IMG/VR virus record: IMGVR_UViG_3300036781_000236
Coordinates: 1 to 64,000 of that record
Source: a virus
Direction: 5' to 3' (one strand)
Length of the DNA stretch: 64,000 bases
Shown one piece after another: positions 1-64,000 of this stretch (positions within the stretch are counted from its first letter, which is position 1; the number at the start of each line of letters is the position of its first letter). The notes beneath the pieces were generated by a model, which saw only the letters and a list, made by a program, of their open reading frames with translations, made no database searches and was not told the origin of the DNA. Both the position numbers and the translations under genes were made by a program.

Positions 1-24
1 GGGGGGGGGGCCCCCCCCCCCCCC
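1..24. other. Homopolymer run G10C14
   Basis: Ten G followed by fourteen C, ending immediately before the stop codon of the dnaB-like gene. Nothing else in the window resembles it. It may be an assembly or library artefact, a linker, or the physical end of a linear molecule; the sequence alone cannot decide. Confidence 0.6.
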
Positions 25-1389
25 TCAAGGATCGTACCGCCGCGAAGCCGCGTTCGGCTCCCGCGCAAGGTCACCGAACGTAGTGTACCTGTCCACGAAC
101 GCGACGTTCACGGTCCCGGTGGGGCCGTTGCGGTGCTTCAACACGATCAGTTCCGCGGTGCCCTCCGTTCCCATCTCGGCAGCGTCCTCGGGATTATAAT
201 AGGAGTCACGGTAAAGAGCTATTACAACGTCAGAATCCTGCTCAACACTGCCACTCTCTCGGAGATCAGAAAGCATCGGCCTTTTGTCGTGTCTTTCCTC
301 GACTTTCCGTGATAGTTGCGAAACAGCAACGATTGGTATATTTAGTTCGCCCGCGAGTATCTTCAATGAGCGCGTTATCTGCGATATCTCCTGGGTGCGG
401 TTCTCCGTGCGCCCCGATGAGGAGATGAGTTGCAGGTAGTCCACCACGATCAGCGCCAATGGGTGACGTGCGGCCAACCGGCGTGCTTTGCCGCGGATGT
501 CGGTGATCGTGAGCAGGCTCGTGTCGTCCACGAACAGCGGTGCCGATTGGAGGTCGTTCGCTACACGACCCATCCGGGTCCAGTCGTCCCCTGTCAGTTC
601 GCCGTGCCGCATCTCCTGCGAGTCCACCCGGCCTTCCATGCTCAGGAGGCGCTGCTGGATCTCGTCGCGTCCCATCTCCAACGTGAAGAACGCGGCGGGC
701 TTCGCGAGCCGCAGCGCTACGTGGGCGCACAGGCCGAGCGCGTAAGCGGACTTGCCCATCGCGGGCCTAGCAGCGACGACGACCAGGTTCCCTGGGTGCA
801 ACCCGGCGAGCAAGCGATCTACGTCACGGATGCCTGTCGGCAACCCTGCGGCGCGTCCTTCCGCGGCGACGGCTTCGAGGCGCGCCCACGTGTCCCCCAG
901 GCCGTCCTTCACCGGCAGCAGGCCGCTCGCTTCACGGTCAGTGTCGGCGAGCGCGAACACCATCTGCTCGGCGTGGTCGACCAGTTCGTGCTCTGGCTGG
1001 TCGGCGTTCCATCCAAGCGCCGCGATCTGCCCCCCTGCGGTGACGAGTCCGCGGCGGATAGCGGCGCGGCGTATCACGCCCGCGTGATGACCCGCGGCAC
1101 CCGCGGCAGGAACCAGAGTCGCGATCTCGTGGATGCGTTCCCGTCCGCCGACTCCTTCGAGGGTGCCGTCACGGTCGAGGCGGTCCGCCAACGTGATCGC
1201 GTCCACCGCGACGCCCTCTGCGTGCAACACCAGGATGGTGTCCCACACTGTCTGGTGGGAGTGCCTGTAGAAGTCGCCAGGACGAAGCACGTCGGCGGCG
1301 GCTTCGATAGCCCGCGGCGACAGCATCGCGGCACCCAATACGTACTCCTCGGCGTCTAGTGCTTGAGGCGGGACGCGACTGTCAGCCAT
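25..1389 (-). CDS. dnaB: Replicative DNA helicase, DnaB family
   Basis: Hexameric 5'-3' helicase that unwinds DNA at the replication fork. The 454-aa product has the usual DnaB length and order: an N-terminal helical domain (about residues 1-150), then a RecA-like ATPase with Walker A (ARPAMGKSAYALG), the TLEM segment, Walker B (LIVVDYLQL), the SQLSR segment and the C-terminal DLRESGSVEQDSD block. The ATG at 1389 follows a weak ribosome site. It is the last gene of a leftward replication cluster with the HTH protein and the methyltransferase upstream. One copy of the dispersed 14-bp palindrome lies inside the coding sequence at 1074-1087. A phage-encoded DnaB suggests the phage recruits its own fork helicase. 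Confidence 0.95.
   Translation of the reverse strand: MADSRVPPQALDAEEYVLGAAMLSPRAIEAAADVLRPGDFYRHSHQTVWDTILVLHAEGVAVDAITLADRLDRDGTLEGVGGRERIHEIATLVPAAGAAGHHAGVIRRAAIRRGLVTAGGQIAALGWNADQPEHELVDHAEQMVFALADTDREASGLLPVKDGLGDTWARLEAVAAEGRAAGLPTGIRDVDRLLAGLHPGNLVVVAARPAMGKSAYALGLCAHVALRLAKPAAFFTLEMGRDEIQQRLLSMEGRVDSQEMRHGELTGDDWTRMGRVANDLQSAPLFVDDTSLLTITDIRGKARRLAARHPLALIVVDYLQLISSSGRTENRTQEISQITRSLKILAGELNIPIVAVSQLSRKVEERHDKRPMLSDLRESGSVEQDSDVVIALYRDSYYNPEDAAEMGTEGTAELIVLKHRNGPTGTVNVAFVDRYTTFGDLAREPNAASRRYDP
1074..1087. repeat. 14-bp palindrome copy (TCACGCCCGCGTGA)
   Basis: Exact copy of the dispersed palindrome, here inside dnaB where it encodes part of HHAGVIR. Whether it is bound by anything is unknown; it could be a chance match to codons favoured here. 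Confidence 0.5.
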
Positions 1390-1404
1390 GCCGAGGGCAA
1401 CTCT

Positions 1405-1479
1405 CTACATGATTACCAGTTCTTCTTTTATAGCTTCTACAACAGCATCTCTTCTGTGCGAGAAGACGGTATCGAACAT
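1405..1479 (-). CDS. Possible 24-aa peptide
   Basis: Fills the otherwise empty, AT-richer gap between the methyltransferase and dnaB. It would encode a 24-residue peptide (MFDTVFSHRR then DAVVEAIKEELVIM). No clear ribosome site. Reported only because the gap is unexplained; it may not be translated. Confidence 0.25.
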   Translation of the reverse strand: MFDTVFSHRRDAVVEAIKEELVIM

Positions 1480-1494
1480 AGCATCTAAGTATTC

Positions 1495-2169
1495 TCATGT
1501 AACTACCTCGGCTCCCAATAGGTTCGATAAAAACTGAATGCCGATGAACTCGGTGAACCGGGGTGGGATCGCCTCGACTAGCTCACGGCGGTTCATCCAG
1601 TCGATGCCCATAGACTGCGGGCCAGCGTGGAGGGATTTCCCTCCACCATGCCCATAGACTGCGGGCCAGCGTCTCAGCCTTGTTTTGCCGTGCTCGTAGA
1701 CAGGAAAGGCTGGCTCCGCCAGCTTATGACGGCACGGCCAATCAGGTGGTCTCAACACCCAGTTCGTCTCGAACAAGCGGTGCCTGTCCTGGAAGACGGG
1801 GTCGAACATCGAGCCGCATAGCAACAATGGTTCGTGTAGTTCAGCGGCGGCGTCCGGGACGTTCTCGATGACGTACGGCAATCCTGTCGCGTCGAGCATG
1901 TCTCGTACGGGCGCGATCAGGCGTGGGTGGTGGTCACCACCGAGCTTCGTGTATGCCTGACATGGTGGTGATGCGTGGATCGCATCGAACCCGTTTAGGA
2001 ACCACAGTTCGAGTTCCAGCACGTCTGCTTGGAGGAAGTGATCACCGATATAGCGCGGCGACGCGGTGAGATCGACACCCCACACCTCAAAACCCGCATC
2101 CTGATAGCCGCGAGTGCATCCACCCGCACCGCAAAAGAGGTCGAGGAGACGAGGACGTGGGTCAGCCAT
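1495..2169 (-). CDS. C5-cytosine DNA methyltransferase
   Basis: Transfers a methyl group from S-adenosylmethionine to C5 of cytosine in DNA. Motif I (LLDLFCGAGG), the catalytic motif IV (ASPPCQ, nucleophile Cys), motif VI (YVIENVPD), motif VIII (QDRHR) and a C-terminal FTEFIGIQF block are all in order. At about 224 aa it is short for the family, so the target-recognition region is small. The ATG at 2169 overlaps the end of the upstream gene by 8 nt; a longer reading to 2205 is less likely. No restriction enzyme gene is seen beside it, so it is probably an orphan methylase protecting phage DNA from host restriction. A 25-bp DNA repeat lies in the coding region. Confidence 0.9.
   Translation of the reverse strand: MADPRPRLLDLFCGAGGCTRGYQDAGFEVWGVDLTASPRYIGDHFLQADVLELELWFLNGFDAIHASPPCQAYTKLGGDHHPRLIAPVRDMLDATGLPYVIENVPDAAAELHEPLLLCGSMFDPVFQDRHRLFETNWVLRPPDWPCRHKLAEPAFPVYEHGKTRLRRWPAVYGHGGGKSLHAGPQSMGIDWMNRRELVEAIPPRFTEFIGIQFLSNLLGAEVVT
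1604..1672. repeat. 25-bp perfect direct repeat around an inverted repeat
   Basis: The same 25 bp occurs at 1604-1628 and 1648-1672, offset by 44 bp, so the two copies are read in different frames of the methyltransferase gene (RWPAVYGH and AGPQSMG). Between them lies an 18-bp inverted repeat, TGGAGGGA-TT-TCCCTCCA, at 1628-1645. Confidence 0.85.
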
Positions 2170-3097
2170 CGGTGCCGTCACCCCACGAGAAGCCGTCGTC
2201 CTCACCCAAGCCGTACAGCTTCACGTGTCCCGTCGCGGTGCGTTCGGGCATCCCTTCGAGTTCGCTCCACCATCTACGCAAAGCGGTCGGGGTCAGCATC
2301 GCGTCGGGCATCTTACGGCGGTACATCGCAGCCCGCTCCACGATCTTCGCTGCGAGGGCACGCTCGAACCTGTCTCCGTTCGCCTCAGCGAGCGCTTCGA
2401 CGCGCGTGGCGGCTTCGGCCCACATCACGAGTTCACGCCAGTACAGCGCCCTGATGCCTCGCCGGTCGGCGGCGCGCTTCGCGCCGTTCAACGCTGTGGC
2501 GAGCGCTCCCGCGTTGCCCCCGCCTGGGTCAACCCCGCACTCATGGGCGAGTGTGTCGAGGGGTAGGTTGCGTCCCTCGATCTTCGTCAGCTTCGGAACG
2601 TCTCCCTCAAGGGAGACGTTAGTCTCCCCTTCTGGTTCTTCCTTCTGTCCTAGCAAGGATCGCCCGCGCGTAGGGATTCCCGCTTTGACTGGTTCCTGTT
2701 CCCCGAAATCCGGGATACTGAGAAGTACGTCGTAGACGGTGTAGAGGTTCGGTTTTCCCTGCCCGCGACGCTTCACTACCACCAACTTCTGTCCGTCAGG
2801 ATTACCCGCGTCACACGGCTCATTGGATAGCTCACGCATGTGCTTCGTGACTTGATTCACGCTCACACAGATCGCCTTCGCTATCTCTTCTGTCGGCGGT
2901 TCACACCACTGGCGGTGTTGCCTGAATAGGGCTAGATGACGTAGGTATCCGTAGAGGACCTTTGCCCCAAGGCTGAGAGTGTCGCGTGCTGCTAGCGACT
3001 CCGGGATCTTGATGAAGAAGTTGTCGGCCTTCGCGTTTCCGAACACCACGAGGGGTTCGTCAGGCGCGTCGTCCTGTCGATGCAGTACAGTGCTCAT
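2162..3097 (-). CDS. Helix-turn-helix replication-type protein
   Basis: 311-aa protein. Residues about 25-130 resemble the winged helix-turn-helix seen in plasmid/phage replication initiator or DnaD-like proteins (TEEIAKAICVSVNQVTKHMR is the likely recognition helix region); the rest is a polar linker and a helical C-terminal domain (RWWSELEG). The start at 3097 was chosen because AAAGGA precedes it; the frame extends to 3127. It sits just upstream of the methylase and dnaB, so a role in origin recognition or helicase loading is plausible but inferred. Confidence 0.6.
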   Translation of the reverse strand: MSTVLHRQDDAPDEPLVVFGNAKADNFFIKIPESLAARDTLSLGAKVLYGYLRHLALFRQHRQWCEPPTEEIAKAICVSVNQVTKHMRELSNEPCDAGNPDGQKLVVVKRRGQGKPNLYTVYDVLLSIPDFGEQEPVKAGIPTRGRSLLGQKEEPEGETNVSLEGDVPKLTKIEGRNLPLDTLAHECGVDPGGGNAGALATALNGAKRAADRRGIRALYWRELVMWAEAATRVEALAEANGDRFERALAAKIVERAAMYRRKMPDAMLTPTALRRWWSELEGMPERTATGHVKLYGLGEDDGFSWGDGTDG

Positions 3098-3136
3098 TGC
3101 GTCCTTTCTCTGCCCATAGGAAGGCAAGGACTCACG

Positions 3137-3162
3137 AAAGCCGCTCTCGCCGGGGCGGCTTT
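3137..3162. terminator. Hairpin terminator
   Basis: Stem AAAGCCGC/GCGGCTTT (8 bp) with a 10-nt loop, followed on the plus strand by TCTCTTTG. It lies in the 157-bp gap between two leftward genes and may separate their transcripts. Confidence 0.55.
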
Positions 3163-3254
3163 CTCTTTGACGGGGGTAGATGGCGGGGACGGGAGTTTAG
3201 CGCAACCGCGGCATGGGTATCAGCGCGCCGCTCACGCTCCTAGCGGGAACTTCG

Positions 3255-3268
3255 TCACGTCCGCGTGA
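3255..3268. repeat. Palindrome variant at a stop codon
   Basis: TCACGTCCGCGTGA, one mismatch from the dispersed 14-bp palindrome. Its first three bases are the stop codon (TGA) of the leftward gene above it, as at 5445, 53461, 58798 and 62127. Confidence 0.55.
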
Positions 3269-3773
3269 CACGGCGGTGCCTGCGACGGAAGCGCCACCCG
3301 AGGTCGCCAGGGGAGCGGAACCCGCGCACAGTGGTGCCGTCCTTGAACCCGATGTACGCCAAGTACCGCATGCCGTGGCCGCAGCACGCGAACCTTACCC
3401 CTGGAAGCACACCCAGGCACGGGTCAACATCATCAGGGTCGGCTTTCGTCATGTGGCAGGTGCGGCACGTCAGGCCGTCCCAGCGTCGGTCGGCGCGCCA
3501 CCCGATCCCCACCAGTGGCGTGTCCCACTTGACGATCTCGTAGGGACGTTTGAGCGTCGCCCACCACGAGCGGCGGCGGTTACGCCACCGGCACGAACGA
3601 CACACCCCGGACGGGTGGTGTGAGCAACGTGTCTGCTGCATTCCATGCGTGGTGAGCATCCATGCATTGATGCGTCCGCTAAGCCAGGGGTCGACCGCGC
3701 TAGGCACACGGTCGCCGCTCTCCGCGTAGATGACCCCGCCGTCTATGAATTCCAATCCGCCTTCTTCGGTCAC
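3255..3773 (-). CDS. Conserved phage-type Cys/His-rich protein
   Basis: 172 aa with Cys pairs (CRSC, CRTCH, ACCGHG) that could bind zinc. Basic C-terminus rich in Arg. The GTG start overlaps the upstream stop codon (GTGA). No function recognised. Confidence 0.7.
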   Translation of the reverse strand: MTEEGGLEFIDGGVIYAESGDRVPSAVDPWLSGRINAWMLTTHGMQQTRCSHHPSGVCRSCRWRNRRRSWWATLKRPYEIVKWDTPLVGIGWRADRRWDGLTCRTCHMTKADPDDVDPCLGVLPGVRFACCGHGMRYLAYIGFKDGTTVRGFRSPGDLGWRFRRRHRRVTRT

Positions 3774-3961
3774 TGCGCCGCACGCCTGTCAGCCTCAGCG
3801 AGCAGCGCCAACTGGTAAGCCGCCTCACCGCGCCGCCCAAGTATCTCGTCTTCGAGTTCAGCGTCGGAGAGCATGCGGATCACGCGGCTGTAGTCCGGCG
3901 GCCGGTCAGGCCCAGGCTTGTCGATGGGATAGTGACGTGCCTTCCCGAAACCTTCGCTCAC
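3770..3961 (-). CDS. Hypothetical protein, 63 aa
   Basis: Small acidic helical protein (SDAELEDEILGRRGEAAYQL). GTG start overlapping the stop codon of the Sak4-like gene, and its own end overlapping the next gene, so it is translationally coupled in the replication cluster. No family recognised. Confidence 0.7.
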   Translation of the reverse strand: MSEGFGKARHYPIDKPGPDRPPDYSRVIRMLSDAELEDEILGRRGEAAYQLALLAEADRRAAQ

Positions 3962-4905
3962 GGCTTCGGCTCCCCGAACTGGATGCCCTCGTCCGGCAGC
4001 CCTTCATCCGTGGCAACCGTTGCGAGACGCTCGTGCGCGGCAGCGAGAGCCTCAGCGACGTACTCCGGGTGGAGCTGCCCCCGGTTCTGCGCACGTCGTT
4101 CCGCGAAGCGCTGCTCGATCTTCACGAGCGAGTGTCCCTCCTCAAGCAGTACGGCGCGTAGTTCCGCGATCTCTTCCTCGGTAGCGGCCAGGATCGGCTC
4201 CATCGCTGCGCCCTCGCTCAGCCACGCGGTGAGCTTCCCAGCGATCTCGTCGCCGTCTTCCACGAGGTTCCCGGACTGCCCTTCCAGGCTGTCCACGTGG
4301 CCTGTCCACTCCACAAGGTGGGTGGTGCGGTCGAAGTTCCCGACAAGGGAGAACTCGTACTGGAAGTCGGCGTCCTGCATGGGACCGACGCCGAGCGCGA
4401 CAACGGACACCTTCTTCGAGCCGTTCGCCTGCTCAACCTCGACCTGCTCGTACTTCATCTTCGCCCTTGTGCAGACGATCACGTGACACTGCATCGAGTT
4501 CATCCTGTCCACGAACTTCTGGTGCAGAGGGCGTGCTTTCGCCCAGTCCCCGAACCGGGACGCAAGCTGCGTCACCCCGTTCGTCCCGTACCACTCGTGT
4601 GTTGCGGAGTCGAGGATCACGACGCCGCCGGGGGTGATCTGCTCCGCGGCGTCCCAAGCTTCGATGAACCGTTCCGGGTGGTGATCGTCTAGCACCTCGA
4701 TCAGCGCGTCGATCTTGAAGCGGTCCGCGTACAGTTTCCCGCGGTTAGCTTCCGTGTTGATCAGCGTGATAGGGAGCGTGCCGTCGAAGAGACGGGAGGC
4801 TAGCTCGAACGACCCGCGGCTTTTCCCGCTTCCCCCAGGGCCGATAAGCCCAACCCTGGCCCACACCTGCTCGCGTTTCACGTCACGTTCGATTGTGATT
4901 GGCAC
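3958..4905 (-). CDS. Sak4/RecA-like recombination ATPase
   Basis: 315-aa P-loop NTPase. Walker A is GPGGSGKS near residue 22, Walker B is GVVILDSA near residue 95, followed by a CTRAKMKY strand typical of phage AAA_24/Sak4-type proteins that assist single-strand annealing and replication. The C-terminal 80 residues are helical and charged. ATG preceded by GGAG. It is the first gene after a hairpin and lies with the other replication genes, which supports a DNA recombination role; the exact family is an inference. Confidence 0.75.
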   Translation of the reverse strand: MPITIERDVKREQVWARVGLIGPGGSGKSRGSFELASRLFDGTLPITLINTEANRGKLYADRFKIDALIEVLDDHHPERFIEAWDAAEQITPGGVVILDSATHEWYGTNGVTQLASRFGDWAKARPLHQKFVDRMNSMQCHVIVCTRAKMKYEQVEVEQANGSKKVSVVALGVGPMQDADFQYEFSLVGNFDRTTHLVEWTGHVDSLEGQSGNLVEDGDEIAGKLTAWLSEGAAMEPILAATEEEIAELRAVLLEEGHSLVKIEQRFAERRAQNRGQLHPEYVAEALAAAHERLATVATDEGLPDEGIQFGEPKP

Positions 4906-4932
4906 ATCTGCTCCTTCGGTTCGTGGTGGCCG

Positions 4933-4950
4933 ACCACCCCGGAGGGTGGT
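4933..4950. terminator. Hairpin between leftward genes
   Basis: ACCACCC-CGGA-GGGTGGT followed by TTTCG on the plus strand. Located between the small membrane protein gene and the Sak4-like gene. Confidence 0.5.
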
Positions 4951-4985
4951 TTCGTGCCGCTAGCGCGGACTACTCATCAGGGCCG

Positions 4986-5405
4986 CTACTTACCCGCAGT
5001 CTTCGCTGCCTCCGGTGCGCTCGTAGGGACAACAGGAAGCCCCGTTTTCGGGTTAGTCGGGATGTAGATCACCGTGTTATTCGTGCCAGACGTAGCAATG
5101 GACTCCATTGCTTTCGTCATCTCGTAAGCGACATAGATCGGTGTGAGCGTACGCGCGATCTCGTCCTGCGCCTTACGTACACCCACTGACTGCTGGTACT
5201 GGATGTCGGCTTGCTGTTTCGCGATCAGCACGCGCTGCGCCTGGTTCTTGATCTCGATGGCAGACACCTTCACGCTGTTGTTCGCGTTGGCTCGTGCCTG
5301 GTAGCGACCATAGGCCGGGAACACGATCATGCAAACAGCGACCACTACGACCACAATCGCTGCGATTCCCGTCCAAAGAGCCACGATCTGCTTAGTCGAC
5401 CACAT
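4986..5405 (-). CDS. Small SPFH/prohibitin-like membrane protein
   Basis: 139 aa. Residues about 8-30 form one membrane segment (IVALWTGIAAIVVVVVAVCM); then a polar, probably coiled segment (IAKQQADIQYQQSV) and a short C-terminal NTVIYIPTNPKTGLP motif that recalls the end of band-7/stomatin proteins. Role unknown; might organise membrane or replication. A composite regulatory element lies immediately upstream (5428-5458). Confidence 0.6.
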   Translation of the reverse strand: MWSTKQIVALWTGIAAIVVVVVAVCMIVFPAYGRYQARANANNSVKVSAIEIKNQAQRVLIAKQQADIQYQQSVGVRKAQDEIARTLTPIYVAYEMTKAMESIATSGTNNTVIYIPTNPKTGLPVVPTSAPEAAKTAGK

Positions 5406-5427
5406 GCTTGGTTTAGTCTCCTTCGGG

Positions 5428-5458
5428 TTCGTATAGCTGGTTTGTCACGCGGGCGTGA
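5428..5458 (-). promoter_or_regulatory. Composite palindrome + TATACGA element
   Basis: On the minus strand: the 14-bp palindrome TCACGCCCGCGTGA, 4 bp, then CCAGCTATACGAA. TATACG fits a -10 box and TCACGC lies exactly 17 bp upstream, in -35 position. It would drive the gene at 4986-5405. The palindrome also supplies the stop codon of 5445-6056. Confidence 0.6.
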
Positions 5459-6056
5459 GGCTTGAGTCGAGCGACACGCGCAACGCGCGCACCCATTCCG
5501 TCCTTGTGCGGCACCGCTCGATCTCGTCGTCACGGCTCCCACGGGCACGCAGCAGCGTCGCCTTCGCGTGCATGATCTCCGTGTCACGCACGACACCCAC
5601 TGGACGCTCGAACGGATCGGGGTAGGAGCCGTCACCGCAGTCGAACTCGATGGATGACTTGATCTGATCCACCATGAACTCGCGCAGCCCATCATGCTCG
5701 TCGGTAGGCGGCACCCACGCCTGCGCCTGCGCGAGCATCGCCTCGTACCTCACCCGCCGCTCTCCCTCCTCCACCGAGTGCTTGCGGTGCAACTCGGTCT
5801 CCTCCGCGACACGGCTCGTCTCGAACTCACGCCACTGGTCTAGCGTCCACCCTTCCAGTTCACGAAGCCGTGCCTCCGCCTTCGTGACGTTCTCCTCGTA
5901 GTACGGGGACGGCTCAAACACGTCTGGCACCTCAGCCTCTGTGGGGTCGTCGCGCATCGTGGCAAGTGCGCCGAACGCGCGGGCGCACTCCATCGCGAAG
6001 TCCGCGAACGTCTGCGGCTCCCCCTCGTACAACTTGGCGGTGTATCCGGTAGGCAC
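5445..6056 (-). CDS. Conserved phage-type protein, 203 aa
   Basis: Begins MPTGYTAKLYEGE with GTG at 6056 after AAAGGAG. Mostly charged helix (residues 50-110 likely coiled coil). I recognise this kind of protein from actinobacterial phages but know no function. Ends LTPA-stop inside the palindrome. Confidence 0.7.
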   Translation of the reverse strand: MPTGYTAKLYEGEPQTFADFAMECARAFGALATMRDDPTEAEVPDVFEPSPYYEENVTKAEARLRELEGWTLDQWREFETSRVAEETELHRKHSVEEGERRVRYEAMLAQAQAWVPPTDEHDGLREFMVDQIKSSIEFDCGDGSYPDPFERPVGVVRDTEIMHAKATLLRARGSRDDEIERCRTRTEWVRALRVSLDSSLTPA

Positions 6057-6070
6057 ATCTGCTCCTTTCG

Positions 6071-6139
6071 TTAGCCGCGCCTGCGGCCGTTAGGGGTCAA
6101 CGCGACGATCACGAGCAACACGACGACGACCCACACCAT
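6071..6139 (-). CDS. 22-aa membrane peptide
   Basis: Overlaps the upstream stop codon (TGATG). One hydrophobic segment (MVWVVVVLLVIVALTP) and a basic tail. Too short for most gene finders; supported by position and coupling. Confidence 0.5.
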   Translation of the reverse strand: MVWVVVVLLVIVALTPNGRRRG

Positions 6140-6348
6140 CACGCTGCCTCCGCTTCCTGCTCCTCGAACACCGACCGCTGAGTGGCATTGCATGCGTCCA
6201 TCCACCTGGCGCGCGACTCGACCACCCACCGCAGCTGACGCACCGCCGCCGAGATCGCGCGCCGCTGCTCCCCGGTGAGTCCAGCGAGCGCCTGCTCCGC
6301 GTCGTTCGCGGCAGCCAGCGCCGCCTGAGCATGCTTGTCCGTGGTCAT
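6139..6348 (-). CDS. Hypothetical protein, 69 aa
   Basis: Helical protein (QAALAAANDAEQALAGL) with ATGA overlap to the gene above. No family recognised. Confidence 0.65.
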   Translation of the reverse strand: MTTDKHAQAALAAANDAEQALAGLTGEQRRAISAAVRQLRWVVESRARWMDACNATQRSVFEEQEAEAA

Positions 6349-6677
6349 CTCGCCGCTTTCGCGAATCCCTCGTTGAGCCGTGCGACCTTCGCGACGAATG
6401 GCTCCAGCGGCTTGACGAACGCGACCGCAAAATCGCGCATAGCGCAGTCCACGAGCATCACCTGCGCGGTCATGTCTCCGCGCTTGGCAGCGAGCCGGAG
6501 CGCGAGACGGAACTCATCCTCGCGTACTTCACCCCACCCGCGCGTTGCCGTCTGGAACGCCTGCGCGTCCTCGCGCCGGACACGGCGGGCGCTGCGCTTC
6601 CAGTCCCGCATCGACCACCACGCCAGCATCCCCGCGAACGGGAATACGACAACCGCGACCCACACCGTGTCGTTCAA
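6345..6677 (-). CDS. Membrane-anchored hypothetical protein, 110 aa
   Basis: TTG start overlapping the upstream TGA (TTGA). Residues about 5-24 are a membrane segment (VWVAVVVFPFAGMLAWW), followed by basic and helical cytoplasmic sequence. The frame extends further upstream but that part overlaps real genes. Confidence 0.6.
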   Translation of the reverse strand: MNDTVWVAVVVFPFAGMLAWWSMRDWKRSARRVRREDAQAFQTATRGWGEVREDEFRLALRLAAKRGDMTAQVMLVDCAMRDFAVAFVKPLEPFVAKVARLNEGFAKAAR

Positions 6678-6859
6678 TACTCCTCCTTCTCGTTCGCGAA
6701 GTCGATTCGCGACTGCTTGATGTTGTTGCCGTGCGCCACAAGACTCCCGTACTCGATGACATCGCCGTCGTAGAGAGTGTTGAGCAGATCGAGAAGGGTC
6801 TCTTCGAGAATGTTCACGCGCGCAACCAGCGCGGGAACATTGACCTCCCCACCATTCAT
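6674..6859 (-). CDS. Hypothetical protein, 61 aa
   Basis: Acidic helical protein with a leucine-rich stretch (NILEETLLDLLNTLYDG). ATGA overlap with the gene above. Confidence 0.65.
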   Translation of the reverse strand: MNGGEVNVPALVARVNILEETLLDLLNTLYDGDVIEYGSLVAHGNNIKQSRIDFANEKEEY

Positions 6860-7200
6860 GCTGCATCTCCCTTCCCGTAGAAATCAGCCAGTGTCTCGAA
6901 CTCCGTGCCGTCCCCGCTAGCGATCTCGCGGATGACCTCGGTCAGATCCGTGGTGCGCCTACCGAGCACCTGCTCCCGCTCGGCGGGAGCGGCGCGCAGG
7001 AACGCCACGCGGTGCGTCTCACGAGCCGCGATCCACTCATGGCACGGCCGGAGGGCTTCCGCGAACATCGCGGCCTGGTCGTACTCGAACCGCACCACGA
7101 TCTCACCGTGGTCGGTGTCGATGCGGAGGTACTGCCCGTCGGGGCCGTCGTCATCGAACACGACACCGTGCAGGTCACCCATGTACGTGCTGTCGCTCAT
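6856..7200 (-). CDS. Hypothetical protein, 114 aa
   Basis: Beta-rich N-terminus (DGQYLRIDTDHGEIVVRFEY), helical C-terminus. Preceded by AGGGAG. No family recognised. Confidence 0.65.
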   Translation of the reverse strand: MSDSTYMGDLHGVVFDDDGPDGQYLRIDTDHGEIVVRFEYDQAAMFAEALRPCHEWIAARETHRVAFLRAAPAEREQVLGRRTTDLTEVIREIASGDGTEFETLADFYGKGDAA

Positions 7201-7206
7201 GTCTCC

Positions 7207-7392
7207 CTACCCCTCGTAGTCGTCGTTGAACTGCTCGCACGAGACGATCTCCTCGCCCATGCTGTTCACGTTCGCATCGTCCCACTCTGCGATGAGATCG
7301 CCGCGGTAGATGCGCGCGGCCTGCTCGTCCTCAGCGTCGATGATCCATGTGGCGATGTACGAGCGCTTCTCGCTGACCTGGAACCGCGGCAT
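7207..7392 (-). CDS. Hypothetical protein, 61 aa
   Basis: Starts MPRFQVSEKRSYIATWIIDA, a pattern common to small phage proteins of unknown role. Coupled to the upstream gene by TGATG. Confidence 0.65.
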   Translation of the reverse strand: MPRFQVSEKRSYIATWIIDAEDEQAARIYRGDLIAEWDDANVNSMGEEIVSCEQFNDDYEG

Positions 7393-7571
7393 CAGTCCTC
7401 CGTCCCGTCGTCGCAGGGGTCATCCTCGCACCGCTCCGCCAGCACCTCAGCAGCATGCTCGTACGCCATGAACCCGAGGACACCCTCGGTGCCGTGCTCG
7501 CGGCCGACCCAGGCGTACCCGAAGTCAGCCATCGGGTCGTCGGGGATATCAGCGTTCTTGTCGTAGATCAC
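7392..7571 (-). CDS. Hypothetical protein, 59 aa
   Basis: GTG start overlapping the upstream stop (GTGA) and TGATG overlap downstream. Acidic, two Cys near the C-terminus (RCEDDPCDDG). The double coupling supports a real gene. Confidence 0.6.
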   Translation of the reverse strand: MIYDKNADIPDDPMADFGYAWVGREHGTEGVLGFMAYEHAAEVLAERCEDDPCDDGTED

Positions 7572-7801
7572 GACGCCTCGTTCTGTTCGGTGTTCTCGAT
7601 GATGAAGCGTGCATTGTTGATTCGGACGAGGGCCTGGTTGAAGCAGGAACGGGCCTCATCCACATAGATACGAGCTTCGTCGTCCAGTGTCAGATACTGC
7701 GTGAGAACCTCCGCTGCGCGCGCAGCGCTCTCCGCTGTATCAGCCAGATCGGTGAGTTCACCGAGAGCGATCTGCGATTGAAAGGCCATGCCGTAGCTCA
7801 T
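7568..7801 (-). CDS. Hypothetical protein, 77 aa
   Basis: Helical protein (ALGELTDLADTAESAARAAE). ATGA overlap with the first gene of the operon. Confidence 0.65.
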   Translation of the reverse strand: MSYGMAFQSQIALGELTDLADTAESAARAAEVLTQYLTLDDEARIYVDEARSCFNQALVRINNARFIIENTEQNEAS

Positions 7802-8136
7802 CGAATCAACACGCGCTGGTCGTCAGCCCAGTCGTACAGACCGTCGAGAACAACATTGAAGTGCCCTGCGTCCGCGTTCTCGTCTCCATCCACGAAACCG
7901 ATGGTGTGAAACTCATCGCTTATCTGCTCGATCTCGTCATCCTCGGCCCACATGCCGTTGAAGGCTTCGATGCGGTACTTCTCAAGCCTCTCGTGGAGAG
8001 TGCGCGCCGCCATAGCGGTCACGGCAGGACTGTCCTCGTCCCCAAGGAGATCTTTCACATGGAAGGAGGTGCGCCACCCGCTGTGGGTGACCGACGGCTC
8101 CGTCTGCCACTTGGATTCTTTCATCTTGTTGGACAT
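7798..8136 (-). CDS. Hypothetical protein, 112 aa, first gene of leftward operon
   Basis: Acidic protein with no recognised domain. ATG preceded by GGAGGTAGC. First gene behind the promoter at 8174-8202; likely among the earliest leftward products. Confidence 0.7.
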   Translation of the reverse strand: MSNKMKESKWQTEPSVTHSGWRTSFHVKDLLGDEDSPAVTAMAARTLHERLEKYRIEAFNGMWAEDDEIEQISDEFHTIGFVDGDENADAGHFNVVLDGLYDWADDQRVLIR

Positions 8137-8158
8137 CTGCTACCTCCGTGTTCGTGGT

Positions 8159-8202
8159 GATCGTGACTCCCCAAGACTACATACCCTGCTATACGAAGTC
8201 AA
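8159..8202 (-). promoter_or_regulatory. Strong leftward promoter with conserved spacer and start
   Basis: -35 TTGACT (8197-8202), 17-bp spacer containing TTCGTATAGCAGG, -10 TAGTCT (8174-8179), then TGGGGA and GTCACGATC (8159-8167). The same spacer and start sequence occur in the rightward promoters at 33689 and 42189. A palindrome copy lies just upstream at 8215-8228. Confidence 0.85.
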
Positions 8203-8214
8203 GGGTGGGTTGCA

Positions 8215-8228
8215 TCACGCTCGCGTGA
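8215..8228. repeat. Palindrome copy upstream of leftward promoter
   Basis: TCACGCTCGCGTGA, a copy of the dispersed palindrome with TC in the centre, 12 bp upstream of the -35 box. A second TATAGCAGG follows on the plus strand (8231-8241). Confidence 0.6.
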
Positions 8229-8402
8229 CCCATATAGCAGGCTGTTTGCTTTCGGGCGCACCAGTGTGTAACAATCCACGCTTTCCCCCGTCACCTAGCA
8301 AGGGAGGGCCGACCAGAAGGAACCAGCAAGCCGATGGGCGCGCGTTGAGGAGGAGGCACCGCAACAACACGCGGCGCGCGCACCCTTCGACACTGGAGGC
8401 AA

Positions 8403-8858
8403 ATGAAGCCCCGTGTTCTCACAATGATCGCCGCCGCTGTCACGGCGCTAACACTGACAGCCACCACACAAGCAGCACCCAGCACCACCGCACCGCCCGC
8501 CACGGTCATCGCCGCCGCGCTCTGCATCCACGACGGCTACCACTACGCGACCCACTGGCAACCAGGCACCCACCTCACCTACACCCTGTACGGCCACGGG
8601 TTCTGGCGCACCACCAAGACGTGGTCCAACGGAGAAGGCTCGTGGACAGGAACCGTCGGGTCGCTCTACGGTGGAGGATTGTCGTTTACGTTGGGCACCT
8701 GGAACCGCGCAGGCGCGCCCTACGCATCCAGCGTGCAGGCCATCGCGCAAGCATCACCCACCGAACAGATACGCAGGCTAGTTCTCATCGTGGCCGGGGA
8801 CGGCGGCTCCTACCGTGAGTGGCCCACCACTGGCCGCGCCTGCAACCTCCCGATGTAA
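8403..8858 (+). CDS. Exported Rpf-like / transglycosylase-type protein
   Basis: 151 aa. Residues 1-25 form a signal peptide (MKPRVLTMIAAAVTALTLTA, cut after TQA). The C-terminal part (NGEGSW, SLYGGGLSFTLGTW, AWPT-like YREWPTTGRAC) follows the order of resuscitation-promoting-factor/lysozyme-like domains, with Glu of GEGSW as probable catalytic residue. Such domains cleave peptidoglycan. GGAGG precedes the ATG. It is one of few rightward genes and ends at a strong hairpin. Could act in lysis, cell-wall entry or host resuscitation; which one is not decidable here. Confidence 0.75.
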   Translation: MKPRVLTMIAAAVTALTLTATTQAAPSTTAPPATVIAAALCIHDGYHYATHWQPGTHLTYTLYGHGFWRTTKTWSNGEGSWTGTVGSLYGGGLSFTLGTWNRAGAPYASSVQAIAQASPTEQIRRLVLIVAGDGGSYREWPTTGRACNLPM

Positions 8859-8886
8859 GCGATATCCTTTCTGGCGATAGACCCCC

Positions 8887-8916
8887 GGCTGCCGCGCCCT
8901 CCCCGGCGCGGCAGCC
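8887..8916 (+). terminator. Strong intrinsic hairpin
   Basis: 12-bp perfect stem (GGCTGCCGCGCC and its complement) with a 6-nt loop, followed by ACCCCTTTCC, directly downstream of the Rpf-like gene. Confidence 0.75.
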
Positions 8917-8937
8917 ACCCCTTTCCGTCCGCCCCCT

Positions 8938-9360
8938 ATGGCACCCTCCCAAGTTGTGGGACAACGCCGAGCCGACGCGAAAGCCCGCGACGCCTTCGTC
9001 GTCCACAGCGACCCCCTCTCCACCCTCCTGCATGGCTTCGTCACCTCATGGGAGAAGTCACGCCCGCGTGAGACCGGAGGCAAGTTCATCTCCGGTAACC
9101 GCCGACAGGAGATCGTCCCCATCAGCCCCGTCGCATGGTTGGAAACTGAGTCAGGTGTCAGCCGTCACCAGATCAGCAACATCCTACGACGCCGCACAAG
9201 GTTCACTGAGCTACGGGTAGCCGACAGCCTCGTAGCGGCGGTGGGACGGCCTGACGCGTTCTACGACGGCACGTTAGACGTGATCGAGAACCCGCACGCT
9301 TCGCGCGCCACACGCGATGTGGAAGCACAGCAGTCCCTCACAGGGAACGGGGCGCTCTAA
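8938..9360 (+). CDS. Putative HTH DNA-binding protein
   Basis: 140 aa. Residues about 70-110 (LETESGVSRHQISNILRRRT) look like a helix-turn-helix of the type found in actinophage regulators, followed by ADSLVAAVGRPDAFYDG. No ribosome site before the ATG, so the start is uncertain. Ends tail-to-tail with the leftward membrane genes. A candidate binder of one of the dispersed motifs, by position only. It contains a palindrome copy at 9058-9071. Confidence 0.55.
   Translation: MAPSQVVGQRRADAKARDAFVVHSDPLSTLLHGFVTSWEKSRPRETGGKFISGNRRQEIVPISPVAWLETESGVSRHQISNILRRRTRFTELRVADSLVAAVGRPDAFYDGTLDVIENPHASRATRDVEAQQSLTGNGAL
9058..9071. repeat. 14-bp palindrome copy (TCACGCCCGCGTGA)
   Basis: Exact copy inside the HTH gene, encoding SRPR. 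Confidence 0.5.
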
Positions 9361-9590
9361 CCCCAGAACTGCACGGCAGCGGTCGCAACAGCGACACCAG
9401 CCACGAACACCGAGGTACGCGCGACACGGCTCCGCACCGTGACGACGGTGGTGTAGCAGCAGTACGCGAAACCGTCGCGCATCCACCCCGCCGGTAGAGA
9501 CATCGCAGCGGTCCTACCCGACATGCCACCCACCACCACAGGGCACTGGGAAACGGGGCACCGCACACACGGCTTCGGCAACTGCTCCAC
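9357..9590 (-). CDS. Small Cys-rich membrane protein, 77 aa
   Basis: N-terminal Cys motif (CVRCPVSQC) and a C-terminal membrane segment (TSVFVAGVAVATAAVQFWG). GTG start overlaps the upstream TAG and follows GGAGG. Last gene of the leftward membrane-protein set. Confidence 0.65.
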   Translation of the reverse strand: MEQLPKPCVRCPVSQCPVVVGGMSGRTAAMSLPAGWMRDGFAYCCYTTVVTVRSRVARTSVFVAGVAVATAAVQFWG

Positions 9591-9982
9591 TACCCTCCGA
9601 CCTTCGGCAGCGGCGGCACGCCTTTGCAGTCAGCGCCCTGCAACGCCACCAGAAACTCATGCTCCCCCGCCGTGTCACGTACAGCCAACGCCGACAACGC
9701 CGCTTTCTGCGCCGCCGTCAGATCAGGGATCGCCGCCAATGTTCCCGATCCAGCCGCGATCTCGCGTTCCACCAGAGCCTCCAACACCCCCACCACCTGA
9801 TGCGTACGCGCGCACGAAGCGACCTCAGCCTGGTGCAGAACCGTCACCTGCGCGTTCCGTTGCGCCCGGCTCGTCGTGGTGTTCGCTTCCAACGCCCACA
9901 CCCCCAACGCGGCAGCGACGATAGCCAGCACGAACCCAAGGCCAAGCTGCCACCGCTCCACCGTTACGGGACGCCGTATCAC
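9590..9982 (-). CDS. Membrane protein, 130 aa
   Basis: GTG at 9982 overlaps the upstream stop (GTGA). One membrane segment near residues 12-31 (LGLGFVLAIVAAALGVWAL), then a helical external or internal domain (ASCARTHQVVGVLEALVERE). Topology resembles small phage spanin-like or holin-accessory proteins; function not established. Confidence 0.65.
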   Translation of the reverse strand: MIRRPVTVERWQLGLGFVLAIVAAALGVWALEANTTTSRAQRNAQVTVLHQAEVASCARTHQVVGVLEALVEREIAAGSGTLAAIPDLTAAQKAALSALAVRDTAGEHEFLVALQGADCKGVPPLPKVGG

Positions 9983-10164
9983 CAGCAAAGCCTGTCGCCG
10001 ACCATGACCTGAACTATGACGCTCACAGCGGATACCGCCCCAACGTACACCCATACAGGGTGCGCGTTGGTTGCCAAAAGCACACGTGCTATGAGCGGAC
10101 GAGACCACAAACGGTGGCTCTCATCGCGGCCGAGACGCATAACTCCTACAGTCCCCACAACCAC
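9979..10164 (-). CDS. Small membrane protein, holin candidate
   Basis: Up to 61 aa (GTG 10164) or 53 aa (ATG 10140). One hydrophobic segment (WVYVGAVSAVSVIVQVMV) near the C-terminus. Ends by GTGA overlap with the next gene. Position beside other small membrane genes suggests lysis control. Confidence 0.55.
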   Translation of the reverse strand: MVVGTVGVMRLGRDESHRLWSRPLIARVLLATNAHPVWVYVGAVSAVSVIVQVMVGDRLCW

Positions 10165-10170
10165 CAGTAG

Positions 10171-10383
10171 CTACTCGCCACCGTCGCTGCCGCCCTTACC
10201 GACCACGCTCTTGAAGAACACCAGCCCCGCCGCCACAGTCAGCAACGAAGGGTCACGGAGCTTGTCAACGAGCACCGCGTACACCACCAAAATCAGTCCC
10301 AGGTAGCGCGCCAACGTACCGAACCACGAATCGAGTTCGGCACGTGCTCGGCGATCTAGACGCCCCCATAGACTCCTCCGCAC
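10171..10383 (-). CDS. Small membrane protein, holin candidate
   Basis: 70 aa with two likely membrane segments (YLGLILVVYAVLV and LLTVAAGLVFFKSVV) and charged ends, the usual two-helix holin layout. GTG start. Neighbouring genes are also small membrane proteins. Confidence 0.6.
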   Translation of the reverse strand: MRRSLWGRLDRRARAELDSWFGTLARYLGLILVVYAVLVDKLRDPSLLTVAAGLVFFKSVVGKGGSDGGE

Positions 10384-10461
10384 CCCTCACCGATCCCGCC
10401 GCCACAACACACGCACCATGGTACAACGGCACCCCGCCCGTATCCCCCAAACCGGGGACAC

Positions 10462-10605
10462 CTACCTCACCTGCGACGGCTTCGGAACCTCCACCAGAAC
10501 CCCCGTAGACAGACAGTCCTTCACGTACGGGTCGTCCGCCGGGACAAACCGTATCTCCCCCACCCCGAACCTTGGGAGGTGAACCGTCGCCCGAACCCAC
10601 ACCAT
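10462..10605 (-). CDS. Hypothetical protein, 47 aa
   Basis: Starts 4 nt after the upstream stop codon (TGA-TCGG-ATG). Beta-rich sequence (VWVRATVHLPRFGVGEIRFV). No family recognised. Confidence 0.55.
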   Translation of the reverse strand: MVWVRATVHLPRFGVGEIRFVPADDPYVKDCLSTGVLVEVPKPSQVR

Positions 10606-10609
10606 CCGA

Positions 10610-10828
10610 TCACCCACCGTTCTGCCCCAACAGTTTCTCGATGGCAGGTACCAACGCGGCCCGAGCAGCCGCTTCATCCGCGGCTTGAATGTCCACGGTC
10701 GCGTTCAATGCTGCGACCAGATCGAAGGTGAACACAGGTGGTGTCCAATCTGTGCGTGGTGCGGAGCAGGCAGCGCTTTCAGCGAGTCCTGCCGCCTGCT
10801 CCGCGAACGGTGACGGATCGACGGTCAC
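10610..10828 (-). CDS. Hypothetical protein, 72 aa
   Basis: GTGA overlap with the secreted protein gene above. Contains FDLVAALNATVDIQAADEA, which echoes DLTQALNATIDVAAYTADG in the upstream protein, so the two genes share a small repeated domain. Confidence 0.6.
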   Translation of the reverse strand: MTVDPSPFAEQAAGLAESAACSAPRTDWTPPVFTFDLVAALNATVDIQAADEAAARAALVPAIEKLLGQNGG

Positions 10829-11592
10829 GCCGCGATCCCCGTCACCACAAGCCCCTTGGAGCTATTCCTGAGCGTCACCTTCACGGTGTGCTTCTTCGCA
10901 AGCAGCGCCTTGATCCTGGCGAGCGCTACGGTTTTACCGTTCACCGTCAACCGCACCGTCGGTGCCAACGTCACATGCTCCGCCAACGCCTTCGTCAACG
11001 TCGCCGCCACGGTCGGCTGCTTCGCCGCCTGCGCCCCCACATAAATCTGGATCGGGGCGTACACCGTCCCTCCCGAAGAGAGGACAGGTGCAAGCGTAGG
11101 ACTCGAAGTCTCAACCGTCGGGACTGCGGCTGGGTCAGTCGAACCAGAAGTTGAGGATGGCGACACCGTGACATCCGAAGGATGTGTCGTCGCTGTTGTG
11201 CTCGCGGTGGGGGCCGTAGCAGCAACCGTTGCTGGTACGACAAGCGCGGGCGTTGAGGATGGCGCAGGACTCACGGGGGCAAGAGGACGCCCTGCCGCCT
11301 CCCACAGATCCTCCTGAATATCTCCAACCACGGATGCGCGCGCTCCGTCTGCTGTATAGGCTGCCACGTCAATCGTGGCATTCAACGCCTGCGTGAGATC
11401 CACTCTCCAAATCGGGACAGGACCCCAAGAGTCACCCACGTAGGTGACGGTCGCAGCGTTATCAATAGCCTGAGCTTGCTGAAGATACGGAGCTAGCTCA
11501 TCGGAACTTCCACCTGCTACAGCTACCGAGGTCACCCAGAACGACATAGCGACAACCGCTACTAGACAAAGGAAGCGAATGGTCTTACTCAT
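10825..11592 (-). CDS. Secreted Ser/Thr/Pro-rich protein
   Basis: 255 aa. Signal peptide at residues 1-26 (FLCLVAVVAMSFWVTSVAVA). A small N-terminal domain (DLTQALNATIDVAA) is followed by a long Thr/Ser/Pro/Ala linker (residues about 105-165) and a compact C-terminal domain (VRLTVNGKTVALARIKALL). The layout is that of an exported, possibly cell-wall-spanning protein. AGGAGAAAG precedes the ATG and a consensus promoter lies just upstream. May act in superinfection exclusion, lysis or envelope modification; none is shown. Confidence 0.65.
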   Translation of the reverse strand: MSKTIRFLCLVAVVAMSFWVTSVAVAGGSSDELAPYLQQAQAIDNAATVTYVGDSWGPVPIWRVDLTQALNATIDVAAYTADGARASVVGDIQEDLWEAAGRPLAPVSPAPSSTPALVVPATVAATAPTASTTATTHPSDVTVSPSSTSGSTDPAAVPTVETSSPTLAPVLSSGGTVYAPIQIYVGAQAAKQPTVAATLTKALAEHVTLAPTVRLTVNGKTVALARIKALLAKKHTVKVTLRNSSKGLVVTGIAA

Positions 11593-11625
11593 AGTCTTTC
11601 TCCTCTCATGTTCTATGAACTCATA

Positions 11626-11654
11626 CGTATAGCAGGATTAGTTAGTCCTGTCAA
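11626..11654 (-). promoter_or_regulatory. Leftward sigma70-type promoter
   Basis: TTGACA (11649-11654), 17-bp spacer, TATACG (11626-11631). The spacer end and -10 box read CCTGCTATACG, the same motif as in other regulatory sites. Drives the secreted/membrane gene set. Confidence 0.8.
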
Positions 11655-11655
11655 G

Positions 11656-12495
11656 TTACAGGTAGTCACATACTGCCATCAAAACCGTAGATCCCCTATC
11701 TCCACGGAAGAAGAGGTTCGTTGAGTTCTGCGCCTGACCATTGAGATAATACGGTGTAGCCGCAACTACAGAAATGGTTTTCGTCCTGTACACAGGCACC
11801 TGCAAAGTCAGGTTTCCAGAGACTGTCTCAGTGGCTTCAAGAATGGCGTCCCCATGAAGGTCTGGGTCTGACGCACTGGTGCTAGCAGTAGATAGAGCTG
11901 CACCCATTTCTGTGCTTACGTCACCTGAACCAGCACCAGCACTTTCTAGGTTCACCTGAAAACTAATCTTCCAAGAACCTATAGGTACTGTCATCGACAG
12001 AGAGCCGATGTTGTACCAAGTTCCATTCACAGGAGACGCTTGAGACAAGTTCGATGTGCTTTTCACGATCACTGACCATCCAGAAGATGGTCTAGGGAAC
12101 CCTATAGGTGAGTTCATATAGCTAAACGAAGGAACAGTGATCGCACTGTTGGCTAGCGTATAGGTTGTTCCTCCGTACAACGTAATGGTAGTCGAGCTGA
12201 CCGCAGTCACGATGAAGTACAGAGTGACACTGGACTGAACAAGACTGAACTTCGATCCGACAGGAACGATGCCCGTGAGATCGATGCTCGTGGTTGCGAC
12301 GAAAGTTGGAGACGCTGCGCTGCTGAAAGCGAGTGTTGCTCCCACTGAAATCCATCCTCCGTTCAAGGAAGCAAGAACCCCGGCCGCGCTAACCGACAGG
12401 AGGTTCTGCGCGCTCGGGTCGAGGATGAGGTCAGCCTCTAGGACACCACCAGCGGTGGAGGAGGCGATGCTGTTGGTGTTAGTGGCGCATCCCAT
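11656..12495 (-). CDS. Minor tail / virion surface protein
   Basis: 279 aa, starting MGCATNTNSIASS after AGGGAG. Thr/Ser/Val-rich, beta-strand pattern throughout, no membrane segment; typical of a phage surface or tail-tip protein. Base composition is lower in GC than its neighbours, hinting at recent acquisition. Last gene of the tail module. Confidence 0.55.
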   Translation of the reverse strand: MGCATNTNSIASSTAGGVLEADLILDPSAQNLLSVSAAGVLASLNGGWISVGATLAFSSAASPTFVATTSIDLTGIVPVGSKFSLVQSSVTLYFIVTAVSSTTITLYGGTTYTLANSAITVPSFSYMNSPIGFPRPSSGWSVIVKSTSNLSQASPVNGTWYNIGSLSMTVPIGSWKISFQVNLESAGAGSGDVSTEMGAALSTASTSASDPDLHGDAILEATETVSGNLTLQVPVYRTKTISVVAATPYYLNGQAQNSTNLFFRGDRGSTVLMAVCDYL

Positions 12496-12537
12496 AGTTG
12501 TCTCCCTTGATTGTACGGTTCGAGGCGGGTAGCAGTG

Positions 12538-12762
12538 CTAGACGAGGGCGATCGTGGCGTGCTTGCCATCGGTGACGTTCGTGAACGTCACCGTGTCCCC
12601 GGACGCGGACACCTGGATCAGGACTTTCCCGACCTGGATCTCGGTGCCGAACGACACTCGGCCTGCGTTCTGCGCCCCCCGATTGAGTTTGTCTAGTTGG
12701 TCGTCCACGTGGCGCATCCACGCGAGCAAAGTCTGGTTGAGGGGAGGAATATTCCTGTCCAC
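12538..12762 (-). CDS. Small tail-associated protein, 74 aa
   Basis: GTG start sharing the G of the upstream TAG. N-terminal helix (WMRHVDDQLDKLNRG) and beta-rich C-terminus (VTFTNVTDGKHATIAL). Lies between two tail genes; probably structural. Confidence 0.6.
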   Translation of the reverse strand: MDRNIPPLNQTLLAWMRHVDDQLDKLNRGAQNAGRVSFGTEIQVGKVLIQVSASGDTVTFTNVTDGKHATIALV

Positions 12763-14162
12763 TAGCTTGCTCCTGTTTGCCCGACTGGCTGGAACGACGG
12801 GATGACCTGCTCGATCTGGTTCTCCCCTGCGGTGTAGTTCACCTGGATACCCCCGAGCCGGAACTGACCCTGAACTGGGATCGTGGTCTTCGTGAGGTTG
12901 AGGTAGCAGGTCGCTCCGGGAACGAGCACCGACATGGGAAACGGGGCGGTCGCAGCGAGGATACCGCCCGTTACCGTGACTGGTGCCTGCGTGAGCAGCA
13001 AACGCGACTGCGCGGCGGACTGCGCCGTCGTGTTGTCCTGGATGGTGGTGTCCGACGCGACGCTCTCCAACAGGCCGTCCTCCAACGCAGCGTCCACGTC
13101 GGGGCCTGCCGCACCGACGATGGTTGCCCCAGCGACACCGTTCCCCGACCCGGTAACGATCCAGCTGTTCGCCTGCACGCTCCCGTCTGGGGTGACGGTC
13201 GGGATGTTGATGAAGTGCTCGTCCGTGAACGTGGGTGTGATCGGTGCGGTCGGGACGACAGCGCCTCCGCACAGCACGTCACGGGCGATACATGTCCAGT
13301 CGACGCCGCTGTTGGAGAGGGTGCGGATCTGCTGACCGGCGATCTGGTATTGCACGGCGAGGATCTGCGGTGTCCCCAAAATCCCGCACGGGGACGGCGT
13401 GACGAACAGGCCGGGGCTGTTGTCTGGGGCCATCGCGTCGTCGCTGATCGCCTGCAAAATGTACGCCAAATCGGTTGGGTCATCTGTGTAGTCGTGGTCT
13501 TCGTGGATGAGACGGTGGTCCCACCATGCGGTCAAGTCCCTGGCGTTGATCGACAACTGGTCGGGTTGCCCGTTCGGGTTCCCGGTGGGGGTGAACACGG
13601 GTCCGACCCACACCTGCACCCCGTCACGGATCAGCGCGATCTCGTTCTTCCACGGCTTCACAGTCCCGACAGGAGACCCGCATGTCCCGTCTGCTTCCAC
13701 CGTCGCCTGCGAGGTGTCGTCCAAGACACGTGACCATCCGAGCTGCGACCACGGGAACAGGACACGGTTCGACTCTGTTGGGATCACGCTGCTCATCTGG
13801 CCCCCGCCGCGAGGCTGGACATACACCTCGTAGGTTCCGCATCCGAGTAGCCCCTGCTCGCTCGTCGTGGCAGGCACGACAGGACCGACGGCCGCCGATG
13901 TTGTCGTTCCTGACCCGGCCACGTTCGTTGCGGTCACCTGCACCCGCAGCAATGCGTTCAGGTCTGCCGTGGATGGCACGTACTCGTAGGTTGTTGCGCC
14001 TCCGATGTTCGTCCAGGACGCACCGTTGTTCGAGGAGCGCTGCCACAGGTACCCGTAGGAGGTCGGCGCGCCCGACCATGCTCCGGGGGAAGACACCAAC
14101 GGGCTTCCCGAAGCGGCTACCCCCGTGATGACAGGGGCGGTGACGATGACAGGGGCAGCCAC
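12762..14162 (-). CDS. Minor tail protein with Ig-like domain
   Basis: About 466 aa from GTG 14162. Residues about 5-90 form an Ig-like repeat (VITGVAASGSPLVSSPGAWS and YLWQRSSNNGASW, ending TATNVAGSG). The remaining 370 residues resemble the actinophage tail-tip family that follows the tape measure and distal tail genes (YVQPRGGGQ, VGPVFTPTGN, LTAWWDHRLI). The Ig domain probably aids binding to cell-surface sugars. The start is uncertain because the ribosome site is weak. Confidence 0.7.
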   Translation of the reverse strand: MAAPVIVTAPVITGVAASGSPLVSSPGAWSGAPTSYGYLWQRSSNNGASWTNIGGATTYEYVPSTADLNALLRVQVTATNVAGSGTTTSAAVGPVVPATTSEQGLLGCGTYEVYVQPRGGGQMSSVIPTESNRVLFPWSQLGWSRVLDDTSQATVEADGTCGSPVGTVKPWKNEIALIRDGVQVWVGPVFTPTGNPNGQPDQLSINARDLTAWWDHRLIHEDHDYTDDPTDLAYILQAISDDAMAPDNSPGLFVTPSPCGILGTPQILAVQYQIAGQQIRTLSNSGVDWTCIARDVLCGGAVVPTAPITPTFTDEHFINIPTVTPDGSVQANSWIVTGSGNGVAGATIVGAAGPDVDAALEDGLLESVASDTTIQDNTTAQSAAQSRLLLTQAPVTVTGGILAATAPFPMSVLVPGATCYLNLTKTTIPVQGQFRLGGIQVNYTAGENQIEQVIPSFQPVGQTGAS

Positions 14163-14169
14163 TAGCCCG

Positions 14170-14183
14170 TCACGCCCGCGTGA
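14170..14183. repeat. 14-bp palindrome copy between tail genes
   Basis: TCACGCCCGCGTGA in the 41-bp gap between two leftward minor tail genes. Confidence 0.6.
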
Positions 14184-14203
14184 TAATCGGAGGTCATGTC
14201 CGG

Positions 14204-15358
14204 TTAGCCTTGCCGGTTCTGGGTCGCCAACGTCACGTTCACGGTGCCCGCGTAGCAGGAGTATGGCCCCACACAGAACGTGCCCGCCTCGTCGCAGTCC
14301 CTCACTTCGACCCATTCGATGGTCGCGCCGTCCGCCAACGAGACGAGGTAGAGGCCGTCGCTGATCACGCCGTCCTGCTCGATAGTCACCTGATGTTGGG
14401 CGCTATCCACTGTGACCACGGAGCCTGCGGGGATCGTGTCGACCACGATCTGCGCCGCCGCCGCACCTGAACCTTCAGGGTAGTAGGCGACGTAGACGCT
14501 CCCCGCATCCGTTGAGCCACCCTCGAACGTGGCGATGCTGCCAGTAACGCCGAGGGTGGGTGCGGTCACGTTGCAGCATCCGGTCATGCCGCCGCTTCCG
14601 AACAGGAAGTCGCAGATGTTGTCGCACTCCTCCTGCGTGATCGTGCCCGTATAGCAAACCTCAGCAGGCTTGTACAGGAACGGGTTCCCCGCGGTGACGG
14701 TGAAGTCGACCATCACGGCGTCGCGGCACCCGCCGAGGTACCCGCCGAACTGACCTGTGAAGTAGTCCCCTTCAGTCGGGCCGTCCGTCAGGGCAGCGCT
14801 GTAGCTGTACCAAAGTCCTTGGTCGTCGTCGGTGCAGTTGTCGGGGGGGCATACGAGTCGCACCGCGAGATTGCTGGTTGAGCATGTGTCGCACTCCGAC
14901 GCCTGCAAGATTTGGGTGAGCCACCGCAACCCGAACTCAGTGCCCTCATCCGACCCGGAGATCATCACCCCAGTGAACTTCCACTCCCGTGGCTTCCTTT
15001 GCTGAGACCCGAACGTGCCTCCGCCGAGTCCCGTGTACCGCTGTACAATCGGCCGCGTCACGGTGCTGTCGTACCCGGTGATGTCGAGGAGAACCAAGCC
15101 GAGGAAGTCCGCGGAACCAGGCTCGTCGGGGTCGTACCACGGTGCTGGGTCCGCTGCGGGCGACACGAACGTGGTGGGGGTGCAGTTCGTACCTGTGCGG
15201 TAGAGGACACCGCAGGGGGTGCTGTGCCCGTACTGCCAATGCCCGCTGATCGCCAGCCCGTTGCGGATGTACTCGAACGTGCGGGCGACGTTCGCTACCT
15301 CCACCCCGTTCCATTGGAGGAACGCGAGAGGCCCCTGGTTGCCGCCCTCCCTGCTCAT
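14204..15358 (-). CDS. Minor tail protein (distal-tail type)
   Basis: 384 aa directly downstream of the tape measure gene (ATGA overlap), where siphophages carry the distal tail protein. N-terminus FLQWNGVEVANVARTFEYI; Cys-rich central part (CDTCSTSN, CNVTAP). Probably forms the ring joining tail tube and tip. Confidence 0.7.
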   Translation of the reverse strand: MSREGGNQGPLAFLQWNGVEVANVARTFEYIRNGLAISGHWQYGHSTPCGVLYRTGTNCTPTTFVSPAADPAPWYDPDEPGSADFLGLVLLDITGYDSTVTRPIVQRYTGLGGGTFGSQQRKPREWKFTGVMISGSDEGTEFGLRWLTQILQASECDTCSTSNLAVRLVCPPDNCTDDDQGLWYSYSAALTDGPTEGDYFTGQFGGYLGGCRDAVMVDFTVTAGNPFLYKPAEVCYTGTITQEECDNICDFLFGSGGMTGCCNVTAPTLGVTGSIATFEGGSTDAGSVYVAYYPEGSGAAAAQIVVDTIPAGSVVTVDSAQHQVTIEQDGVISDGLYLVSLADGATIEWVEVRDCDEAGTFCVGPYSCYAGTVNVTLATQNRQG

Positions 15359-18300
15359 CGGCGTGCGTCCGCCGCGACGAAGTTCGAGTTGTTACCCGTA
15401 GTCACGGTCACCTTCACGGCGGGCTTCGTCAACAGCTTCGTCTGCTTCTGCAACTCAGCAACGATACTGCCGTTCTCTGATGTCAACTCCGGTGCGCCCG
15501 AAGCACCTGTTCCCGTGGTGTCACCGGCCCCTACAGCGCCAGCGCCCTGGCCCGTCTGGAACGTCGAGAGCGACCCGGCGGCAGCGGATGCCGCGGACGC
15601 GAACCCAGCGATCAACGCTGACGCGCTGTTCTGCCCTGCCGTGAACCATGTCGGGTCAAGCCCGAAGTTTTTCATGGCCGAGAGCACGTCAGTGTTGAAG
15701 TCATCGATGCTCTCGCCGCGCGCTTCCAGGCTCGTCTCCAGGTCGTTCAGCTGATCTTGTAGCGCCGTCGCCTGAAGGTCACGGAGGTCCTGGTAGTTCT
15801 GCACGGCTGCGTTGTATTCGTCGTTCAATGCTTGCACCTGGGCGTCATGTGCGTTCTGCGCAGCTGTGGTTTGGATCTGCGCCTGCGTGTCGGCGGCGGT
15901 GCGCTCCAACGCAGCCTGCTTCTGCAACGCATCCAGCTGCTGGCTGTACAGCGCGTCGTTCAGCGCGTCCTGGTCGGACACCTGCTGATCCGCAGCCTGA
16001 GACTGCGCGTCCGCCAACTGGCCCTGCGCGTCCGTGACGGAGTCCTTCAACCCCTGCAACGTGTCCGGGTCGACCATCGCGCTCTTCGCCGCAGCGAGCG
16101 CGTTCTCAGCCCCCAGGAACTCCAGTTCCGCCCGTGCCGCAGCGGGGGTGTTCTTCTGTGCCGCCGCGACCTTCGCCTCCGCGGCGTTCAACGCGTCCGT
16201 GAGCTTCTGGATCGTCGCCTGCGACGGACCCTGCGTGTTCGCCTTGTCCAGATCCGTCTGCGCCTTCGCCAACGCCGACTCCGCGTCCGCGATGTTCTTC
16301 GCGCTCGCAGCGGCATCGGTGGACAGCTGCTTCTGAGCATCCGAAATCTGCTTCGCCAAGTCCGCGGTGTTCTTCGCGTCCTGCATGTTCTGGACGATCT
16401 GCTCCGTCGGCGTCAACGCGGACTGCTGCGCCTGGATCGCCGCCAATGTGGCGTTCAACTGGTCGTCCTGCTGCTGCGTCGCGGTGTTCAACGCGGCCGT
16501 CATCGTGTCGATGTGCTGCTGTGTCTGCCTGTCGAACAGGCTCATGGCGACGCTCGCCATGTTGCTCCAGTCCTGCTCGAACTTCGACTTCAACGCATCC
16601 ATCTCCGTCTGCACAGCCTGCGCCAAGTTCTGCATCGCCGTCTTCGCACGCGCCACCCCAGCCGACGTGACGACCGTCGCGATCTGCGTACGCAACGCAG
16701 CCAACCCCGGAGCCAGTGCCTGCTGCGCGTCCGTGGGGAACTCACCGATCTGCTTCGCCAACTGCGACACCTGCGCCTTGTCCGATGCCACCGCCGTGTC
16801 GATCTTCGTGTCGTTCTTGATGTTCGTCGCGAACGCCTTCAACCTCGCCTGCGCCTTCTCCAAGTCCGCAGGAGAAGCGATGTTCGCGAACAGCTTGTTC
16901 ACCTGCGCCAACCCCGGAGATACCTTCTCCTGCATCACCTCAGGCATCTGCCCAATCGTCTGCGTTAGCGACGCGATCTGCGTCTTAGCCTTTGTCGTCG
17001 CGGTGTCGATCTTCAAGTCGTTCCTGAATGTGTCGCTGATCCCCTTCACTTCCTTCTGGATCTTGTCGCGCCCCCCAGCGGTGCCAGCGTCGATGCTCGC
17101 CATGAGGTCGTCCACCTGGCTCTTGAGCTTCGATCGGGTTGCGGGGTTCGCGATCTGCGACAGTTTGTCGTTCAGGTCGGAGACCTTCGACTCCTCACCC
17201 TTCGAGAACTTGTCGAACGACAGCGCGTCGCTCACCGACGACGAGAACTTCGACACGTCCGACCTGACTTTCGCGGCAGCGTCAGGTCCGAGTCCCTTCG
17301 TGATCTCGCCGAGGATCTGTGCGCCGCGTGCGCGCAGCTTGTCGCCGAGAGCATCCGGGAAGACACCCTTGCTCTTGTCCAGCAGGTCGTTGACGGATTG
17401 GCGCATATCCGCGACGGCGGTGGCGCTCAACCCTCCCGCGCCTCCACCAGTGTCTCCGGACGTGAACTTCGGGATGACGCCTGCCCCGGTCTGCGCTGCT
17501 TTGATCGCCTTCGCGATAGCCGTCGGGTCGAACTTGACACTGTCCTTCGCTGACTTCAACTTCTCGTACTCAGCAAGACCAGCCTTGTACGCTGCGGACT
17601 CGATCAGTGGATGACCTGGTCCGATGATGTTCTGCCCCGACGATGGGTTATAGGGTCTCCCCTTCAGCGCGTCGGCGTAATCGAGATACGATCCCGAACC
17701 TTCCGGGTAAGGATTGCTTCCAACAGTCTTGTCTCCAGCAACGCTGGAGGGGTTTGCGAGCGCAGCGATAATGACGCCCAGAGCGCCTCCCTTCGTCCCG
17801 CTCCCCTTCAACAGTTTGCTAGCGATAGTCCCGCCAATTCCTCCTCCGAGGAGGCTTCCTGTCGATCCTCCTGATCCACCTAGGTTCCCGCCGAGAACAC
17901 CCCCCAACGCGCCTCCTCCTAGAGTCGCGGCTAGCGTAAGCAGGGTTCCGCTAAGCGCGGAAACACCGCCCGCGGAAGCGAGCGCGGTATCGCCGATTGT
18001 CGCAACGGACGCGGCGGCAGCGGCGGACGACTCAGCAGCGACGGTAGCCGTCGTCTCCAACGACGTGTCTAGGACAGCGAGTTCGGCTACGTCACCTGCG
18101 ATCGCGGCCTTCAACGCATCGCGTTTCCAGTACGCGAGCATCAAGCCTCCGAGTACCTCTACCGCATGCCCTGCTCCACCCAAAGCATCGGATAGAAGGT
18201 TGAATGCGTCAGCCCCAGTCTTGACGACTTCTCCGACAACTGACATGACTCCCTCGAAGTCCTGCACGGCTTGCGTCACGTCCCGCTGGATACGTTCCGA

Positions 18301-19572
18301 GTTGCTCGCGTCGGACATCCAATCCGCGAGCTTCTTCGTGTACTCCGTGACCACCGGCAGCAACGCTGTGCCGATCTCGGCTTCCAGGTTGTGGAGATTC
18401 GCTGTGAACCTGGCCTGCTGTACCGTAAGCTCGTCCTGGTCGCGTCCAAAAGAACCTTGCTGGTTCTGGGTCTGCTTCAAAATCAGGTTGTACGCTGCAA
18501 GCGTTTTCTGCTGCGCGGTCAACTGGCCCGTAGAACCCGCCATCGACTTCTGCAAACCCTTCTCCGCCGCGTTCAGCGCCAGCTGTGCGGTGGCTGCCTG
18601 GTAGCTCGACTGCCCGTGCTTCTGCACCGCCACGGAAAGCTTCTCCGTCGCGATACCCACCTGTGTCTGCGCCGATGCGACCTTGGTCATGTCCACGTTC
18701 GACTTCAAGATCCCCGACGACAGCGCCTCAGCCTTCAGCGTCGTGTTGTCGATCACCAAACCGAACTGCTTCAACGACCGCGTGCGTCCCTGCAACCCCG
18801 ACTCCAACGCCGACAACGCTGTGCTCACATCGACCTTCTTGAACGCAGCCATGTCGGCTGCCAACTGCACCATCGACTGGCTCATCTGAGCGGCCTTCTC
18901 GGGAGCCTCACCGACGTTCTCCAGCAACGTCCCGATAGTCCCCGACGCCTCCAACGCCGCGGACTTCGACAACCCCATCGCGTCAGCCGCGGTGGCTGCC
19001 CATGCCTTCATCGCATCTGCGCTCTCCCCGAACACGCTCTCGGTACGCGCGACCTGATCCTCAAGATCGGCGGCCTGCTCAATCGACTTCTTGACTGTCT
19101 CCACGATGGCCGACCCAGCGACGAACGCACCACCACCGAACAACAACGCGGCCCCGAACTCCTTGAACGCCCCTGTCCCAGCAATGGCACCACGTGTGAA
19201 CCCACCGAGGCCGTCCTCTGCCTTCTTGGCTTCCTCACGGAACGTCGAAATCTTGCTGCCGCCCTCGCTCACGGAGACACCAAGGTTTCTCGCCGAAGCA
19301 GCAGCGAGTTCGTTCGCGGCTTTCTCCTCTGCCGACCCGCGCACCGCCTGCGCCGCAAGCTGCTTGTACGCCTCCATCGTCTCCTGCAACGCAGCGCGTT
19401 CCTTCGTCTTCGACTGGACCGCACGCGACGCTTCCTCCTGGATCGTGCGGCCAGTCGCTGTGGCCGCACGATCCACCTCCTGAAGGTTCTCCTTCGTCCC
19501 GGTGAGCGTCGCCTCCTTGAATCCGGAGAAGTCCGCTCGAATCCGTACATAGGCTTCGCCAACGGCACTCAC
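15355..19572 (-). CDS. Tail tape measure protein
   Basis: 1405 aa. Sets tail length and is ejected with DNA. Begins AYVRIRADFSGF, the usual tape measure opening; Ala/Gln/Lys/Asp-rich helices and coiled coils fill most of the length, with a Gly/Ala-rich hydrophobic central block (residues about 520-610, likely membrane-inserting). A tape of this size predicts a tail of roughly 200 nm by the usual 1.5 angstrom per residue rule. It lies just after the frameshifted chaperone genes, as expected. Confidence 0.92.
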   Translation of the reverse strand: MSAVGEAYVRIRADFSGFKEATLTGTKENLQEVDRAATATGRTIQEEASRAVQSKTKERAALQETMEAYKQLAAQAVRGSAEEKAANELAAASARNLGVSVSEGGSKISTFREEAKKAEDGLGGFTRGAIAGTGAFKEFGAALLFGGGAFVAGSAIVETVKKSIEQAADLEDQVARTESVFGESADAMKAWAATAADAMGLSKSAALEASGTIGTLLENVGEAPEKAAQMSQSMVQLAADMAAFKKVDVSTALSALESGLQGRTRSLKQFGLVIDNTTLKAEALSSGILKSNVDMTKVASAQTQVGIATEKLSVAVQKHGQSSYQAATAQLALNAAEKGLQKSMAGSTGQLTAQQKTLAAYNLILKQTQNQQGSFGRDQDELTVQQARFTANLHNLEAEIGTALLPVVTEYTKKLADWMSDASNSERIQRDVTQAVQDFEGVMSVVGEVVKTGADAFNLLSDALGGAGHAVEVLGGLMLAYWKRDALKAAIAGDVAELAVLDTSLETTATVAAESSAAAAASVATIGDTALASAGGVSALSGTLLTLAATLGGGALGGVLGGNLGGSGGSTGSLLGGGIGGTIASKLLKGSGTKGGALGVIIAALANPSSVAGDKTVGSNPYPEGSGSYLDYADALKGRPYNPSSGQNIIGPGHPLIESAAYKAGLAEYEKLKSAKDSVKFDPTAIAKAIKAAQTGAGVIPKFTSGDTGGGAGGLSATAVADMRQSVNDLLDKSKGVFPDALGDKLRARGAQILGEITKGLGPDAAAKVRSDVSKFSSSVSDALSFDKFSKGEESKVSDLNDKLSQIANPATRSKLKSQVDDLMASIDAGTAGGRDKIQKEVKGISDTFRNDLKIDTATTKAKTQIASLTQTIGQMPEVMQEKVSPGLAQVNKLFANIASPADLEKAQARLKAFATNIKNDTKIDTAVASDKAQVSQLAKQIGEFPTDAQQALAPGLAALRTQIATVVTSAGVARAKTAMQNLAQAVQTEMDALKSKFEQDWSNMASVAMSLFDRQTQQHIDTMTAALNTATQQQDDQLNATLAAIQAQQSALTPTEQIVQNMQDAKNTADLAKQISDAQKQLSTDAAASAKNIADAESALAKAQTDLDKANTQGPSQATIQKLTDALNAAEAKVAAAQKNTPAAARAELEFLGAENALAAAKSAMVDPDTLQGLKDSVTDAQGQLADAQSQAADQQVSDQDALNDALYSQQLDALQKQAALERTAADTQAQIQTTAAQNAHDAQVQALNDEYNAAVQNYQDLRDLQATALQDQLNDLETSLEARGESIDDFNTDVLSAMKNFGLDPTWFTAGQNSASALIAGFASAASAAAGSLSTFQTGQGAGAVGAGDTTGTGASGAPELTSENGSIVAELQKQTKLLTKPAVKVTVTTGNNSNFVAADARR

Positions 19573-19574
19573 GG

Positions 19575-20260
19575 CTAGAACGACCCTCCCGTGCCGACCC
19601 GTGGGTCAGTGCCGCCCTGCACAGCCACGCCGGGGCGCTGGCGTGCCCCAGGACGCGGCGGACGCTCACCCGCACGCACAATCCCCGCCGGGGGCGCACC
19701 GCCCATCAGGCGACGCAGCTTGTCCTGCTCACGTGCCTGCTTCGGCGAAGCCTTGCCCTCAAGGATCGCGTCGATCTCCGCGACCCCATCAGAGTCACGG
19801 TTCTCAACCAGCACCGCGTACGCCACGTTGCACAAGCTCCGCAAATCGAGCCTGTCTACGCTCGCGCCTTGGAGGCAGAGCCTGCCGTCGAGCGTGTTGA
19901 AGTTCGCCGACGCCCAGTAGTAGAGGGCGACGGCGGCACGGTAGGGCGCGCGGTGTTCTCACCGATCAGCCACCACATCGCCTCGATCAGATCGATGAGA
20001 CCAACAGCATCGTCGCGCTGCTCGCGCACCTTGCGGTACTTCGCGTGAGCGCCACCGACAGGGTCGATCAGTTCCAGCATGATCGTGTCGATGTTCTCCA
20101 AGGTCTGCTTCGGACCCGTCTCTCCGGACAGTTCGTCGGCTTCCGCGATCACGTCGGGCGACACGGACTGGCGCATCTTGAACTTCTCCCCGCCGAGCTT
20201 GAACTCGACAGGCTTCTTGTGGCGCAAACGCTCGTGGCGTTCCGCATCGAAATCACGCAT
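19575..20260 (-). CDS. Tail assembly chaperone, -1 frameshift product
   Basis: The 0-frame ORF (19856-20260) and the downstream ORF, which ends at 19575, lie in frames related by -1. The -1 frame is open only after a TGA at 19959-19961, so the shift must happen downstream of that point, near codons for ENTARP. The joined reading (APYRAAVALYYWASAN then LDLRSLCNVAYAVL) is continuous and gene-like. Such G/GT fusions chaperone the tape measure protein. The slippery site is not a classical heptamer. Confidence 0.75.
19856..20260 (-). CDS. Tail assembly chaperone, 0-frame product
   Basis: 134 aa. N-terminal part (FKLGGEKFKMRQSVSPDVIA) is typical of tail assembly chaperones. Without frameshift the product ends with a low-complexity Ser/Thr/Arg tail (STTGRRRTSTRSTAG), a sign that the last 40 residues are out of the natural frame. 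ATG preceded by GAAAGGACAG. Confidence 0.8.
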   Translation of the reverse strand: MRDFDAERHERLRHKKPVEFKLGGEKFKMRQSVSPDVIAEADELSGETGPKQTLENIDTIMLELIDPVGGAHAKYRKVREQRDDAVGLIDLIEAMWWLIGENTARPTVPPSPSTTGRRRTSTRSTAGSASKARA

Positions 20261-20287
20261 ACGTACTGTCCTTTCGGTTCGGGAACA

Positions 20288-20623
20288 TCATGTGTTAGCC
20301 GCGCTGAGAGCGGGCCTGAGATATGGGTAGGCAGGAGCGCGACCAACGACACGTCCGCCACGCACGACGTTATGACCTTCCTCAACGTAAATGGCGTAGG
20401 TCACGTTCGATCCGATGTCTACGTATGGTGAGGTTGAATCCTCACCCTCCTGCCACGTAATAGACTGACGCAACCGACCCGTTTTCACGTTCGGGCCAGG
20501 ACGGCCGGTGGCGTACTGCTTTGCCGCTGTCTCCACACGGATCGCGCGCATCCGTAGGTCAGCCATGATCGGCCCCTTCACCAACTCCCGGAAGCCTGCT
20601 TCATCCCACGACACATCCATCAC
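20288..20623 (-). CDS. Head-tail connector, HK97 gp10-like
   Basis: 111 aa. VKTGRLRQSITW and the closing PYLRPALSAA match the pattern of gp10-type neck proteins. Position upstream of the tail chaperones fits. Start GTG 20623 or ATG 20620. Confidence 0.75.
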   Translation of the reverse strand: MMDVSWDEAGFRELVKGPIMADLRMRAIRVETAAKQYATGRPGPNVKTGRLRQSITWQEGEDSTSPYVDIGSNVTYAIYVEEGHNVVRGGRVVGRAPAYPYLRPALSAANT

Positions 20624-21165
20624 GATCCTCCCGTCTCTGGGTACGCCGGGATCTCGACACGGAACTGGAGTTGGAAGCCGCCGATGCCGCCCTGCGTCAG
20701 CACGCTAATGGCGGGGTCGAAGAACATGGCACGTGTCTTCGCAGGCGGGAACAGCAAGCCATTGCGCTTCAGGTAGGCAAGATGGTTCCAGATCGCCCAC
20801 ACGTCGTCATCGACAGTCTTCGCGGCGGCGCTCATCGCAGCCGGGGTCGGTAGCTTCACGCCCTGCCCACCAACGACCGGGACACACCGCAACGTCGTGA
20901 CGGTGAACTGCACCAAGCGGAGCGCGATGTTCATTCCCTCCCGTGCCCCAGGCTGCAAAGGGGGCTGCAACGGCGCGGTATCCGCCAACGCCGCCGCACC
21001 GACATGACAAGTGAGCTGAGCGCAGTCCCAAACGGGCAGGCCAGGGCTGACGTAGAAACGAGGCTGCGCCCCCGCGTCCGTCGAAGCGACAGCCTCATGC
21101 GCAGCAGCAAGCAACTCTTCAGCCGCCGCGTACAGGTCACCGGGTCCCGTGCCCACCTCAACCAC
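20620..21165 (-). CDS. Head-tail joining / tail terminator-type protein
   Basis: 181 aa, overlapping both neighbours. Contains CAQLTCHVGAAALADT and ends IPAYPETGGS. Position between connector genes suggests a tail completion protein; no specific motif supports it. Confidence 0.6.
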   Translation of the reverse strand: MVEVGTGPGDLYAAAEELLAAAHEAVASTDAGAQPRFYVSPGLPVWDCAQLTCHVGAAALADTAPLQPPLQPGAREGMNIALRLVQFTVTTLRCVPVVGGQGVKLPTPAAMSAAAKTVDDDVWAIWNHLAYLKRNGLLFPPAKTRAMFFDPAISVLTQGGIGGFQLQFRVEIPAYPETGGS

Positions 21166-21478
21166 AGTGGGCCTCCGCGACTAGTCGCGGTCGAGGTTTC
21201 GCGCGACCAGGTGGTGCGACAGCACGCGCACGAACCACCGGCCGCGCCGACGCACGAGCAGCCACCGTGCTCACCTGCGGCTGCACCGTCACCGGACGTG
21301 CGCGACGCGACACATGCGCCAGAGAAAGCCGCCTGCGGGCCTTCGAGTCACGGCACGCAGCCAACGCATCTCGCGTCAACGCACGCGCGTTCAGGCCACG
21401 ATGCGAAGGACTGCCAGTGCAGAACCACGCACGGAGATACGCACCTGCCGCCTCACCTGTGATCGTGTGGTCTTCCAC
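21158..21478 (-). CDS. Hypothetical basic protein, 106 aa
   Basis: Arg/Ala-rich, GTG start, overlaps the next gene by 8 nt. First gene after the ncRNA terminator. Could be a small connector protein; composition alone makes it uncertain. Confidence 0.45.
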   Translation of the reverse strand: MEDHTITGEAAGAYLRAWFCTGSPSHRGLNARALTRDALAACRDSKARRRLSLAHVSRRARPVTVQPQVSTVAARASARPVVRARAVAPPGRAKPRPRLVAEAHCG

Positions 21479-21519
21479 CGACCCGTAGCCTACACCGCCA
21501 CACGGTCAGCGTCCCCTTA

Positions 21520-21829
21520 AAAACAAATCTCCCCGTGAGGGGAGATAAGTTTTCGAGAGACACGATTGCCTACGTGCAAGACCTAGACCCTGGCTTCGTC
21601 AATGAGCGCTTGGTCGGTCTGCCTACCTCTCGGGGGAAACCTCCCCTCCGCCGGATGGTGTCCGCTGGTCACGGCCCAAGGATCGTGGCGAGCAGCTTGC
21701 TATCGCTGCCTCCGCGCATCCCTTCACTCCCTGCTCGGTAGCACCTTCCCTCTCCCCACCAACGGGTCAGCCGGTGGGCGTTGGGTCAGTCACTCTCTGC
21801 CTGACCCGGAGAGCGACCCCGAATCCGAC
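21520..21829 (-). ncRNA. Candidate structured phage ncRNA, about 310 nt
   Basis: A consensus promoter (21836-21864) points left into 300 bp without a convincing ORF on either strand and ends at a strong intrinsic terminator (21527-21546).  The transcript would contain several strong helices: GGGTCAG/CTGACCC, CCCACC/GGTGGG, GCAGC/GCTGC and GGGGA/TCCCC. It lies beside the tRNA array. No tmRNA tag or tRNA-like ends, no RNase P P4 core and no SRP core were found, so it belongs to no class I recognise. Confidence 0.6.
21527..21546 (-). terminator. Intrinsic terminator of the ncRNA unit
   Basis: Stem ATCTCCCC/GGGGAGAT with a 4-nt loop, followed on the minus strand by TTGTTTTTAAG. The best rho-independent terminator in the window. 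Confidence 0.85.
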
Positions 21830-21835
21830 TCAGCA

Positions 21836-21864
21836 ACCATATAGCGGTATGTCAGGCTTGTCAA
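21836..21864 (-). promoter_or_regulatory. Consensus leftward promoter
   Basis: TTGACA (21859-21864), exactly 17 bp, TATGGT (21836-21841). Overlaps the 3' end of the Cys-rich gene and reads into the candidate ncRNA. Confidence 0.85.
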
Positions 21865-22067
21865 GCCGTGGCGTGTACACGGTCACGGAACGCACCTCGC
21901 GACTCGCTCATCGGCAGCGGGCGAGGAACGACTGGGAGCCTGTAAGGACGAGGACGACCCCATCCCCAAGGCTGCACCCACGGGTACACGGACGGCACGG
22001 GGATCACGCCCATACCTCCGCACGTCGGACACGTCCGGCAGCAACAACCGCACCCGACGATCATCAT
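21861..22067 (-). CDS. Cys-rich zinc-ribbon-like protein, 68 aa
   Basis: CGCCCRTCPTCGGMG near the N-terminus is a likely zinc-binding knuckle; the rest is Pro/Arg-rich. ATGA overlap with the vWA gene suggests they act together. Confidence 0.6.
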   Translation of the reverse strand: MMIVGCGCCCRTCPTCGGMGVIPVPSVYPWVQPWGWGRPRPYRLPVVPRPLPMSESRGAFRDRVHATA

Positions 22068-22807
22068 CGGTTCGTCAGGTGGTCGAGGAGTCCCGACTCG
22101 GTCGGCTTCACAGCCTCACCTGCGACACCCATGACCGCTGCGCCAGCGTCGCCCATCACGTCAACAGACGACATTGATACGGACGACCTCAGGGTGCTTG
22201 TTGCCATGCTCACCGATGCCATCGTCCGAGCCACGCTGTCGCTGCTCGCGGCCATGAAGTAGCCGTTCTGGCCGGAGTACCCGACATTCGCCATCGTCCC
22301 GACGTACTCGCTGGACTGGCCGAGACCGAGGTACACGAACGTCCAGTTCCCCTTCGCCTCGTACTCCCGCACCAGCGCAGCCAGTGACTCGGCGGTGTAG
22401 TCCGTGGACATGTTCTCCGCGCCATCCGTCATGGTCACGACAAGCACCTTCGAGTCCTGCTTCCCCTCACGGGCGACGCGCGCTTCCAGATCCTTCACCG
22501 TGAACGCGATGGCGTCATACAGCGCTGTGCCACCACCAATCCGGTACGTCTTCCCGGTCAACTGCTCGACCTCAGCGAGCGGCGCACCGACGTACACCTG
22601 CTCGAACTCCGTGTCGAACAGCGTCAGCGACAACAGCGTGTCGCCGTCCTGCTCCCGCAGGTCGTTCACGTACTCGTTGAACCCGTCGATCACGGACCCC
22701 GCGAGGTGGCCCATCGAGCCAGACTTGTCGAGGATCATCGCGACCGCGAGATCCGTCGATGCCTTCTTCTTGCGCCGAGGCTTCGCAGGCGCGCTCGTGC
22801 TACTCAT
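22064..22807 (-). CDS. von Willebrand factor A domain protein
   Basis: 247 aa. Complete MIDAS metal site: DKSGSM (DxSxS) near residue 30, GGTALYDAI (Thr) near 93 and TMTDGAEN (Asp) near 130. The lysine-rich N-terminus (PRRKKKAS) may bind nucleic acid or membrane. vWA proteins bind partners through a metal; a role in DNA, capsid or chaperone (MoxR-type AAA+) complexes is possible, and an AAA+ gene occurs at 37824-39929. ATG at 22807 overlaps the XRE gene's stop. Confidence 0.8.
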   Translation of the reverse strand: MSSTSAPAKPRRKKKASTDLAVAMILDKSGSMGHLAGSVIDGFNEYVNDLREQDGDTLLSLTLFDTEFEQVYVGAPLAEVEQLTGKTYRIGGGTALYDAIAFTVKDLEARVAREGKQDSKVLVVTMTDGAENMSTDYTAESLAALVREYEAKGNWTFVYLGLGQSSEYVGTMANVGYSGQNGYFMAASSDSVARTMASVSMATSTLRSSVSMSSVDVMGDAGAAVMGVAGEAVKPTESGLLDHLTNR

Positions 22808-23084
22808 CGGTTGGTACCTCACCTTCGGTTGTGGTTCGGGACGCGAACGACGCCACAGCCTGTGTGAGCGATTCCAACCTGTCCGTAGATACTGGACGCG
22901 TGTTCGCTTCGATCTGGCACAAGTACGCAGGGCTGATGCCCGCAGCAGCAGCCACAGAGTTCTGACTCGCGCCAACCGCGAGGCGCGCGTTGCGTATCAC
23001 GCTGCCGGATGTGCTCTCTAGCCGTTCCAGCTTTTTGCGCTGCGCGGCCAGATCGAGGAGTTCAAGCAGAGGGCGTTCGTTCAT
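22800..23084 (-). CDS. XRE-family HTH regulator
   Basis: 94 aa. Residues 29-75 form a Cro/C1-type helix-turn-helix (IRNARLAVGASQNSVAAAAG then ISPAYLCQIEANTR). The promoter and an inverted repeat overlap its start, so it probably represses itself. Candidate immunity or lysogeny regulator, though no integrase is seen. Coupled to the vWA gene. Confidence 0.8.
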   Translation of the reverse strand: MNERPLLELLDLAAQRKKLERLESTSGSVIRNARLAVGASQNSVAAAAGISPAYLCQIEANTRPVSTDRLESLTQAVASFASRTTTEGEVPTDE

Positions 23085-23121
23085 TTAGCGAAATGCTAAA
23101 GCAGACGGCCCTGCGTGTCAA
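23084..23121 (-). promoter_or_regulatory. Promoter with overlapping operator, leaderless start
   Basis: TTGACA (23116-23121), 17 bp, TAGCAT (23093-23098). The inverted repeat TTTAGC-N5-GCTAAA (23084-23100) covers the -10 box. The ATG begins 8 nt after the -10, so the mRNA has little or no leader. Confidence 0.8.
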
Positions 23122-23126
23122 GTTAG

Positions 23127-23199
23127 TCGGGGTGACAGGGTTCGAACCTGCGACCTCTTCGTCCCAAACGAAGCGCGCTACCAACTGCGCCACACCCCG
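23127..23199 (-). tRNA. tRNA-Pro(UGG)
   Basis: Full cloverleaf: acceptor CGGGGTG/CACCCCG, anticodon loop TTTGGGA, T arm GCAGG-TTCGAAC-CCTGT. CCA not encoded. Confidence 0.93.
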
Positions 23200-23203
23200 A
23201 AGG

Positions 23204-23274
23204 CTGCGGGAGAAGGACTCGAACCCTCACAACCTGATCCAAAGTCAGGCGTCCTGCCGTTAGACGATCCCGCA
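23204..23274 (-). tRNA. tRNA-Gln(UUG)
   Basis: Acceptor TGCGGGA/TCCCGCA, anticodon stem CCTGA/TCAGG with loop CTTTGGA, T loop TTCGAGT. Confidence 0.92.
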
Positions 23275-23279
23275 ACGTG

Positions 23280-23702
23280 TTACGGCAGCCGGGCGGGCTG
23301 CTGGAACACTGGCGGTTGCTGATGCTCGGACACTGCGCGAAGTTTAGCACGGCGCTCTCGCTTGTAGCATCTCATGTATTCGTTCTTCTTTTCTCTACAC
23401 AACTTACACTTGCAATATCTTTTCCCTGTCAATCCACCACCATGTGGCACCGATTTCTCAAGCGAAGTTTTCTTCTTGTGACAACACTGACATAGAAGTT
23501 GGCATTTATGTAGTTCGTCAACGAATCTTTTATCTGAAAAACTCGTTCCTTTACCAATCGTAAAGGATTTTGTTGATGGATCGATATGATCGAACTCTAG
23601 ATTTTCTACCGACCCACATCGAACACACTTTCCTCCCATGTGTTCGATGGCAGCAGCACGGCGCGCGTGATACCTGTTGAGCATGTAGGACGCCATGTCC
23701 AT
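23280..23702 (-). CDS. HNH homing endonuclease inside the tRNA array
   Basis: 140 aa. HNH core: GGKCVRCG, NLEFDHIDPS and CQLLCQCCHKKK, two Cys pairs holding zinc and the DH catalytic step. Lower GC than the surroundings. It sits between tRNA-Gln and tRNA-Glu and begins 21 nt after a sequence that looks like the 5' half of another tRNA. Confidence 0.85.
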   Translation of the reverse strand: MDMASYMLNRYHARRAAAIEHMGGKCVRCGSVENLEFDHIDPSTKSFTIGKGTSFSDKRFVDELHKCQLLCQCCHKKKTSLEKSVPHGGGLTGKRYCKCKLCREKKNEYMRCYKRERRAKLRAVSEHQQPPVFQQPARLP

Positions 23703-23723
23703 GACCCAAGTATATCTGGGAAA

Positions 23724-23754
23724 GGAGCATGCGCTGCCACTACGCTACGGCTCC
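23724..23754 (-). pseudogene. Possible 5' fragment of a tRNA
   Basis: GGAGCCG-TA followed by GCGTAGTGGCAGCGC, a good acceptor strand plus D arm (4-bp stem, A14, GG), then TGCTC as anticodon stem. It lies 4 nt after tRNA-Glu, in register with the array. No matching 3' half with a T arm was found. Confidence 0.4.
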
Positions 23755-23758
23755 GAGG

Positions 23759-23831
23759 TGCCCCGTCACGGATTCGAACCGTGGTGACCGGCTTGAAGGG
23801 CCAGCGTCCTTGACCGCTAGACGAACGGGGC
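23759..23831 (-). tRNA. tRNA-Glu(UUC)
   Basis: Acceptor GCCCCGT/ACGGGGC, anticodon arm CTGGC-CCTTCAA-GCCGG, T loop TTCGAAT. Confidence 0.93.
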
Positions 23832-23837
23832 AAGCAG

Positions 23838-23910
23838 CGCCCCGGACGGGATTCGAACCCGTGCATCCGCCTCGACAGGGCGGCATCCTAGGCCACTAGA
23901 TGACCAGGGC
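23838..23910 (-). tRNA. tRNA-Asp(GUC)
   Basis: Acceptor GCCCTGG/CCGGGGC (one GU pair), anticodon arm CCGCC-CTGTCGA-GGCGG, T loop TTCGAAT. Confidence 0.93.
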
Positions 23911-23911
23911 A

Positions 23912-23983
23912 AGCGGGAAGAAGGATTCGAACCTTCGACCATCGGCTTAGGATGCCGCTGCTCTTCCACTGAGCTATCCCCGC
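23912..23983 (-). tRNA. tRNA-Arg(CCU)
   Basis: Acceptor GCGGGGA/TTCCCGC, anticodon loop ATCCTAA, T arm GAAGG-TTCGAAT-CCTTC. Discriminator base U. Confidence 0.9.
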
Positions 23984-23998
23984 GCGACATGGACGCTA

Positions 23999-24029
23999 TC
24001 ACGCCCGCGTGAGAGGCCAGCTATACGAA
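23999..24029 (+). promoter_or_regulatory. Composite palindrome + TATACGA element in tRNA array
   Basis: TCACGCCCGCGTGA (23999-24012), 4 bp, CCAGCTATACGAA (24017-24029), same layout as the other five copies. On the plus strand it points away from the leftward tRNAs, so it may act as an operator or antisense promoter. Confidence 0.55.
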
Positions 24030-24030
24030 G

Positions 24031-24117
24031 CGGAGGAAGTCGGGATCGAACCGACACAGCCCTTACAGGCCATCGCCCTTTTCGAGAGGGGTAAGCACGC
24101 CAGCCTTGCGTTCCTCC
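24031..24117 (-). tRNA. tRNA-Ser(CGA)
   Basis: Class II tRNA with long variable arm. Acceptor GGAGGAA/TTCCTCC, anticodon loop CTCGAAA, T arm GTCGG-TTCGATC-CCGAC. Confidence 0.88.
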
Positions 24118-24121
24118 AAGG

Positions 24122-24175
24122 CGGCGGGAGTGGGATTCGAACCCACGCACCCCGAAGGGCCTAGCGCGCTAGCAA
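24122..24175 (-). pseudogene. tRNA-Ser(GCU) 3' part
   Basis: Anticodon loop TTGCTAG, stem CGCGC, variable arm GGCCC-TTC-GGGGT, T arm GTGGG-TTCGAAT-CCCAC, acceptor TCCCGCC. Pairs with the 5' part at 24702-24733, on the far side of an HNH gene. Confidence 0.65.
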
Positions 24176-24186
24176 CAGAAGTCTCT

Positions 24187-24690
24187 CTAAGAGACACACT
24201 CAAGCGTGTAATCATTGATCTTACGAACTACCAGAAGATTTCGTGTAATCTCAGCGTGGTGATTCGGACAAATAGCAAACATGTTACCTACCTCGTATTT
24301 ACCGCCGTCTTTACCAGGAACAAGCCTATGGATATCAAAGGTTTTAGAATACTCGCACCCTTCAATCATGCAATATGTGAAGAGAAACCTTTCTGACAAA
24401 AAATCTAAACGGCGTGTTGAATCATTTCTTGCTGGACGTTCTCTACCTCTTGTTGGTCTTTGTCGCTTAGCGACACAACTCTTACTACAAAACCGTGACT
24501 TTTTTGAAAAGGGCGAAAACTCCTTATCGCAATTCTCACATCTCTTCGTTGGGAGACGGCGTCGCAACCCATCGCATGCCTTTGAGCAATAGACATTTCG
24601 GCTAATGACTAACTGACTAGGACGCCTATAAATAGGCGTACTACATACCGAGCACACAGTATTGGGTGTTCTCATCGTCTGCTGTGCCAT
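24187..24690 (-). CDS. HNH endonuclease inserted in tRNA-Ser
   Basis: 167 aa. Two N-terminal zinc knuckles (CSVCSTP; CENCDKEF with FCSKSC) and a C-terminal HNH block (DIHRLVPGKDGGKYEVGNMF then CPNHH). Markedly AT-rich against its surroundings. It begins 11 nt after tRNA position 31 and ends 11 nt before position 32 of the same tRNA. Probable homing endonuclease; no group I intron core is recognised. Confidence 0.85.
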   Translation of the reverse strand: MAQQTMRTPNTVCSVCSTPIYRRPSQLVISRNVYCSKACDGLRRRLPTKRCENCDKEFSPFSKKSRFCSKSCVAKRQRPTRGRERPARNDSTRRLDFLSERFLFTYCMIEGCEYSKTFDIHRLVPGKDGGKYEVGNMFAICPNHHAEITRNLLVVRKINDYTLECVS

Positions 24691-24701
24691 AGTGTTTCAG
24701 C

Positions 24702-24733
24702 CGTGCCCTCTTGAACCACTTGAGTACCCCGCC
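24702..24733 (-). pseudogene. tRNA-Ser(GCU) 5' part
   Basis: GGCGGGG-TA, D arm CTC...GAG, G26 and anticodon stem GCACG. The acceptor strand pairs with TCCCGCC of the 3' part (seven pairs, one GU), the anticodon stem in four of five positions. Confidence 0.65.
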
Positions 24734-24792
24734 GAGAACGGCTATGTGGTGCGGGTACTCATGAGCGGCACATAGTCGGGATGGTACCACGC

Positions 24793-24821
24793 TTGCGGTG
24801 CCCCACCCCTATGTGTAGGGT
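24793..24821 (+). promoter_or_regulatory. Leaderless rightward promoter
   Basis: TTGCGG (24793-24798), 17 bp, TAGGGT (24816-24821), then 7 nt and ATG at 24829. Confidence 0.7.
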
Positions 24822-24828
24822 AGCAACC

Positions 24829-25680
24829 ATGACACGAAAAACAGTCAACCGCGATAAGCTGGAGGCATGGCTTGACGAGCAAGGTATCGTCGCTGACGTT
24901 ACGTTGCTGTTCGAGAAGCCACCGAAGGCACCACGCTACGCAGAACGGAACGCCGAAGCCGCACGTCTCTACACCGAAGAACGCCTGACGCTCCAGGAGA
25001 TCGGTGACCGCTTCGGTGTCACCCGAGAATCCGTGCGGCTGTGGTTGAAAGCAGCGAACGTACCGAAGGTTGCGGTGCGGTCCCGGACCACGGAGCGCCG
25101 TAACCTGCGGATCGCCGCGCTGGTGGAACGCCGCGACGAGATGCGCGCGATGTACTTCGAGTGCGGTAACACCCCAGCTTTCGCGAAGCGTCTCGGTGTC
25201 GGACCAGCTATCGCGAAAGGGGTGGTAGACGCGGTGATCGGACGGGATGAGTGGCGGTTAGCGAAAGTGTGCGGTGCTCATCGCGTCTCCGACGACCTCC
25301 TCAGTGGCTATCTCCGTGACGCGGCGGCGCAGGTAGGCCAGGATGTGCCTCTCACCTACAAGGCTTACGACGAGATCGCGGAAGCCCGTGGGTGGCCCAC
25401 ACACCAGACGTTCGAGTTGAGGTGGGGAGGATGGCGCGACGCCTGTTCCGCGAACGGTGTGCGGTGCAACGACGTTCGACGTTCCTACACTCGTAAGTGG
25501 CCCGCGGAGAAGTGCTGGGAGTGCGTCCGCGGACTCGCCGTCGAAATCGGTCGTGTCCCCACAGTCACCGAGTACGAGCTGTGGAGCAAGGGACATCCAG
25601 ACCGTGCGTCGGTTGCGATTGTGCGTCGCCGTATCGGAGGATGGAAGGACGTGATCCGTACCCTCAGCACCGAACTGTGA
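24829..25680 (+). CDS. HTH protein with HNH-associated DNA-binding repeats
   Basis: 283 aa. Residues about 47-70 (LTLQEIGDRFGVTRESVRLW) are a sigma-region-4-like helix-turn-helix. The C-terminal half holds two repeats ending GGWRDAC and GGWKDVI, of the kind found beside HNH homing endonucleases, but no HNH catalytic core. Probably a sequence-specific DNA binder derived from a homing system. Leaderless start; the composite element and tRNA-Leu follow. Confidence 0.65.
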   Translation: MTRKTVNRDKLEAWLDEQGIVADVTLLFEKPPKAPRYAERNAEAARLYTEERLTLQEIGDRFGVTRESVRLWLKAANVPKVAVRSRTTERRNLRIAALVERRDEMRAMYFECGNTPAFAKRLGVGPAIAKGVVDAVIGRDEWRLAKVCGAHRVSDDLLSGYLRDAAAQVGQDVPLTYKAYDEIAEARGWPTHQTFELRWGGWRDACSANGVRCNDVRRSYTRKWPAEKCWECVRGLAVEIGRVPTVTEYELWSKGHPDRASVAIVRRRIGGWKDVIRTLSTEL

Positions 25681-25683
25681 ACG

Positions 25684-25714
25684 TCACGCGGGCGTGACAG
25701 TCCTGCTATACGAT
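25684..25714 (+). promoter_or_regulatory. Composite palindrome + TATACGA element before tRNA-Leu
   Basis: TCACGCGGGCGTGA (25684-25697), 4 bp, CCTGCTATACGAT (25702-25714). TATACG as -10 has TCACGC exactly 17 bp upstream; tRNA-Leu begins 10 nt after TATACG. The clearest case for promoter function of this element. Confidence 0.7.
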
Positions 25715-25722
25715 GCTGGTTC

Positions 25723-25805
25723 GCGCGAGTGGTGGAACGGCATACACGATGCGCTCAAAACGCATTGCCCTTCGGGGCTTGAGGGTTCGAATCCCTCCTC
25801 GCGCA
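25723..25805 (+). tRNA. tRNA-Leu(CAA)
   Basis: Class II tRNA. Acceptor GCGCGAG/CTCGCGC, anticodon arm ATGCG-CTCAAAA-CGCAT, variable arm GCCC-TTC-GGGG, T loop TTCGAAT. The only tRNA on the plus strand. Confidence 0.93.
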
Positions 25806-25811
25806 CTTAGG

Positions 25812-25855
25812 TAGAATGGGGCCAGCGGGCGCGAACCCGCCGACCCCGATACGGG
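25812..25855 (+). promoter_or_regulatory. Promoter-like TAGAAT and hairpin leader of HNH gene
   Basis: TAGAAT (25812-25817) followed by two hairpins, GCGGG-CGCGAA-CCCGC and CCCCG-ATA-CGGGG, in the leader of the HNH gene at 25891. The HNH gene at 29614 has the same arrangement. Confidence 0.45.
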
Positions 25856-25890
25856 GCCACATCACAACCACGACGAAGGAGTAGCCCCGA

Positions 25891-26427
25891 ATGCAGAACA
25901 CTACCGGAGGACTCTGCGAGTGCGGGTGTGGACAGCCAGCTCCTCTTGCTAAGCGGACAGATAGGCGTCAGGGGACTGTCAAAGGAGAGCCACAACGCTA
26001 CATACGTGGTCACAGTATGAAGTCTGGACCCGACGATGTACCTCGTGAGTGTGCTTGTGGGTGTGGAAAACTTACTACCCTGAGAAACGGTCATGCCAAG
26101 AAGTTCGTTCACGGGCATAACTCAGAAGTACGAAATATTACAGAGGCAGACTACACCGTAACCGAAACTGGATTCGGTACACCTTGTTGGATTTGGAATC
26201 GAACCACTAGCGAGGGGCGCGGTAAAGTACAGATTGACAAGAAGAAGACATACCCATATCGTGTCTTGTACACAATGCTAGTCGGAGAAATACCGCAAGG
26301 CTATGTGCTACATCATCTATGTGAGAACCCGCTATGTGTCAACCCCGAACATCTCCAACCAATGACTCAATCAAAACATATTAAACTACATCGAATACCT
26401 GGGCATAACCGAAGATCAGATTCCTAA
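25891..26427 (+). CDS. HNH endonuclease with CGCG zinc motifs
   Basis: 178 aa. Two N-terminal modules (CECGCGQPAPL; CACGCGKLTTL) and a C-terminal HNH_3-type block (YVLHHLCENPLCVNPEHLQP). Related to 29614-30309. AT-rich, rightward, inserted at the end of a leftward neck gene. Probable homing endonuclease. Confidence 0.85.
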   Translation: MQNTTGGLCECGCGQPAPLAKRTDRRQGTVKGEPQRYIRGHSMKSGPDDVPRECACGCGKLTTLRNGHAKKFVHGHNSEVRNITEADYTVTETGFGTPCWIWNRTTSEGRGKVQIDKKKTYPYRVLYTMLVGEIPQGYVLHHLCENPLCVNPEHLQPMTQSKHIKLHRIPGHNRRSDS

Positions 26428-27681
26428 ATCGTTCATTCCTAATAGTGATGCGCAACTAGCATCGCCGCTAGTATTACCGATTGGGCGACTATAACCCTGT
26501 ACGTCTGGACTCCAAACTGCGGCGCGCATCTTCGCGCGCGTTCGGTTGTACGCCGACAGGAACGCGTCAACTGCGACCAGACCAGTCCCAGTGTTGGAGA
26601 AGAAATCAGCGAGCAACTCTCTCTCCACCTCGATTCCTTGCCGGGTGACCTTGGTGACGCCAGCGGGGAGCACGCAGTCCTCACCGTCACCGCACGCGAG
26701 GTACAGCTGACACGCCATCTGCTTCGCGGCCTGCAACCCCAACGGTGGCGGCGGGACACCCCACAAGTAGTCCACCGAGAACGTGCCTGGCTGGTCATCG
26801 TTCAGATCGAGCGCCTGGCATGACGGCCAGAATCCTTGGATGTACGTGGAGTCCGGTGTCGCTCCAGGGAGGCTCATGCGGGTCAGGTACCGCCACTCAT
26901 CGAGCCGGTAGCAGTCGGGGTCAAGCACCTCACCGTTGATCGTCACCTTCAAGATTTGCCGTACGGGGTAGCCGGACAAGCGCACACGGCTAAGTCCGTT
27001 GCAGCCCATCTGCTGACCGTTCTCGTTCCACCATCCCCACCCTGCCCCGTAGCCGCCGCCCCACGCGTACCCGCCCGCGTAACCACCGGGCAGCCACAGC
27101 CACGGCCCTAGCCCGGACGCCCACGAGCACCCGCACGCCTGGTTCATCGGCCGGACGTGAGCGTGAGTCAACCCTGGGAACTGACGACCGGACATTTGGT
27201 ACAGCAGCATCCCCGCCTCCACGGCGACCATGTCCCACACCGCCGCGTTATCCGCGTACGTCGCGGAGCAGCACGCGGCTGCTTCCTGCCCCGTGATCCA
27301 GTTCACCGTTGGCCCCTCGACAGGCATCGGCGGAATGGTGCTGACGGGGCCATACGGGGTGTACACGTAGCCTTGCAACTGGAACTCGTACACCGTCACA
27401 CCGTTCACTTCGGTGACGTTCACGAACCCAGCGGACCCACCGAGATAGAGGGACGCCCAGTTCCCGTAGGCGGCGCTAACGGCCGTCTCGACCTGCGCCT
27501 GCGTAGATCCTTCCGCCAACAAACCCACCTTGTCGGTGCCCCACCCTGTCGTAGAACCACCCTCGAAGTACGCGCACACGATCCACCCGACGGTGCCCTC
27601 TGTCTGTTCGCTGAAATACTGCTCCCACGTCGGGGTGGCTAGACACGACTCGTACGGTGGGTAGGGAGGCAGGACGCTCAT
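26416..27681 (-). CDS. Head-tail adaptor / neck protein
   Basis: 421 aa. The C-terminal AFLSAYNRTRAKMRAAVWSP is typical of actinophage head-to-tail adaptors. The middle has a Gly/Trp-rich stretch (GGYAGGYAWGGGYGAGWGWW). The last 12 nt overlap the convergent HNH gene, so its C-terminus may have been changed by that insertion. Confidence 0.65.
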   Translation of the reverse strand: MSVLPPYPPYESCLATPTWEQYFSEQTEGTVGWIVCAYFEGGSTTGWGTDKVGLLAEGSTQAQVETAVSAAYGNWASLYLGGSAGFVNVTEVNGVTVYEFQLQGYVYTPYGPVSTIPPMPVEGPTVNWITGQEAAACCSATYADNAAVWDMVAVEAGMLLYQMSGRQFPGLTHAHVRPMNQACGCSWASGLGPWLWLPGGYAGGYAWGGGYGAGWGWWNENGQQMGCNGLSRVRLSGYPVRQILKVTINGEVLDPDCYRLDEWRYLTRMSLPGATPDSTYIQGFWPSCQALDLNDDQPGTFSVDYLWGVPPPPLGLQAAKQMACQLYLACGDGEDCVLPAGVTKVTRQGIEVERELLADFFSNTGTGLVAVDAFLSAYNRTRAKMRAAVWSPDVQGYSRPIGNTSGDASCASLLGMNDLGI

Positions 27682-27696
27682 AGGGTCACATGGTAC

Positions 27697-27726
27697 GGGC
27701 GGGGCCAGCCAACGCTAGCCCCGCCC
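27697..27726. terminator. GC-rich hairpin
   Basis: 9-bp stem GGGCGGGGC/GCCCCGCCC with 12-nt loop between two leftward structural genes; no U tract, so it may be an attenuator or RNA-processing site. Confidence 0.5.
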
Positions 27727-27737
27727 ACACGACCTTC

Positions 27738-28394
27738 TTAGGTCGTTGCCTGCGTCTGCCAACCGCACTCGGCGGTCGGGATGGTGGTGTCGTAGAACCA
27801 CCCTCCGGTCGCAGCGATGGCCTGCGGCTGATCACCGAAGATCCCCTCACCCCAGTTCGGGTTCGACCGCGTCCACGCCGTCAGCTTCGGCTGGTTGAAG
27901 TCCATCTGCAACGAGAAGTCGCTCATCTGCCAGTACGACGACGGCCAGATGTACCGGGTGTACGGGAAGTCCGTCACCTGATGGTCGTCCTGCCAGTTGT
28001 CCTGCCACGCCTCGATAGCGACGTTCGGCTGCGTCGGGGCGGCACAGTCAAGCTGGTTCGGCCAGTTCATGCCGATGGCGGCACCGTCCTGCATGATCGA
28101 CGTTCCGCCCGTCAGGATCTCTTCCAGGCCCGGCTCCACCAGACCCTGGTCAAGCTCAAGCGTGAAATACTTGAGCTTGTCGTACCCGTGGTAGAACGCG
28201 ATGATGCAGTCACACCCGCCGATCAGCGGCTTGTCCACTCCGGCCTCGATAGCAGGCTTAGCGGAAAGCATGATCGAGTTGTCCGACACGTACACGTTGT
28301 TCGGTCCCGGAGAAGGGTTCCCGAGACTATCAAGGCGCGTGATACGAACCGCACAGATTTTGATCTGAGCAAAGCACTCAGCAGCAGCAGCCAT
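27738..28394 (-). CDS. Structural protein, 218 aa (tail tube or head protein candidate)
   Basis: Between the capsid and neck genes, with strong GGAGG before ATG. Aromatic- and Asn-rich (MNWPNQLDCAAPTQP, YIWPSSYWQMSDF). An abundant structural protein such as the major tail protein is plausible from position and translation signal. Confidence 0.5.
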   Translation of the reverse strand: MAAAAECFAQIKICAVRITRLDSLGNPSPGPNNVYVSDNSIMLSAKPAIEAGVDKPLIGGCDCIIAFYHGYDKLKYFTLELDQGLVEPGLEEILTGGTSIMQDGAAIGMNWPNQLDCAAPTQPNVAIEAWQDNWQDDHQVTDFPYTRYIWPSSYWQMSDFSLQMDFNQPKLTAWTRSNPNWGEGIFGDQPQAIAATGGWFYDTTIPTAECGWQTQATT

Positions 28395-28428
28395 TTCTAT
28401 TCCTCCTTCCGGGAGATGTATTGCGGGA

Positions 28429-28448
28429 AACCCCCCACTATTGTGGGA
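28429..28448 (-). terminator. Hairpin terminator or attenuator
   Basis: On the minus strand CCTCCCAC-AATA-GTGGGGGG then TTTCCC, just upstream of the 27738-28394 gene. Confidence 0.6.
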
Positions 28449-28462
28449 GGAAGTTTGTTAGG

Positions 28463-29428
28463 TCAGTCTGCCCCGTCGCATTTGATGTAACAACGGTCAA
28501 CCAGAACCGCAGCGTGAATAGCCAGGTCGTAACTCACGACGTAATAGCGCTCGGCCCGGTAGGTGATGCTGTTCGGGACATTGTTCGTTGCTCCCATGCC
28601 GCGGTCGAGTGCTTCGCTCACGTTGTCCGGCTGCGTGAACAACTCCGAACGCCGGATATTGATCGCGCCGGTCGCGTAAATCCACTCCTGCGTACCTGAC
28701 GGCGCGGGGTGGTTCGCGGGATGGGACTCCTCCTGGTTCGCCAATGCGTACCCGAAGTCCGGGATCACGATGTTCCCGTTCAACGTGCGGATGTACCCAG
28801 CGCGGTTGTCGATACGGAACTGCCCCATGATCGTCGCCGCCGCCGGGGTCATGTGGATCACACCGAGCTTCCCCGACATGGCCGCGATGTAGTTCTCCAG
28901 GGTCGCCACACCGTTCACGACGCTGGTAGGTGTGTTGCCGAGCGGGAACGCGGTGTTCACACCATCCGCCAAGTGCGGGTTCGCGGGGATACGTGCCCCA
29001 GTCATAAACTCGTATGCGACAGCGGCACCATCCACCGCCGACAGGGCGACGTTGGCGCGGGCCTTGAACAACTCCTGCCCCTGGTCCCCGGCCCACGACA
29101 CACGAGCCGACGTACACGTCTCGGCAAGCCACACCGTCATCGCGCCGAACGTCGGGTTCTCCAACGTTTCGCCGAAGCCCTTCGTCGTCGCGACGCTCCC
29201 TGGTGCGCACGGGTCATACACGTCCCCCAAATCGGGCGGGTACGGGTACACCGCGACACCGTTGATCCAACGCTCCACACCGTCCGCGTCCACATCCGGT
29301 GTCACCAAGGTCACACCAGGTTCGCTCGCCGTCATCGCGGCCTGCAACAACCCGAACTGCTGCGGAACCGGAGCAGGTCCGTCAACGCGCCAGAGGGGGC
29401 CGAAACCGACGGTCTGGGTGCTGCTCAC
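28463..29428 (-). CDS. Virion structural protein, 321 aa
   Basis: GTG at 29428 after GGGGGTG. Contains ANPHLADGVNTAFPLGN and LSAVDGAAVAYEFMTGAR. Lies directly after the major capsid gene, separated by a rightward HNH gene. Possibly a second capsid-lattice or encapsulin-like protein; family not recognised. Confidence 0.55.
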   Translation of the reverse strand: MSSTQTVGFGPLWRVDGPAPVPQQFGLLQAAMTASEPGVTLVTPDVDADGVERWINGVAVYPYPPDLGDVYDPCAPGSVATTKGFGETLENPTFGAMTVWLAETCTSARVSWAGDQGQELFKARANVALSAVDGAAVAYEFMTGARIPANPHLADGVNTAFPLGNTPTSVVNGVATLENYIAAMSGKLGVIHMTPAAATIMGQFRIDNRAGYIRTLNGNIVIPDFGYALANQEESHPANHPAPSGTQEWIYATGAINIRRSELFTQPDNVSEALDRGMGATNNVPNSITYRAERYYVVSYDLAIHAAVLVDRCYIKCDGAD

Positions 29429-29543
29429 GTGGTCACCCCCGGAAGGGGTGTTGCGGCAGCCGCCCCGAACCATCCGGCCGCCGCAACCCTGAATCCAACA
29501 AAGGATGCTTTCTCAAACAGAAAGAAACAGAAGCGGTGTGTGT

Positions 29544-29578
29544 TATAGTTGGGCCGTAGCGTTGACGCGCTACGGCCC
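29544..29578 (+). promoter_or_regulatory. TATAGT box and 11-bp hairpin leader
   Basis: TATAGT (29544-29549) then GGGCCGTAGCG-TTGACG-CGCTACGGCCC, an 11-bp perfect stem (29551-29578; loop 6 nt) in the leader of the HNH gene. Confidence 0.6.
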
Positions 29579-29613
29579 ATGCAGGCCAGTCCACCATCGA
29601 GAGGAACGAACCT

Positions 29614-30309
29614 ATGAGTAACCCTACCGGAATCTGCAAGTGCGGATGCGGACAGAAGACGACCGTCTCGGAGTACACGTGGGCCAAGTACGGCTACGTG
29701 AAGGGAGAACCGCGCGACTACCTCAAGGGTCACAGCGGACGTGGCAAGCGCTTGAGCGACCCGTCGAAGGATCTTCCCGTGAACCACAACGGCCTGTGCC
29801 TCTGCGGCTGCGGGGAGAAAACACCTATCGCGACCTACACAAATCGTCCCCTCGGGATCTACGAAGGCATGCCCGTTCGTCACATACGAGGACACCAGAG
29901 CAAGCAAAGAAAGAACCTTGAACGCTACAAGGTCACGAACACGGGATTCGAGACTCCATGCTGGCTTTGGACTGGACCCATCGACGTTCAGGGATACGGA
30001 AAGCATGGAGGACGTTCCCAAGTTGCTCACAAGGCAGTTTACGAGAGCATCCGAGGAACCGTTCAGCGTGGTCTTTTCCTTCATCACAAATGCGAACAGA
30101 AGTCGTGTGTGAACCCAGACCACCTCGAACCACTTTCTCGCTCCGAACATATGAGAGAGCACGCCTTGATGCGTATTTCTGAGGACAAGATCGAAGCTAT
30201 ACGCCGTGACGTTTCCGGGGATATTCCCAGAGGAACCGCACGTCGAGTCGCTGAGAAACACGATGTCAGCTACGCACTTGTTTGGCGCATCTGGAAAGGT
30301 CAGAGGTAG
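29614..30309 (+). CDS. HNH endonuclease with CGCG motifs and C-terminal HTH
   Basis: 231 aa. Two N-terminal modules (CKCGCGQKTTV; CLCGCGEKTPI), an HNH block (LFLHHKCEQKSCVNPDHLEP) and a C-terminal helix-turn-helix-like tail (TARRVAEKHDVSYALVWRIW). Paralogue of 25891-26427. Inserted rightward between two head genes. GAGAGGAACG precedes the ATG. Confidence 0.85.
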   Translation: MSNPTGICKCGCGQKTTVSEYTWAKYGYVKGEPRDYLKGHSGRGKRLSDPSKDLPVNHNGLCLCGCGEKTPIATYTNRPLGIYEGMPVRHIRGHQSKQRKNLERYKVTNTGFETPCWLWTGPIDVQGYGKHGGRSQVAHKAVYESIRGTVQRGLFLHHKCEQKSCVNPDHLEPLSRSEHMREHALMRISEDKIEAIRRDVSGDIPRGTARRVAEKHDVSYALVWRIWKGQR

Positions 30310-30394
30310 AGAATTTGGACGCGAGGGGAGTCCCAATGATGGGACTCCCCTCTTCGACCCAAGATTCACGAACGCGGACAGCTTCGGTTCCTTA

Positions 30395-32320
30395 TCAGGA
30401 AGCAGTCGCGTAGGTGTATGGGCAATTGTGATCAGCATAGGGAGCTGCGACGCGTCCGCTGTCACAAGTGCTTGACACAATAGCGAGAGACTGAATCCCC
30501 ACGAAAGCAGAATTCTCAAAGCTCTCACCAAATAGCTGAAATACGTTGGTGCTGTTCAACACGGAGTCGCGGACGATTCCGAGTTCGAGGACTCCGCCGT
30601 CGAGGAACAGATGGCTGCCCTCGGGGAAGAGGTACATGACGACGTTGGACGGGAACGTGTTGAGGACGCCTGCGCCCTGGGTGGCGAACACCTGTCCGCG
30701 TCCTGCTGCGCTGTCGATGTAGTACGTCGGCTCGATGTTGAAGCTGCGGAACAGTGCGGTGACCTTCGCCTCCGTGGTGTCGAACCGCTCGAACTGGCTG
30801 CGGATAACGTCGGAGACGATCAGGTCGACTGCCCAGAACGGCAGCATGAGCCGGAGGATGGCGGTGGGGTCCATGCGGTTCGCGGACCGGACACCGTTCG
30901 CGGCTGCGAGCACCTGCGAGAAGATCGTCGCGGACGCCCCAAGCCCGAGCGAACCGGCGGTGACCTGGGTGCTGTTCGTGTCGATCTGGGTGAGGAGGTT
31001 CGCCTCAGCGAGCCGTGCGTGTGCCGCGAGCGTGGTTTCGGATGCCTGAGCGACCTGCTCCGGGAAGGAGCGGGCACCGAGGTTCCCGAACTGCAAGCAG
31101 TGGTAGATGATGTCCACGTCGGTCTGGACGACTGGAGGGCAGACGACGGTGAGGCACGACTTCTGCGCGGAGGAGCCACCGGCGGCGTCCTGCGCTTCCG
31201 TGATCAGGCCGACGGCGGACGAGAAGGCGCTGAGTCCGGCGGGCTGGACGAAGATGATGCCGCCGCGGTCAGCGTTGAACGACGGCAACGCTGCCTGGAC
31301 GGGCCGCATCGGCGTCGAGAGCATCTGGAGGTTGTAGTACGGCGTCACGGGGTTGCAGAGACCACCGGCTGCGACCAGCGACTGGTCGTAGGGGTTTTCG
31401 ATCTGTGCGCGCTTCAGCTTCTCGAACTGCGTCTTGATGCGCTTCGGGTCGGTGACGGACGCAACAAGCGCCATGTCATCCGTCAGACTCTCGCCCGTGA
31501 GGTGGCGATCCTCGGGATAGGTGTGCCGCCAGTCGGCGCGGGCAACGACATCGTTCTCGCGCATTCCTTCCGGGATGTGACCGTAGGAACGAAGGCGATC
31601 CTGCATGACCTTCGCGACCTCGGTCATCGAATCGAACGCCTCACCAAGAGGCTTGATGTTCGACACCGCTGCACCAGCGGTGAGCGTCACCTTCGCGGAG
31701 CGATGCTCGCGTGGGACGTTCCCGCCGACGGGACGCGGAAGCGGGACACGAACCTGGGCGGCAGCCGTGACAGTCTCGGCCTGCGTCTTGCCCTTCGCCT
31801 TCGCCTTACCGCGAACGTTCGGCATGACCTTCTCACCCGCGGGGATACCGTCGGTCTCGCCTTCGGTGTCCTCGTCGTCCTCAGTGTCCTTCATCGCGGC
31901 CTCCGCGGCGAGCGCGGCAAGTTCGGCGTCCACGTCGGCACCCTCAGCGCCCTCCGTGTCAGCGGTCTCGTCGGTCTCGACCTCGGTGGTGTCTTCCGCC
32001 TCGGCGGTGACACGCGACGCAAGCTCGGTGCGGATCGCGCCAAGCGACTCGACAGCGGCCTTCGCCTCGGCGAGCAGGTCGGCGGGGGTGTACTCGTCCG
32101 TGACGAACTCGGCGGCGTTGTCGCGTGCGGCCTGGACACCAGCGACGATGCTCGCCTCAAGTGCGGAAAGCTCGTCGGCGCTCAGCGCCGAAAGATCGGT
32201 GGGAACGTCCGGGAAAAGGTTGTCGTCGGCGTCGCTGCCGCCGCGCATGACAGGGATCACACGGCCGCGGTAGACGCGGGCGAGGCCCTGCTCGATCAGA
32301 TGCTGCTGGTGCGGGTTCAT
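30395..32320 (-). CDS. Major capsid protein with N-terminal scaffold domain
   Basis: About 641 aa (ATG 32320, AGGAGG 7 nt upstream). Residues 1-170 are acidic and helical (EDTTEVETDETADTEGAEG), like a delta/scaffold domain removed by the prohead protease; a basic Lys/Gly stretch (VRGKAKAKGK) marks a possible cleavage zone. The rest has the HK97-fold pattern (LMLPFWAVDLIVSDV and NVVMYLFPEGSHLFLDGG). Confidence 0.8.
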   Translation of the reverse strand: MNPHQQHLIEQGLARVYRGRVIPVMRGGSDADDNLFPDVPTDLSALSADELSALEASIVAGVQAARDNAAEFVTDEYTPADLLAEAKAAVESLGAIRTELASRVTAEAEDTTEVETDETADTEGAEGADVDAELAALAAEAAMKDTEDDEDTEGETDGIPAGEKVMPNVRGKAKAKGKTQAETVTAAAQVRVPLPRPVGGNVPREHRSAKVTLTAGAAVSNIKPLGEAFDSMTEVAKVMQDRLRSYGHIPEGMRENDVVARADWRHTYPEDRHLTGESLTDDMALVASVTDPKRIKTQFEKLKRAQIENPYDQSLVAAGGLCNPVTPYYNLQMLSTPMRPVQAALPSFNADRGGIIFVQPAGLSAFSSAVGLITEAQDAAGGSSAQKSCLTVVCPPVVQTDVDIIYHCLQFGNLGARSFPEQVAQASETTLAAHARLAEANLLTQIDTNSTQVTAGSLGLGASATIFSQVLAAANGVRSANRMDPTAILRLMLPFWAVDLIVSDVIRSQFERFDTTEAKVTALFRSFNIEPTYYIDSAAGRGQVFATQGAGVLNTFPSNVVMYLFPEGSHLFLDGGVLELGIVRDSVLNSTNVFQLFGESFENSAFVGIQSLAIVSSTCDSGRVAAPYADHNCPYTYATAS

Positions 32321-32468
32321 AGCCATTCCTCCTGGCGCAAAGTTGAAGTTCTCGGTTTGCGCTAGGCGGCTATGACGCCGAGCTACCCAGGAACGACTAT
32401 GGCGTTCGGGTGGGTACGCAGAATCTTACCGTGGTGCGTGGTGGCGTCCCTCAACCAGCGGTCGAGTG

Positions 32469-32498
32469 TTGTCACGCGGGCGTGACGGCATGTATCCT
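32469..32498 (+). promoter_or_regulatory. Rightward promoter with palindrome in spacer
   Basis: TTGTCA (32469-32474), 18 bp, TATCCT (32493-32498). The palindrome TCACGCGGGCGTGA (32472-32485) overlaps the -35 box and spacer, as expected for a repressor or activator site. ATG follows 9 nt after the -10. Confidence 0.6.
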
Positions 32499-32507
32499 GC
32501 TATGCGA

Positions 32508-32867
32508 ATGTCGAGGAACATCGTTCATCCCGAGACGGCAGAGAGAAACCGCACGGTAGGTCTTCCTGGCGGTTACACCTTCAACTCCTACACGCCAGAC
32601 GACTACGAAGGCATCACGCTTTCGTTCGGATGCGTCAGGATCGGCGATCACGCGCACATCCTTGTTGAGTCAGGCCGCGTTCTAAGGATTGTCGCAGGTG
32701 ATAGCTGCCCGACCGCCAGAACTGGCGGCGCGGGAAAGCTTGTGTTGCGATGGCATGAATGGCTTGTGCTACGCGAGGTTTTGGACGCCGATCCTCGCAT
32801 CCGCATAGCTGAGATTGAGAAGCCAACCACCAAGATGGCGGCACGACACGCAGGAGGGAAGCAATGA
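32508..32867 (+). CDS. Hypothetical protein, 119 aa
   Basis: ATG 32508 close behind the promoter, so probably leaderless. Beta-rich (GITLSFGCVRIGDHAHILVE). ATGA overlap with the glycosyltransferase gene. No family recognised. Confidence 0.65.
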   Translation: MSRNIVHPETAERNRTVGLPGGYTFNSYTPDDYEGITLSFGCVRIGDHAHILVESGRVLRIVAGDSCPTARTGGAGKLVLRWHEWLVLREVLDADPRIRIAEIEKPTTKMAARHAGGKQ

Positions 32868-33562
32868 GCGCGTACATCGTGGCAGTTCTTACGCCTGTCC
32901 TCGCGCGCCCTCACCGCGTTGAGCCATTGATCGCTTCCCTGCGTGCCGCGGCCACGATCACTCCATGCCGCCTGGTGTTCATCGCGACAGAAGGAGACGA
33001 CGAGGAGATCGCAGCGATCCTGCCGCACACGGGCCAGCACGGCGATGTGTGGCTGCTCACCGTCTCGCCCGAGCAGGAAGGATGGGGCAGGAAGATCAAC
33101 TTCGGGATGCGGTTCACCACCGAGCCGTTCGTCTTCACCGGGGCCGACGACCTCGACTTCCACCCCGGCTGCTTCGAACGGATGCTCGCCGCGCACCTCG
33201 AAACCCGCGCGTGCGTGATCGGAACGAACGACGAAGCTAATCCGCGCGTCCAGTCGGGCCACCACTCCACCCACATGCTCGTGTGTCGCGAATACGGCGA
33301 GTGCGGCACCGTAGACGCCCCGGACTCGGGGAATATCATGTGCGAGGCGTACGACCACAGCTTCGTTGATGACGAGTTCGTCGCGACCGCACGCGCTCGG
33401 GGAACGTACGCTCACGCGAAGGACGCTGTGGTCGCGCACAGCCACCCGAACTGGGGGACGGCCCCTACGGACGGCACCTACCAGAAGGGGCAGCGGCGCT
33501 TCGCGGAAGACCAGCGGCTGTTCCAGTCCCGCCGGTACCTGTGGGAACAGCGGCTCGCGTGA
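32864..33562 (+). CDS. Glycosyltransferase family 2-like
   Basis: 232 aa. GT-A fold pattern: AYIVAVLTPVLARPHRVEPL at the N-terminus, metal-binding DDLDF (FTGADDLDFHPGC) near residue 100 and a C-terminal acceptor region. Sugar and acceptor unknown. One of nine GT-like genes in the window. Confidence 0.8.
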   Translation: MSAYIVAVLTPVLARPHRVEPLIASLRAAATITPCRLVFIATEGDDEEIAAILPHTGQHGDVWLLTVSPEQEGWGRKINFGMRFTTEPFVFTGADDLDFHPGCFERMLAAHLETRACVIGTNDEANPRVQSGHHSTHMLVCREYGECGTVDAPDSGNIMCEAYDHSFVDDEFVATARARGTYAHAKDAVVAHSHPNWGTAPTDGTYQKGQRRFAEDQRLFQSRRYLWEQRLA

Positions 33563-33672
33563 CGCGCCCCCAAGCCATCATCGTCGTCGTCTGCTCCGTG
33601 TTGGCGTGCCTGCTGGGTTTGCTCGGTGCGTTCGCTAAAGCGATGGAAGCCACCGAAAGCGCGTCCGACTAG
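33559..33672 (+). CDS. Single-pass membrane peptide, 37 aa
   Basis: GTGA overlap with the GT gene. Hydrophobic segment AIIVVVCSVLACLLGLLGAF. Ends just before the next rightward promoter. Confidence 0.55.
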   Translation: MTRPQAIIVVVCSVLACLLGLLGAFAKAMEATESASD

Positions 33673-33688
33673 ATCACATTTCCCACCC

Positions 33689-33735
33689 TTGACTTCGTAT
33701 AGCAGGGTCGGTACGCTTTCCGGCGTCACGATCCA
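33689..33735 (+). promoter_or_regulatory. Strong rightward promoter with conserved spacer and start
   Basis: TTGACT (33689-33694), 17-bp spacer holding TTCGTATAGCAGG, TACGCT (33712-33717). The predicted first transcribed bases are GTCACGATCCA (33725-33735); their complement recurs at 34516-34526. Confidence 0.85.
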
Positions 33736-33757
33736 ACCAATCTAGGAGGGTGAGCAA

Positions 33758-33907
33758 ATGAAGTCCACCACTACCGAGGATCTTTGCCGGGAGCGCACAT
33801 CGCTTCGGATGCAGCGCGACGCTTTCAGCGCAGGCCACGAGCCGGCTTCTGTCATGAACCGCCTGCGAGAGATCGAACGGGAGCTTGCTCGTCGCCGAAC
33901 TGCGTAG
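33758..33907 (+). CDS. Hypothetical protein, 49 aa
   Basis: Strong AGGAGGGTGAGC ribosome site. Basic helical protein (MNRLREIERELARRR). First gene of the rightward operon. Confidence 0.65.
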   Translation: MKSTTTEDLCRERTSLRMQRDAFSAGHEPASVMNRLREIERELARRRTA

Positions 33908-33977
33908 CTTTGCGGATCGTCGCCTACTGGGCGGCGGTTCGGAGCGCTACCGCTCCCGAAGCAGGAGGGTGAGATAC

Positions 33978-34148
33978 ATGAAAGACGCAGTGAAGGAAAT
34001 GACCGTGCCGACGAAAGCGCACAATCTGTGCTTGCTGCCGGTGTTCGAGAACGGCATCAAGGTCGCAAACTGCACCCATCCTCGCGGTACAGAGCATTTC
34101 CACGAGGTTTGGACGAAGAACACCGAGCCCGCTAAGGAGGCGTCGTGA
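33978..34148 (+). CDS. Hypothetical protein, 56 aa
   Basis: AGGAGGGTGAG before ATG. Cys/His residues (CTHPRGTEHFHE) may bind metal. GTGA overlap with the next gene. Confidence 0.65.
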   Translation: MKDAVKEMTVPTKAHNLCLLPVFENGIKVANCTHPRGTEHFHEVWTKNTEPAKEAS

Positions 34149-34267
34149 GCCACGGGGCGTTGGTGTTCGTCGCCTGGGCCATGACCCACGGCATGAGGTG
34201 CTGGAGCGAAGTTCACTTGTACGGTGGGCCGTTGGTGGGGACGTGGCGGGAATGGCTGTGCAAATGA
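34145..34267 (+). CDS. Hypothetical protein, 40 aa
   Basis: GTG start coupled to both neighbours. Short and rather hydrophobic (GALVFVAWAMTHG). Confidence 0.5.
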   Translation: MSHGALVFVAWAMTHGMRCWSEVHLYGGPLVGTWREWLCK

Positions 34268-34443
34268 GCGCGGACAAGCTCTCAGGATGGGTCGCTGTCG
34301 GCGGCACTCACCCGCTTCGTGGCTTGACGCTATACGGGCCATTCAATACAGCCGACGAAGCGTCGGAATGGGCTAATGAGGAGCTGGGCCAGGTCGGGGA
34401 TTGGTGGATCGAGGAGCTTTGGGCGGCGGAGGAGAAGTCATGA
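34264..34443 (+). CDS. Hypothetical protein, 59 aa
   Basis: ATGA overlap upstream. TLYGPFNTADEASEWANEE followed by an acidic end; this pattern is common in small phage proteins of unknown role. Confidence 0.6.
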   Translation: MSADKLSGWVAVGGTHPLRGLTLYGPFNTADEASEWANEELGQVGDWWIEELWAAEEKS

Positions 34444-34508
34444 CTTCGGAGCCGAAGCTGGACGCTGCCGTTGAGGCTCACCGTGCGGTAGAGACGCTAA
34501 GGACTTAG
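34440..34508 (+). CDS. Hypothetical peptide, 22 aa
   Basis: ATGA overlap with the previous gene; helical (LDAAVEAHRAVETLR). Last coding unit of the operon. Confidence 0.4.
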   Translation: MTSEPKLDAAVEAHRAVETLRT

Positions 34509-34515
34509 CGGCGGG

Positions 34516-34526
34516 TGGATCGTGAC
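34516..34526 (+). repeat. 3' complement of the operon's 5' end
   Basis: TGGATCGTGAC, the exact reverse complement of GTCACGATCCA at 33725-33735, 30 bp before the terminator. The two mRNA ends could pair over 11 bases. Confidence 0.7.
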
Positions 34527-34556
34527 TGAACCCTCCCTGGTACGCCGCTAACGAAC

Positions 34557-34578
34557 GAGGCCCCCGCAAGGGGGCCTC
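34557..34578. terminator. Bidirectional terminator
   Basis: GAGGCCCCC-GCAA-GGGGGCCTC, 9-bp stem and GCAA loop, between convergent genes. Confidence 0.8.
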
Positions 34579-34581
34579 TGT

Positions 34582-35289
34582 TCATCCAGGCCCGAGCGTC
34601 CAATCCACATACAGGGCGCAGTCATCCATGGGGAAGCACACGGCGACACGGCCTGGGTCCACACCCAATCGGTGCTTCTTCCCGAGCAGCGACTGCACCA
34701 GGTCGGGATGCTGCACGAGGGACGGGACCGACCCGAGCGGTGTCTCGCCGTGGTCGCGGAGGAACCTGCCGATGATCTCATCATCGGCGACGAACGACTC
34801 GGGCCACAGCTGTTCGTCCACATAACGGAGCAGGGGGTGGATGAGCCGCACGGGCCAGCACGTAGCTACGGCGCTACACCAACGTGCGGTGGTGAGTTCC
34901 GCCCACGACACCCCTCGGGCGCACGCGCGCTCCATCGCCTGCTTATGCTCGTACGGGTTCCCGCTCACGTGGAACACGAGGACCCTGTCCGGCCTCGCCA
35001 CTATCGCAGCGACCAGGGCTTCCGTGAAGCCCTGACATAGCTCACCGTCGTCCTGCACGACCATGCGGTGCGTCGGTGCGCCTGCGTTCGTGAATCCGCA
35101 CCCGAACCCTGGTGTCGCCTCAAGCACGGCACGGTAGGTGCGCCACGGCGACCGGCGCGGATGATCGGGGGTCGGGTCGAACACCACGTCCGCGCCTGTA
35201 GCGGCGGCGAGTGCAGCGGCCATGTCAGCGCGTGCGGGCGACGCTTGTATCCCGATGCTAACCCTCAACCCAACGTTTAGGTCTATCAC
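34582..35289 (-). CDS. Glycosyltransferase-like protein (GT25-type pattern)
   Basis: Up to 235 aa. N-terminus LRVSIGIQASPARADMA, central RMVVQDDGELC (acidic metal site), then GSVPSLVQHPDL. The GTG at 35289 lies inside the palindrome; a TTG at 35268 (before RVSIGIQ) is an alternative start. Confidence 0.65.
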   Translation of the reverse strand: MIDLNVGLRVSIGIQASPARADMAAALAAATGADVVFDPTPDHPRRSPWRTYRAVLEATPGFGCGFTNAGAPTHRMVVQDDGELCQGFTEALVAAIVARPDRVLVFHVSGNPYEHKQAMERACARGVSWAELTTARWCSAVATCWPVRLIHPLLRYVDEQLWPESFVADDEIIGRFLRDHGETPLGSVPSLVQHPDLVQSLLGKKHRLGVDPGRVAVCFPMDDCALYVDWTLGPG

Positions 35290-35316
35290 GCGCGCGTGAC
35301 GGGCCTGCTATAGCAA
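35286..35316 (+). promoter_or_regulatory. Composite palindrome + TATAGCA element
   Basis: TCACGCGCGCGTGA (35286-35299), 4 bp, CCTGCTATAGCAA (35304-35316). It overlaps both the end of the structural gene and the start of the GT gene. Confidence 0.5.
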
Positions 35317-36999
35317 GCCGAGCGCGATGAGTTCCGCGATCTCCGCCAGGTCACGGTCGTCCAACGGCTGCTCGCCGAGTCTGCGTGCCACCCACCCTGC
35401 GGGGAAGCCGCTCCCGCCGACACCAGCCGCCACAGTAGGGATCGGCGCTGGGATCGCGGTGAGGAGTGCTGCCAACGCGCCTTCCCCACCGAGCAGCGCA
35501 ACCAGACGCTGGTACTCCGTCACCGTGACACTCAACGCACCCGCACCGGCGAGCGAGGCGACAAACCGCTGATACGGGGTGATCGTTGCGTTCAACGCCC
35601 CCGTGCCCATTAGGGACGCAGCGAACCGCTGGTACAAGGTCATCGACGCGGCGAGCGACCCAGCACCTACCATCGCGGCCGTGAACCGCTTATACGGCGT
35701 CACCGCAGCCGACAGAGCACCCACGCCTGCCAGTTGCGGAGCGAGCCGCTGATATGGCGTTACTGTCGCAGACAAAGCACCCGCGCCTGCGAGGGATACG
35801 AGTATTTGAACGAGCGGGTTGTAGTCCACCGATGCCCACACGTTCGTGACACCAACCGCTTGAAGGTTGATCACGGACTGCAAATAGCCGATCTGCATTG
35901 ATGTGAGCGTCGCGGCTGTCCACGCGCCACCGTCCGGGTCCAGGTACGTGACCAACGGGTAGTACGACGCCCCTGGCTGTGTCGGGTTCGTCGTCCACGT
36001 CACCGTGTTCGGAGCCAACGACGCCGACATAGCCTTCGTGCCACCACTTGTCTTCTCGATCTGCACCTTCACCGCCGCCGTCGCATCCGCACCAACAAGG
36101 TCAGCGATCCTGCCGCCAACGCACAGCGTGTTGATCGTGTCGAGTGACCCGACCCCAGACGCCCCGACCGCGAACAGGTCGCTCGCGTTCAAAACCGCAG
36201 ACGCGTTATACGAGGTCGCGTCGTCCGGCGGCACCTCATTCACCCTAGTCCAGTTATTCGCTGACCCAGCCGTACCTCCCACTTGCACAGGGAACGTGTT
36301 GCTATCACCTGGCGCTGCGGGATGAAGATGGATGATCTTTCCCGGCCCGCACCACGAGTTCTGCACTGACCCTGTAGCGTCATTCACGGCAAGATCGTCT
36401 GCGTACATCACTCCCTGAGTTACTGTAGAGTTAGGCAATCCAACCTGAAATCTCGCCGTAGAACCAGCAACATTGTTAACACCAGACCCAATCACGATTC
36501 CAGCCGTACCTGGATCGTTACCTGACGTTCCACAATCTGTATATCTCGCCTCATATGTACACGGAGAAACAGTGGCATCTACCTTGAACTCAATACGATA
36601 CCAATGTCCTACCTGAACAATACCGTTAGCGGTATTACCAATGATAGTTCCACCTGTCTGCTGCAAGAAAAGAGCGCCGTTTCCGTTAGTTGCAATGCTT
36701 CCCTGTGCTCCACCTCCTATCGCAGCCCATTGTGCAAATATCTTACGGTTTCCTCCCTCTGAAATAAGAGTGTCGAACAATACATATGCTCTAGAGTAGA
36801 AAACCGCGGATTGGTTCGTCTTAGCAAACGCCCAGTTGATTGTCTGAGCAGCACCAGAAGGCGCGAACTTCCAAGACGCCAGTCCTGACCGAACTTTTGC
36901 GGCTGTCGTAGAGATCGTTACACCAGCAGAAACGGTGTCTGCTTCAACACCTGCGGTGGCGCTCTGAAGTTCTGCTCCGCTTTGCAGGAGACGGGCCAT
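35308..36999 (-). CDS. Virion surface protein with lectin-like domain and repeats
   Basis: 563 aa. Residues about 40-230 have the strand pattern of a concanavalin/LamG-like domain (GHWYRIEFKVDA; VMYADDLAVND). The C-terminal part holds five or six 20-aa repeats (AGALSATVTPYQR type). Lower GC in the first third. Probably a capsid or tail decoration protein that binds sugars. Its place among head genes is unusual for a tail fibre. Confidence 0.65.
   Translation of the reverse strand: MARLLQSGAELQSATAGVEADTVSAGVTISTTAAKVRSGLASWKFAPSGAAQTINWAFAKTNQSAVFYSRAYVLFDTLISEGGNRKIFAQWAAIGGGAQGSIATNGNGALFLQQTGGTIIGNTANGIVQVGHWYRIEFKVDATVSPCTYEARYTDCGTSGNDPGTAGIVIGSGVNNVAGSTARFQVGLPNSTVTQGVMYADDLAVNDATGSVQNSWCGPGKIIHLHPAAPGDSNTFPVQVGGTAGSANNWTRVNEVPPDDATSYNASAVLNASDLFAVGASGVGSLDTINTLCVGGRIADLVGADATAAVKVQIEKTSGGTKAMSASLAPNTVTWTTNPTQPGASYYPLVTYLDPDGGAWTAATLTSMQIGYLQSVINLQAVGVTNVWASVDYNPLVQILVSLAGAGALSATVTPYQRLAPQLAGVGALSAAVTPYKRFTAAMVGAGSLAASMTLYQRFAASLMGTGALNATITPYQRFVASLAGAGALSVTVTEYQRLVALLGGEGALAALLTAIPAPIPTVAAGVGGSGFPAGWVARRLGEQPLDDRDLAEIAELIALGLL
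35460..35825 (-). repeat. Tandem 20-aa (60-bp) protein repeats
   Basis: Units end PYQR, PYKR, LYQR, PYQR and EYQR and contain GAGALSATVT-like cores. The DNA copies have diverged at third positions, so the protein pattern is selected. Confidence 0.8.
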
Positions 37000-37012
37000 C
37001 GCCCCTCCTACT

Positions 37013-37552
37013 CTACGTCTCGGTGATCGACTCAGCCCCAGACACAATCTGGGGAGTGTCACCGGGGTTGATCGCTGTGCTAGTGATAGAGCACCAGTAC
37101 AGGATGTTTCCGCTCGATGCTGCGTCTAGGATCGCGAAGTAGGTGACGGTCTGCAACGACCCAGCGTTCGTGCCGAACGTGATCGCGACGCTGTTTGTCG
37201 TCGCCGACCCCGCGGTCGAGGTGCTGTAGTTCGACGTGTTCGCGGTGACCGCTACACGGGCGTACCCTGTGTAGGAAGCCTCACCGCTCGAAGCGCCCGT
37301 AGACGACGCCGACAGCGCCGATGTCCACAACGCCTGGTAGAGCGTCGCGGGTGGCGTGTATGTGGTGGCGTTGAAGATCGCGTTCAGCAGCTTGCTGACC
37401 AAATATTGGCTCTTGCCCGTCACCCACCGCACGAGGTCGCGGAGACCTGTAGAGGTCGGCTTGAACACCACCGCGCCGCCCGTCACGCGGGCGTGATAGA
37501 CCCGGCCGTCGCGGCCGTGCCACACCAACCCGTCCAGCGATACAGCGGTCAC
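37013..37552 (-). CDS. Virion structural protein, 179 aa
   Basis: Residues about 65-179 (TLYQALWTSALSA, EASYTGYARVAV, TYFAILDAASSGNIL) match a widespread phage beta-domain found in tail-fibre or decoration proteins. GTGA overlap upstream. A palindrome copy lies in the coding sequence (VYHARV). Confidence 0.65.
   Translation of the reverse strand: MTAVSLDGLVWHGRDGRVYHARVTGGAVVFKPTSTGLRDLVRWVTGKSQYLVSKLLNAIFNATTYTPPATLYQALWTSALSASSTGASSGEASYTGYARVAVTANTSNYSTSTAGSATTNSVAITFGTNAGSLQTVTYFAILDAASSGNILYWCSITSTAINPGDTPQIVSGAESITET
37483..37496. repeat. 14-bp palindrome copy (TCACGCGGGCGTGA)
   Basis: Exact copy near the 5' end of the 37013-37552 gene. Confidence 0.5.
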
Positions 37553-37827
37553 TGTGTGCTCCTGATGTCGTCCAGCACCTTCTGCACGGCGGTCATCTCG
37601 TCGGGGGTGACGCTAACCATCGGAGAGCCGTCAGCAGGCACCAGGAGTGCGTACCGTTCATGCTTCCGGTCAGACCACGACTCGTCACCATCGGTAGAGA
37701 CGCGATAGGTGCCGTCGTCGTTCAAGTACAGCCGTTCCCCAAGCGCGTCATAACCCGTGGCAGGGTCGGTGACGACCGAGTAGTGCCACCCGTCCTGGTA
37801 ACACACCGGACCCGTGTAGACGGTCAC
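37549..37827 (-). CDS. Hypothetical protein, 92 aa
   Basis: Beta-rich (ERLYLNDDGTYRVSTDGDE), GTGA overlaps on both sides. Coupled to the AAA+ gene. Confidence 0.65.
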   Translation of the reverse strand: MTVYTGPVCYQDGWHYSVVTDPATGYDALGERLYLNDDGTYRVSTDGDESWSDRKHERYALLVPADGSPMVSVTPDEMTAVQKVLDDIRSTQ

Positions 37828-39929
37828 GTGGCGTCCTCGGTGACGTAGGACTTCGCGCCGGTTTCAGCGTCGTACTCCACCCGGACACGACGCGCAGACG
37901 CAGCAACAGGCTCAGGGGTCGTGACATGCACATCGACCTGGGCGGCTGGGACATGAACGTCGATTTTCTGCTCAGGCACGTTCACGATGATAGGCGAAGG
38001 CTCCGCCGCCGCCTGCTCCGGCACATGCACCGTGACGTTCGCGACAGGAGCGGGCTGCACAGGCATGTGAACGTCGAAGCGTGGCTCCACCTTCGACCCC
38101 TCCACCGTCACCGCCAAATCGTGCTGTGGGACGTGAACGTGGATGTCGCCAAGTTGGGGCGCTGCGGGTGCAGGACGCGAGGCGAACTCGCGAAGCACCC
38201 CGAGCGCCGTCAATGCCAATGCGTCCCCGGTGCCGTGCGTGCGCTCCGTATGCGCAGACGCGACGAGGGACGCGATCCCTTCCGTGGTTGCCTTGTGAGA
38301 CGCCGCGAGTGCTTCGATACCGGCGCGCAACGCAGGTGACTCCGCTACGTGCGGCAGCGACGCGACGAGCGCCGACACGTCTGGGGAATCAGAGAGAAGG
38401 TTCTGTGTGTCCCCTTCGAGTTCGAGCGGCTGCGTGGCGAGTTCCAGAAGCGTCGCGAACTCAACCTCAGCGGCCGTCTCGTCGGCCTGCTGCTTCTCCT
38501 CCGCTTCCTCCGCGATCCACCGCTCCACATTCGGGAGCGTGAACACGCCTTCGTCGCCTCCTTCCACCCGCGCGGCCACATCGGAGTGGATAGGCTCCGC
38601 GAGTTCAAGGTGCCAGTACTGCAACGCTTGGTCGACGGGATCGAATCCTGTCTCCTGCCCTTCGAGGACACGGTCTTCCTCGTGCTCTGCCCAGTAGGCG
38701 TTCAAGGCTTCCTGGGCGTCCACGGCGATCTCTTCGATCATCACGCCAGCGTGAACATCATGGGCGGCCGCGACCATAGCTTCGTCGTCTGTGGTGATTG
38801 CTTCCGCACCATTGTTCTTGCGTGCGTACAACTCCGCGAGGGTCGCGCCTTCCACGGCGTCCTCACCAGCCCATGCTGCTACTTCGTCGGCGGTCATCGG
38901 CAGGAACTCGATCTGCGACGCGCACCGTCCCGGCCGGGTGACGGCAGGATGCAGCGTCCCGAGTTCGTCGTTCGTCGTGACCAGCGCGAGTACCCGGAGG
39001 CCCTGCCCGATCATGCCGTCCACTACGTTCAGGAGCCGCGACAGTCCCTGCCCGTACTTCTCCTTCGCGGTAGCGGACAGCAGCTCCCCCGTGTCTTCCA
39101 GGATGAGGACACGCCACTTCCCGAGCGGGTTGCTTTCCGCGTACACGTCGCCGCTGACGGGTTCGAGCATGTCGTAGCTGTCCGCGAGCAGCACGTTGAT
39201 CATGTAGGAGGGGTCGTCCACGAAGAACGAGTCGGGGTCGGTGATGTAGTGGAACTCGGCCCACGGTGCCCACTGCGACGCAAGCGCCCGGAGCGCCCAC
39301 GACTTCCCTGTGCCGGGCTGTCCCTGCCAAAGCAGCAGCTGGCCGTCAACCGTCTCGGGTGCGTCCCACGCCATGAGCGACCCGAGCGAGTCACGGACAT
39401 GGGAGGTGTAGTTCTGCTCGATGTCGCCCCACTGTGCGGACTCCACACGACGGAGGCGCGGGATAGGGCCGTGCTTGCTGTTCGCCCAGAACGTGATCGG
39501 GACGGTCGCGTTGTCCTGCGTCAGATACGACGCGGGATACGCCTGCCTGAATGCAGCGCATGCGGTGTCTACCTGCGTCTGACTGTCTCCTGCGACGCGC
39601 ACATTGAACCAACCGTCCCCGATGCTGATAAGCGCGAGCGCACCGCTGTTTGTCGCTACAACCGCCGATCCCCTGTCTACGAACAGCACGTTCTTGGACG
39701 GAAGCCCTGCGCTACTAGCTTCGATAGGCCACGAGTCGCCGCCCCAAACCGGCGACTCCCTCTGCAACGCGTGCTCCTTGAAGAACTTCTCCGCTGCTCC
39801 GCCGTACAACATGTCGTACGTCGGGAGCATCGCTGGGGCCGCAGCCGTGAGGCTACGGAACGCGGCACGGCGACGCTGCGAAAGCGTGCGCGGCTGCCGC
39901 TGCCCGACCTTCACACTGGCGCGACCCAC
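37824..39929 (-). CDS. AAA+ ATPase within the head gene cluster
   Basis: 701 aa. N-terminal domain (about 1-170) resembles that of Streptomyces DUF5925-type ATPases. AAA+ module: Walker A GQPGTGKS near residue 204, Walker B RVLILED near 270, sensor 1 LVTTNDE near 315, arginine finger VTRPGR near 328. The C-terminus has five or more VHVP/VNVP strands (GDIHVHVPQHDLAV; IIVNVPEQKIDVHVP). GTG start 3 nt after the protease gene. May remodel capsid or portal proteins or host targets; head modules rarely carry such a gene. Confidence 0.85.
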   Translation of the reverse strand: MGRASVKVGQRQPRTLSQRRRAAFRSLTAAAPAMLPTYDMLYGGAAEKFFKEHALQRESPVWGGDSWPIEASSAGLPSKNVLFVDRGSAVVATNSGALALISIGDGWFNVRVAGDSQTQVDTACAAFRQAYPASYLTQDNATVPITFWANSKHGPIPRLRRVESAQWGDIEQNYTSHVRDSLGSLMAWDAPETVDGQLLLWQGQPGTGKSWALRALASQWAPWAEFHYITDPDSFFVDDPSYMINVLLADSYDMLEPVSGDVYAESNPLGKWRVLILEDTGELLSATAKEKYGQGLSRLLNVVDGMIGQGLRVLALVTTNDELGTLHPAVTRPGRCASQIEFLPMTADEVAAWAGEDAVEGATLAELYARKNNGAEAITTDDEAMVAAAHDVHAGVMIEEIAVDAQEALNAYWAEHEEDRVLEGQETGFDPVDQALQYWHLELAEPIHSDVAARVEGGDEGVFTLPNVERWIAEEAEEKQQADETAAEVEFATLLELATQPLELEGDTQNLLSDSPDVSALVASLPHVAESPALRAGIEALAASHKATTEGIASLVASAHTERTHGTGDALALTALGVLREFASRPAPAAPQLGDIHVHVPQHDLAVTVEGSKVEPRFDVHMPVQPAPVANVTVHVPEQAAAEPSPIIVNVPEQKIDVHVPAAQVDVHVTTPEPVAASARRVRVEYDAETGAKSYVTEDAT
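38741..38754. repeat. Degenerate palindrome copy
   Basis: TCACGCCAGCGTGA inside the AAA+ gene; one arm base pair intact pattern with CA centre. Confidence 0.4.
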
Positions 39930-39932
39930 CGT

Positions 39933-42104
39933 CTACGCCTCGATGGAATCAGCGAGTTCCGCGATCTCGGCCATCGCGGCCTGGCACTCCGCACCGCACA
40001 CGATCCCGGCGGCCGTCAAAGACATCACCTCGGGTGCTTCACCCGACGCGACCACGGATGCGCGGGTGCGGGGGATCGGGAACCCAGGCACGTTGACGGC
40101 GAGCGCGGCGACGAGTTCGAGGTTGCCGTTCACGTTCCGCCAGTCCCCCGACAGTTTCGCTGCCCGCAACACACGGATCGTTTCCTCCGACGTGCCGGGA
40201 CGAACAGCCCCCGCGACCCAGATGCCGTGCTCGTCCTCACCGCACGCCACATCCGCCACCACAGTGCCTGTGTGGTCGTAATGGGCGGCCGCGGCGGCCT
40301 GACCCAACCCCGATGACGCATGGCCGGTGCCGAGGGTGATGTTCCCGACTGGGACACGCTCCCCGTCCGCACAGGCGATCTCACCGAGCATGTAGTAGGC
40401 GTAATCGGTCTTCGACCGTGGCGCGTACACGTGGTTGTCTGGGAACGCGATGTGCGGGACGTTCCACTCAGCAGCATGGCCGTACACCTGCCCGTCGTCG
40501 GTGACGGTGAGCGGCTGCGGCCCGTCGAACTCGGGGTTCGCGAACCACTCCACGGGCGGGCGAACGGGGATCTCGGTCTCGACCGCGGAAGCGACCAGAG
40601 CCGCAGCGTTCCGTACCGGGGTGACGCGGTAGCCGCCCTGCGACGTGACTGTCCACATCGCTTCGAGCTGCGTCGAAGCGACCAGCGACGACGCAAGCTG
40701 GATCGTGGCTTCAGCGAACGCCTGGAACGGGCACGCGGTCGCCATACCGATAGTGGCGTCAGCGACGACGATGATCGTGTCGTCGCCCTTCTCCCCAAAC
40801 GCGATGTCGATGAGGGAGGGTGCGTCGGTTTCGTCGTCGGGCTTCGGTGCCCACACGCCTTCCGCGTCGAACCAGTCGCTTTTCGGCCCCACATCGTACT
40901 GATGCACCGCCAAGTCCACGCTGATGCCGCGCAACGTGCCATCTCCGACCATGCGGGCGATCATCTGCCCGAACTCGCCGTCATCGAACACACCCGACGC
41001 CTGGATCAGATTCCCTTCGCGCCAGATGTTGTCGATCCGTCCCGCGACCTGAGCGCCATCGTGGCCGCCCTCCGCAGACGTTTCGACCAGGCCCATGAGG
41101 GTGAGCGGCAGGTCACGCCACGAGATGCTGTCAGGAGCGAACGCACGGTTGTCCGCCGTCATCGCGGCCTCCGGTGCAAGGGTGGCGGTCCACTGCATCT
41201 GCGCAGATGCCTTATCCGAACCTGTCGGCACCTTCGTGATGTCAGGCAAGCGCGGCGACGGGTTCCGCTTCGGGATACGACTCGACGGCTTATGCGCGTC
41301 GATCAGCGGAATACCGTCGTCGCCCGCGAACGTGAGAGCGAATCGTGCGAGGGTGTCACGCAACGGTGTGTCCTGACCGTCACGGACAGTGACGTACTCC
41401 GCGATCTCCGCGATCAGGCCGTCCACCGCAGCGGCAGCGAGGTCTTCGCCGTCCATGTCCGTCGTCTCGAATCCGTCGCAGTCACAACCGAGGGCGGAGC
41501 ATGCACCCATGTTGCCGTCGCCGCCATGCATGCCGTCAGGGTGGCCGCAGTCACCGTCAGCGCACACCGCCGTGTTCGCGACGGCTGCCAACTCCTCTGT
41601 GTCGGCCTCGGCATTCGCGTTGTCGTCCTTCCACGGCACGGTGATGGTGTCGTCCTCGTACTTCTTCGCGGCTGCCTTGTAGTAGCCCTCCACTGCCGTC
41701 TTGATCTTGGCCTTGTCGGCGTCCGGGATGTCAGCGCCGCCACGGGCACCCGAAAGCACACCCGCGACCGCGGTGACAGCCTTCCAGACGGCGTGCTTGC
41801 CGCCGTCCTTCGACACGAACGGGAACTTGTACGACGACTTGACCGCAGGGTCACCGTCGGAGTCCTTCCACATGAAGCAGTCCGCGTCGGCGGGAAGTTC
41901 GTAGTCCTTCGTGGCCGCGGGGCCGTCCCACGCCTCGTCGCGCGCGCCGAGCGGAAGACCGTCCGCTCCGCTCGCGTCAGCGGTGATCGCCGCGAGTTCC
42001 GCGACCTGCTCCTCAGTGAACGCAGGGATGCGCTTCTCGGCCGCCACACGTGCGGCGGCCCTACGTGCCCTACGACGAGCCTGTGCGGCTCCAGATCCAG
42101 CCAT
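39933..42104 (-). CDS. Prohead protease-type protein
   Basis: 723 aa (ATG 42104 after AAAGGGGAA). Residues about 55-160 contain the block CFMWKDSDGDPAVKSSYKF with ADKAKIKTAVEGYYK, common at the N-terminus of phage maturation proteins. The middle (GRIDNIWREGNLIQASGVF; GTLRGISVDLA) has the HK97-type protease pattern. A Cys-rich insert (CADGDCGHPDG; CSALGCDCDG) may bind zinc. C-terminal half may be a second structural domain. Confidence 0.65.
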   Translation of the reverse strand: MAGSGAAQARRRARRAAARVAAEKRIPAFTEEQVAELAAITADASGADGLPLGARDEAWDGPAATKDYELPADADCFMWKDSDGDPAVKSSYKFPFVSKDGGKHAVWKAVTAVAGVLSGARGGADIPDADKAKIKTAVEGYYKAAAKKYEDDTITVPWKDDNANAEADTEELAAVANTAVCADGDCGHPDGMHGGDGNMGACSALGCDCDGFETTDMDGEDLAAAAVDGLIAEIAEYVTVRDGQDTPLRDTLARFALTFAGDDGIPLIDAHKPSSRIPKRNPSPRLPDITKVPTGSDKASAQMQWTATLAPEAAMTADNRAFAPDSISWRDLPLTLMGLVETSAEGGHDGAQVAGRIDNIWREGNLIQASGVFDDGEFGQMIARMVGDGTLRGISVDLAVHQYDVGPKSDWFDAEGVWAPKPDDETDAPSLIDIAFGEKGDDTIIVVADATIGMATACPFQAFAEATIQLASSLVASTQLEAMWTVTSQGGYRVTPVRNAAALVASAVETEIPVRPPVEWFANPEFDGPQPLTVTDDGQVYGHAAEWNVPHIAFPDNHVYAPRSKTDYAYYMLGEIACADGERVPVGNITLGTGHASSGLGQAAAAAHYDHTGTVVADVACGEDEHGIWVAGAVRPGTSEETIRVLRAAKLSGDWRNVNGNLELVAALAVNVPGFPIPRTRASVVASGEAPEVMSLTAAGIVCGAECQAAMAEIAELADSIEA

Positions 42105-42149
42105 GACCGATTCCCCTTTTCCAGATGGACGGTGAAAGTTCCGTGGGCC

Positions 42150-42165
42150 GTAGGCTAGCGCGGCG
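42150..42165 (-). promoter_or_regulatory. Shared 16-bp motif, possible late promoter
   Basis: CGCCGCGCTAGCCTAC on the minus strand, identical to 47604-47619. Both lie 38-46 bp upstream of a structural gene start; TAGCCT may be the -10 box. Confidence 0.55.
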
Positions 42166-42188
42166 GGGTGGTAGCTCCACACCCACCC

Positions 42189-42234
42189 TTGACTTCGTAT
42201 AGCAGGCTAGGTATGGTTGGGGAGTCACGATCCA
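42189..42234 (+). promoter_or_regulatory. Strong rightward promoter with conserved spacer and start
   Basis: TTGACT (42189-42194), 17-bp spacer with TTCGTATAGCAGG, TATGGT (42212-42217), TGGGGA, then GTCACGATCCA (42224-42234). Same design as 33689 and 8202. Confidence 0.87.
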
Positions 42235-42249
42235 CCAAGGAGGCACACC

Positions 42250-42648
42250 ATGAGCAAAGAAACACTTCTGCTTCAGGAGTACGGGTTCGGCGGTAAGCGC
42301 GTTCCCGATCTCACCATCGAGGTTGAGTACCGCAAAGCGCCGTACTACGACCACGACACCACCTACGCGCCCGACCATCGCGGCAAGACGCTGACGGCGT
42401 ACGACGTGTATGTGGACGGAACCCTCACAGGACGTATCCGTCAGACCATCGCGTCAACGGACAGGAACTACAACACGATCCGTGTTCCTGGACGCGGCAA
42501 AATCGCGTGGTCGTGGGATCGCAAGCACACAGCAGGACCGAACCGACAGGATCGCACCAGCAACTACCCTGGCCTCTACAGAACTTCCAAGCGCTCCGCG
42601 GTTGGCGACATGATGGGATACGGATGCGCCACGAAGGTTGCATCGTGA
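42250..42648 (+). CDS. Hypothetical protein, 132 aa
   Basis: AAGGAGGCAC before ATG. Polar, Tyr/Arg-rich (EVEYRKAPYYDHDTTYAP). First gene of the second rightward operon, so probably expressed early and strongly. Confidence 0.7.
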   Translation: MSKETLLLQEYGFGGKRVPDLTIEVEYRKAPYYDHDTTYAPDHRGKTLTAYDVYVDGTLTGRIRQTIASTDRNYNTIRVPGRGKIAWSWDRKHTAGPNRQDRTSNYPGLYRTSKRSAVGDMMGYGCATKVAS

Positions 42649-42848
42649 GTGTCGTCGCGCGAGTCTACGACAGCGGCGGCATCACGGAGCACACCGACAC
42701 CGTGCAGATCGCCACGCTCGTAGCGTCACTCAACCTCGCAGGCTTCGAGATGAAGCCTCACGGATCAGTTAGGGATCGCGTGCAGATGCGTAACGAAGCA
42801 GCCGGTGTCGACATCACCCTGTCCCTTCTCAAGAACGAGGATGCATGA
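42645..42848 (+). CDS. Hypothetical protein, 67 aa
   Basis: GTGA overlap upstream, ATGA downstream. Alternating strands and helices (SVVARVYDSGGITEHTDTV). Confidence 0.65.
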   Translation: MSVVARVYDSGGITEHTDTVQIATLVASLNLAGFEMKPHGSVRDRVQMRNEAAGVDITLSLLKNEDA

Positions 42849-43306
42849 GCTACGACTTCTCCGCACGTATCGACACGGGCGGCCCGTACCCGCACTACAT
42901 CGAACCGTCCTTTGATGACACCCACCCTGGTCTAGCTACCAACGGGGTCGAGGGTTCCACCGTGGCCTTCTACCCGGAGGGAGGTTACACCCGCATCGGG
43001 AACTACACCTCGAATGTCTCCCCGATCTGGGCGCGCTGCCTCACGAAAGCCGCGCTCAGCATCCGGTACCCGAAGCACCTCCCAGACGGGGATATGTGGC
43101 TGTCCGACATCGACGGCGAACGCCTCGGTGACATCACGACGCTTCTCCACGCCGCCGTCGAGTACGGCATCGACCACCTCGAAGATCTGCGCGAACTGGA
43201 ACCCGAGAACAGGTGGGGAAACGCGGAAGGCGCGATCACCTACCTGTGGGACATCCAGCGGTTCAGCGAGATGCACCCCAACGCGTTCCTGAGTCTGAAT
43301 CGCTAA
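42845..43306 (+). CDS. Hypothetical protein, 153 aa
   Basis: Starts MSYDFSARIDTGGPYP. Contains NYTSNVSPIWARCL, a pattern I know from uncharacterised phage proteins. Last gene of the operon. Confidence 0.7.
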   Translation: MSYDFSARIDTGGPYPHYIEPSFDDTHPGLATNGVEGSTVAFYPEGGYTRIGNYTSNVSPIWARCLTKAALSIRYPKHLPDGDMWLSDIDGERLGDITTLLHAAVEYGIDHLEDLRELEPENRWGNAEGAITYLWDIQRFSEMHPNAFLSLNR

Positions 43307-43326
43307 AAGCTTCTCGGCTGGTGCAG

Positions 43327-43336
43327 GGATCGTGAC
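43327..43336 (+). repeat. 3' complement of the operon's 5' end
   Basis: GGATCGTGAC, reverse complement of the first ten bases of GTCACGATCC at 42224, 35 bp before the terminator. Confidence 0.7.
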
Positions 43337-43371
43337 AGTTCTCCTGCCTCCAAGCCGCCGAGGATGAGCAG

Positions 43372-43391
43372 ACGGCCCCGCAAGGGGCCGT
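43372..43391 (+). terminator. Intrinsic terminator
   Basis: ACGGCCCC-GCAA-GGGGCCGT, same GCAA loop as at 34557, followed by TACGCTTTCT. Confidence 0.8.
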
Positions 43392-43399
43392 TACGCTTT

Positions 43400-45064
43400 C
43401 TACTCCGCTTCCGCGTCGTCCCCGCTCATATAACCAAGCGTGCAACGACAGTTGATCACCGATCCCGCCTCACCGGATGGGTCACCTGGGAACATGAGCG
43501 AGTCGCCGTCCACGTCGAAAGGAGCGTCGAGGGGCTGCGTTTGTCCGTCAAGCCCGTCCACAAGTTCATGGCGCGGGTAGATAGCTCCCTCGGCGGTCAT
43601 CCACACCTTGCTTAGCTTCGAGTTCCCGCCGGTCGCGGCGTCAATGGCTTGTGTCGCGGCGAGGCTCCCGCCCCCTGTGGCCCCGGCGAGGGTGGTGCGG
43701 GCGATAGTGACAGCGCGGGTGTAAGACTGCTCGTTCATCCCTACCTGGATCGCCCTAGCGGTGTCCGGGATCGACAAGCCCTGGTCGTAGGACGCCTGCA
43801 CGATCTTCGTGACGTTGTCCAACGTCGTCTGCGCGATGTTAGGGATCTGGCTCGCGGTGTTCGCGATCTCCTTCGCGACATACGGGTTGCTCACATCGAA
43901 GCTGACCCCTGCGCTTTCCAAACTGGCTTGTGTGACCGAACGAACCATCGCCTGCCGGACAGGCTCCGTCTTCGTGCGTAGCGAGAAGATCAGCGCATCC
44001 ACGTCCAGCATTTCGGCAGGGGCCGGGGCGCTCCACACGGGGTTACCGGCGGACGCCGCGTACAGATCAGCTTGGGCGTCGCGGAGGTTCGCCTTCGCCG
44101 CCTCAACATGCTCGGGGCTGCTTCCGTCGGATAGGGCGGTGCGGAGTTCGCCCTTAGCTTCCTCGACGGCCTTGTGGCGTGCCGCCAACTGCTCCGGGGT
44201 GAGCGTGGCGGGAGGCTGCTTCTTCGCGGCTGCGGCCGTCAACGGCAATCCCCCGGTGAGCGGCAGCGTGATCTCGACCTGGTCGCCCCGGACTACGTAG
44301 AGCGCATCGAACGTCAATGGAAGCCCGAACACCGTTGCGGTGTCGGGCGCGTCGGGTGTGCCAGTGGATGCGTGCGCTTCGAAGCCGTGGTCGCGGGCGT
44401 ACTCGACCCCGTACTTCACCAGTGCCTGCGTCACCGCTACCCGCAGTTCGACCAGACCTGGTACGTCGGGAAGGAGGATGCCGATGGTGTCGCCGTCTGG
44501 TTTCCCGAACTCGCCGCTACCTGCCACCACACCCGTCAGGGGACCGCAGTTCGCAGCGACCAACCGCAATGCGTCACCAAGCATGTCGAGTGGCCCATCG
44601 ATCTCCCCGAGCGACGCCAATGTGACGTGCAGCATCCCCGCTGGGTCACCGCCAGGGACAGTGAGCGCAGCGGATTGCTCCGCAGTAGGTTTCAGACAAA
44701 CCATCGTGCTCAACGGTGTCGGAGCCGCCGCCGTCAACGCCAATGACGCAACGAGCGACCGGACATCAGCGGGCGCGAGTCCTACGAGCGCCGCCATGTC
44801 CGCGTCCCGACGTGCCGAAGCGGTGAGGTGGTTCGTCACTGTCGCCGTGAAGTTCGCGGCTGCGTCACGGCCTGCTTTCCGCAGGATCGGTTCGAGCACC
44901 TTCACCATCCGCGGCACCAGATCGTCGGCGCGCTTATACCCAGCCTGGATGACACGGTTGTGGTGCGCCGCCGATGGTGCGACAGGGACAGCCTTCTCTG
45001 GCTTCGGCTGCGTCGCTTCCACCGCTTCCGCGGTGGTCTCCTTGACGGAGCGGTACTCGGGCAT
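43400..45064 (-). CDS. MuF-type minor head protein fused to a 2H phosphoesterase domain
   Basis: 554 aa. Residues about 118-277 follow the 2'-5' RNA ligase/2H phosphoesterase pattern with two H-x-S/T motifs: HVT (146-148, in MLHVTLASLG) and HAS (231-233, in FEAHAST). Residues about 340-554 are a MuF-like head domain ending with VINCRCTLGY. MuF proteins are packaged in the head and some carry effectors that enter the host with the DNA. The 2H domain could cleave cyclic nucleotides or RNA ends in the newly infected cell; this is inference. Confidence 0.7.
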   Translation of the reverse strand: MPEYRSVKETTAEAVEATQPKPEKAVPVAPSAAHHNRVIQAGYKRADDLVPRMVKVLEPILRKAGRDAAANFTATVTNHLTASARRDADMAALVGLAPADVRSLVASLALTAAAPTPLSTMVCLKPTAEQSAALTVPGGDPAGMLHVTLASLGEIDGPLDMLGDALRLVAANCGPLTGVVAGSGEFGKPDGDTIGILLPDVPGLVELRVAVTQALVKYGVEYARDHGFEAHASTGTPDAPDTATVFGLPLTFDALYVVRGDQVEITLPLTGGLPLTAAAAKKQPPATLTPEQLAARHKAVEEAKGELRTALSDGSSPEHVEAAKANLRDAQADLYAASAGNPVWSAPAPAEMLDVDALIFSLRTKTEPVRQAMVRSVTQASLESAGVSFDVSNPYVAKEIANTASQIPNIAQTTLDNVTKIVQASYDQGLSIPDTARAIQVGMNEQSYTRAVTIARTTLAGATGGGSLAATQAIDAATGGNSKLSKVWMTAEGAIYPRHELVDGLDGQTQPLDAPFDVDGDSLMFPGDPSGEAGSVINCRCTLGYMSGDDAEAE

Positions 45065-45078
45065 CTGGACGCCCAACC

Positions 45079-45273
45079 CTAAACCTCTACTTGACCCTCA
45101 TCACGCGGGCGTGATTCGCCCATCACCGCAGCCTGCAACCGGCGAAGCTCGGATGCCTTCACCACTTCCTCGCCACCAGACTCGTCCCACGCCAATGCGC
45201 CGCCATGACCGCGCTGCTCTTTGACGACAGCCTCGGCGTTCGCGCAACGCGTCTCACGTGTCATGTCCATCAC
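45079..45273 (-). CDS. Hypothetical protein, 63-64 aa
   Basis: GTG 45273 or ATG 45270. Acidic helical protein; the palindrome at 45101 falls in its last codons (ESRPRDEG). Confidence 0.55.
   Translation of the reverse strand: MMDMTRETRCANAEAVVKEQRGHGGALAWDESGGEEVVKASELRRLQAAVMGESRPRDEGQVEV
45101..45114. repeat. 14-bp palindrome copy (TCACGCGGGCGTGA)
   Basis: Exact copy, 37 bp upstream of the MuF gene start. Confidence 0.55.
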
Positions 45274-45437
45274 TGCTTCCTCCGTGGCGGTGAACCATCG
45301 ATCTTGTCGAAAGCCCGCTCGGACGCCTTGCCTACCTCATCGACAGTGGTCTCTACCGCCTCGACAGCTTCCGCGACGATGGTCAACGGAGCCGTGATGA
45401 CTTCACCGACGATCCTCCCGAGAAGCTTCCCGATCAC
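45270..45437 (-). CDS. Small amphipathic protein, 55 aa
   Basis: GTGA overlap with the portal gene. Begins VIGKLLGRIVGEVITAPLTI, a membrane-associating helix, then an acidic coiled stretch. Role unknown. Confidence 0.6.
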   Translation of the reverse strand: MIGKLLGRIVGEVITAPLTIVAEAVEAVETTVDEVGKASERAFDKIDGSPPRRKQ

Positions 45438-47383
45438 GCCGTCACCTTCCCGTTCGCAGCGGCAGCAACCCTGTTCGTCAACGACGCCGACACCGGGGCC
45501 GGGAGCGTCTCGAACAAAGTTCGTGACGCGTGCAACTCGACGTTCGACACGAACAACTCCACCATCGCCGTGTCCGTGACGTGACATGACCGCAACGCTT
45601 CCTCGATCATCCCTCGCGCACCCGCGACCAGCTGCGCAGGCTGCTGCTTCGTCAACGTCTTCACGCGATCCGCACCCAGGGTAGCCGCGACAAGGTTCGC
45701 GCGTACCCCGTCGATCAACGCCAACGCGTCCGGGTCCTTCTTCGCGAGGGACCGGAGCTTCGACCCGGCGAGTTCGCGGGCACGATACACCGCCAGTTCC
45801 GCCGCGATAGACACGGCCGCCGTCGCGGCCGATCCGATCACCTCGCCGCTGATCGGCTGCGGCGGCTTTCCCTTCGTCGTCTCCGACGCCGACCCGCCAG
45901 GGCCACGCACCGGAGCGGACGTTACGCCACCCGATCCGCCATCCGCACCACCTGTGTCCGGGGTTTCGAGCACGCCAGGCGCGATCTCCAGTTCCGACCC
46001 TGGACGCAGTGACGGTGTCCCGTACACCGCCAAACCAGGGTCGCGGAGCTTGATCCCCAAGTACACGTTCCGTTCCTCAGGGGACGGCGCATCGGCGTCA
46101 TCGAACCCCTTCGACTTCCGGTACGTGTCATCGCTGATCGTGCCCCGGTCGAACGCCTCATCAGCAGCAGCGCCCCGGTCAGGGTGGTTGATGATCGCGG
46201 ACGCGTCGTAGTCGATGCAATAGGTCTGCCAATCAGCGACACCCATATCGCTAAGGTAGGGACGCAGGTAGGACTGCGTGAGGTCGGACACCAACTGTTG
46301 CGCCATCGGCTGCAAGTGCGCCTTCCACGTGCTCTCATCGACCTGCCATGCGTTCCAGTGCGTCAGGTCCCCCATCCCTGTCAGGATCTCCGCTGGAAGG
46401 TCGAGTCCGATAGCGATACGACGGATGCATTCCTCCCTCAATCCTGTCTCCGGATACAGCTGCACTGGGTCGACAAGCTCCATGTGGTACACAAGATCCT
46501 TGAGGGATTTATTTTCTGGGACAGGGACGCGCATGATCAGCGGAACAACAGCGGACGCTGACCCTTCGTTCTCGATGGAGGCAGTCATAGCGTCCGTCAG
46601 GTCCTGCAAGAAAATGTCGTTCAACGGGTCTTCGTCACCCAGCGGTTCTAGCGGGGTCTGTGACAGGGCGTCGTCTATCCACAGAATCCCGTTCCCTGCC
46701 TGCCGTGAACGGGCGCGCGCGCGGACGACGGCGGTGAGTAGCACGAGTTCTTCCACGAGCAGGAGGACACCGGCCATTGAGGAGTCCGCGAGTGCCGACC
46801 ACCTCGGCGACCGCTTCCACAGCCTGTACGCGACAGCGCTGTCGTCATCAACGGGGAAGAAATCCTCGTCCTTCACCTCGTGGTAGTTCTGGATCATGAT
46901 CGACGGTGCGCGGTACCGCATGATCACGCCGTCCATGACGCGCAACTCGTCGGTGGACAGAACCTCCCACTGCTCCAACCCGGTGAACGGGTCGTTGCTC
47001 ACGAGGAGGTACGCCTCCCCGGTGAGAAACATGAGTTTGCCGTACTGCTGCTGCAACCCGTTCCGCTGCCCCTTACCTCCGCCGGGGTCCTGGATACGGG
47101 CGAGCGCGTCAACGACGTTCTGATTCGTGGTGGGCTTGATCTCCCCGTCAGGTTGGATCTGCGCAGGTAGCAGCGTCAGTAGGCTCATGGCGTGCCCGAC
47201 GTAGTTCGCGGCGTACTTGATCTCCCCCACCATGTCGTAGTACGACAGGGCGCGGGTCTGCCACGGCTGGATCAGGCGGCGCATGATCTGCGCGTCCCGC
47301 TGATGCACCCGTACCCCGGCGGCCGTCAACGATGCGGGATTACCGATCCGCATCCCTGGCTTCTTGCGGCTAAACCACCCCAC
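45434..47383 (-). CDS. Portal protein
   Basis: 649 aa. N-terminal portal core (LSYYDMVGEIKYAANYVGHA, GEAYLLVSNDP, IRRIAIGLDLPAEILTG, HWNAWQVDESTW) typical of actinophage portals that form the dodecameric DNA gate. Residues beyond about 470 are a Gly/Thr-rich linker and a helical C-terminal domain. GTG at 47383; an internal ATG (MRIGNP) is an alternative. Followed by the MuF gene, as in most siphophages. Confidence 0.85.
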   Translation of the reverse strand: MGWFSRKKPGMRIGNPASLTAAGVRVHQRDAQIMRRLIQPWQTRALSYYDMVGEIKYAANYVGHAMSLLTLLPAQIQPDGEIKPTTNQNVVDALARIQDPGGGKGQRNGLQQQYGKLMFLTGEAYLLVSNDPFTGLEQWEVLSTDELRVMDGVIMRYRAPSIMIQNYHEVKDEDFFPVDDDSAVAYRLWKRSPRWSALADSSMAGVLLLVEELVLLTAVVRARARSRQAGNGILWIDDALSQTPLEPLGDEDPLNDIFLQDLTDAMTASIENEGSASAVVPLIMRVPVPENKSLKDLVYHMELVDPVQLYPETGLREECIRRIAIGLDLPAEILTGMGDLTHWNAWQVDESTWKAHLQPMAQQLVSDLTQSYLRPYLSDMGVADWQTYCIDYDASAIINHPDRGAAADEAFDRGTISDDTYRKSKGFDDADAPSPEERNVYLGIKLRDPGLAVYGTPSLRPGSELEIAPGVLETPDTGGADGGSGGVTSAPVRGPGGSASETTKGKPPQPISGEVIGSAATAAVSIAAELAVYRARELAGSKLRSLAKKDPDALALIDGVRANLVAATLGADRVKTLTKQQPAQLVAGARGMIEEALRSCHVTDTAMVELFVSNVELHASRTLFETLPAPVSASLTNRVAAAANGKVTA

Positions 47384-47395
47384 GTGCGGGGCCGG

Positions 47396-47566
47396 TTACT
47401 GGCCGGTCGTCGGGGCAGGCTGGTTCGGCCTGTCCGGCGGATTCCACACCAGGCTAGCCATCGTGACTTCGCGGCGGTCGGAGCGAGGGGTGCGCGCACC
47501 CGTGGCCTGGTTCGCCTCAGCGTTCTGCACCGCTGTCTTCACGCTTCCAGAGCATCCACAACCCAT
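47396..47566 (-). CDS. Hypothetical protein, 56 aa
   Basis: MGCGCSGS start after AAGGAGGCCC. Polar, Pro-rich end (NPPDRPNQPAP). First gene behind the possible late promoter, just before the portal. Confidence 0.65.
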   Translation of the reverse strand: MGCGCSGSVKTAVQNAEANQATGARTPRSDRREVTMASLVWNPPDRPNQPAPTTGQ

Positions 47567-47603
47567 ACAGGGCCTCCTTCGGTGGTGATTCGGTTCGGGA
47601 CTT

Positions 47604-47619
47604 GTAGGCTAGCGCGGCG
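47604..47619 (-). promoter_or_regulatory. Shared 16-bp motif, possible late promoter
   Basis: CGCCGCGCTAGCCTAC, identical to 42150-42165, 38 bp upstream of the 47396-47566 start. Confidence 0.55.
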
Positions 47620-47646
47620 AACGGTTAGCGCCCCCAGATACACGAC

Positions 47647-47666
47647 GGGCGCTCCGAAGAGCGCCC
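47647..47666. terminator. Hairpin terminator between accessory and head operons
   Basis: GGGCGCTC-CGAA-GAGCGCCC, 8-bp stem, just upstream of the possible late promoter. Confidence 0.7.
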
Positions 47667-47730
47667 GCACCCGAAGGTGACCTGCCAGCCCCGTAGAGGC
47701 CGCTAGGTTCCGTCCAACCCTACCACGCGG

Positions 47731-48021
47731 CTATTCGTCCCGGCCGAACGCCTGATCGCGAGCGCGACGCAGGTGACGGATCAGGTCGTTGATCGCCTGC
47801 CGGTCAAGATCAACGTAGAAACCGCCCAGGCTGATTTCCCTAACGTCCGTTCCAGTGGCATCAGACATGACACGAACACCGTCTGCGCCTGTCTGCGCGT
47901 CGACACACTTACTCACGACTTGCACATACTGGTCGCGGTTCCAACGAACCTCGACTATGGCCTTGCGCGGGTCGTTCTCGTCAAAAGCCAGTGGGCTTCC
48001 GTACACGGATTCTTTGGGCAT
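47731..48021 (-). CDS. Hypothetical protein, 96 aa
   Basis: ATG 48021 after AAGGAGGGCG. Contains VEVRWNRDQYVQVVS and an Arg-rich helical end (LIRHLRRARDQAFG). Confidence 0.65.
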   Translation of the reverse strand: MPKESVYGSPLAFDENDPRKAIVEVRWNRDQYVQVVSKCVDAQTGADGVRVMSDATGTDVREISLGGFYVDLDRQAINDLIRHLRRARDQAFGRDE

Positions 48022-48069
48022 CTCGCCCTCCTTGCCCATCACGGGCGGTAGTGGAACCCGCAGACCGTA

Positions 48070-48083
48070 TCACGCCCGCGTGA
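48070..48083. repeat. 14-bp palindrome copy (TCACGCCCGCGTGA)
   Basis: Intergenic, between the stop of 48088-48453 and the next gene. Confidence 0.6.
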
Positions 48084-48087
48084 TGGC

Positions 48088-48453
48088 TCAGGGGTCGAGC
48101 CAGCGGGCAGCAAGGCCAACGGTCATACTCAACGCGAACGGCGCGAGCACCGCCACCGTCCACGACGGCTCCAGACGCCACGCCACATACGCTACGACCG
48201 ACCACCACCAGCCCTGGCAGAACGCGCACTCAAGAAGCTCCGCGAGCACAGGACGCCTGTACGTGACTGTCGCGGTGACCTGCTCCGACGTTAGCCCGTT
48301 CACAGCGTTCTGCGAGCCTGTGCGAGACACGGTAGTGCCGAGCAGCCACGCCCGGGCGCGGACGACAGGAGGGAACGTGTCCCAACCAACGAGTCGCACC
48401 ACCCGGAGAGTGCCGAGCGCTAGCACCACCGACAGCCAAGGAGACGGAATCAC
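48088..48453 (-). CDS. Membrane protein, DUF1360-like
   Basis: 121 aa from GTG 48453 (GTGA overlap). Three hydrophobic segments and the motif CAFCQGWWWSVV, resembling the DUF1360 family of small membrane proteins. Confidence 0.65.
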   Translation of the reverse strand: MIPSPWLSVVLALGTLRVVRLVGWDTFPPVVRARAWLLGTTVSRTGSQNAVNGLTSEQVTATVTYRRPVLAELLECAFCQGWWWSVVAYVAWRLEPSWTVAVLAPFALSMTVGLAARWLDP

Positions 48454-48845
48454 GTATTCACCACCGTGAGATTCGAAGCAACGCTTGTCACTTCGAAGGT
48501 ACGGCAGCGAGCGCAATACCACCGCCGCTGGTAGGTAAGACACTTTCCCTGATAGCCGGGTTCGACGCGCCAGAGTTCTTTCTCCTCAATGAGCCGCCAG
48601 TCATGCGACTGAAACTCACCTGTGACAGTGACGTGTGAGCACCACGTATCAAGGTCGCGCATGTCTGCCGCACCCGCGGCCTTGTTCAACCCGTCGACCA
48701 TGGCCTTCGCCAACTCCTCTTTGTGCGGCAGCGATTCCTTCACCCGAGCGATCCATCCGATACCGACGTCGTCGTAGATCGTGACGGGACCGTGCGCCCT
48801 ATATACGTAGGCGTACGGGGGATTGAACACGTCGCTGCCGCTCAT
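48450..48845 (-). CDS. Hypothetical protein, 131 aa
   Basis: N-terminal strands (VYRAHGPVTIYDDVGIGW), C-terminal Cys pair (YCARCRTFEV). ATGA overlap upstream. Confidence 0.65.
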   Translation of the reverse strand: MSGSDVFNPPYAYVYRAHGPVTIYDDVGIGWIARVKESLPHKEELAKAMVDGLNKAAGAADMRDLDTWCSHVTVTGEFQSHDWRLIEEKELWRVEPGYQGKCLTYQRRWYCARCRTFEVTSVASNLTVVNT

Positions 48846-49003
48846 GGCTGCATCTTACGCAAGCCACGGAACGGTCTGCATGTCAGCGTGCCGTCAGCCA
48901 ACCGCAACAACACGTTTCGCGGACACCCGTTGCCAAGCCACTTCGCGAGGACGGTGACGGGTTCGCCGCGAAGCAGGTACGTCTTACCGACCATGCCGCT
49001 CAC
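48842..49003 (-). CDS. Hypothetical protein, 53 aa
   Basis: GTG start, coupled to both neighbours. KTYLLRGEPVTVLAKWLGNG followed by a basic end. Confidence 0.6.
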   Translation of the reverse strand: MSGMVGKTYLLRGEPVTVLAKWLGNGCPRNVLLRLADGTLTCRPFRGLRKMQP

Positions 49004-49260
49004 GCTTCCTCGTCCTGTCGAGCAGGAGGCTCAGAGTGCGGCACATAGCCCAACACTTCCAAACACTGGCAGCCATCGACTGGACCCCACGACGGGCAGA
49101 CCTCATGGAATCCTCTGTCGTGTTCGCACGGCATCACCAGCAATCGTCCTGGCTTGTCAAGCGCTCCCGTGATCCATCCGCCGCAAGCGTCACAGACACA
49201 GTACGGGTCAGCGAAGCGCCGCTCATTGTAGACCGCAACGTAGGTGCGCGTGATCGTCAC
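49000..49260 (-). CDS. Zinc-ribbon-like protein, 86 aa
   Basis: GTGA overlap upstream. Cys pairs CVCDACGG and MPCEHDRGFHEVC may bind zinc. Confidence 0.6.
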   Translation of the reverse strand: MTITRTYVAVYNERRFADPYCVCDACGGWITGALDKPGRLLVMPCEHDRGFHEVCPSWGPVDGCQCLEVLGYVPHSEPPARQDEEA

Positions 49261-49406
49261 GAGAGGATGTTCTGCCACTGGGGGCACCAGTCCAACCGGC
49301 AACACCGCACCTTGAGGTACAGGTGCAGCCCGAGCGGCCCAGCCCACAGGTGCAGGCCGGGGCTTCCGTAGCGGGGACGTGAGACGCTGAAGAACGGTTC
49401 ACTCAT
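49257..49406 (-). CDS. Hypothetical protein, 49 aa
   Basis: MSEPFFSVSRPRYGSPGLHL, ending in Cys/Trp-rich sequence (CCRLDWCPQW). The composite element overlaps its start, so its mRNA may be leaderless. Confidence 0.55.
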   Translation of the reverse strand: MSEPFFSVSRPRYGSPGLHLWAGPLGLHLYLKVRCCRLDWCPQWQNILS

Positions 49407-49436
49407 TCGTATAGCTAGCTTACCACGCGGGCGTCA
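49406..49436 (-). promoter_or_regulatory. Composite element, degenerate palindrome
   Basis: On the minus strand TGACGCCCGCGTGG, 4 bp, CTAGCTATACGAA running into ATG. Same 4-bp gap as the other five copies. Confidence 0.5.
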
Positions 49437-49441
49437 TGCAT

Positions 49442-49822
49442 CTACTCTGCCGTCCACGGCTCTCGTGGGTCTGTGATCTGCCAAAGATGAAAGACGTGGT
49501 CTTGCTGCGGTACGTTCACGTACACCTCACGTGGCGGTAGCAGCATCCCGAACGTCAACTCTGGGTCGAGGAGCCTGTATCGCGCGGTCTTGATTTCGTC
49601 CCATGACGGATGCCGTGTCGGGTGGGAGATGGAGAGATGCCACAGGTACTCGCCGTTCACACCAGCGGGTTCGCGTCCGAGCAGTATGGAGCATTCGCCC
49701 ATCTCGAACAGACTGGCTTTCATCCCCATTCGCTTCATCACGTCAGGGAGAGCGCGCTGAGTGAACCCGGCTTCGACGTAGCCTGGTTCATGGCTGCCAG
49801 GGATCGGCTCCTTGTACGGCAT
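49442..49822 (-). CDS. Conserved phage protein, 126 aa (DUF7694-like pattern)
   Basis: LWHLSISHPTRHPSWDEIKT and YRLLDPELTFGMLLPP follow a pattern of uncharacterised phage proteins. No catalytic residues evident. Confidence 0.6.
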   Translation of the reverse strand: MPYKEPIPGSHEPGYVEAGFTQRALPDVMKRMGMKASLFEMGECSILLGREPAGVNGEYLWHLSISHPTRHPSWDEIKTARYRLLDPELTFGMLLPPREVYVNVPQQDHVFHLWQITDPREPWTAE

Positions 49823-50655
49823 TAGATCGGTGCGGGGTCGTAGATCATGCTGCTGTCCGCGTACGGGTCAGGACTGTAGAACCACGTCGTGAAATGATCG
49901 CCGACGCGCTGCTCCCACTCCGCGAGCGCCGCCGGATCGTCGGGCGGCAGGCCATGCATCCGCCAGTGCGCCCCCACGGACTCGTCCATAGCGGTGAGCG
50001 CATAGGCTCGCGCACCTGTGGCGATCTTGCGGACGTACTGCTCCCGTGTGCGCCAGCTGTAGTGCCGCACCACAAGACCCGGGGCCGCGGGTGCGATCCC
50101 CGGCAGGTACGCGGAGTGGTTCCCCATGTGGATGATGAGTCCGTCGCACAACCGGACGCACACCTTCGGGAGCGGTGCCCGCTCCCGTTTTCGCCACCCG
50201 ATGCGGCGGAACGGGTTCGGTTCGCTGCTCACCAGTTCGTCTGTGAACCTGTCCCGCTCGAACTCCAGCGGGTCGATAGCCGTAGGGATGTGGTTGAACA
50301 ACTCGGTGGTCACGACACGAATGTCGGGGGCCAGACCATCGAGGTAGACGCGGATCGGGCGGTTGTCGGTCGTCATCCACGCTTCGTCCAGATCGGATGC
50401 GACAGCCCACGTGAACCCCATGTTCAGCGCCCGTGCCGCGAGGGCACTCATCTTGTCCGACTGCTGGTACGCGGGGTCGGGGTCGTCAATGAGCGTGATC
50501 GCGTCCCCGAACGACGCCATGATCTCGCGTGTCCCGTCTGTGCTGAGATTGTCCGCGACGATCAGGTGGTCGACCTGGGTGAGCATGTGCTCGCACCATG
50601 CCTGAGCTATGTCGGCTTCATCCCTCGCCATCGCTATCGCTACGCAAGCGCTCAC
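49822..50655 (-). CDS. Glycosyltransferase family 2-like
   Basis: 277 aa from GTG 50655 (GTGA overlap). ACVAIAMARDEADI and VDHLIVADNLSTDGTRE form the nucleotide-sugar fold, ASDLDEAW is the metal site. The C-terminal RHYSWRTREQYVRKI is typical of Glyco_tranf_2_4 proteins. Confidence 0.8.
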   Translation of the reverse strand: MSACVAIAMARDEADIAQAWCEHMLTQVDHLIVADNLSTDGTREIMASFGDAITLIDDPDPAYQQSDKMSALAARALNMGFTWAVASDLDEAWMTTDNRPIRVYLDGLAPDIRVVTTELFNHIPTAIDPLEFERDRFTDELVSSEPNPFRRIGWRKRERAPLPKVCVRLCDGLIIHMGNHSAYLPGIAPAAPGLVVRHYSWRTREQYVRKIATGARAYALTAMDESVGAHWRMHGLPPDDPAALAEWEQRVGDHFTTWFYSPDPYADSSMIYDPAPI

Positions 50656-50840
50656 TTCGACATCTTGTACGTTAGGACAGATCCGATGATGGCACCGCAC
50701 CCTGCTAGTACAAGCATGAGAGACAGAGGCCACGCCCCTACCTGATGGTTCCCATCCACGATCATCGTCGGTAACGCCACAGGGAGCGCTGCCCAGTATG
50801 TCCCCATCAGAAATCCCCACAGGACGAAGCATGTTCTCAT
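50652..50840 (-). CDS. Two-helix membrane protein, 62 aa
   Basis: Membrane segments at about 5-28 and 36-57 (WPLSLMLVLAGCGAIIGSVL). ATGA overlap upstream. Confidence 0.6.
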   Translation of the reverse strand: MRTCFVLWGFLMGTYWAALPVALPTMIVDGNHQVGAWPLSLMLVLAGCGAIIGSVLTYKMSK

Positions 50841-51313
50841 GCTTCGTCCTCGCCGTCTTCGAGTTCGTAGAGCACACGGTCATGCTCACCCAACATCCAC
50901 TGCTCCTTGAACGCCGCCTGGTTGTAGGTCGGCATGTACCCGGTACCGCCCGTGGCGGCAAGGAACGCCGCCGCGTACGGCAGACGGTGCGTGCCCACGG
51001 TCTTGCGCGGTGACCCGTCAGGACGGTACGGCTCGAACGTGTACCTCACTGCGCGGCTTCCGGTTGCACGGCCGCCGAGTGCCTTGACGGCTTTCCGCCA
51101 CGCCGAGCGGCACTCGGAGCACTTGAGCGCTTCAACGTCGAACATCGAGCCGCCGGGGGCGGATGCCCTTTCGGGGTCGTTGCCGAAGAACGGATCGTCT
51201 GAGGTGTCGGGCGGCGAGCAGATCGTCCCGTTCAGAGCGATGTTCATTAGGGATTCCAGCACCTCGATGGCCGCGTCCGGATCGGGATCTTGCACAGGAG
51301 ACACTGTAATCAT
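50837..51313 (-). CDS. Hypothetical protein, 158 aa
   Basis: CSECRSAW near residue 66 suggests a metal site; C-terminus acidic (YELEDGEDEA). Coupled to the methyltransferase gene. Confidence 0.65.
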   Translation of the reverse strand: MITVSPVQDPDPDAAIEVLESLMNIALNGTICSPPDTSDDPFFGNDPERASAPGGSMFDVEALKCSECRSAWRKAVKALGGRATGSRAVRYTFEPYRPDGSPRKTVGTHRLPYAAAFLAATGGTGYMPTYNQAAFKEQWMLGEHDRVLYELEDGEDEA

Positions 51314-51909
51314 GCGTGGTTCCTGCGGAAGATGAGGCCGGTGTCGCGGAAGTAGTTCGTCGCGCGGCCGTTCAACGCTGCGAGTCGTCGCGCGTTTTCG
51401 GTGTTCTCCTCATCGAACCGGAACCCTGCGGCGGCGAACGCACCGATCCAGTAACTATCGGGCTGAAGGTTCACGTGATGCCACCCTGCCTGCCCCGGCA
51501 CCGCATGCGTTACCGCGACAGTGTGAGCCTGACACATGGTGCGCATGACGTTCGGGAGGTACTGCTCCTCGATGTGCTCCAGGAACTCGCAGCACCAGAT
51601 CGTCCCGTACGTATCACAGCGGAATGGACCATGCGTGAAGTCGTGCTGGTAGATACGGATGCGGTCGAATGGCATCCCGTCGACCCCTTCGGAGTAGAGA
51701 CCGAGACTTGAGAACGCATCGACGGCTACCCCGTCGCCGCACCCAACGTCGAGCAGGCGTGTGTTGCGGCGCTCTTTCGCGTCCTCCGCGATCCACGCCC
51801 AGAGTTCTGGGTAGATACAGTCCTTGTCGCCAGTTTCGACGTAACCGCCGAGGTGGCCGTCCACGACCATCACGTGCTCGTCGGAGACCGGGATACGCTC
51901 CACCGTCAC
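51310..51909 (-). CDS. SAM-dependent methyltransferase
   Basis: 199 aa class I fold. Motif I RLLDVGCGDGVAVDAF near residue 50, IWCCEFLEHIEEQY as acidic loop and motif post-II. Small-molecule or sugar methylation is likely from the glycosyltransferase context. Confidence 0.8.
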   Translation of the reverse strand: MTVERIPVSDEHVMVVDGHLGGYVETGDKDCIYPELWAWIAEDAKERRNTRLLDVGCGDGVAVDAFSSLGLYSEGVDGMPFDRIRIYQHDFTHGPFRCDTYGTIWCCEFLEHIEEQYLPNVMRTMCQAHTVAVTHAVPGQAGWHHVNLQPDSYWIGAFAAAGFRFDEENTENARRLAALNGRATNYFRDTGLIFRRNHA

Positions 51910-52196
51910 GCGGCACCAACCAACGGCTTACCGTAGCGTTCCCACACGGCCTGCGACCAAGGGTCAGTAGCGGTGCCGTCCTGCTGCTTCATCTGTCCGT
52001 CCTGGAAGACGTTGAGAGGTAGGACGCCCTTGATACCGGGGCGCTTCAGCACACGACCTGCTGTTACCAAGGACTCGACGCTCACGTCGGGGGTTGTATC
52101 GAGGAGCACGCGTCGCACCCGAACCGTCCAGCCGCAGCCACTCCAAATCGACCCGACCTCAGGAAGCGCGTCAGCGTCCATCAGTGCCTCCGTCAT
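51906..52196 (-). CDS. Hypothetical protein, 91-96 aa
   Basis: Strands (GSIWSGCGWTVRVRRVLL) and a C-terminal WSQAVWERYGKPL. ATG 52196 or 52181; the latter fits the usual short overlap. Confidence 0.6.
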   Translation of the reverse strand: MTEALMDADALPEVGSIWSGCGWTVRVRRVLLDTTPDVSVESLVTAGRVLKRPGIKGVLPLNVFQDGQMKQQDGTATDPWSQAVWERYGKPLVGAA

Positions 52197-52644
52197 GGCG
52201 GATTACGCTCACGTCCGACACAAGCGCCTCCATCTCCTCCGGTGATATACGCACAACCTGCGTAGCAGGAGTGACTCGCGGCGGTCCTTCTAGCGCTTTG
52301 AGCAGCAATGCTGCCTCCGCTGGTTTCACCATCGCGGAGAACTCCCCTGACTCCACCGCCCACCTGAGTTTCGCAACCACGTTCGCGAGTTCGCTGATGG
52401 CGTTCGGCGAACCGGAGCGAGCGGCATCCTCACGGGTAGCCGCAGGCATCGCAAGAACTGCCGTCCCCGATGGCCTCGTAAGCCCCTCCGGTTCGCGCAA
52501 CGCCACCTCGCGCTCAAGCTCATCGATCCGCGCTGCCGCCTGAACCATCAACGCACGGTCATCCATCAAGAAGACCTGGAGGTCGCGGTTCGCGCGCTCC
52601 CGCAGCAGCTCGCGCAACGTCGCTGGTGCCTCACCCCCGAACAC
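52171..52644 (-). CDS. Coiled-coil hypothetical protein, 157 aa
   Basis: GTG 52644 after GAGGAG. Long helix (AARIDELEREVALREPE) suggests a coiled coil. No family recognised. Confidence 0.6.
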   Translation of the reverse strand: MFGGEAPATLRELLRERANRDLQVFLMDDRALMVQAAARIDELEREVALREPEGLTRPSGTAVLAMPAATREDAARSGSPNAISELANVVAKLRWAVESGEFSAMVKPAEAALLLKALEGPPRVTPATQVVRISPEEMEALVSDVSVIRHDGGTDGR

Positions 52645-52858
52645 TGGTGCTCCTCGGTTTGACGCGAACGTTGCTGCCGAAGTAGTCGCGGTCGCGGCGC
52701 ATCCGTGCGGTGAGCGGTCCGCGTGGGTGCTCATCTAGATGTTCGATCCTGCTGCGATAGTCCGACACCGCCCACGTCTGACCGAACAGGGCTGCCCCGG
52801 CGATGTTGCTCTCATAGAGACGGCGAAGTTCGCTGCGTACGGAATGGCGGACGCTCAT
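52631..52858 (-). CDS. Hypothetical basic protein, 75 aa
   Basis: ATGA overlap upstream. Arg-rich (SVRHSVRSELRRLYESN; TARMRRDRDYFGSN). Confidence 0.6.
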   Translation of the reverse strand: MSVRHSVRSELRRLYESNIAGAALFGQTWAVSDYRSRIEHLDEHPRGPLTARMRRDRDYFGSNVRVKPRSTSVRG

Positions 52859-53166
52859 GCCGCCACCTCGCCGCAGAAGTCGTGGCCGTCCTGTGTCGGC
52901 AAGTAGTGCCACGACGCCGACCATGCCGTCCACTCACGCCACACCAACCCACGCGATGCGAGCACGCCGAGCGTACGTCCCACCGCTGAAGGCGTCAGCT
53001 TCCGGTAGCGCATTTGGTCTATGTCGTCGGCGCGTTCCGCTGCGTCACGAATAAGCCAGCCGAGTACCGCCAACGCTTCGATGGGGTGCCCTGTATCCTT
53101 CGCGCACAAAGCGCGCAGCACGCTCTCCTGTAGACGCGTGAGAGGCGGTATTGTCGCGTCAGCCAC
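52855..53166 (-). CDS. Winged-helix-like protein, 103 aa
   Basis: TRLQESVLRALCA, SAVGRTLGVLASRGLVWRE and a following hairpin resemble a MarR/winged-helix fold. GTG start. May be a DNA-binding regulator of this operon. Confidence 0.55.
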   Translation of the reverse strand: MADATIPPLTRLQESVLRALCAKDTGHPIEALAVLGWLIRDAAERADDIDQMRYRKLTPSAVGRTLGVLASRGLVWREWTAWSASWHYLPTQDGHDFCGEVAA

Positions 53167-53401
53167 GGTAGTCCCCTCCGTCGCCGCCGTCGTTGCGGAT
53201 GCCGTTCACGTAGGCGATCTCGTGCTCGACTCCGATGAAGCCGCCGTCGCCTGGATCACGACGTAGCGAGATCGAGCTGCCGTCACCCGCGAACAGGATC
53301 AGATCGCGCGGCCAGTTCTTAGCCAGGCGCTTCAGGCCACGTACGATGCGCTTCTCGTCCTCAGTGAGCACGTCGAAGTCCTCTGGCTCCACAAAATACA
53401 T
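53159..53401 (-). CDS. Hypothetical protein, 80 aa, leaderless
   Basis: ATG 53401 lies 7 nt after the -10 box, so no room remains for a ribosome site. TEDEKRIVRGLKRLAKNWPR is a helix; the end is Gly/Asp-rich. Confidence 0.65.
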   Translation of the reverse strand: MYFVEPEDFDVLTEDEKRIVRGLKRLAKNWPRDLILFAGDGSSISLRRDPGDGGFIGVEHEIAYVNGIRNDGGDGGDYRG

Positions 53402-53408
53402 TGCCCGC

Positions 53409-53437
53409 ATCGTATAGCAGGCTTCGGGTGGGGTCAA
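53409..53437 (-). promoter_or_regulatory. Leaderless leftward promoter
   Basis: TTGACC (53432-53437), 17 bp, TACGAT (53409-53414), 7 nt, ATG. Preceded by GGTTGAGAG, as at 62099; the -10 overlaps TCGTATAGCAGG. Confidence 0.8.
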
Positions 53438-53460
53438 CTCTCAACCAACACCCGAGACTT

Positions 53461-53474
53461 TCACGCGGGTGTGA
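53461..53474. repeat. Palindrome variant at a stop codon
   Basis: TCACGCGGGTGTGA, one change; supplies TGA to the methyltransferase gene (ends PVTPA-stop) 24 bp upstream of the leaderless promoter. Confidence 0.6.
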
Positions 53475-54108
53475 CAGGCCACGCAACGGTGCAGATCACG
53501 TCACGGTCGTACTCGTCGCGGTAGCTCATCTCACCGCTCGGCGCGAGCGGTAGCACCGTCCTGTCTTCCGTGAGGTCGACCGTCCAGATAGACGTGCCCC
53601 CCGGGACATGCAGCCGCTCAATCCCGAACACGGCGTTGACGGCTTCGGCGACTCCTGGGAACCCTGCGCCCTCACCGGGGTAGTAGTCGTGTCCGCACAA
53701 CAGCCTCCGGGTTTTCGGGAGCCAACCTGCGATGTCCGCCAACACCGCCTCGTAAGTGTGGGCACCGTCGATGAAACACATATCCACGTCCGGCACGTCC
53801 ACGGCGACAGCGGGGCTGAGGCCACGTACAGCGTGGAGGTTCGCGAACCTGCCGCAGTGCCCCATGAAACTCCCGAACGACACGTCATGCTCGTCGTCCC
53901 ATGTGTCGATGCACCACACTGGCCCCTTGCATCCGGTGAGAAGCGCGGTGGACGAGCGGCCGTGCAAGCAACCGATCTCGGCAACGCTCCCCATCGTTTC
54001 CGCGGTGGCGCGTAGCCACCTCAGTTCGATATCTGACATCCACCCTGGCACGTCGAGTCCGGCCACGTCGGTGCCGTAGGTTGGTTCGGGTCCCATGATC
54101 GGAGTCAC
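53461..54108 (-). CDS. Class I methyltransferase (Methyltransf_24-like)
   Basis: 215 aa. SVAEIGCLHGRSS is the SAM-binding motif, DMCFIDGAHTYEAV the acidic metal/active-site region. This family often methylates sugars. GTGA overlap with the GT gene upstream. Confidence 0.8.
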   Translation of the reverse strand: MTPIMGPEPTYGTDVAGLDVPGWMSDIELRWLRATAETMGSVAEIGCLHGRSSTALLTGCKGPVWCIDTWDDEHDVSFGSFMGHCGRFANLHAVRGLSPAVAVDVPDVDMCFIDGAHTYEAVLADIAGWLPKTRRLLCGHDYYPGEGAGFPGVAEAVNAVFGIERLHVPGGTSIWTVDLTEDRTVLPLAPSGEMSYRDEYDRDVICTVAWPVTPA

Positions 54109-54842
54109 AGCAGCCTGCTCCTTGTCGGTGGTGGTTTCGCGGCGACCATCGCCGTCATCGGCTCGAAGTCACCTTCGAGCGCGCTGCCTGCCGCTTCGAT
54201 GTAGGCGGTCGCGAGTCGCGCCTGTTCGGGTGCGTGCTCGTGGAGGTTCTCTTCCTGGTCGCCGCGAGGATGCCACAAATGCACAGCCGCACCGGGGTAG
54301 CGGCGCACCGTCCCGTAGATGGCGTTCAGCGCGAGCGCCAACGCGACATCGTCGGGGCCGTGACCGACGAACCGTTCGTCCGCGCCACCGACCTGCCAGA
54401 ACGCGGCAGCCGGGACGATCACCAACCCTGACCAGCAAATCTTCTCCCCGATCCACTCCACGTTCGTGTGGTCGAACGTCACCTTGTCGCGGCCGTCCAT
54501 GAAGGTGTCGGTGGCGTGCTCGCGTAGCTGGACGTACCGTTCCGGTAGCCGCCACACACCGTCTGCCACGGTCGCTTCGACAGCGTTCCGGAACGCGGCT
54601 GCGTCGTCGGGAACGGTGTCTGCGTCCACGATCACCAGTACGCTCCCCGATGCTTGCGATGCGGCGATGTTGATCGCCTGCCCGTGGTTGAACAGTCCGT
54701 CGTGCTGGTGGAGGTCGTCAGCGACGATCGCTTCCACCCCGAGTGCCGCGTGCGCGACGGCCTCGACGTAACTGAACAGGCGGTCCCGGTGTGGGTCACC
54801 GGGCCGGTACGGGATCACGACCGACGCGTCCAAGGACGACAC
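54105..54842 (-). CDS. Glycosyltransferase (galactosyltransferase-like)
   Basis: 245 aa from GTG 54842. SVVIPYRPGDPHRDRL, VLVIVDADTVPDD (DxD) and GHGPDDVALALALN, the C-terminal acidic motif of Glyco_transf_7C proteins. HLWHPR closes the domain, as in the next two GT genes, so these are paralogues. Confidence 0.82.
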   Translation of the reverse strand: MSSLDASVVIPYRPGDPHRDRLFSYVEAVAHAALGVEAIVADDLHQHDGLFNHGQAINIAASQASGSVLVIVDADTVPDDAAAFRNAVEATVADGVWRLPERYVQLREHATDTFMDGRDKVTFDHTNVEWIGEKICWSGLVIVPAAAFWQVGGADERFVGHGPDDVALALALNAIYGTVRRYPGAAVHLWHPRGDQEENLHEHAPEQARLATAYIEAAGSALEGDFEPMTAMVAAKPPPTRSRLL

Positions 54843-54843
54843 G

Positions 54844-55551
54844 TTAGACGGGGAGGCAGAGGAGGTTGCCCCACCCATCCGACACTTCTCCGTGCGACAG
54901 GTTCGCGGCGTCCAACGCTGCCTCCACCGTCGCCTTGTACGTGTCACGGGCGTCACCGTCGAACATCGGGGCGTGCGTCGCCAACATCACCGGGACACGC
55001 AGGGTGGCAAGGAACGGGGCGGCTTGCGGCAGAATCGCCTCCTCCCCACCCTCCACGTCGATCTTCACCAGGGAACACGCCCCAAGACCGAACCGCTCGA
55101 ACAACCCTTCCAGGGTGAGCGCGGGCACCTCGACACGGTCGGTAGCGTGGAGCATGCTCGACATCGAATCCCCCAACGCACCCAACGGGTGACGGCCGAT
55201 CCACCCGGTGCCTGCCTCCGCACCGACCATGCCTTCCCACACTGTGATATCGGCGTCGTTCCAGTTGGCGTGCTCGCGCAGTTGGTGGCACGCGACGGGG
55301 TCTGGTTCGACGGCGTACACCTTCGCCCCGAGCTTGGCGGCGTACAGGCTGACGGGGCCGATCCACGCACCAACGTCCACGAGCACGTCCCCTGGTCGCA
55401 GCCGTTCGTTCAGGACACCGATGGTGTCTGTTTCCCAGGAGTGCTGGAACTGGTCCCAGAACGCGGCCTCGTGGGGTTGTCCGCTGTCGGCGTCAGGGTC
55501 ACGGACAGTGAAGATGTGGCCGTCACGGGTAACGGTGCGCCGCTCGCTCAT
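54844..55551 (-). CDS. FkbM-family methyltransferase
   Basis: 235 aa. VLVDVGAWIGPVSLYAAKLG is the SAM site and SLVKIDVEGGEEAIL the family signature. FkbM enzymes O-methylate sugars and polyketides. It sits between two GT genes, with ATGA overlap, so it probably methylates the glycan they build. Confidence 0.85.
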   Translation of the reverse strand: MSERRTVTRDGHIFTVRDPDADSGQPHEAAFWDQFQHSWETDTIGVLNERLRPGDVLVDVGAWIGPVSLYAAKLGAKVYAVEPDPVACHQLREHANWNDADITVWEGMVGAEAGTGWIGRHPLGALGDSMSSMLHATDRVEVPALTLEGLFERFGLGACSLVKIDVEGGEEAILPQAAPFLATLRVPVMLATHAPMFDGDARDTYKATVEAALDAANLSHGEVSDGWGNLLCLPV

Positions 55552-56225
55552 GGCGTCACGGTACCGTCGAGGACTGCCCGCATCTTCTCACGGGAGCCGC
55601 GGGACGCGAGATAGAGACGGCCAAGCGCTTGGTTTGCTGCATGCGCTGGGTGCCCTTCGCGGCTCTCCCACACACGAGGATGCCACAGGTGATAGACGGG
55701 GCCAGGGATGCGTTGGTGTCCGCCGCCCATCACGTCGCAGGCAGCGAAGAACGCCCAGTCGTCCCAGCCCCACCCGGCGAGTCGTTCATCGAACCCGCCT
55801 ACGTCGTCCCACAAGCTGCGTGGCACGGCGAGCGCGGACGAGTACGTGTTCTTCTCGGTGCGTTCAACCATGAACTCATCGATCTTCCAGCCGCCCTGCA
55901 ACCGTGCCGTGCCCTGCTGCGACAGATCCCGGATCTCGCTATGGGCGAACGTCAGTTGTCCTGTCTCGCGGGCGCGTGCGACGGCATCGACGTACTGGAG
56001 GTGCTCCCCCAAGATCACGTCGCCGTCGATGATGAGCGCTACGTCCCAGTCACCTGCTTCCACGGCCGCGGTGTTGATCGCTTTGCCGCGGTTGAACAAC
56101 CCATCCGTGTCGTGCCCTTCGATGATGGGCCACCCGAGCCACGCCCACCACTCCCTCGTGAACTCCCATAGCCGGTCGCGGTGCCCACCATCGGGACGCC
56201 AGGGAACAAGGATCGGGACGGTCAA
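55548..56225 (-). CDS. Glycosyltransferase (galactosyltransferase-like)
   Basis: 225 aa from TTG 56225 (TTGA overlap). PILVPWRPDGGHRDRLWEF, ALIIDGDVILGEH (DxD), GFDERLAGWGWDDWAFF and HLWHPR. Close in pattern to its neighbours. Confidence 0.82.
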   Translation of the reverse strand: MTVPILVPWRPDGGHRDRLWEFTREWWAWLGWPIIEGHDTDGLFNRGKAINTAAVEAGDWDVALIIDGDVILGEHLQYVDAVARARETGQLTFAHSEIRDLSQQGTARLQGGWKIDEFMVERTEKNTYSSALAVPRSLWDDVGGFDERLAGWGWDDWAFFAACDVMGGGHQRIPGPVYHLWHPRVWESREGHPAHAANQALGRLYLASRGSREKMRAVLDGTVTP

Positions 56226-56884
56226 CGGTGCTCCGCGAGGTACGCGAGGGTGGCGGCGCGGTCGAAGCGACGGTCGCGATAGTCGCGATACAAAGTATGG
56301 TTGCGCTCGTACAGGTCGTTCCCGCGCGTGACCCCCGGTGGGTTCGGGTGCCACAGGTGGCATACCGGCCCGTCGACCACACGGGGCGGACCGGCCAGAC
56401 CGTGCAGACACTCTAGGATGGCGCTGTCCTCAAGCCCGAAGCCGGTGAATCGCTCATCGAAGCCGCGGCTCTCTTCCCACAGGTCGCGGCGTACCCCAAG
56501 CAAGCTCACGCCCGTGAACGGGTTGACTGTCCATGCGTCCGCGTGTTCCAACTGGATCTCGCCGCTCAGGACACGCGGGGTGTCGTGCTCGGTGAGCATG
56601 CGGAAGTCGGTCGCTCCTGCGTACCCGTAGAAGTACGCCTCCTCCGCAACTTTGCTAGCGACCTCGGGTGGGCACGCGATCTCGGCGTCCGTCCACAGCA
56701 CCACGTCCCAGGACAAGTCATCGTCAGGCACGGCACGGTTCCGCGCGACTGACCAGTTGAAGTCACCGTCGCTGTCCCCGGTGTGCAACTCGTACCCCAT
56801 CTGCGTCCAGCGTGGGAGCGTGTACTCCCAGATCGAGGCGCGGTCCACGGTGGGACGAGCAGCGCAACACACCACGGCTTTCAC
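56222..56884 (-). CDS. Glycosyltransferase-like protein
   Basis: 220 aa from GTG 56884. FNWSVARNRAVPDDD, VVLWTDAEI, GFDERFTGFGLEDSAIL and HLWHP. The reading frame extends through the palindrome to 56917 but that part is regulatory sequence. Confidence 0.78.
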   Translation of the reverse strand: MKAVVCCAARPTVDRASIWEYTLPRWTQMGYELHTGDSDGDFNWSVARNRAVPDDDLSWDVVLWTDAEIACPPEVASKVAEEAYFYGYAGATDFRMLTEHDTPRVLSGEIQLEHADAWTVNPFTGVSLLGVRRDLWEESRGFDERFTGFGLEDSAILECLHGLAGPPRVVDGPVCHLWHPNPPGVTRGNDLYERNHTLYRDYRDRRFDRAATLAYLAEHR

Positions 56885-56897
56885 AGCAGCGACGCTA

Positions 56898-56928
56898 TCA
56901 CGCGGGCGTGATAGCACTGCTATACGAA
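56898..56928 (+). promoter_or_regulatory. Composite palindrome + TATACGA element
   Basis: TCACGCGGGCGTGA (56898-56911), 4 bp, ACTGCTATACGAA (56916-56928), in the 54-bp gap between two leftward GT genes. It points against the genes, so it may block or start antisense transcription. Confidence 0.6.
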
Positions 56929-56938
56929 GTTCGTCTAG

Positions 56939-57682
56939 CTAGTGTCCCCATCCCGAGTGGATGCCGATGTGCTGGCACCACACGTCACCGTTCAAGGCAT
57001 CCTCGATGCTGCCCCACAGGCCATACTCCACGTCAGGGTCGCTCTCCGCTAGCTGCTGCGTGAACACGTGCTCGCACCCAGGGTGGGAGGGGAGCACGTG
57101 CGTGGCGAAGAACTGGGTGGGCCACAGCGACGGGTTGAACGTCAGGTTCCGGCGGTGCGCGATCCATACCGCAACCCACGCGAGTCCGCCAGAGCCGTTC
57201 GTGTCATCAACGTTCGTCCACACCTCGTCGTACCGCTCCCGCGCGGTCGCGATGAACCCACCGGGCGGCTCGCCCTTCACGGCGTTCCGCACCAACGCCA
57301 TCTGCGCGAGCGTCGGGTGCGTGTCGAGCACCGACGCGAGGTCGCGCAGGTCGACGTGACGGTTGAACGTGAAGTCCCCTTCCAGGAGGAACACGTACGG
57401 CTCGACGGCCTGCGCGTTGTCTGCCCACACTCTGGATTGCGATCCGCAGCATCCCAATCCGGGCGGCTCAGTTGTGAGGACACGCGCGCTTTCACCGAAG
57501 TAGTTCAGCGCGAGGGACTCCGTCCACGCGAGCGCCTGCGCGTCCGTGGGATTGTCGTGGTGGACGAGTACCGAGGTGGGTGCTGGTGTCACGTTCGCTG
57601 CGAACGACGCCAGCGACGCTACGAGCGGCGCGGCGTCACCGTGAGTTAGCACAGCAAGCCGGTACGCGAAGTCGTCTACCAC
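56939..57682 (-). CDS. Glycosyltransferase-like protein, paralogue A
   Basis: 247 aa from GTG 57682. AYRLAVLTHGDAAPLVASLA, VFLLEGDFTFN (metal site) and VDLRDLASVLDTHPTLAQMA. Clearly paralogous to 60667-61473. Confidence 0.78.
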   Translation of the reverse strand: MVDDFAYRLAVLTHGDAAPLVASLASFAANVTPAPTSVLVHHDNPTDAQALAWTESLALNYFGESARVLTTEPPGLGCCGSQSRVWADNAQAVEPYVFLLEGDFTFNRHVDLRDLASVLDTHPTLAQMALVRNAVKGEPPGGFIATARERYDEVWTNVDDTNGSGGLAWVAVWIAHRRNLTFNPSLWPTQFFATHVLPSHPGCEHVFTQQLAESDPDVEYGLWGSIEDALNGDVWCQHIGIHSGWGH

Positions 57683-57960
57683 GGCACGCACTCCCCTTCG
57701 TGTCCTTCGAGGAGAGAGCACTTGTACGCGATGGACGAACTCTTCCATACACGGTTCGGGCACTCGGGTCCCTCGACGCGGTGCCGTATCTCCTCGAAGA
57801 ACGGCCACAGCGTCTCGCGGATGTCCTCATGCACGTCCGCGGGATCGGCAGTCTCGTCGTGCTGCATCGACGCTCGCTCGATACGCGCGAAGTCGTCCAT
57901 GAGCGCCAACGTTGCGCGTAGGCGTACGTCGAGGAGAAACGATCGGAACTCAGTATCCAC
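57676..57960 (-). CDS. Hypothetical protein, 94 aa
   Basis: GTG start. Acidic helical N-terminus, Cys/His end (YKCSLLEGHEGECVPW). No family recognised. Confidence 0.6.
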   Translation of the reverse strand: MDTEFRSFLLDVRLRATLALMDDFARIERASMQHDETADPADVHEDIRETLWPFFEEIRHRVEGPECPNRVWKSSSIAYKCSLLEGHEGECVPW

Positions 57961-58174
57961 GGTAACCCGTAGATCCCTGCTGGTGAACTACGTTGCCGCT
58001 ATCGATAACACGCCACGGCCCACGGTGTTCCACTCCAGCGATGCGTAGCCCAACAGACTCGTATGATTTACCTACCGTGAACTCATACGAGTGATGTGCC
58101 AAAGTGGTCCAACCGAAAAAGGTGCGGATCTGGACAACGGGATACGCGCGAAACTTGGTGTCCACCGTGCTCAT
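57950..58174 (-). CDS. Hypothetical protein, 74 aa
   Basis: ATGA overlap upstream. Beta-rich (HSYEFTVGKSYESVGLRI). Confidence 0.6.
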   Translation of the reverse strand: MSTVDTKFRAYPVVQIRTFFGWTTLAHHSYEFTVGKSYESVGLRIAGVEHRGPWRVIDSGNVVHQQGSTGYRGY

Positions 58175-58323
58175 TTCGCAGCCTGCTTGAACGCGGTTAT
58201 TACCAGGCGGTTCATGCACGTCGGAAACGTCTTCCGCCCCTGTGTCTCCACCGTCACGGTCTTGTCGGACCACTGCACGAGCATCCACCGCGCAGGGAGC
58301 AACCGTGGCTTGGCGTGACTCAC
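58171..58323 (-). CDS. Hypothetical protein, 50 aa
   Basis: GTGA and ATGA overlaps on its two sides. Basic (MLVQWSDKTVTVETQGRK). Confidence 0.6.
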   Translation of the reverse strand: MSHAKPRLLPARWMLVQWSDKTVTVETQGRKTFPTCMNRLVITAFKQAAK

Positions 58324-58502
58324 CGTTTCTCCCACCCTGGCAGTTCACGGTTGATCAAGTACAGCCGTGTCCCGCAGCTCTCGCAGTTCAGGGCGCGTGG
58401 CTCGTTCAGGTCACCGCAACCAGGGCACGCAGGCAGACGATCCGGTGCGGCCCTGTCGGTCGCGTCCTGCGCATCAACCCAGCTGCCACCCAAGCCCGTC
58501 AT
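58320..58502 (-). CDS. Zinc-ribbon protein, 60 aa
   Basis: CPGCGDLNEPRALNCESCG is a classic four-Cys ribbon. ATGA overlap upstream. Likely a small RNA- or protein-binding adaptor. Confidence 0.65.
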   Translation of the reverse strand: MTGLGGSWVDAQDATDRAAPDRLPACPGCGDLNEPRALNCESCGTRLYLINRELPGWEKR

Positions 58503-58801
58503 GTGCGCCACCAGAGGGACTCGCCGACCATCGTGGCGCGTTGCACGAGGCTGAACTCCTCCAACCGTTCCAGCCGGTACGCGATCCCCGGCACGCCACC
58601 TTCCGCGAGCGTGTGCAGCCACACCATCGGTGATGTTTCCGTCACGTCACGCATGCTCAGCAACTCGCGGGCTTCGCTAATGATCTCCGCTGTCTCGTCG
58701 GACTCGAACGCCTGCACCGTCAACGAGTGCAGTTCCGCGGTGGTCATTGGGCCGCCGAGCATCCCAAGCAGCAACGCTGTTTGCGGGCCAAGGTTCATCA
58801 C
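58499..58801 (-). CDS. Hypothetical helical protein, 99-100 aa
   Basis: GTG 58801 or ATG 58798. QTALLLGMLGGPMTTAELHS and RLERLEEFSLVQR suggest a winged helix. Overlaps the epimerase stop. Confidence 0.55.
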   Translation of the reverse strand: MMNLGPQTALLLGMLGGPMTTAELHSLTVQAFESDETAEIISEARELLSMRDVTETSPMVWLHTLAEGGVPGIAYRLERLEEFSLVQRATMVGESLWWRT

Positions 58802-58811
58802 GCTGGTGTGA
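58798..58811. repeat. Palindrome variant at a stop codon
   Basis: TCACGCTGGTGTGA; gives TGA to the epimerase gene (ends PVTPA-stop) and overlaps the next start. Confidence 0.5.
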
Positions 58812-59694
58812 CCGGAATGCGCTGGATTCCTTCTTCGACCGAGACCAGCGGTGTCCAGCCGAGCAGATCATGCGCTTTGGTTGCGTCAAGAACGGAGTGT
58901 TGCACGTCCCCGATCCGTGCAGGCTCACGCACATGAGACGAGGTCACGAATGCGGCTTTCGTACACCAACGGTGCAGATCGTTCACCGATGAACCTACCC
59001 CAGTGCCGACGTTGAACACACCCGGGTTGCCTGCGGCAGCGAGGAATGCCGCTACCGCGTCGGTGACGTACAGCATGTCACGGGTCTGTTCGCCGTCACC
59101 GTAGATCGTGCAGCGCTCGCCGCGCATCGCGTGATCGAGGAAGATCGCGACGACACCGCCCTCCTGTGCCACTGACTGACGGGGGCCGTACACGTTCGCC
59201 AACCGGAGCACAGTGTTCGCGGTGTCATGCACCCGGTTCCACCCGAGCACATACCCTTCCGCGGCGTGCTTCGACATCCCATACGGCGACACAGGGCATG
59301 GGGGAGTGTCCTCAGCCGCTGGCACGTCGCATTCTCCATACATCGCGCCCCCAGTTGAAGCGAACACCACTGGGCATCCCTCCAACGCAGCCGCGTGAAG
59401 GACACACACCGTCCCAACAACATTCACGCGCGCGTCGTATCCAGGGTTCCTGACCGATGCTTGCACGTCCGCTTGCGCTGCGAGGTGGAACACCACGTCG
59501 CAGCCGCTGACCGCGTCCCTGACGATCTCTTCGTCTGTGACGGAACCAAGGAAAAAGGACGCCGATGGTGAGACGTGGTCGTCGTTCCCAGTCGACAGAT
59601 CATCCAGCACGACCACAGTGTCCCCGCTCGTCACGAGTGCGTCTACGAGGTGGCTTCCGATGAAGCCTGCGCCTCCCGTGATGAGCGCCTTCAA
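58798..59694 (-). CDS. NAD-dependent sugar epimerase (GalE-like)
   Basis: About 298 aa from TTG 59694 (TTGA overlap, GGGGA upstream); GTG 59706 is possible. Rossmann motif ALITGGAGFIGS, catalytic YGMSK (YxxxK), GDGEQTRDMLYV near the C-terminus. Extended SDR of the UDP-glucose 4-epimerase type. Probably supplies the sugar nucleotide used by the neighbouring GTs. Confidence 0.88.
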   Translation of the reverse strand: MKALITGGAGFIGSHLVDALVTSGDTVVVLDDLSTGNDDHVSPSASFFLGSVTDEEIVRDAVSGCDVVFHLAAQADVQASVRNPGYDARVNVVGTVCVLHAAALEGCPVVFASTGGAMYGECDVPAAEDTPPCPVSPYGMSKHAAEGYVLGWNRVHDTANTVLRLANVYGPRQSVAQEGGVVAIFLDHAMRGERCTIYGDGEQTRDMLYVTDAVAAFLAAAGNPGVFNVGTGVGSSVNDLHRWCTKAAFVTSSHVREPARIGDVQHSVLDATKAHDLLGWTPLVSVEEGIQRIPVTPA

Positions 59695-59906
59695 ATCTTT
59701 CCCCACTGTCGCAGATACTCGATGTCTTGCCTACCGCGCTCGCGGTGTCCCCACCATCCTACGTACACGGCCATCACCGCGATCACCGCAGCACCGATCA
59801 GGAATCCCCACATGCCCCACAGCGCGTATCCGAATACGCATGTCGCGAGTGGTACCCACGACAGCCAGATAACCAGACCGGGTATTTCGTCGTATCCTTC
59901 CATCAT
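59691..59906 (-). CDS. Membrane protein, 71 aa
   Basis: AAAGGAACG before ATG. Two hydrophobic segments (VIWLSWVPLATCVFGYAL and FLIGAAVIAVMAVYVGW). Confidence 0.65.
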   Translation of the reverse strand: MMEGYDEIPGLVIWLSWVPLATCVFGYALWGMWGFLIGAAVIAVMAVYVGWWGHRERGRQDIEYLRQWGKI

Positions 59907-60136
59907 CGTTCCTTTCGTTGTGCTGACTTCGCAGCTGCGACCTGCGCCGGGTCGGCAGTATCGGACTGGAAGCACACGAAGTCGTCGCACCCACCGAATG
60001 GCTCCTCGGCGTGAGGATGCTCAGGGTGGGCGCACTCACCCGTGTTCAGGTATGCGCCGTGCTCGTCACCGTTGAAGCGGTAGAACTGGCAGAAGTCGCA
60101 CGCGTCTATGCAACCTGTCCCGCAGAACTCAGGCAT
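59903..60136 (-). CDS. Cys-rich protein, 77 aa
   Basis: CGTGCIDACDFCQFY, CAHPEHPH and CDDFVCF: seven Cys plus His, likely a zinc or iron-sulphur site. ATGA overlaps upstream and downstream. Confidence 0.65.
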   Translation of the reverse strand: MPEFCGTGCIDACDFCQFYRFNGDEHGAYLNTGECAHPEHPHAEEPFGGCDDFVCFQSDTADPAQVAAAKSAQRKER

Positions 60137-60347
60137 CGGTGTCTTTCGCGATCAGCTGCTCGTACTCCAAGAACTGCGGCGACCCGATCACCAACGTCAC
60201 ACGCTCATGGCTGTCCACGTCCTCGATGGTGACAGTCGGGTCCGAGGCGATACCGATGACGCGGTAGATGCCGTCGCCGTGGCGGAACACGTCACGCAGG
60301 CCGACACCACGAACACGGTGGTTGCTCATGTCAGTATCGAGTCCCAT
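60129..60347 (-). CDS. Hypothetical protein, 72 aa
   Basis: TAATG overlap upstream. Small beta-barrel pattern (DVFRHGDGIYRVIGIAS; RVTLVIGSP). Confidence 0.6.
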   Translation of the reverse strand: MGLDTDMSNHRVRGVGLRDVFRHGDGIYRVIGIASDPTVTIEDVDSHERVTLVIGSPQFLEYEQLIAKDTDA

Positions 60348-60667
60348 TACGCCAACGCCTCGGCGAGGGTGAGTACGTCCATGTTCAACGTCAGCGCTAT
60401 GTGGTGTTCAAGGCGTGCGCCGCGACTCTTGTGCCACCCGTCGAGTAGCACGATCCCGTCGCAGTACGTCAGGATGCGTACGTCGTGGCGGATGAAGTCT
60501 TCCCACAGGGAAGTGCCTGCGAGGAGTCCACTCTCGGCGTCGATCTCCGCAGGAGACACAACCTCGTAGCCGTACTCGCGCAGCGCGGCGCTCGCCTCAT
60601 GGAAAGCCGGGTAGTTGAACTCGGGGTAGCCAGTCATCGGTCCGCTCACGTACACCTTGCTCGCCAT
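60347..60667 (-). CDS. DUF4406-like nucleoside deoxyribosyltransferase fold
   Basis: 106 aa. VYVSGPMTGYPEFNYPAFHE and DGIVLLDGWHKSRGARLEHH match the DUF4406 pattern, related to nucleoside 2-deoxyribosyltransferases. May act on nucleotides; widespread in phages. Confidence 0.8.
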   Translation of the reverse strand: MASKVYVSGPMTGYPEFNYPAFHEASAALREYGYEVVSPAEIDAESGLLAGTSLWEDFIRHDVRILTYCDGIVLLDGWHKSRGARLEHHIALTLNMDVLTLAEALA

Positions 60668-61473
60668 CAGTATCCGATCCCGTCACGCACGCCTACGTGC
60701 ATGCAGTTCGGGGTCCCATCGCCCCACACCCCGAAGTCCCATCCCTGCTCGCGCAAAGCCCACCCGTAGATGCCTTCGCACTCCGCGGTCACCATGTGCG
60801 GGTCGGGCCACGGGTGCTGCTCCATCCAGTCGCGGCGCATCAGCGAAGGGTTCGTGGTCACGTACATACGGTGCCGCAAGAAATGCACGTCCTTCGCGTT
60901 CGTAGTGCACATTGTTCGCAGTTCGTAGTCGTCGCGGCGTAGCTCGTACAAGCCTCCGGCGGCACGCTCTGCGTGATTGACGGCCTGCCGCATCAAAGAC
61001 ATTTGCGCCAACGCGGGAGTCTCGTCCAGCACCTCAGCGAGGTCGCGTAGGTCGACAGGCTCGGCGATCTCGAAGTCGTGTTCCAAATGGAAGACGTGCG
61101 ACACCCCTGGCTTCGCTCCCTCCGCCCACGCTCGCGCCGTGGCATGGCAGAATCCGCGCTGCGTATCCGCACCGATAACCAGTGACGTATCCCACGCGTA
61201 GCCTGCGCCTCGGGTTGCCTCGGACCATGCGTTCGTGTGCATGTCGCGTAGCGGGCCGTCCACGATGAGAACTACCTCTTTGGGTGCGGGGGTGACGTGC
61301 TGGACAAACGCGGTGAGGCACCGCTCCAACGTCGCGCCCGCGCCGTGCGTCAACACCACAAGGCGGTACGTGAACGGCTCGTTGAGTGACTGCTCCAACT
61401 GCTCACGTGCAGCGGCGAGTGCTTCGGGTGTGGACTTGTGGTGGATGTCCTCCCACCGATGATGCCCTGTCAC
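60667..61473 (-). CDS. Glycosyltransferase-like protein, paralogue B
   Basis: 268 aa from GTG 61473, which overlaps the upstream TGA inside a palindrome half-site. YRLVVLTHGAGATLERCL, FHLEHDFEIAE and VDLRDLAEVLDETPALAQMS, paralogous to 56939-57682. Confidence 0.78.
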   Translation of the reverse strand: MTGHHRWEDIHHKSTPEALAAAREQLEQSLNEPFTYRLVVLTHGAGATLERCLTAFVQHVTPAPKEVVLIVDGPLRDMHTNAWSEATRGAGYAWDTSLVIGADTQRGFCHATARAWAEGAKPGVSHVFHLEHDFEIAEPVDLRDLAEVLDETPALAQMSLMRQAVNHAERAAGGLYELRRDDYELRTMCTTNAKDVHFLRHRMYVTTNPSLMRRDWMEQHPWPDPHMVTAECEGIYGWALREQGWDFGVWGDGTPNCMHVGVRDGIGY

Positions 61474-61483
61474 GCGCGTCTCT
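61470..61483. repeat. Palindrome half-site at gene junction
   Basis: TCACGCGCGCGTCT. Contains the TGA stop and the overlapping GTG start of the next gene. Confidence 0.4.
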
Positions 61484-61667
61484 TCACATCGACACTGCAT
61501 AGGAAGACGCAGAGCAGCGCAGCACTCAATGCGCACCAACCCAGGACGGCCGCGGCCTCCCAATTATGGCGGAAGTGGTTAGAGGCGTTACCGACCGCCG
61601 CTAGTACCGAGGTCAGAACGAAGACAGACGCCACGATCCCTGACAGGATACGTGCCTCCGTCATCAT
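61470..61667 (-). CDS. Membrane protein, 65 aa
   Basis: ATGATG overlap upstream. Two segments (SGIVASVFVLTSVLAAVG; AAVLGWCALSAALLCVFL). Confidence 0.65.
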   Translation of the reverse strand: MMTEARILSGIVASVFVLTSVLAAVGNASNHFRHNWEAAAVLGWCALSAALLCVFLCSVDVKRRA

Positions 61668-61855
61668 TCCCCACCTCCCGCGCGAGTGATCGCCTGACCG
61701 AGACGTTGCGCGTCCGGACCGCTTAGGCGAACCTCGTAGTCGCCGGGGAGACGCAATAGCACCGTTGTGTACGCGATGTCCGCGTAGGGCCACTCACTGA
61801 TCGTGACGACGGTCTGCTTCGGAGTGCTGGACCCCCATTCGAGTTGGTCTGTCAC
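61664..61855 (-). CDS. Hypothetical protein, 63 aa
   Basis: GTGA overlap upstream. TTVLLRLPGDYEVRLSGPDA is a strand pair. No family recognised. Confidence 0.6.
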   Translation of the reverse strand: MTDQLEWGSSTPKQTVVTISEWPYADIAYTTVLLRLPGDYEVRLSGPDAQRLGQAITRAGGGE

Positions 61856-62067
61856 GGCGCTCCGAACACCTGCTCGATAGCAGCGATGGTCTCGTCGTTC
61901 AGCGGCAGGAATCTGTCTGCTGCTTCGAGCACGTCCCCGTCGTGCAGGATCATCTCGCGTGGTGTCCACTCGCCGGTCGCGCCGTCCAGGTAGCAGATCA
62001 GCACTCCTGGCGATCCCTCGGATCGAACCTCGGCGGTTTCTGCGTCTAGTGCAGTCGCTGTGATCAT
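61852..62067 (-). CDS. Hypothetical protein, 71 aa, leaderless
   Basis: ATG 62067 is 7 nt from the -10 box. Beta-rich (GSPGVLICYLDGATGEW). Confidence 0.65.
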   Translation of the reverse strand: MITATALDAETAEVRSEGSPGVLICYLDGATGEWTPREMILHDGDVLEAADRFLPLNDETIAAIEQVFGAP

Positions 62068-62074
62068 GCCGCCT

Positions 62075-62104
62075 ATCGTATAGCAGGGAACCTGCCTGGG
62101 TCAA
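62075..62104 (-). promoter_or_regulatory. Leaderless leftward promoter
   Basis: TTGACC (62099-62104), 18 bp, TACGAT (62075-62080), 7 nt, ATG. Upstream GGTTGAGAG is shared with the promoter at 53409-53437, and the palindrome lies 22 bp further up. Confidence 0.8.
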
Positions 62105-62126
62105 CTCTCAACCCGTGGTCGAGGCA

Positions 62127-62140
62127 TCACGCGGGCGTGA
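62127..62140. repeat. 14-bp palindrome copy at a stop codon
   Basis: TCACGCGGGCGTGA. Gives the stop codon of the zinc-finger gene (LVTPA-stop), 22 bp upstream of the leaderless promoter. Confidence 0.65.
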
Positions 62141-62462
62141 CGAGACGTGCCATCGAGGCCATGCAGTCGTCGCATGTGAGGACACCGTAGAAGCTGCACG
62201 CGGTGGAACCCGCAGGGTTCACGTACCTGTCGCAGCCGTCGCACTTGAACGACGGCTGCTCGTCCGGACGAGCACCGATGTGGCTCATGTACACGAACGA
62301 CAGGTTGCGGCCTCGGTTCCACTGACGGAGCGTGTCGCGTACGTCGTCGGGCCACGAAGCCCATGACGTGACCGTCGAGCGGCTATACACCGTGTGCCCG
62401 TTCACAAGGCGCGTGTTGCGATAGAAGCTCACGCCAGCGGATCGTTGCGGGGGACGCTTCAC
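62127..62462 (-). CDS. Zinc-finger hypothetical protein, 111 aa
   Basis: GTGA overlap upstream. CDGCDRYVN with a distal CDDC forms a likely zinc site in the C-terminal half. Confidence 0.62.
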   Translation of the reverse strand: MKRPPQRSAGVSFYRNTRLVNGHTVYSRSTVTSWASWPDDVRDTLRQWNRGRNLSFVYMSHIGARPDEQPSFKCDGCDRYVNPAGSTACSFYGVLTCDDCMASMARLVTPA

Positions 62463-62740
62463 GACTTCCCATCCAACGAGGCATGATGCTCGCAAGGTGC
62501 TTCTACGAAGCAGCAATCCTCGGTAAAACCGTTGGGGTAGACATCTCCTGCGTTCTCATCGAGTCCAGCGGCACGTGCTCTGCCGACCCATTCTTCATGC
62601 GTAACCTTGCGTAGCCATACGTGCTCGCCGAAGTGGTTCACAATCTTGCTGTCAGGTCCCCACCTGAGAAACTTCAGTATCTCCTCCGGTCCTACTCCCT
62701 CATAACCGAGGCGATCAAGTTCATCCCTGGGAGTAGTCAC
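62459..62740 (-). CDS. Hypothetical protein, 93 aa
   Basis: GTGA overlap with the GT gene. EEILKFLRWGPDSKIVNHFG, then a Cys/His end (CCFVEAPCEHH). Confidence 0.62.
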   Translation of the reverse strand: MTTPRDELDRLGYEGVGPEEILKFLRWGPDSKIVNHFGEHVWLRKVTHEEWVGRARAAGLDENAGDVYPNGFTEDCCFVEAPCEHHASLDGKS

Positions 62741-63393
62741 AGCGGCTTGTTGCGTGGGATAACGGACAGGTCATACCTGGCGCAGATCGCATCGTAGGTC
62801 GCGGTGCGCACCGCCGCTGGTTGGAGGTTGCGTCCGTCGGGGTTGCGGGTAGCGCAGTAGACCGCATCGGGGACAGACACCAGCCGTGCCCCCCTGATCG
62901 CCATAGCCACGAACAACGCGAAGTCCTCGTAGATCGGCCATTCGTCGCTGAACCCACCAACCTCAACGAACAGGGTGCGTGGGACGGCGGTGCCGATACA
63001 TGCGCAGTTGACTTGGGGCCAGCGGTCCCAATCCGGGATGCTCGGCACGGTGAGGCAGATCCCGTCGGGTTCAACCAAGCCCATCGCGGGCACGAAGATG
63101 GGTTCGCCCCAGAACGGCCCGTTGTCTTGGTCGTCCCACCATGCTGCACGGATCGCGTCCACGTACCCGTCGCACAGGGCGTCGTCTGCGTCCAGGTGGA
63201 TCAGCATGTCGCCCGTAGCTTGAGCGGCAAGTGCGTTGCGGGCTGCGGCGACACCCATGTCTGGGTAGTGCGCGATGAGCACCTCATCCGCGCCTTGGCC
63301 TTCCGTGCTCGGCACGGCATGGGCGTAGGCCATGTCCTCCCACCGCCGATCGCCACACGTAGCCACGACGATGCTGACGCTCGGCCCGTTCAC
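62737..63393 (-). CDS. Glycosyltransferase family 2
   Basis: 218 aa from GTG 63393. PSVSIVVATCGDRRWE, MGVAAARNALAAQATGD and LIHLDADDAL (DxD) are standard GT2 motifs. A palindrome copy lies 14 bp upstream of the start. Confidence 0.88.
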   Translation of the reverse strand: MNGPSVSIVVATCGDRRWEDMAYAHAVPSTEGQGADEVLIAHYPDMGVAAARNALAAQATGDMLIHLDADDALCDGYVDAIRAAWWDDQDNGPFWGEPIFVPAMGLVEPDGICLTVPSIPDWDRWPQVNCACIGTAVPRTLFVEVGGFSDEWPIYEDFALFVAMAIRGARLVSVPDAVYCATRNPDGRNLQPAAVRTATYDAICARYDLSVIPRNKPL

Positions 63394-63406
63394 CCTGCTA
63401 TGTCTA

Positions 63407-63420
63407 TCACGCGGGCGTGA
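63407..63420. repeat. 14-bp palindrome copy (TCACGCGGGCGTGA)
   Basis: Just upstream of the GT2 gene, followed on the minus strand by TAGACATAGCAGGGTG. Confidence 0.6.
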
Positions 63421-63424
63421 ACGT

Positions 63425-63562
63425 TCACAACAGGTTCCACACGTGAGCGATCTCACCGATCACGATGACCGTCGACACGAGCTTCGCGGTATCGAACACG
63501 AACCCTGCGACCTCGACCACCCGGCGGAATCGACGCCAATGAGCACGCAGTCGCGTGGTCAC
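63425..63562 (-). CDS. Hypothetical protein, 45 aa
   Basis: GTGA overlap upstream. Basic start (RLRAHWRRFRRVVEV), hydrophobic end (LVSTVIVIGEIAHVW). Confidence 0.55.
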   Translation of the reverse strand: MTTRLRAHWRRFRRVVEVAGFVFDTAKLVSTVIVIGEIAHVWNLL

Positions 63563-63915
63563 GGCTTCTCCGTCAACCGCGCCAGCAACTCACGAAGCCT
63601 GCGCTCGCTCTGCTTACCTTGATGGCCCTTGCTGAGAACGTGTCGTACCGTCTGGATGGCGTCATCCCGCGCATCGCGCAAAGGGGTCGTTTCGTCGCGG
63701 TACCAATCCATGTACCGACCGGCCTTCTCTTTCCAGCGGTCGCGTTCGGTGCAGGCGGCTGCTAGCTCAACCAACAACGCATCGAGCGCCCTGAACGCAG
63801 CGGCACGAGGCCCAACTCCAGCCTCATTGCGGTCTGTTCCTCCCGAGCCAGAACGAAGTTCCGACCGGATCGCGTCGATGTGTGCCTGCGTGTCTGTTGG
63901 GAATCCGCCGCTCAC
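63559..63915 (-). CDS. Hypothetical helical protein, 118 aa
   Basis: GTG start overlapping the upstream stop. Charged helices (ACTERDRWKEKAGRYMDWYR), likely coiled coil. Confidence 0.62.
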   Translation of the reverse strand: MSGGFPTDTQAHIDAIRSELRSGSGGTDRNEAGVGPRAAAFRALDALLVELAAACTERDRWKEKAGRYMDWYRDETTPLRDARDDAIQTVRHVLSKGHQGKQSERRLRELLARLTEKP

Positions 63916-64000
63916 TGCTTCTCCTTCGGCAGCACCAACGCATCAACTTCGGGGTCAGAGTCGGGAGTCGGCTCCGCCTCCGGAGTACCGCCCAGAACCT
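63912..64000 (-). CDS. Partial gene, C-terminus only
   Basis: The reading ends PKEKQ-stop and is Pro/Glu/Asp-rich (GGTPEAEPTPDSDPEVDA). The start lies beyond the window. Confidence 0.5.
   Translation of the reverse strand, partial: VLGGTPEAEPTPDSDPEVDALVLPKEKQ

Follow-up and report, generated by a model that had tools for sequence, protein, structure and literature searches.

The window (the whole stretch of 64,000 nucleotides that was analyzed) is part of an 88-kb phage contig and carries, among others, a DnaB-like helicase gene, a capsid gene, a head gene, and tRNA genes, between and within which the 14-bp palindrome TCACGCNNGCGTGA recurs. The palindrome has a perfect 6-2-6 architecture and is present in 22 exact copies in the contig (versus ∼0.05 or fewer expected by chance), 16 of which lie in the window; copies with one mismatch number 5 in the 88 kb. 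In Markov shuffles of order 1, 3, and 5, the exact palindrome occurred with a mean of 0.00 to 0.03 per genome. Thirteen of the 22 exact copies are mostly noncoding, with noncoding DNA amounting to 16 to 17% of the genome (P ∼1e-5), and about 9 overlap coding sequences. The offsets of −10 boxes from the palindrome center cluster at 16.5/17.5 (8 sites), 51.5/52.5 (4 sites), and −14.5 (2 sites). Overrepresentation and fixed distances to −10 boxes support the view, already expressed in an earlier sequence-only reading of this DNA, that one sequence-specific DNA-binding system is involved. A literature search for the palindrome sequence returned nothing relevant among the matches listed. The likeness of TTCGTATAGCA to loxP was put down to chance.

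Table 1. Putative operators, promoters, and candidate regulator genes in the window ("operator" stands for predicted operator throughout)
Position	Strand	Feature	Context
1074–1087	.	Operator	Within DnaB-like helicase gene
5428–5458	−	Composite: operator, 9 bp, −10 TATACG	Promoter of gene 4986–5405(−) with ribosome-binding site aaggag
8187–8236	.	Divergent control region with operator 8215–8228	Between genes 7798–8136(−) and 8403–8858(+)
8938–9360	+	Best candidate regulator gene, 140 amino acids	Homologues in relatives with palindromes
9058–9071	.	Operator	Within candidate regulator gene 8938–9360(+)
14170–14183	.	Operator	Between genes 14204–15358(−) and 12762–14162(−)
22800–23084	−	Alternative candidate: XRE/HTH_3 protein, 94 amino acids	
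23999–24029	+	Composite: operator and TATACGAA box	Antisense to tRNA-Ser; palindrome starts 16 bp upstream of tRNA-Arg(−)
25684–25714	+	Composite: operator and −10 TATACG	Promoter of tRNA-Leu (25723–25806)
32472–32508	+	Operator in divergent region	Between capsid gene 30395–32320(−) and leaderless plus-strand ORF (ATG 32508)
35286–35316	+	Composite: variant box TATAGC	Antisense to gene 35308–36408; on the opposite side of the palindrome, GGTTGAGGGTT facing gene 34582–35223(−)
37483–37496	.	Operator	Within gene 37013–37552(−)
38741–38754	.	Operator, center CA, possibly fortuitous	Within gene 37824–39929(−)
45101–45114	.	Operator; partial GGTTTAGGGTT element 15 bp downstream	25 bp upstream of head gene 43400–45076(−)
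48070–48083	.	Operator	Between genes 48088–48429(−) and 47731–48021(−)
49406–49436	−	Composite: palindrome with two mismatches (TGACGCCCGCGTGG) and −10 TATACG	
53410–53474	−	Class A promoter: operator (one mismatch), 14 bp, GGTTGAGAGTTGAC, −10 TATACG	Leaderless start 53401
56898–56928	+	Composite: operator and −10 TATACG	Antisense to gene 56939–57691, also upstream of gene 56222–56848(−)
62076–62140	−	Class A promoter: operator, 13 bp, GGTTGAGAGTTGAC, −10 TATACG	Leaderless ATG 62067
63397–63420	+	−10-like TATGTC (first T 63399), 2 bp upstream of operator 63407–63420	Geometry as at 8215

The earlier reading had centered on six composite elements in which the palindrome is followed at a fixed distance by a TATACG-type box. 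All six are present, and the distance is constant, but it is not the 4 bp that had been given: 5 bp lie between the palindrome and CNGC, 7 bp between it and GCTATACG, and 9 bp between it and TATACG. In the whole contig, a palindrome with a TATACG-like −10 box (class B) was found in 8 cases, with a spacer of 9 bp and once of 10 bp; those beyond the window are at 77906 (+, 9-bp spacer) and 72208 (−, 10-bp spacer, TATATG). Shuffled sequences of equal composition (Markov order 1, 3, and 5) gave far fewer spaced pairs, with a mean of 0.13 to 0.30 and a maximum of 3 composite-like strings in comparison to 7 observed. The spacers are fixed in length and vary in sequence (CAAACCAGC, GAGGCCAGC, CAGTCCTGC, CGGGCCTGC, TAAGCTAGC, TAGCACTGC, and GAACAGTGC), so duplication of one block does not explain the composites. 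However, they cover only 8 of the ∼23 palindromes, and the palindrome also occupies other fixed promoter positions. The unit would therefore be not the 31-bp composite but the palindrome itself, as a dispersed operator.

The interpretation of TATACG as a −10 element holds: a tRNA-Leu gene does follow the composite at 25684, and at several genes start codons are located 8 to 9 nt past TATACG-like boxes, as expected for leaderless actinobacterial mRNAs. TCACGC is indeed separated from TATACG by 17 bp, but inspection of the sites showed that it has 1 of 6 positions in common with TTGACA, so the −35 label was unwarranted; it merely occupies the −35 region. Nor is the box always a −10 element, a rule that was rejected for promoters 33694+, 42194+, 8197−, and 86614−, where TTCGTATAGCAGG is part of the spacer in a TTGAC(T/A)-17/18-TAnnnT promoter, with a ribosome-binding site and an ATG coming after the promoter. 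Half of the eight composites (23999, 35286, 56898, and 77906) point against the adjacent gene, which is on the other strand; three such copies had been noted before.

At nine sites, GGTTGAG follows 13 to 15 bp after the palindrome, and at four of these nine, a further −35/−10 pair and a start codon suited to a leaderless mRNA come next. Class A promoters have paired upstream operators, with centers ∼20.5 bp apart, and good −35 and −10 elements. Two palindromes, at 8215 and 63407, are located 2 bp downstream of a −10 element, which at 8215 is a minus-strand TATATG; the same operator also lies downstream of a plus-strand TATACG box. The region at 32472 contains two −10-like sequences, TATCCT and TATGCG, and is orthologous to position 7637 of relative G022 and position 50492 of relative G036.

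G022 is collinear with our phage (∼50% protein identity) and carries the same palindrome, with 3 exact copies in 25 kb, two of them in divergent promoter regions with leaderless plus-strand reading frames. In G036, which is also collinear and was found only through a capsid-based search, the motif is T(A/C)ACGC-N2-GCGT(T/G)A, with 18 sites, of which 8 are mostly noncoding (P ∼1e-3). This motif drift among collinear relatives, the same in G022 and altered in G036, supports a dispersed operator. In all three phages, the start of the major capsid gene has an operator ∼150 bp upstream. The 14-bp palindrome of G002, GCTACGNNCGTAGC, is also 6-2-6 but differs in sequence; it is present in 6 exact copies, 5 of them mostly intergenic. 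No such palindrome was found in the 96-kb relative G040, relatives collected with TerL are mostly without it, the exact 9-bp palindrome-to-box spacing was seen in none of the relatives, and exact composite scans of viral contigs gave no match outside our own contig. A rule that such relatives carry dispersed dyads was dropped after seven genomes: the signal is strong in our phage, weak in G002, and missing in the others except DSL-LC01, in which repetitive collagen-like genes may account for the GGTCCA dyads.

The palindromes could also act in RNA, terminating transcripts or forming stems for RNA processing between transcription units; many are placed between tandem genes or over a stop codon, and a stem with a 4-nt loop is possible. 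We judge this highly improbable, since some sites occupy divergent promoter regions, in which transcripts do not end (8215 and 32472 here, 7637 and 11864 in G022), the site contexts contain no T tract as in an intrinsic terminator, and the spacing to −10 boxes is fixed. Moreover, 12 of the 18 G036 sites have unlike halves, TAACGC being paired with GCGTGA; this breaks a stem base pair and argues against an RNA hairpin, whereas degenerate protein half-sites fit.

Alternatively, the phage might exploit the operator of a host transcription factor, as is the case for CtrA in alphaproteobacterial phages (PMC9437464). In keeping with this, exact copies also occur in two phages that have almost no homologous proteins, 7 in G021 and 3 in G034, and the phage-encoded regulator is a candidate only. 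All seven G021 copies are in coding DNA, though, and when 84,980 bacterial and archaeal genomes were scanned for the composite, only 3 matches emerged, two of them orthologous; all three resemble coding-sequence matches. The half-site, in addition, varies in closely collinear phages (TCACGC, TAACGC/TCACGC, and possibly GCTACG), as is usual for phage-encoded regulators, and a host regulator thus appears very unlikely.

Three helix-turn-helix (HTH) proteins of the window, encoded at 8938, 22800, and 24829, had been proposed as binding proteins. Comparative support was gained for the first: the product of 8938–9360 has homologues in G036 (45%) and G002 (41%) and none was found in the palindrome-free G040, a co-occurrence that covers only four long genomes. 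A G036 site is located directly upstream of the G036 homologue, and the sites at 8215 and 9058 in our phage flank or lie within the gene. The protein has no family match, and structure models (pLDDT 45 to 51) were too low in confidence to use. The protein encoded at 22800–23084 is a true XRE-type HTH protein but is weakly conserved, and the third is a poor regulator candidate; with HNH_repeat and sigma-70 region-4-like matches, 24829–25680 looks like an HNH/homing-type DNA-binding protein.

The contig also encodes a ParB_N-like protein (80107–80754, a weak match below the cutoff), as might be expected if the palindromes were partition or centromere-like (ParB-type) sites dispersed over a plasmid-like prophage. 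This explanation is extremely improbable: the match comprises the N-terminal domain only, with no DNA-binding domain recognized, G040 has a homologue of the protein but no palindromes, and a promoter-fixed geometry is unexpected of centromeres.

Taken together, RTCACGCSSGCGTGAY is probably a dispersed operator through which one transcription regulator acts phage-wide, with 8938–9360 as the best candidate gene, and a phage-encoded repressor or master regulator most likely binds it. The regulator would probably be a small DNA-binding protein that is encoded by the phage and acts as a dimer, its operator would adjoin the starts of transcription units across the whole genome, and TATACG would be the −10 element of host-type promoters that are often extended (TGC) and often leaderless. 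Bound at ∼−28, over the −35 region, or at ∼+3, the regulator would be expected to block RNA polymerase. At ∼−63, it may act from upstream of a complete promoter, and a second inverted repeat, CTCRACC-N3-GGTTGAG, two helical turns away, may work together with this operator; intragenic operators could serve as roadblocks. By analogy with temperate phages that have dispersed operators, a repressor would be the simplest single role fitting the ∼−28 and ∼+3 positions. Neither a phage integrase nor a serine recombinase turned up in the 88-kb contig, which may be incomplete, so that lysogeny is no more than a possibility.

In T4 middle promoters, a nonpalindromic MotA box in the −30 region is combined with only a −10 element, and class B resembles this arrangement. 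An activator that turns promoters on by appropriating the polymerase might accordingly replace the −35 contacts in class B, as MotA does, and act as a class I activator from ∼−63 in class A. The absence of a TTGACA-like −35 element and the constant 9-bp spacing of class B, as well as the upstream operator pair of class A, are consistent with such a role. Nevertheless, we consider it unlikely: the sites at 8215 and 63407 are downstream of the −10 element and several others are intragenic, positions in line with repression; good −35 and −10 elements are already present in class A promoters; and no MotA-like protein was identified. Unlike the MotA box, which is found at that position only, the palindrome is also located at ∼−63 and ∼+3. 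Quite unlikely, too, is a switch coded by geometry, in which the regulator would be a repressor over the start or spacer and an activator at ∼−63 beside the second inverted repeat.

A repressor of the kind favored here has several parallels. The phiC31 repressor of Streptomyces phages binds conserved inverted repeats (CIRs) near early promoters, which are likewise dispersed palindromic operators in an actinophage; in our phage, the sequence is another one and is also found at late, structural, and tRNA genes. Phage P1 has many C1 operators scattered over a genome of similar size (∼90 kb) and controlling separate units, but these are asymmetric, while ours are palindromic, and the phage and host group are unrelated. 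In Cluster A mycobacteriophages (L5 and Bxb1), one short site, the stoperator, is likewise repeated genome-wide, with a motif that drifts between related phages (PMC6550527). Stoperators, however, are asymmetric sites that mostly face one way with respect to transcription and are recognized by a repressor acting as a monomer (PMC9283540, PMC6550527), whereas the symmetric palindrome described here has no orientation and is placed at fixed distances from −10 boxes, with the box side pointing in mixed directions.

The principle is thus not new, dispersed operators being known from L5, phiC31, and P1; the phage group is. An uncultivated group of large actinophages gains a predicted genome-wide circuit consisting of an operator, promoter classes, and a candidate regulator. 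Across the related phages, the operator has drifted (TCACGC, TAACGC, and perhaps GCTACG) and gene order was kept, a natural series that would allow tests of how regulator specificity and immunity evolve. If the geometry-coded switch were true, one operator would reprogram a whole genome of leaderless promoters and would be rewritten in each lineage.

All six composites of palindrome and TATACG-like box described in the sequence-only reading are present in the window with a constant distance between the two parts. By our measurement, CNGC comes after a gap of 5 bp and TATACG after one of 9 bp, rather than the 4 bp reported. Composite-like strings exceed the expectation from shuffled sequence (7 observed versus 0.1 to 0.3), and exact palindromes number 22 versus practically none in shuffles. 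The composite spacers keep their length and differ in sequence, which points to protein geometry rather than to a copied block. Only 8 of the ∼23 palindromes have a box at 9 to 10 bp; judged from sequence, the unit is the palindrome and not, as initially proposed, the 31-bp composite.

Additional composites and two other promoter geometries were found on the full 88-kb phage contig (G000), of which the window is a part (see the table). If the −10 element is taken to start (first T) at −12, the palindrome centers fall near −28, −63, and +3 across the three geometries. At the four palindromes located far upstream of a −10 element, GGTTGAG(A)(G/C)TTG(A/C)C follows 13 to 15 bp past the palindrome, and five more palindromes, for which no −10 was confirmed, have a GGTTGAG-like element at 15 bp. 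In the best cases, this second element is an inverted repeat itself (CTCRACCTNAGGTTGAG).

Palindromes, promoter-leader cassettes, and the capsid-gene leader (positions on G000 unless a relative is named)
Feature	Position	Strand	Detail
Additional composite	72208	−	10-bp spacer
Additional composite	77906	+	palindrome plus box
Palindromes upstream of −10	53461, 62127, 68262, 85517		center to first T, 51.5-52.5 bp
Palindromes downstream of −10	8215, 63407		begin 2 bp after −10
Promoter-leader cassettes	33694-33720, 42194-42225	+	near identical
Promoter-leader cassettes	8197-8160, 86614-86550	−	near identical
Conserved capsid-gene leader	32300-32480
Conserved capsid-gene leader	G036:50340-50510
Conserved capsid-gene leader	G022:7470-7650

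A start codon 8 to 9 nt past the −10 box is the pattern of leaderless actinobacterial transcripts, and start codons lie at this distance from TATACG-like boxes for genes that start at or near 53401, 62067, 68203, 72182, 79614, and 85456. In the composite at 25684, the box is at the right distance from tRNA-Leu for a −10, as had been suggested, and the composite at 5428 is followed by a ribosome-binding site. TCACGC, proposed as the −35 element, agrees with TTGACA at only 1 of 6 positions. Four other promoters carry the 13 bp of the box within the spacer, on the opposite strand, which rules out the box as an invariable −10. Two overlapping box-like sequences in inverted orientation (TTCATATAGCTAAACGAA) were also observed at 12113-12130. 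The four promoter-leader cassettes have mostly CCCACCCTTGACTTCGTATAGCAGG, followed by TAnnnT; their leader includes GTCACG(A/G)TC, a ribosome-binding site, and ATG. They precede small gene clusters, mostly without a palindrome.

The capsid, portal, and protease genes of G000 (IMG/VR) match those of phages of Actinobacteria (Arthrobacter, Microbacterium, Gordonia, and Streptomyces). The contig also encodes clustered glycosyltransferases, epimerases, and methyltransferases (49822-63393, minus strand), as well as an N6/N4 DNA methyltransferase of 752 amino acids (75651-77909, minus strand), the predicted GTG start of which lies inside palindrome 77906. A ParB_N-like protein (weak match; 80107-80754, minus strand; L006:4107-4754) has homologues in the relatives G002 and G040, and G008 has a weak ParB_N match.

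In G022 (25 kb, about 50% protein identity to G000), the same palindrome lies in divergent promoter regions, where the (+) reading frames are leaderless. The collinear 83-kb relative G036 contains 18 copies of T(A/C)ACGC-N2-GCGT(T/G)A, 12 of them with unlike halves. An alternative reading, that the palindromes act as RNA hairpins, is disfavored by these unlike halves and by the occurrence of palindromes in divergent regions. The best interpretation of the palindrome is an operator for a single phage regulator, since one short palindrome recurs in three collinear phages, drifting in sequence and tied to promoter geometry. In all three (G000, G022, and G036), an operator precedes the capsid start by ∼150 bp. 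Upstream of the start, three divergent phages share a conserved capsid-gene leader (TAGCCGCC.AGCGCAA...), which might form a stem. A different palindrome, GCTACGNNCGTAGC, occurs near gene starts in G002 (92 kb); a scan of G040 (96 kb) for such palindromes found none, and the 9-bp composite was not seen in the relatives examined. The 102-kb phage G021 (IMGVR_UViG_3300046535_000869), with only one weak protein match to G000, contains seven exact copies of TCACGCNNGCGTGA versus about 0.05 expected, all in coding sequence.

G036 and G002, the long relatives that carry dispersed palindromes, both have gene 8938-9360, and no homologue was found in G040. Operators adjoin or sit inside gene 8938-9360 or its homologue in G000 and G036. 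Its co-occurrence with palindromes across four genomes, a correlation and not proof, makes it a candidate regulator; structure prediction for its protein gave no confident fold. An adjoining gene (8403-8858, plus strand), also next to it in G036, has a weak transglycosylase-like match.

Repression is favored by two of the three operator positions, and activation might be possible from −63. The symmetry test ruled out a stoperator system for the palindrome. In its predicted action, the palindrome set resembles dispersed-operator systems such as the L5 stoperators, the phiC31 inverted repeats, and P1. Dispersed operators are already known, and by analogy the palindrome system described here is another such case.

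Follow-up and report, generated by a model that had tools for sequence, protein, structure and literature searches.

Three small operons of an actinobacterial phage of uncultured kind carry, at the predicted mRNA start, a sequence with perfect 9-11 bp complementarity to their own 3'UTR, and in 3 of 3 a hairpin that immediately precedes the terminator holds the 3' copy. We give an about even chance to the reading that this 3' hairpin is an antisense element which acts on the 5' end, in cis and in trans, damping the operons that it brackets. The elements, their positions, the hairpins and a matched variant in the third operon can be read directly from the DNA.

The DNA analysed (the window) was the initial 64 kb of an 88-kb record. 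The record's final 126 bp are a second copy of window positions 25-150, which allows the genome to be closed into a circle; the 24-nt poly-G/poly-C run at the contig start (window 1-24) is an assembly artefact. The structural genes run leftward and include, by PHROGs matches, a portal (45434-47383) and a head protease (39933-42182). Two small rightward operons lie among them, at 33.7-34.6 kb (op1) and 42.2-43.4 kb (op2). One segment of the head-protease gene (40041-40155) was unusually conserved, its DNA being 84-95% identical to that of Gordonia phages, and the DNA flanking it had no similarity to these phages at that level.

The op1 promoter (33689-33717, + strand) has the -35 box TTGACT, the 12-bp sequence TCGTATAGCAGG in the spacer and the -10 box TACGCT. 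The 5' element GTCACGATCCA (33725-33735) lies at the predicted mRNA start and is followed by the Shine-Dalgarno region AGGAGGGTG (33744-33752) and by a body (33758-34508) of five small ORFs (33758-33907, 33978-34148, 34145-34267, 34252-34443 and 34440-34508), of which the two searched, those at 33978 and 34252, gave no family match. The 3' hairpin (34505-34551, outer stem TTAGCGGCG/CGCCGCTAA, z -1.84) contains the 3' element TGGATCGTGAC (34516-34526), the complement of the mRNA start, and the terminator is GAGGCCCCC-GCAA-GGGGGCCTC (34557-34578). The same parts were found in op2, also on the + strand: a promoter (42189-42217) with TTGACT, TCGTATAGCAGG in the spacer and TATGGT; the 5' element GTCACGATCC (42224-42233) at the predicted mRNA start; a body (42250-43306) with ORFs at 42250-42648, ~42627-42848 and 42845-43306, the last with a weak match to PHROG 8795, a family of unknown function; a 3' hairpin (43314-43362, z -2.07) with the outer stem CTCGGC/GCCGAG and the inner stem GCAGG/CCTGC, enclosing the 3' element GGATCGTGAC (43327-43336); and the terminator GACGGCCCC-GCAA-GGGGCCGTT (43371-43392). 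Both terminators are GC-rich, and their stems begin 30 (op1) and 34 nt (op2) past the 3' element. In both promoters TTGACT is followed by 17 nt, TANNNT and a further 6-7 nt to GTCACGATCC(A), a distance which puts the element at +1 or a few nt off. Starts and ends of transcription, here and in the third operon, are placed by prediction. The start and tail sequences given for these two operons in a preliminary description, at 33725, 34516, 42224 and 43327, were confirmed exactly.

A scan for a promoter with a 9-mer at its start and the complement of that 9-mer downstream, run on sequence that included the other 24 kb of the phage genome, recovered op1, op2 and a third operon of the same layout beyond the window (op3; genome 86,622-85,980, - strand, promoter at 86,622). 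Its transcript would start with GTCACGGTC and carry the 3' element GACCGTGAC (genome ~86,024-86,016, - strand) in its tail, before the terminator GACGTAGCGCCTC-GCAA-GGGGCGCTACGTC (- strand). Compared with op1 and op2, position 7 was changed on both sides, from A-U to G-C, so the ends of op3 still match each other perfectly. The op3 product is a single protein of 170 aa (L005 3044-3556, - strand), whose C-terminal part gave a weak, winged-helix-like match (TrmB/MarR) that stayed below cut-off.

A fourth promoter of the class, P4 (8174-8202, - strand; TTGACT ... TAGTCT), starts a leftward replication-gene operon and has the same leader, with the 5' element GTCACGATCA at 8158-8167 (- strand). This operon runs towards DnaB (25-1389) and across the closing point of the genome, and the first strong terminator that it meets is that of op3; neither a separate 3' partner for P4 nor a strong intrinsic terminator before that of op3 was found in it. 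The P4 leader had a 9-nt match to the op1 and op2 tails and a mismatch to the op3 tail at position 7. The presence of this leader without a 3' element of its own counts against the antisense reading. An ORF adjoining DnaB (L005 ~4835-4356, - strand) carries an HCSGGLNRS motif and resembled, by eye, a dual-specificity phosphatase. The first protein of op2, the op3 protein (query two residues short) and the first protein of P4 had no match in phage records.

Pairing of the two mRNA ends over 10-11 bases, as put forward in the preliminary description, was supported by the perfect complementarity in three operons, by one compensated change and by folding predictions. The window contains 7 copies of GTCACGATC, where 1.25 would be expected. 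In dinucleotide shuffles of the 100 nt before the terminator, the run complementary to the leader had p = 5e-5 in op1, 1.2e-3 in op2 and 0.017 in op3, the last for a 9-nt run with its TT/AA flanks uncounted. The complementarity extends past the invariant GTCACG by 5 bases in op1, 4 in op2 and 3 in op3. When starts and tails of the three operons were aligned, 29 of 30 cells over positions 1-10 were standard pairs, and the full 11-pair helix was 90.9% paired, against 13-42% when the partner was slid by 1-3 columns. Column shuffles reached 277/500, a control to which three related sequences give no power, so the op3 variant counts as one compensated change and not as statistical proof. Thermodynamic folding of whole transcripts paired the 5' end with the 3'UTR in all three operons (probability 0.72-0.98 per nucleotide over the core), values which are indicative only; a hairpin and a long-range pairing could not be represented together. 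The op1 and op2 tails fitted their own leaders and the sister leaders equally well. The element occupies ~+1 to +10 of the transcript, and the start codon is predicted at +27 to +34.

Only three GCAA-tetraloop terminators exist in the genome, and each is preceded by such a hairpin. The op3 hairpin shares the outer stem TTAGCGGCG/CGCCGCTAA with that of op1, and the z values of the three lie between -1.8 and -2.5. In the predicted folds the GGA of the element pairs with a UCC further on and CGUGAC is left in or near the loop, so the invariant GUCACG/CGUGAC would be best placed to initiate pairing. Each hairpin also has a CCUCC or CUCC run to which the Shine-Dalgarno region of its own leader is complementary: in op1, for example, GGAGGGT is complementary to ACCCTCC of the hairpin. 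These runs were of 7, 7 and 8 nt in op1, op2 and op3 (p 0.028, 0.077 and 0.013, individually weak), and their C's can also be explained by the inner stem of the hairpin. At the 5' side the copies (four, including P4) were similar from the promoter as far as the Shine-Dalgarno sequence, and at the 3' side the three copies were similar over hairpin and terminator. The operon bodies showed no significant DNA similarity to each other, and their translated comparison gave short weak matches only. An Rfam 15 scan of the window detected only tRNAs, with no family above the gathering score at the op1 and op2 3' hairpins, and no promoter was seen by eye just upstream of the hairpins.

According to the antisense reading, the 5' bracket would be a regulated promoter giving a transcript that begins GUCACGRUC, and the 3' bracket a hairpin just before the GCAA-loop terminator with GAYCGUGAC in or beside the loop. 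The loop, with its invariant CGUGAC, would nucleate on the 5'-terminal GUCACG of its own or of a sister mRNA, pairing would lengthen to 9-11 bp, after which the adjacent CCUCC run could reach the Shine-Dalgarno sequence. Lower translation and/or quicker decay would follow, amounting to a delayed negative feedback on the operon set, exerted either in cis, within the full-length mRNA, or in trans by a 3'UTR fragment. From the base sequence we infer that the RNAs would pair in the cell, that the Shine-Dalgarno sequence would be occluded and that the effect would be negative. A wider form of the same idea is a phage-wide RNA feedback circuit with three emitter operons and four receiving leaders, a tentative and rather doubtful proposal. 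In such a circuit the op3 hairpin, with its G-C "dialect", would prefer its own transcript, the op1 and op2 hairpins would reach all four leaders (with a G-U wobble at op3), and strand displacement by the 5' end would open the hairpin and free the anti-Shine-Dalgarno run.

The main rival, opposite in the sign of its effect, is a protective panhandle, in which the 3' loop would hold its own 5' end, block 5'-end-dependent decay (RNase E/J, pyrophosphohydrolase) and so stabilise complete transcripts; we consider it unlikely. The first 9-11 nt, which such nucleases need free, are exactly those covered by the element, which ends just upstream of the reach of a ribosome at the start codon, so translation need not suffer; cis pairing was also favoured in the folding of whole transcripts. 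Against this, the 3' loop also holds the run complementary to the Shine-Dalgarno sequence, the op1 and op2 tails match the sister leaders equally, so pairing is not confined to cis, and ribosomes translating the 0.6-1.1 kb in between would at least partly open a closure of 9-11 bp. Both the run in the loop and the match to sister leaders make the antisense reading fit at least as well. Of the panhandle put forward in the preliminary description, the end pairing was thus retained and the simple closed form was not, and its further suggestions of antitermination or of termination coupled to the start found no support.

A second rival assigns the element to DNA: a phage or host regulator would read GTCACG at the start and, inverted, before the terminator, as an operator, a roadblock or a looping pair, and the RNA complementarity would be a by-product. 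Protein-bound repeats seem common in this genome, given that a second repeat, the 12-bp TCGTATAGCAGG, recurs in the same promoters, and the palindrome TCACGCSSGCGTGA has 20 exact copies in the genome (31 within 2 mismatches) against ~0.004 exact copies expected; the half-site of the palindrome, [AG]TCACGC, has GTCACG in common with the element. Position 7 of the half-site, however, is C in all exact copies and A or G in all copies of the element, the complementarity exceeds the half-site by 3-5 bases that are matched within each operon, and 3 of 3 3' copies are in RNA hairpins right before terminators, a setting unnecessary for a DNA site. For these reasons the DNA rival was ranked below the RNA reading, and we regard it as improbable.

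Both repeats merit description in their own right. The palindrome TCACGCSSGCGTGA (14-16 bp) was present, for example, at window 25684, 32472 and 56898 and at genome 68262 and 85517; several copies lie 3-9 bp upstream of a CCTGCTATACGA box, and two copies were also found in the nearest relative, L006. It is likely a DNA site for a regulator. The 12-bp TCGTATAGCAGG was located at window 8185, 25702, 33695, 42195, 53410 and 62076 and at genome 68211, 79622 and 86602. It was found forward between the -35 and -10 boxes in all four GTCACG promoters, and reversed (CCTGCTATACGA) over the -10 box of several leaderless leftward promoters and beside a tRNA gene, an operator-like arrangement. As an asymmetric 12-bp site of the operon promoters that is repeated through the genome, it recalls the operators and stoperators of Cluster A mycobacteriophages (PMC6550527). 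Here the repeated promoter site is TCGTATAGCAGG, a DNA element separate from the GTCACGATC pair, and GTCACGATC itself was rejected as a stoperator-type repeated repressor site.

Judged by head protease, the nearest contig (L006, 64% identity) had a different cassette on the opposite strand in the slot of op2, and L007 had little room there, so such slots turn over. The cassette of L006 showed no head-tail complementarity; beside it lay irregular, non-coding-looking repeats rich in GGCTAGG/GGCACGG (L006 ~1800-2260). This turnover, and the similar brackets around unrelated bodies, would suit brackets that were recently copied around unrelated genes, or recombinase or invertase inverted repeats, without an RNA function, an explanation that is very improbable because the repeats are flanked by the promoter on the 5' side and by the terminator on the 3' side and are therefore not the ends of an element in the manner of a mobile element's inverted terminal repeats, no inverted sequences were found and no recombinase site class was recognised, and copying alone leaves the leader-tail complementarity and the matched variant of op3 unexplained.

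Neither the viral contigs nor the phage records nor the sampled genomes yielded a relative that carries the design. Searches with the promoter pattern, with the 3' element plus CCCTCC and with the palindrome plus a -10 box each gave 0 matches, and the search with promoter plus leader gave no relative with the design. The 3' element plus a GCAA terminator gave 29 matches, all of them apparent coding coincidences with no matching promoter and leader upstream; pairs of GTCACGATC in G003 and G004 were likewise only apparent, being coding coincidences. Two patterns run on 395 genomes of the class of Gordonia liuliyuniae gave one match, judged to be due to chance. The scan of head-protease relatives covered L006 to L085, and no such cassette was found among these; L095-L104 are remote relatives only. 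Blastn of the 3' module and of the leader against phages returned only short terminator-stem or unrelated matches.

Phage antisense RNAs that are cut from the transcript they regulate include the C4 RNA of P1/P7 and the CI RNA of satellite P4. These RNAs use short complementary segments near the ribosome-binding site or leader, and they set immunity. They differ from the element described here in lying upstream of or in the leader, whereas it lies at the 3' end and is repeated across operons.

A closer likeness is found in the icaR mRNA of Staphylococcus aureus, in which a short 3'UTR motif beside the terminator pairs, in cis or in trans, with the 5'UTR of that mRNA, as proven by compensatory mutation (PMC3868564). 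That pairing blocks the Shine-Dalgarno sequence and with it translation, and recruits RNase III, for which it creates a site (PMC3868564). Complementary motifs in the 5'UTR and 3'UTR of one mRNA were also present in the phage operons; icaR is a single chromosomal gene whose UCCCCUG pairs on the Shine-Dalgarno sequence itself, whereas the phage has three operons, a motif in a hairpin loop and a main pairing predicted at the extreme 5' end. OppZ and CarZ of Vibrio cholerae are autoregulatory sRNAs derived from 3'UTRs, released by RNase E and dependent on Hfq; they repress translation of their own operon, a feedback that requires full transcription, and the target of OppZ is an internal gene start (oppB) of its operon (PMC7398697). 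The predicted phage elements resemble them as terminator-ended RNA at the 3' end of an operon that is complementary to the operon's own mRNA, and a seed of this kind was present, as were a hairpin and the terminator that follows it. Within the openly licensed literature, no account of phage operons with complementary mRNA ends was found. The earlier statement that no phage system of this design has been described may hold for phages, with the qualification that bacterial pairing between 5'UTR and 3'UTR has already been described for icaR (PMC3868564) and OppZ/CarZ (PMC7398697).

If the antisense reading is true, head-to-tail control of mRNA, so far a matter of single bacterial genes, would also include phage operons that form a coordinated set, and a leader together with a 3' hairpin and terminator would form compact, portable brackets that render the genes they enclose self-limiting. 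This would bear on how dsDNA phages shut down small operons lying against the direction of their structural genes.
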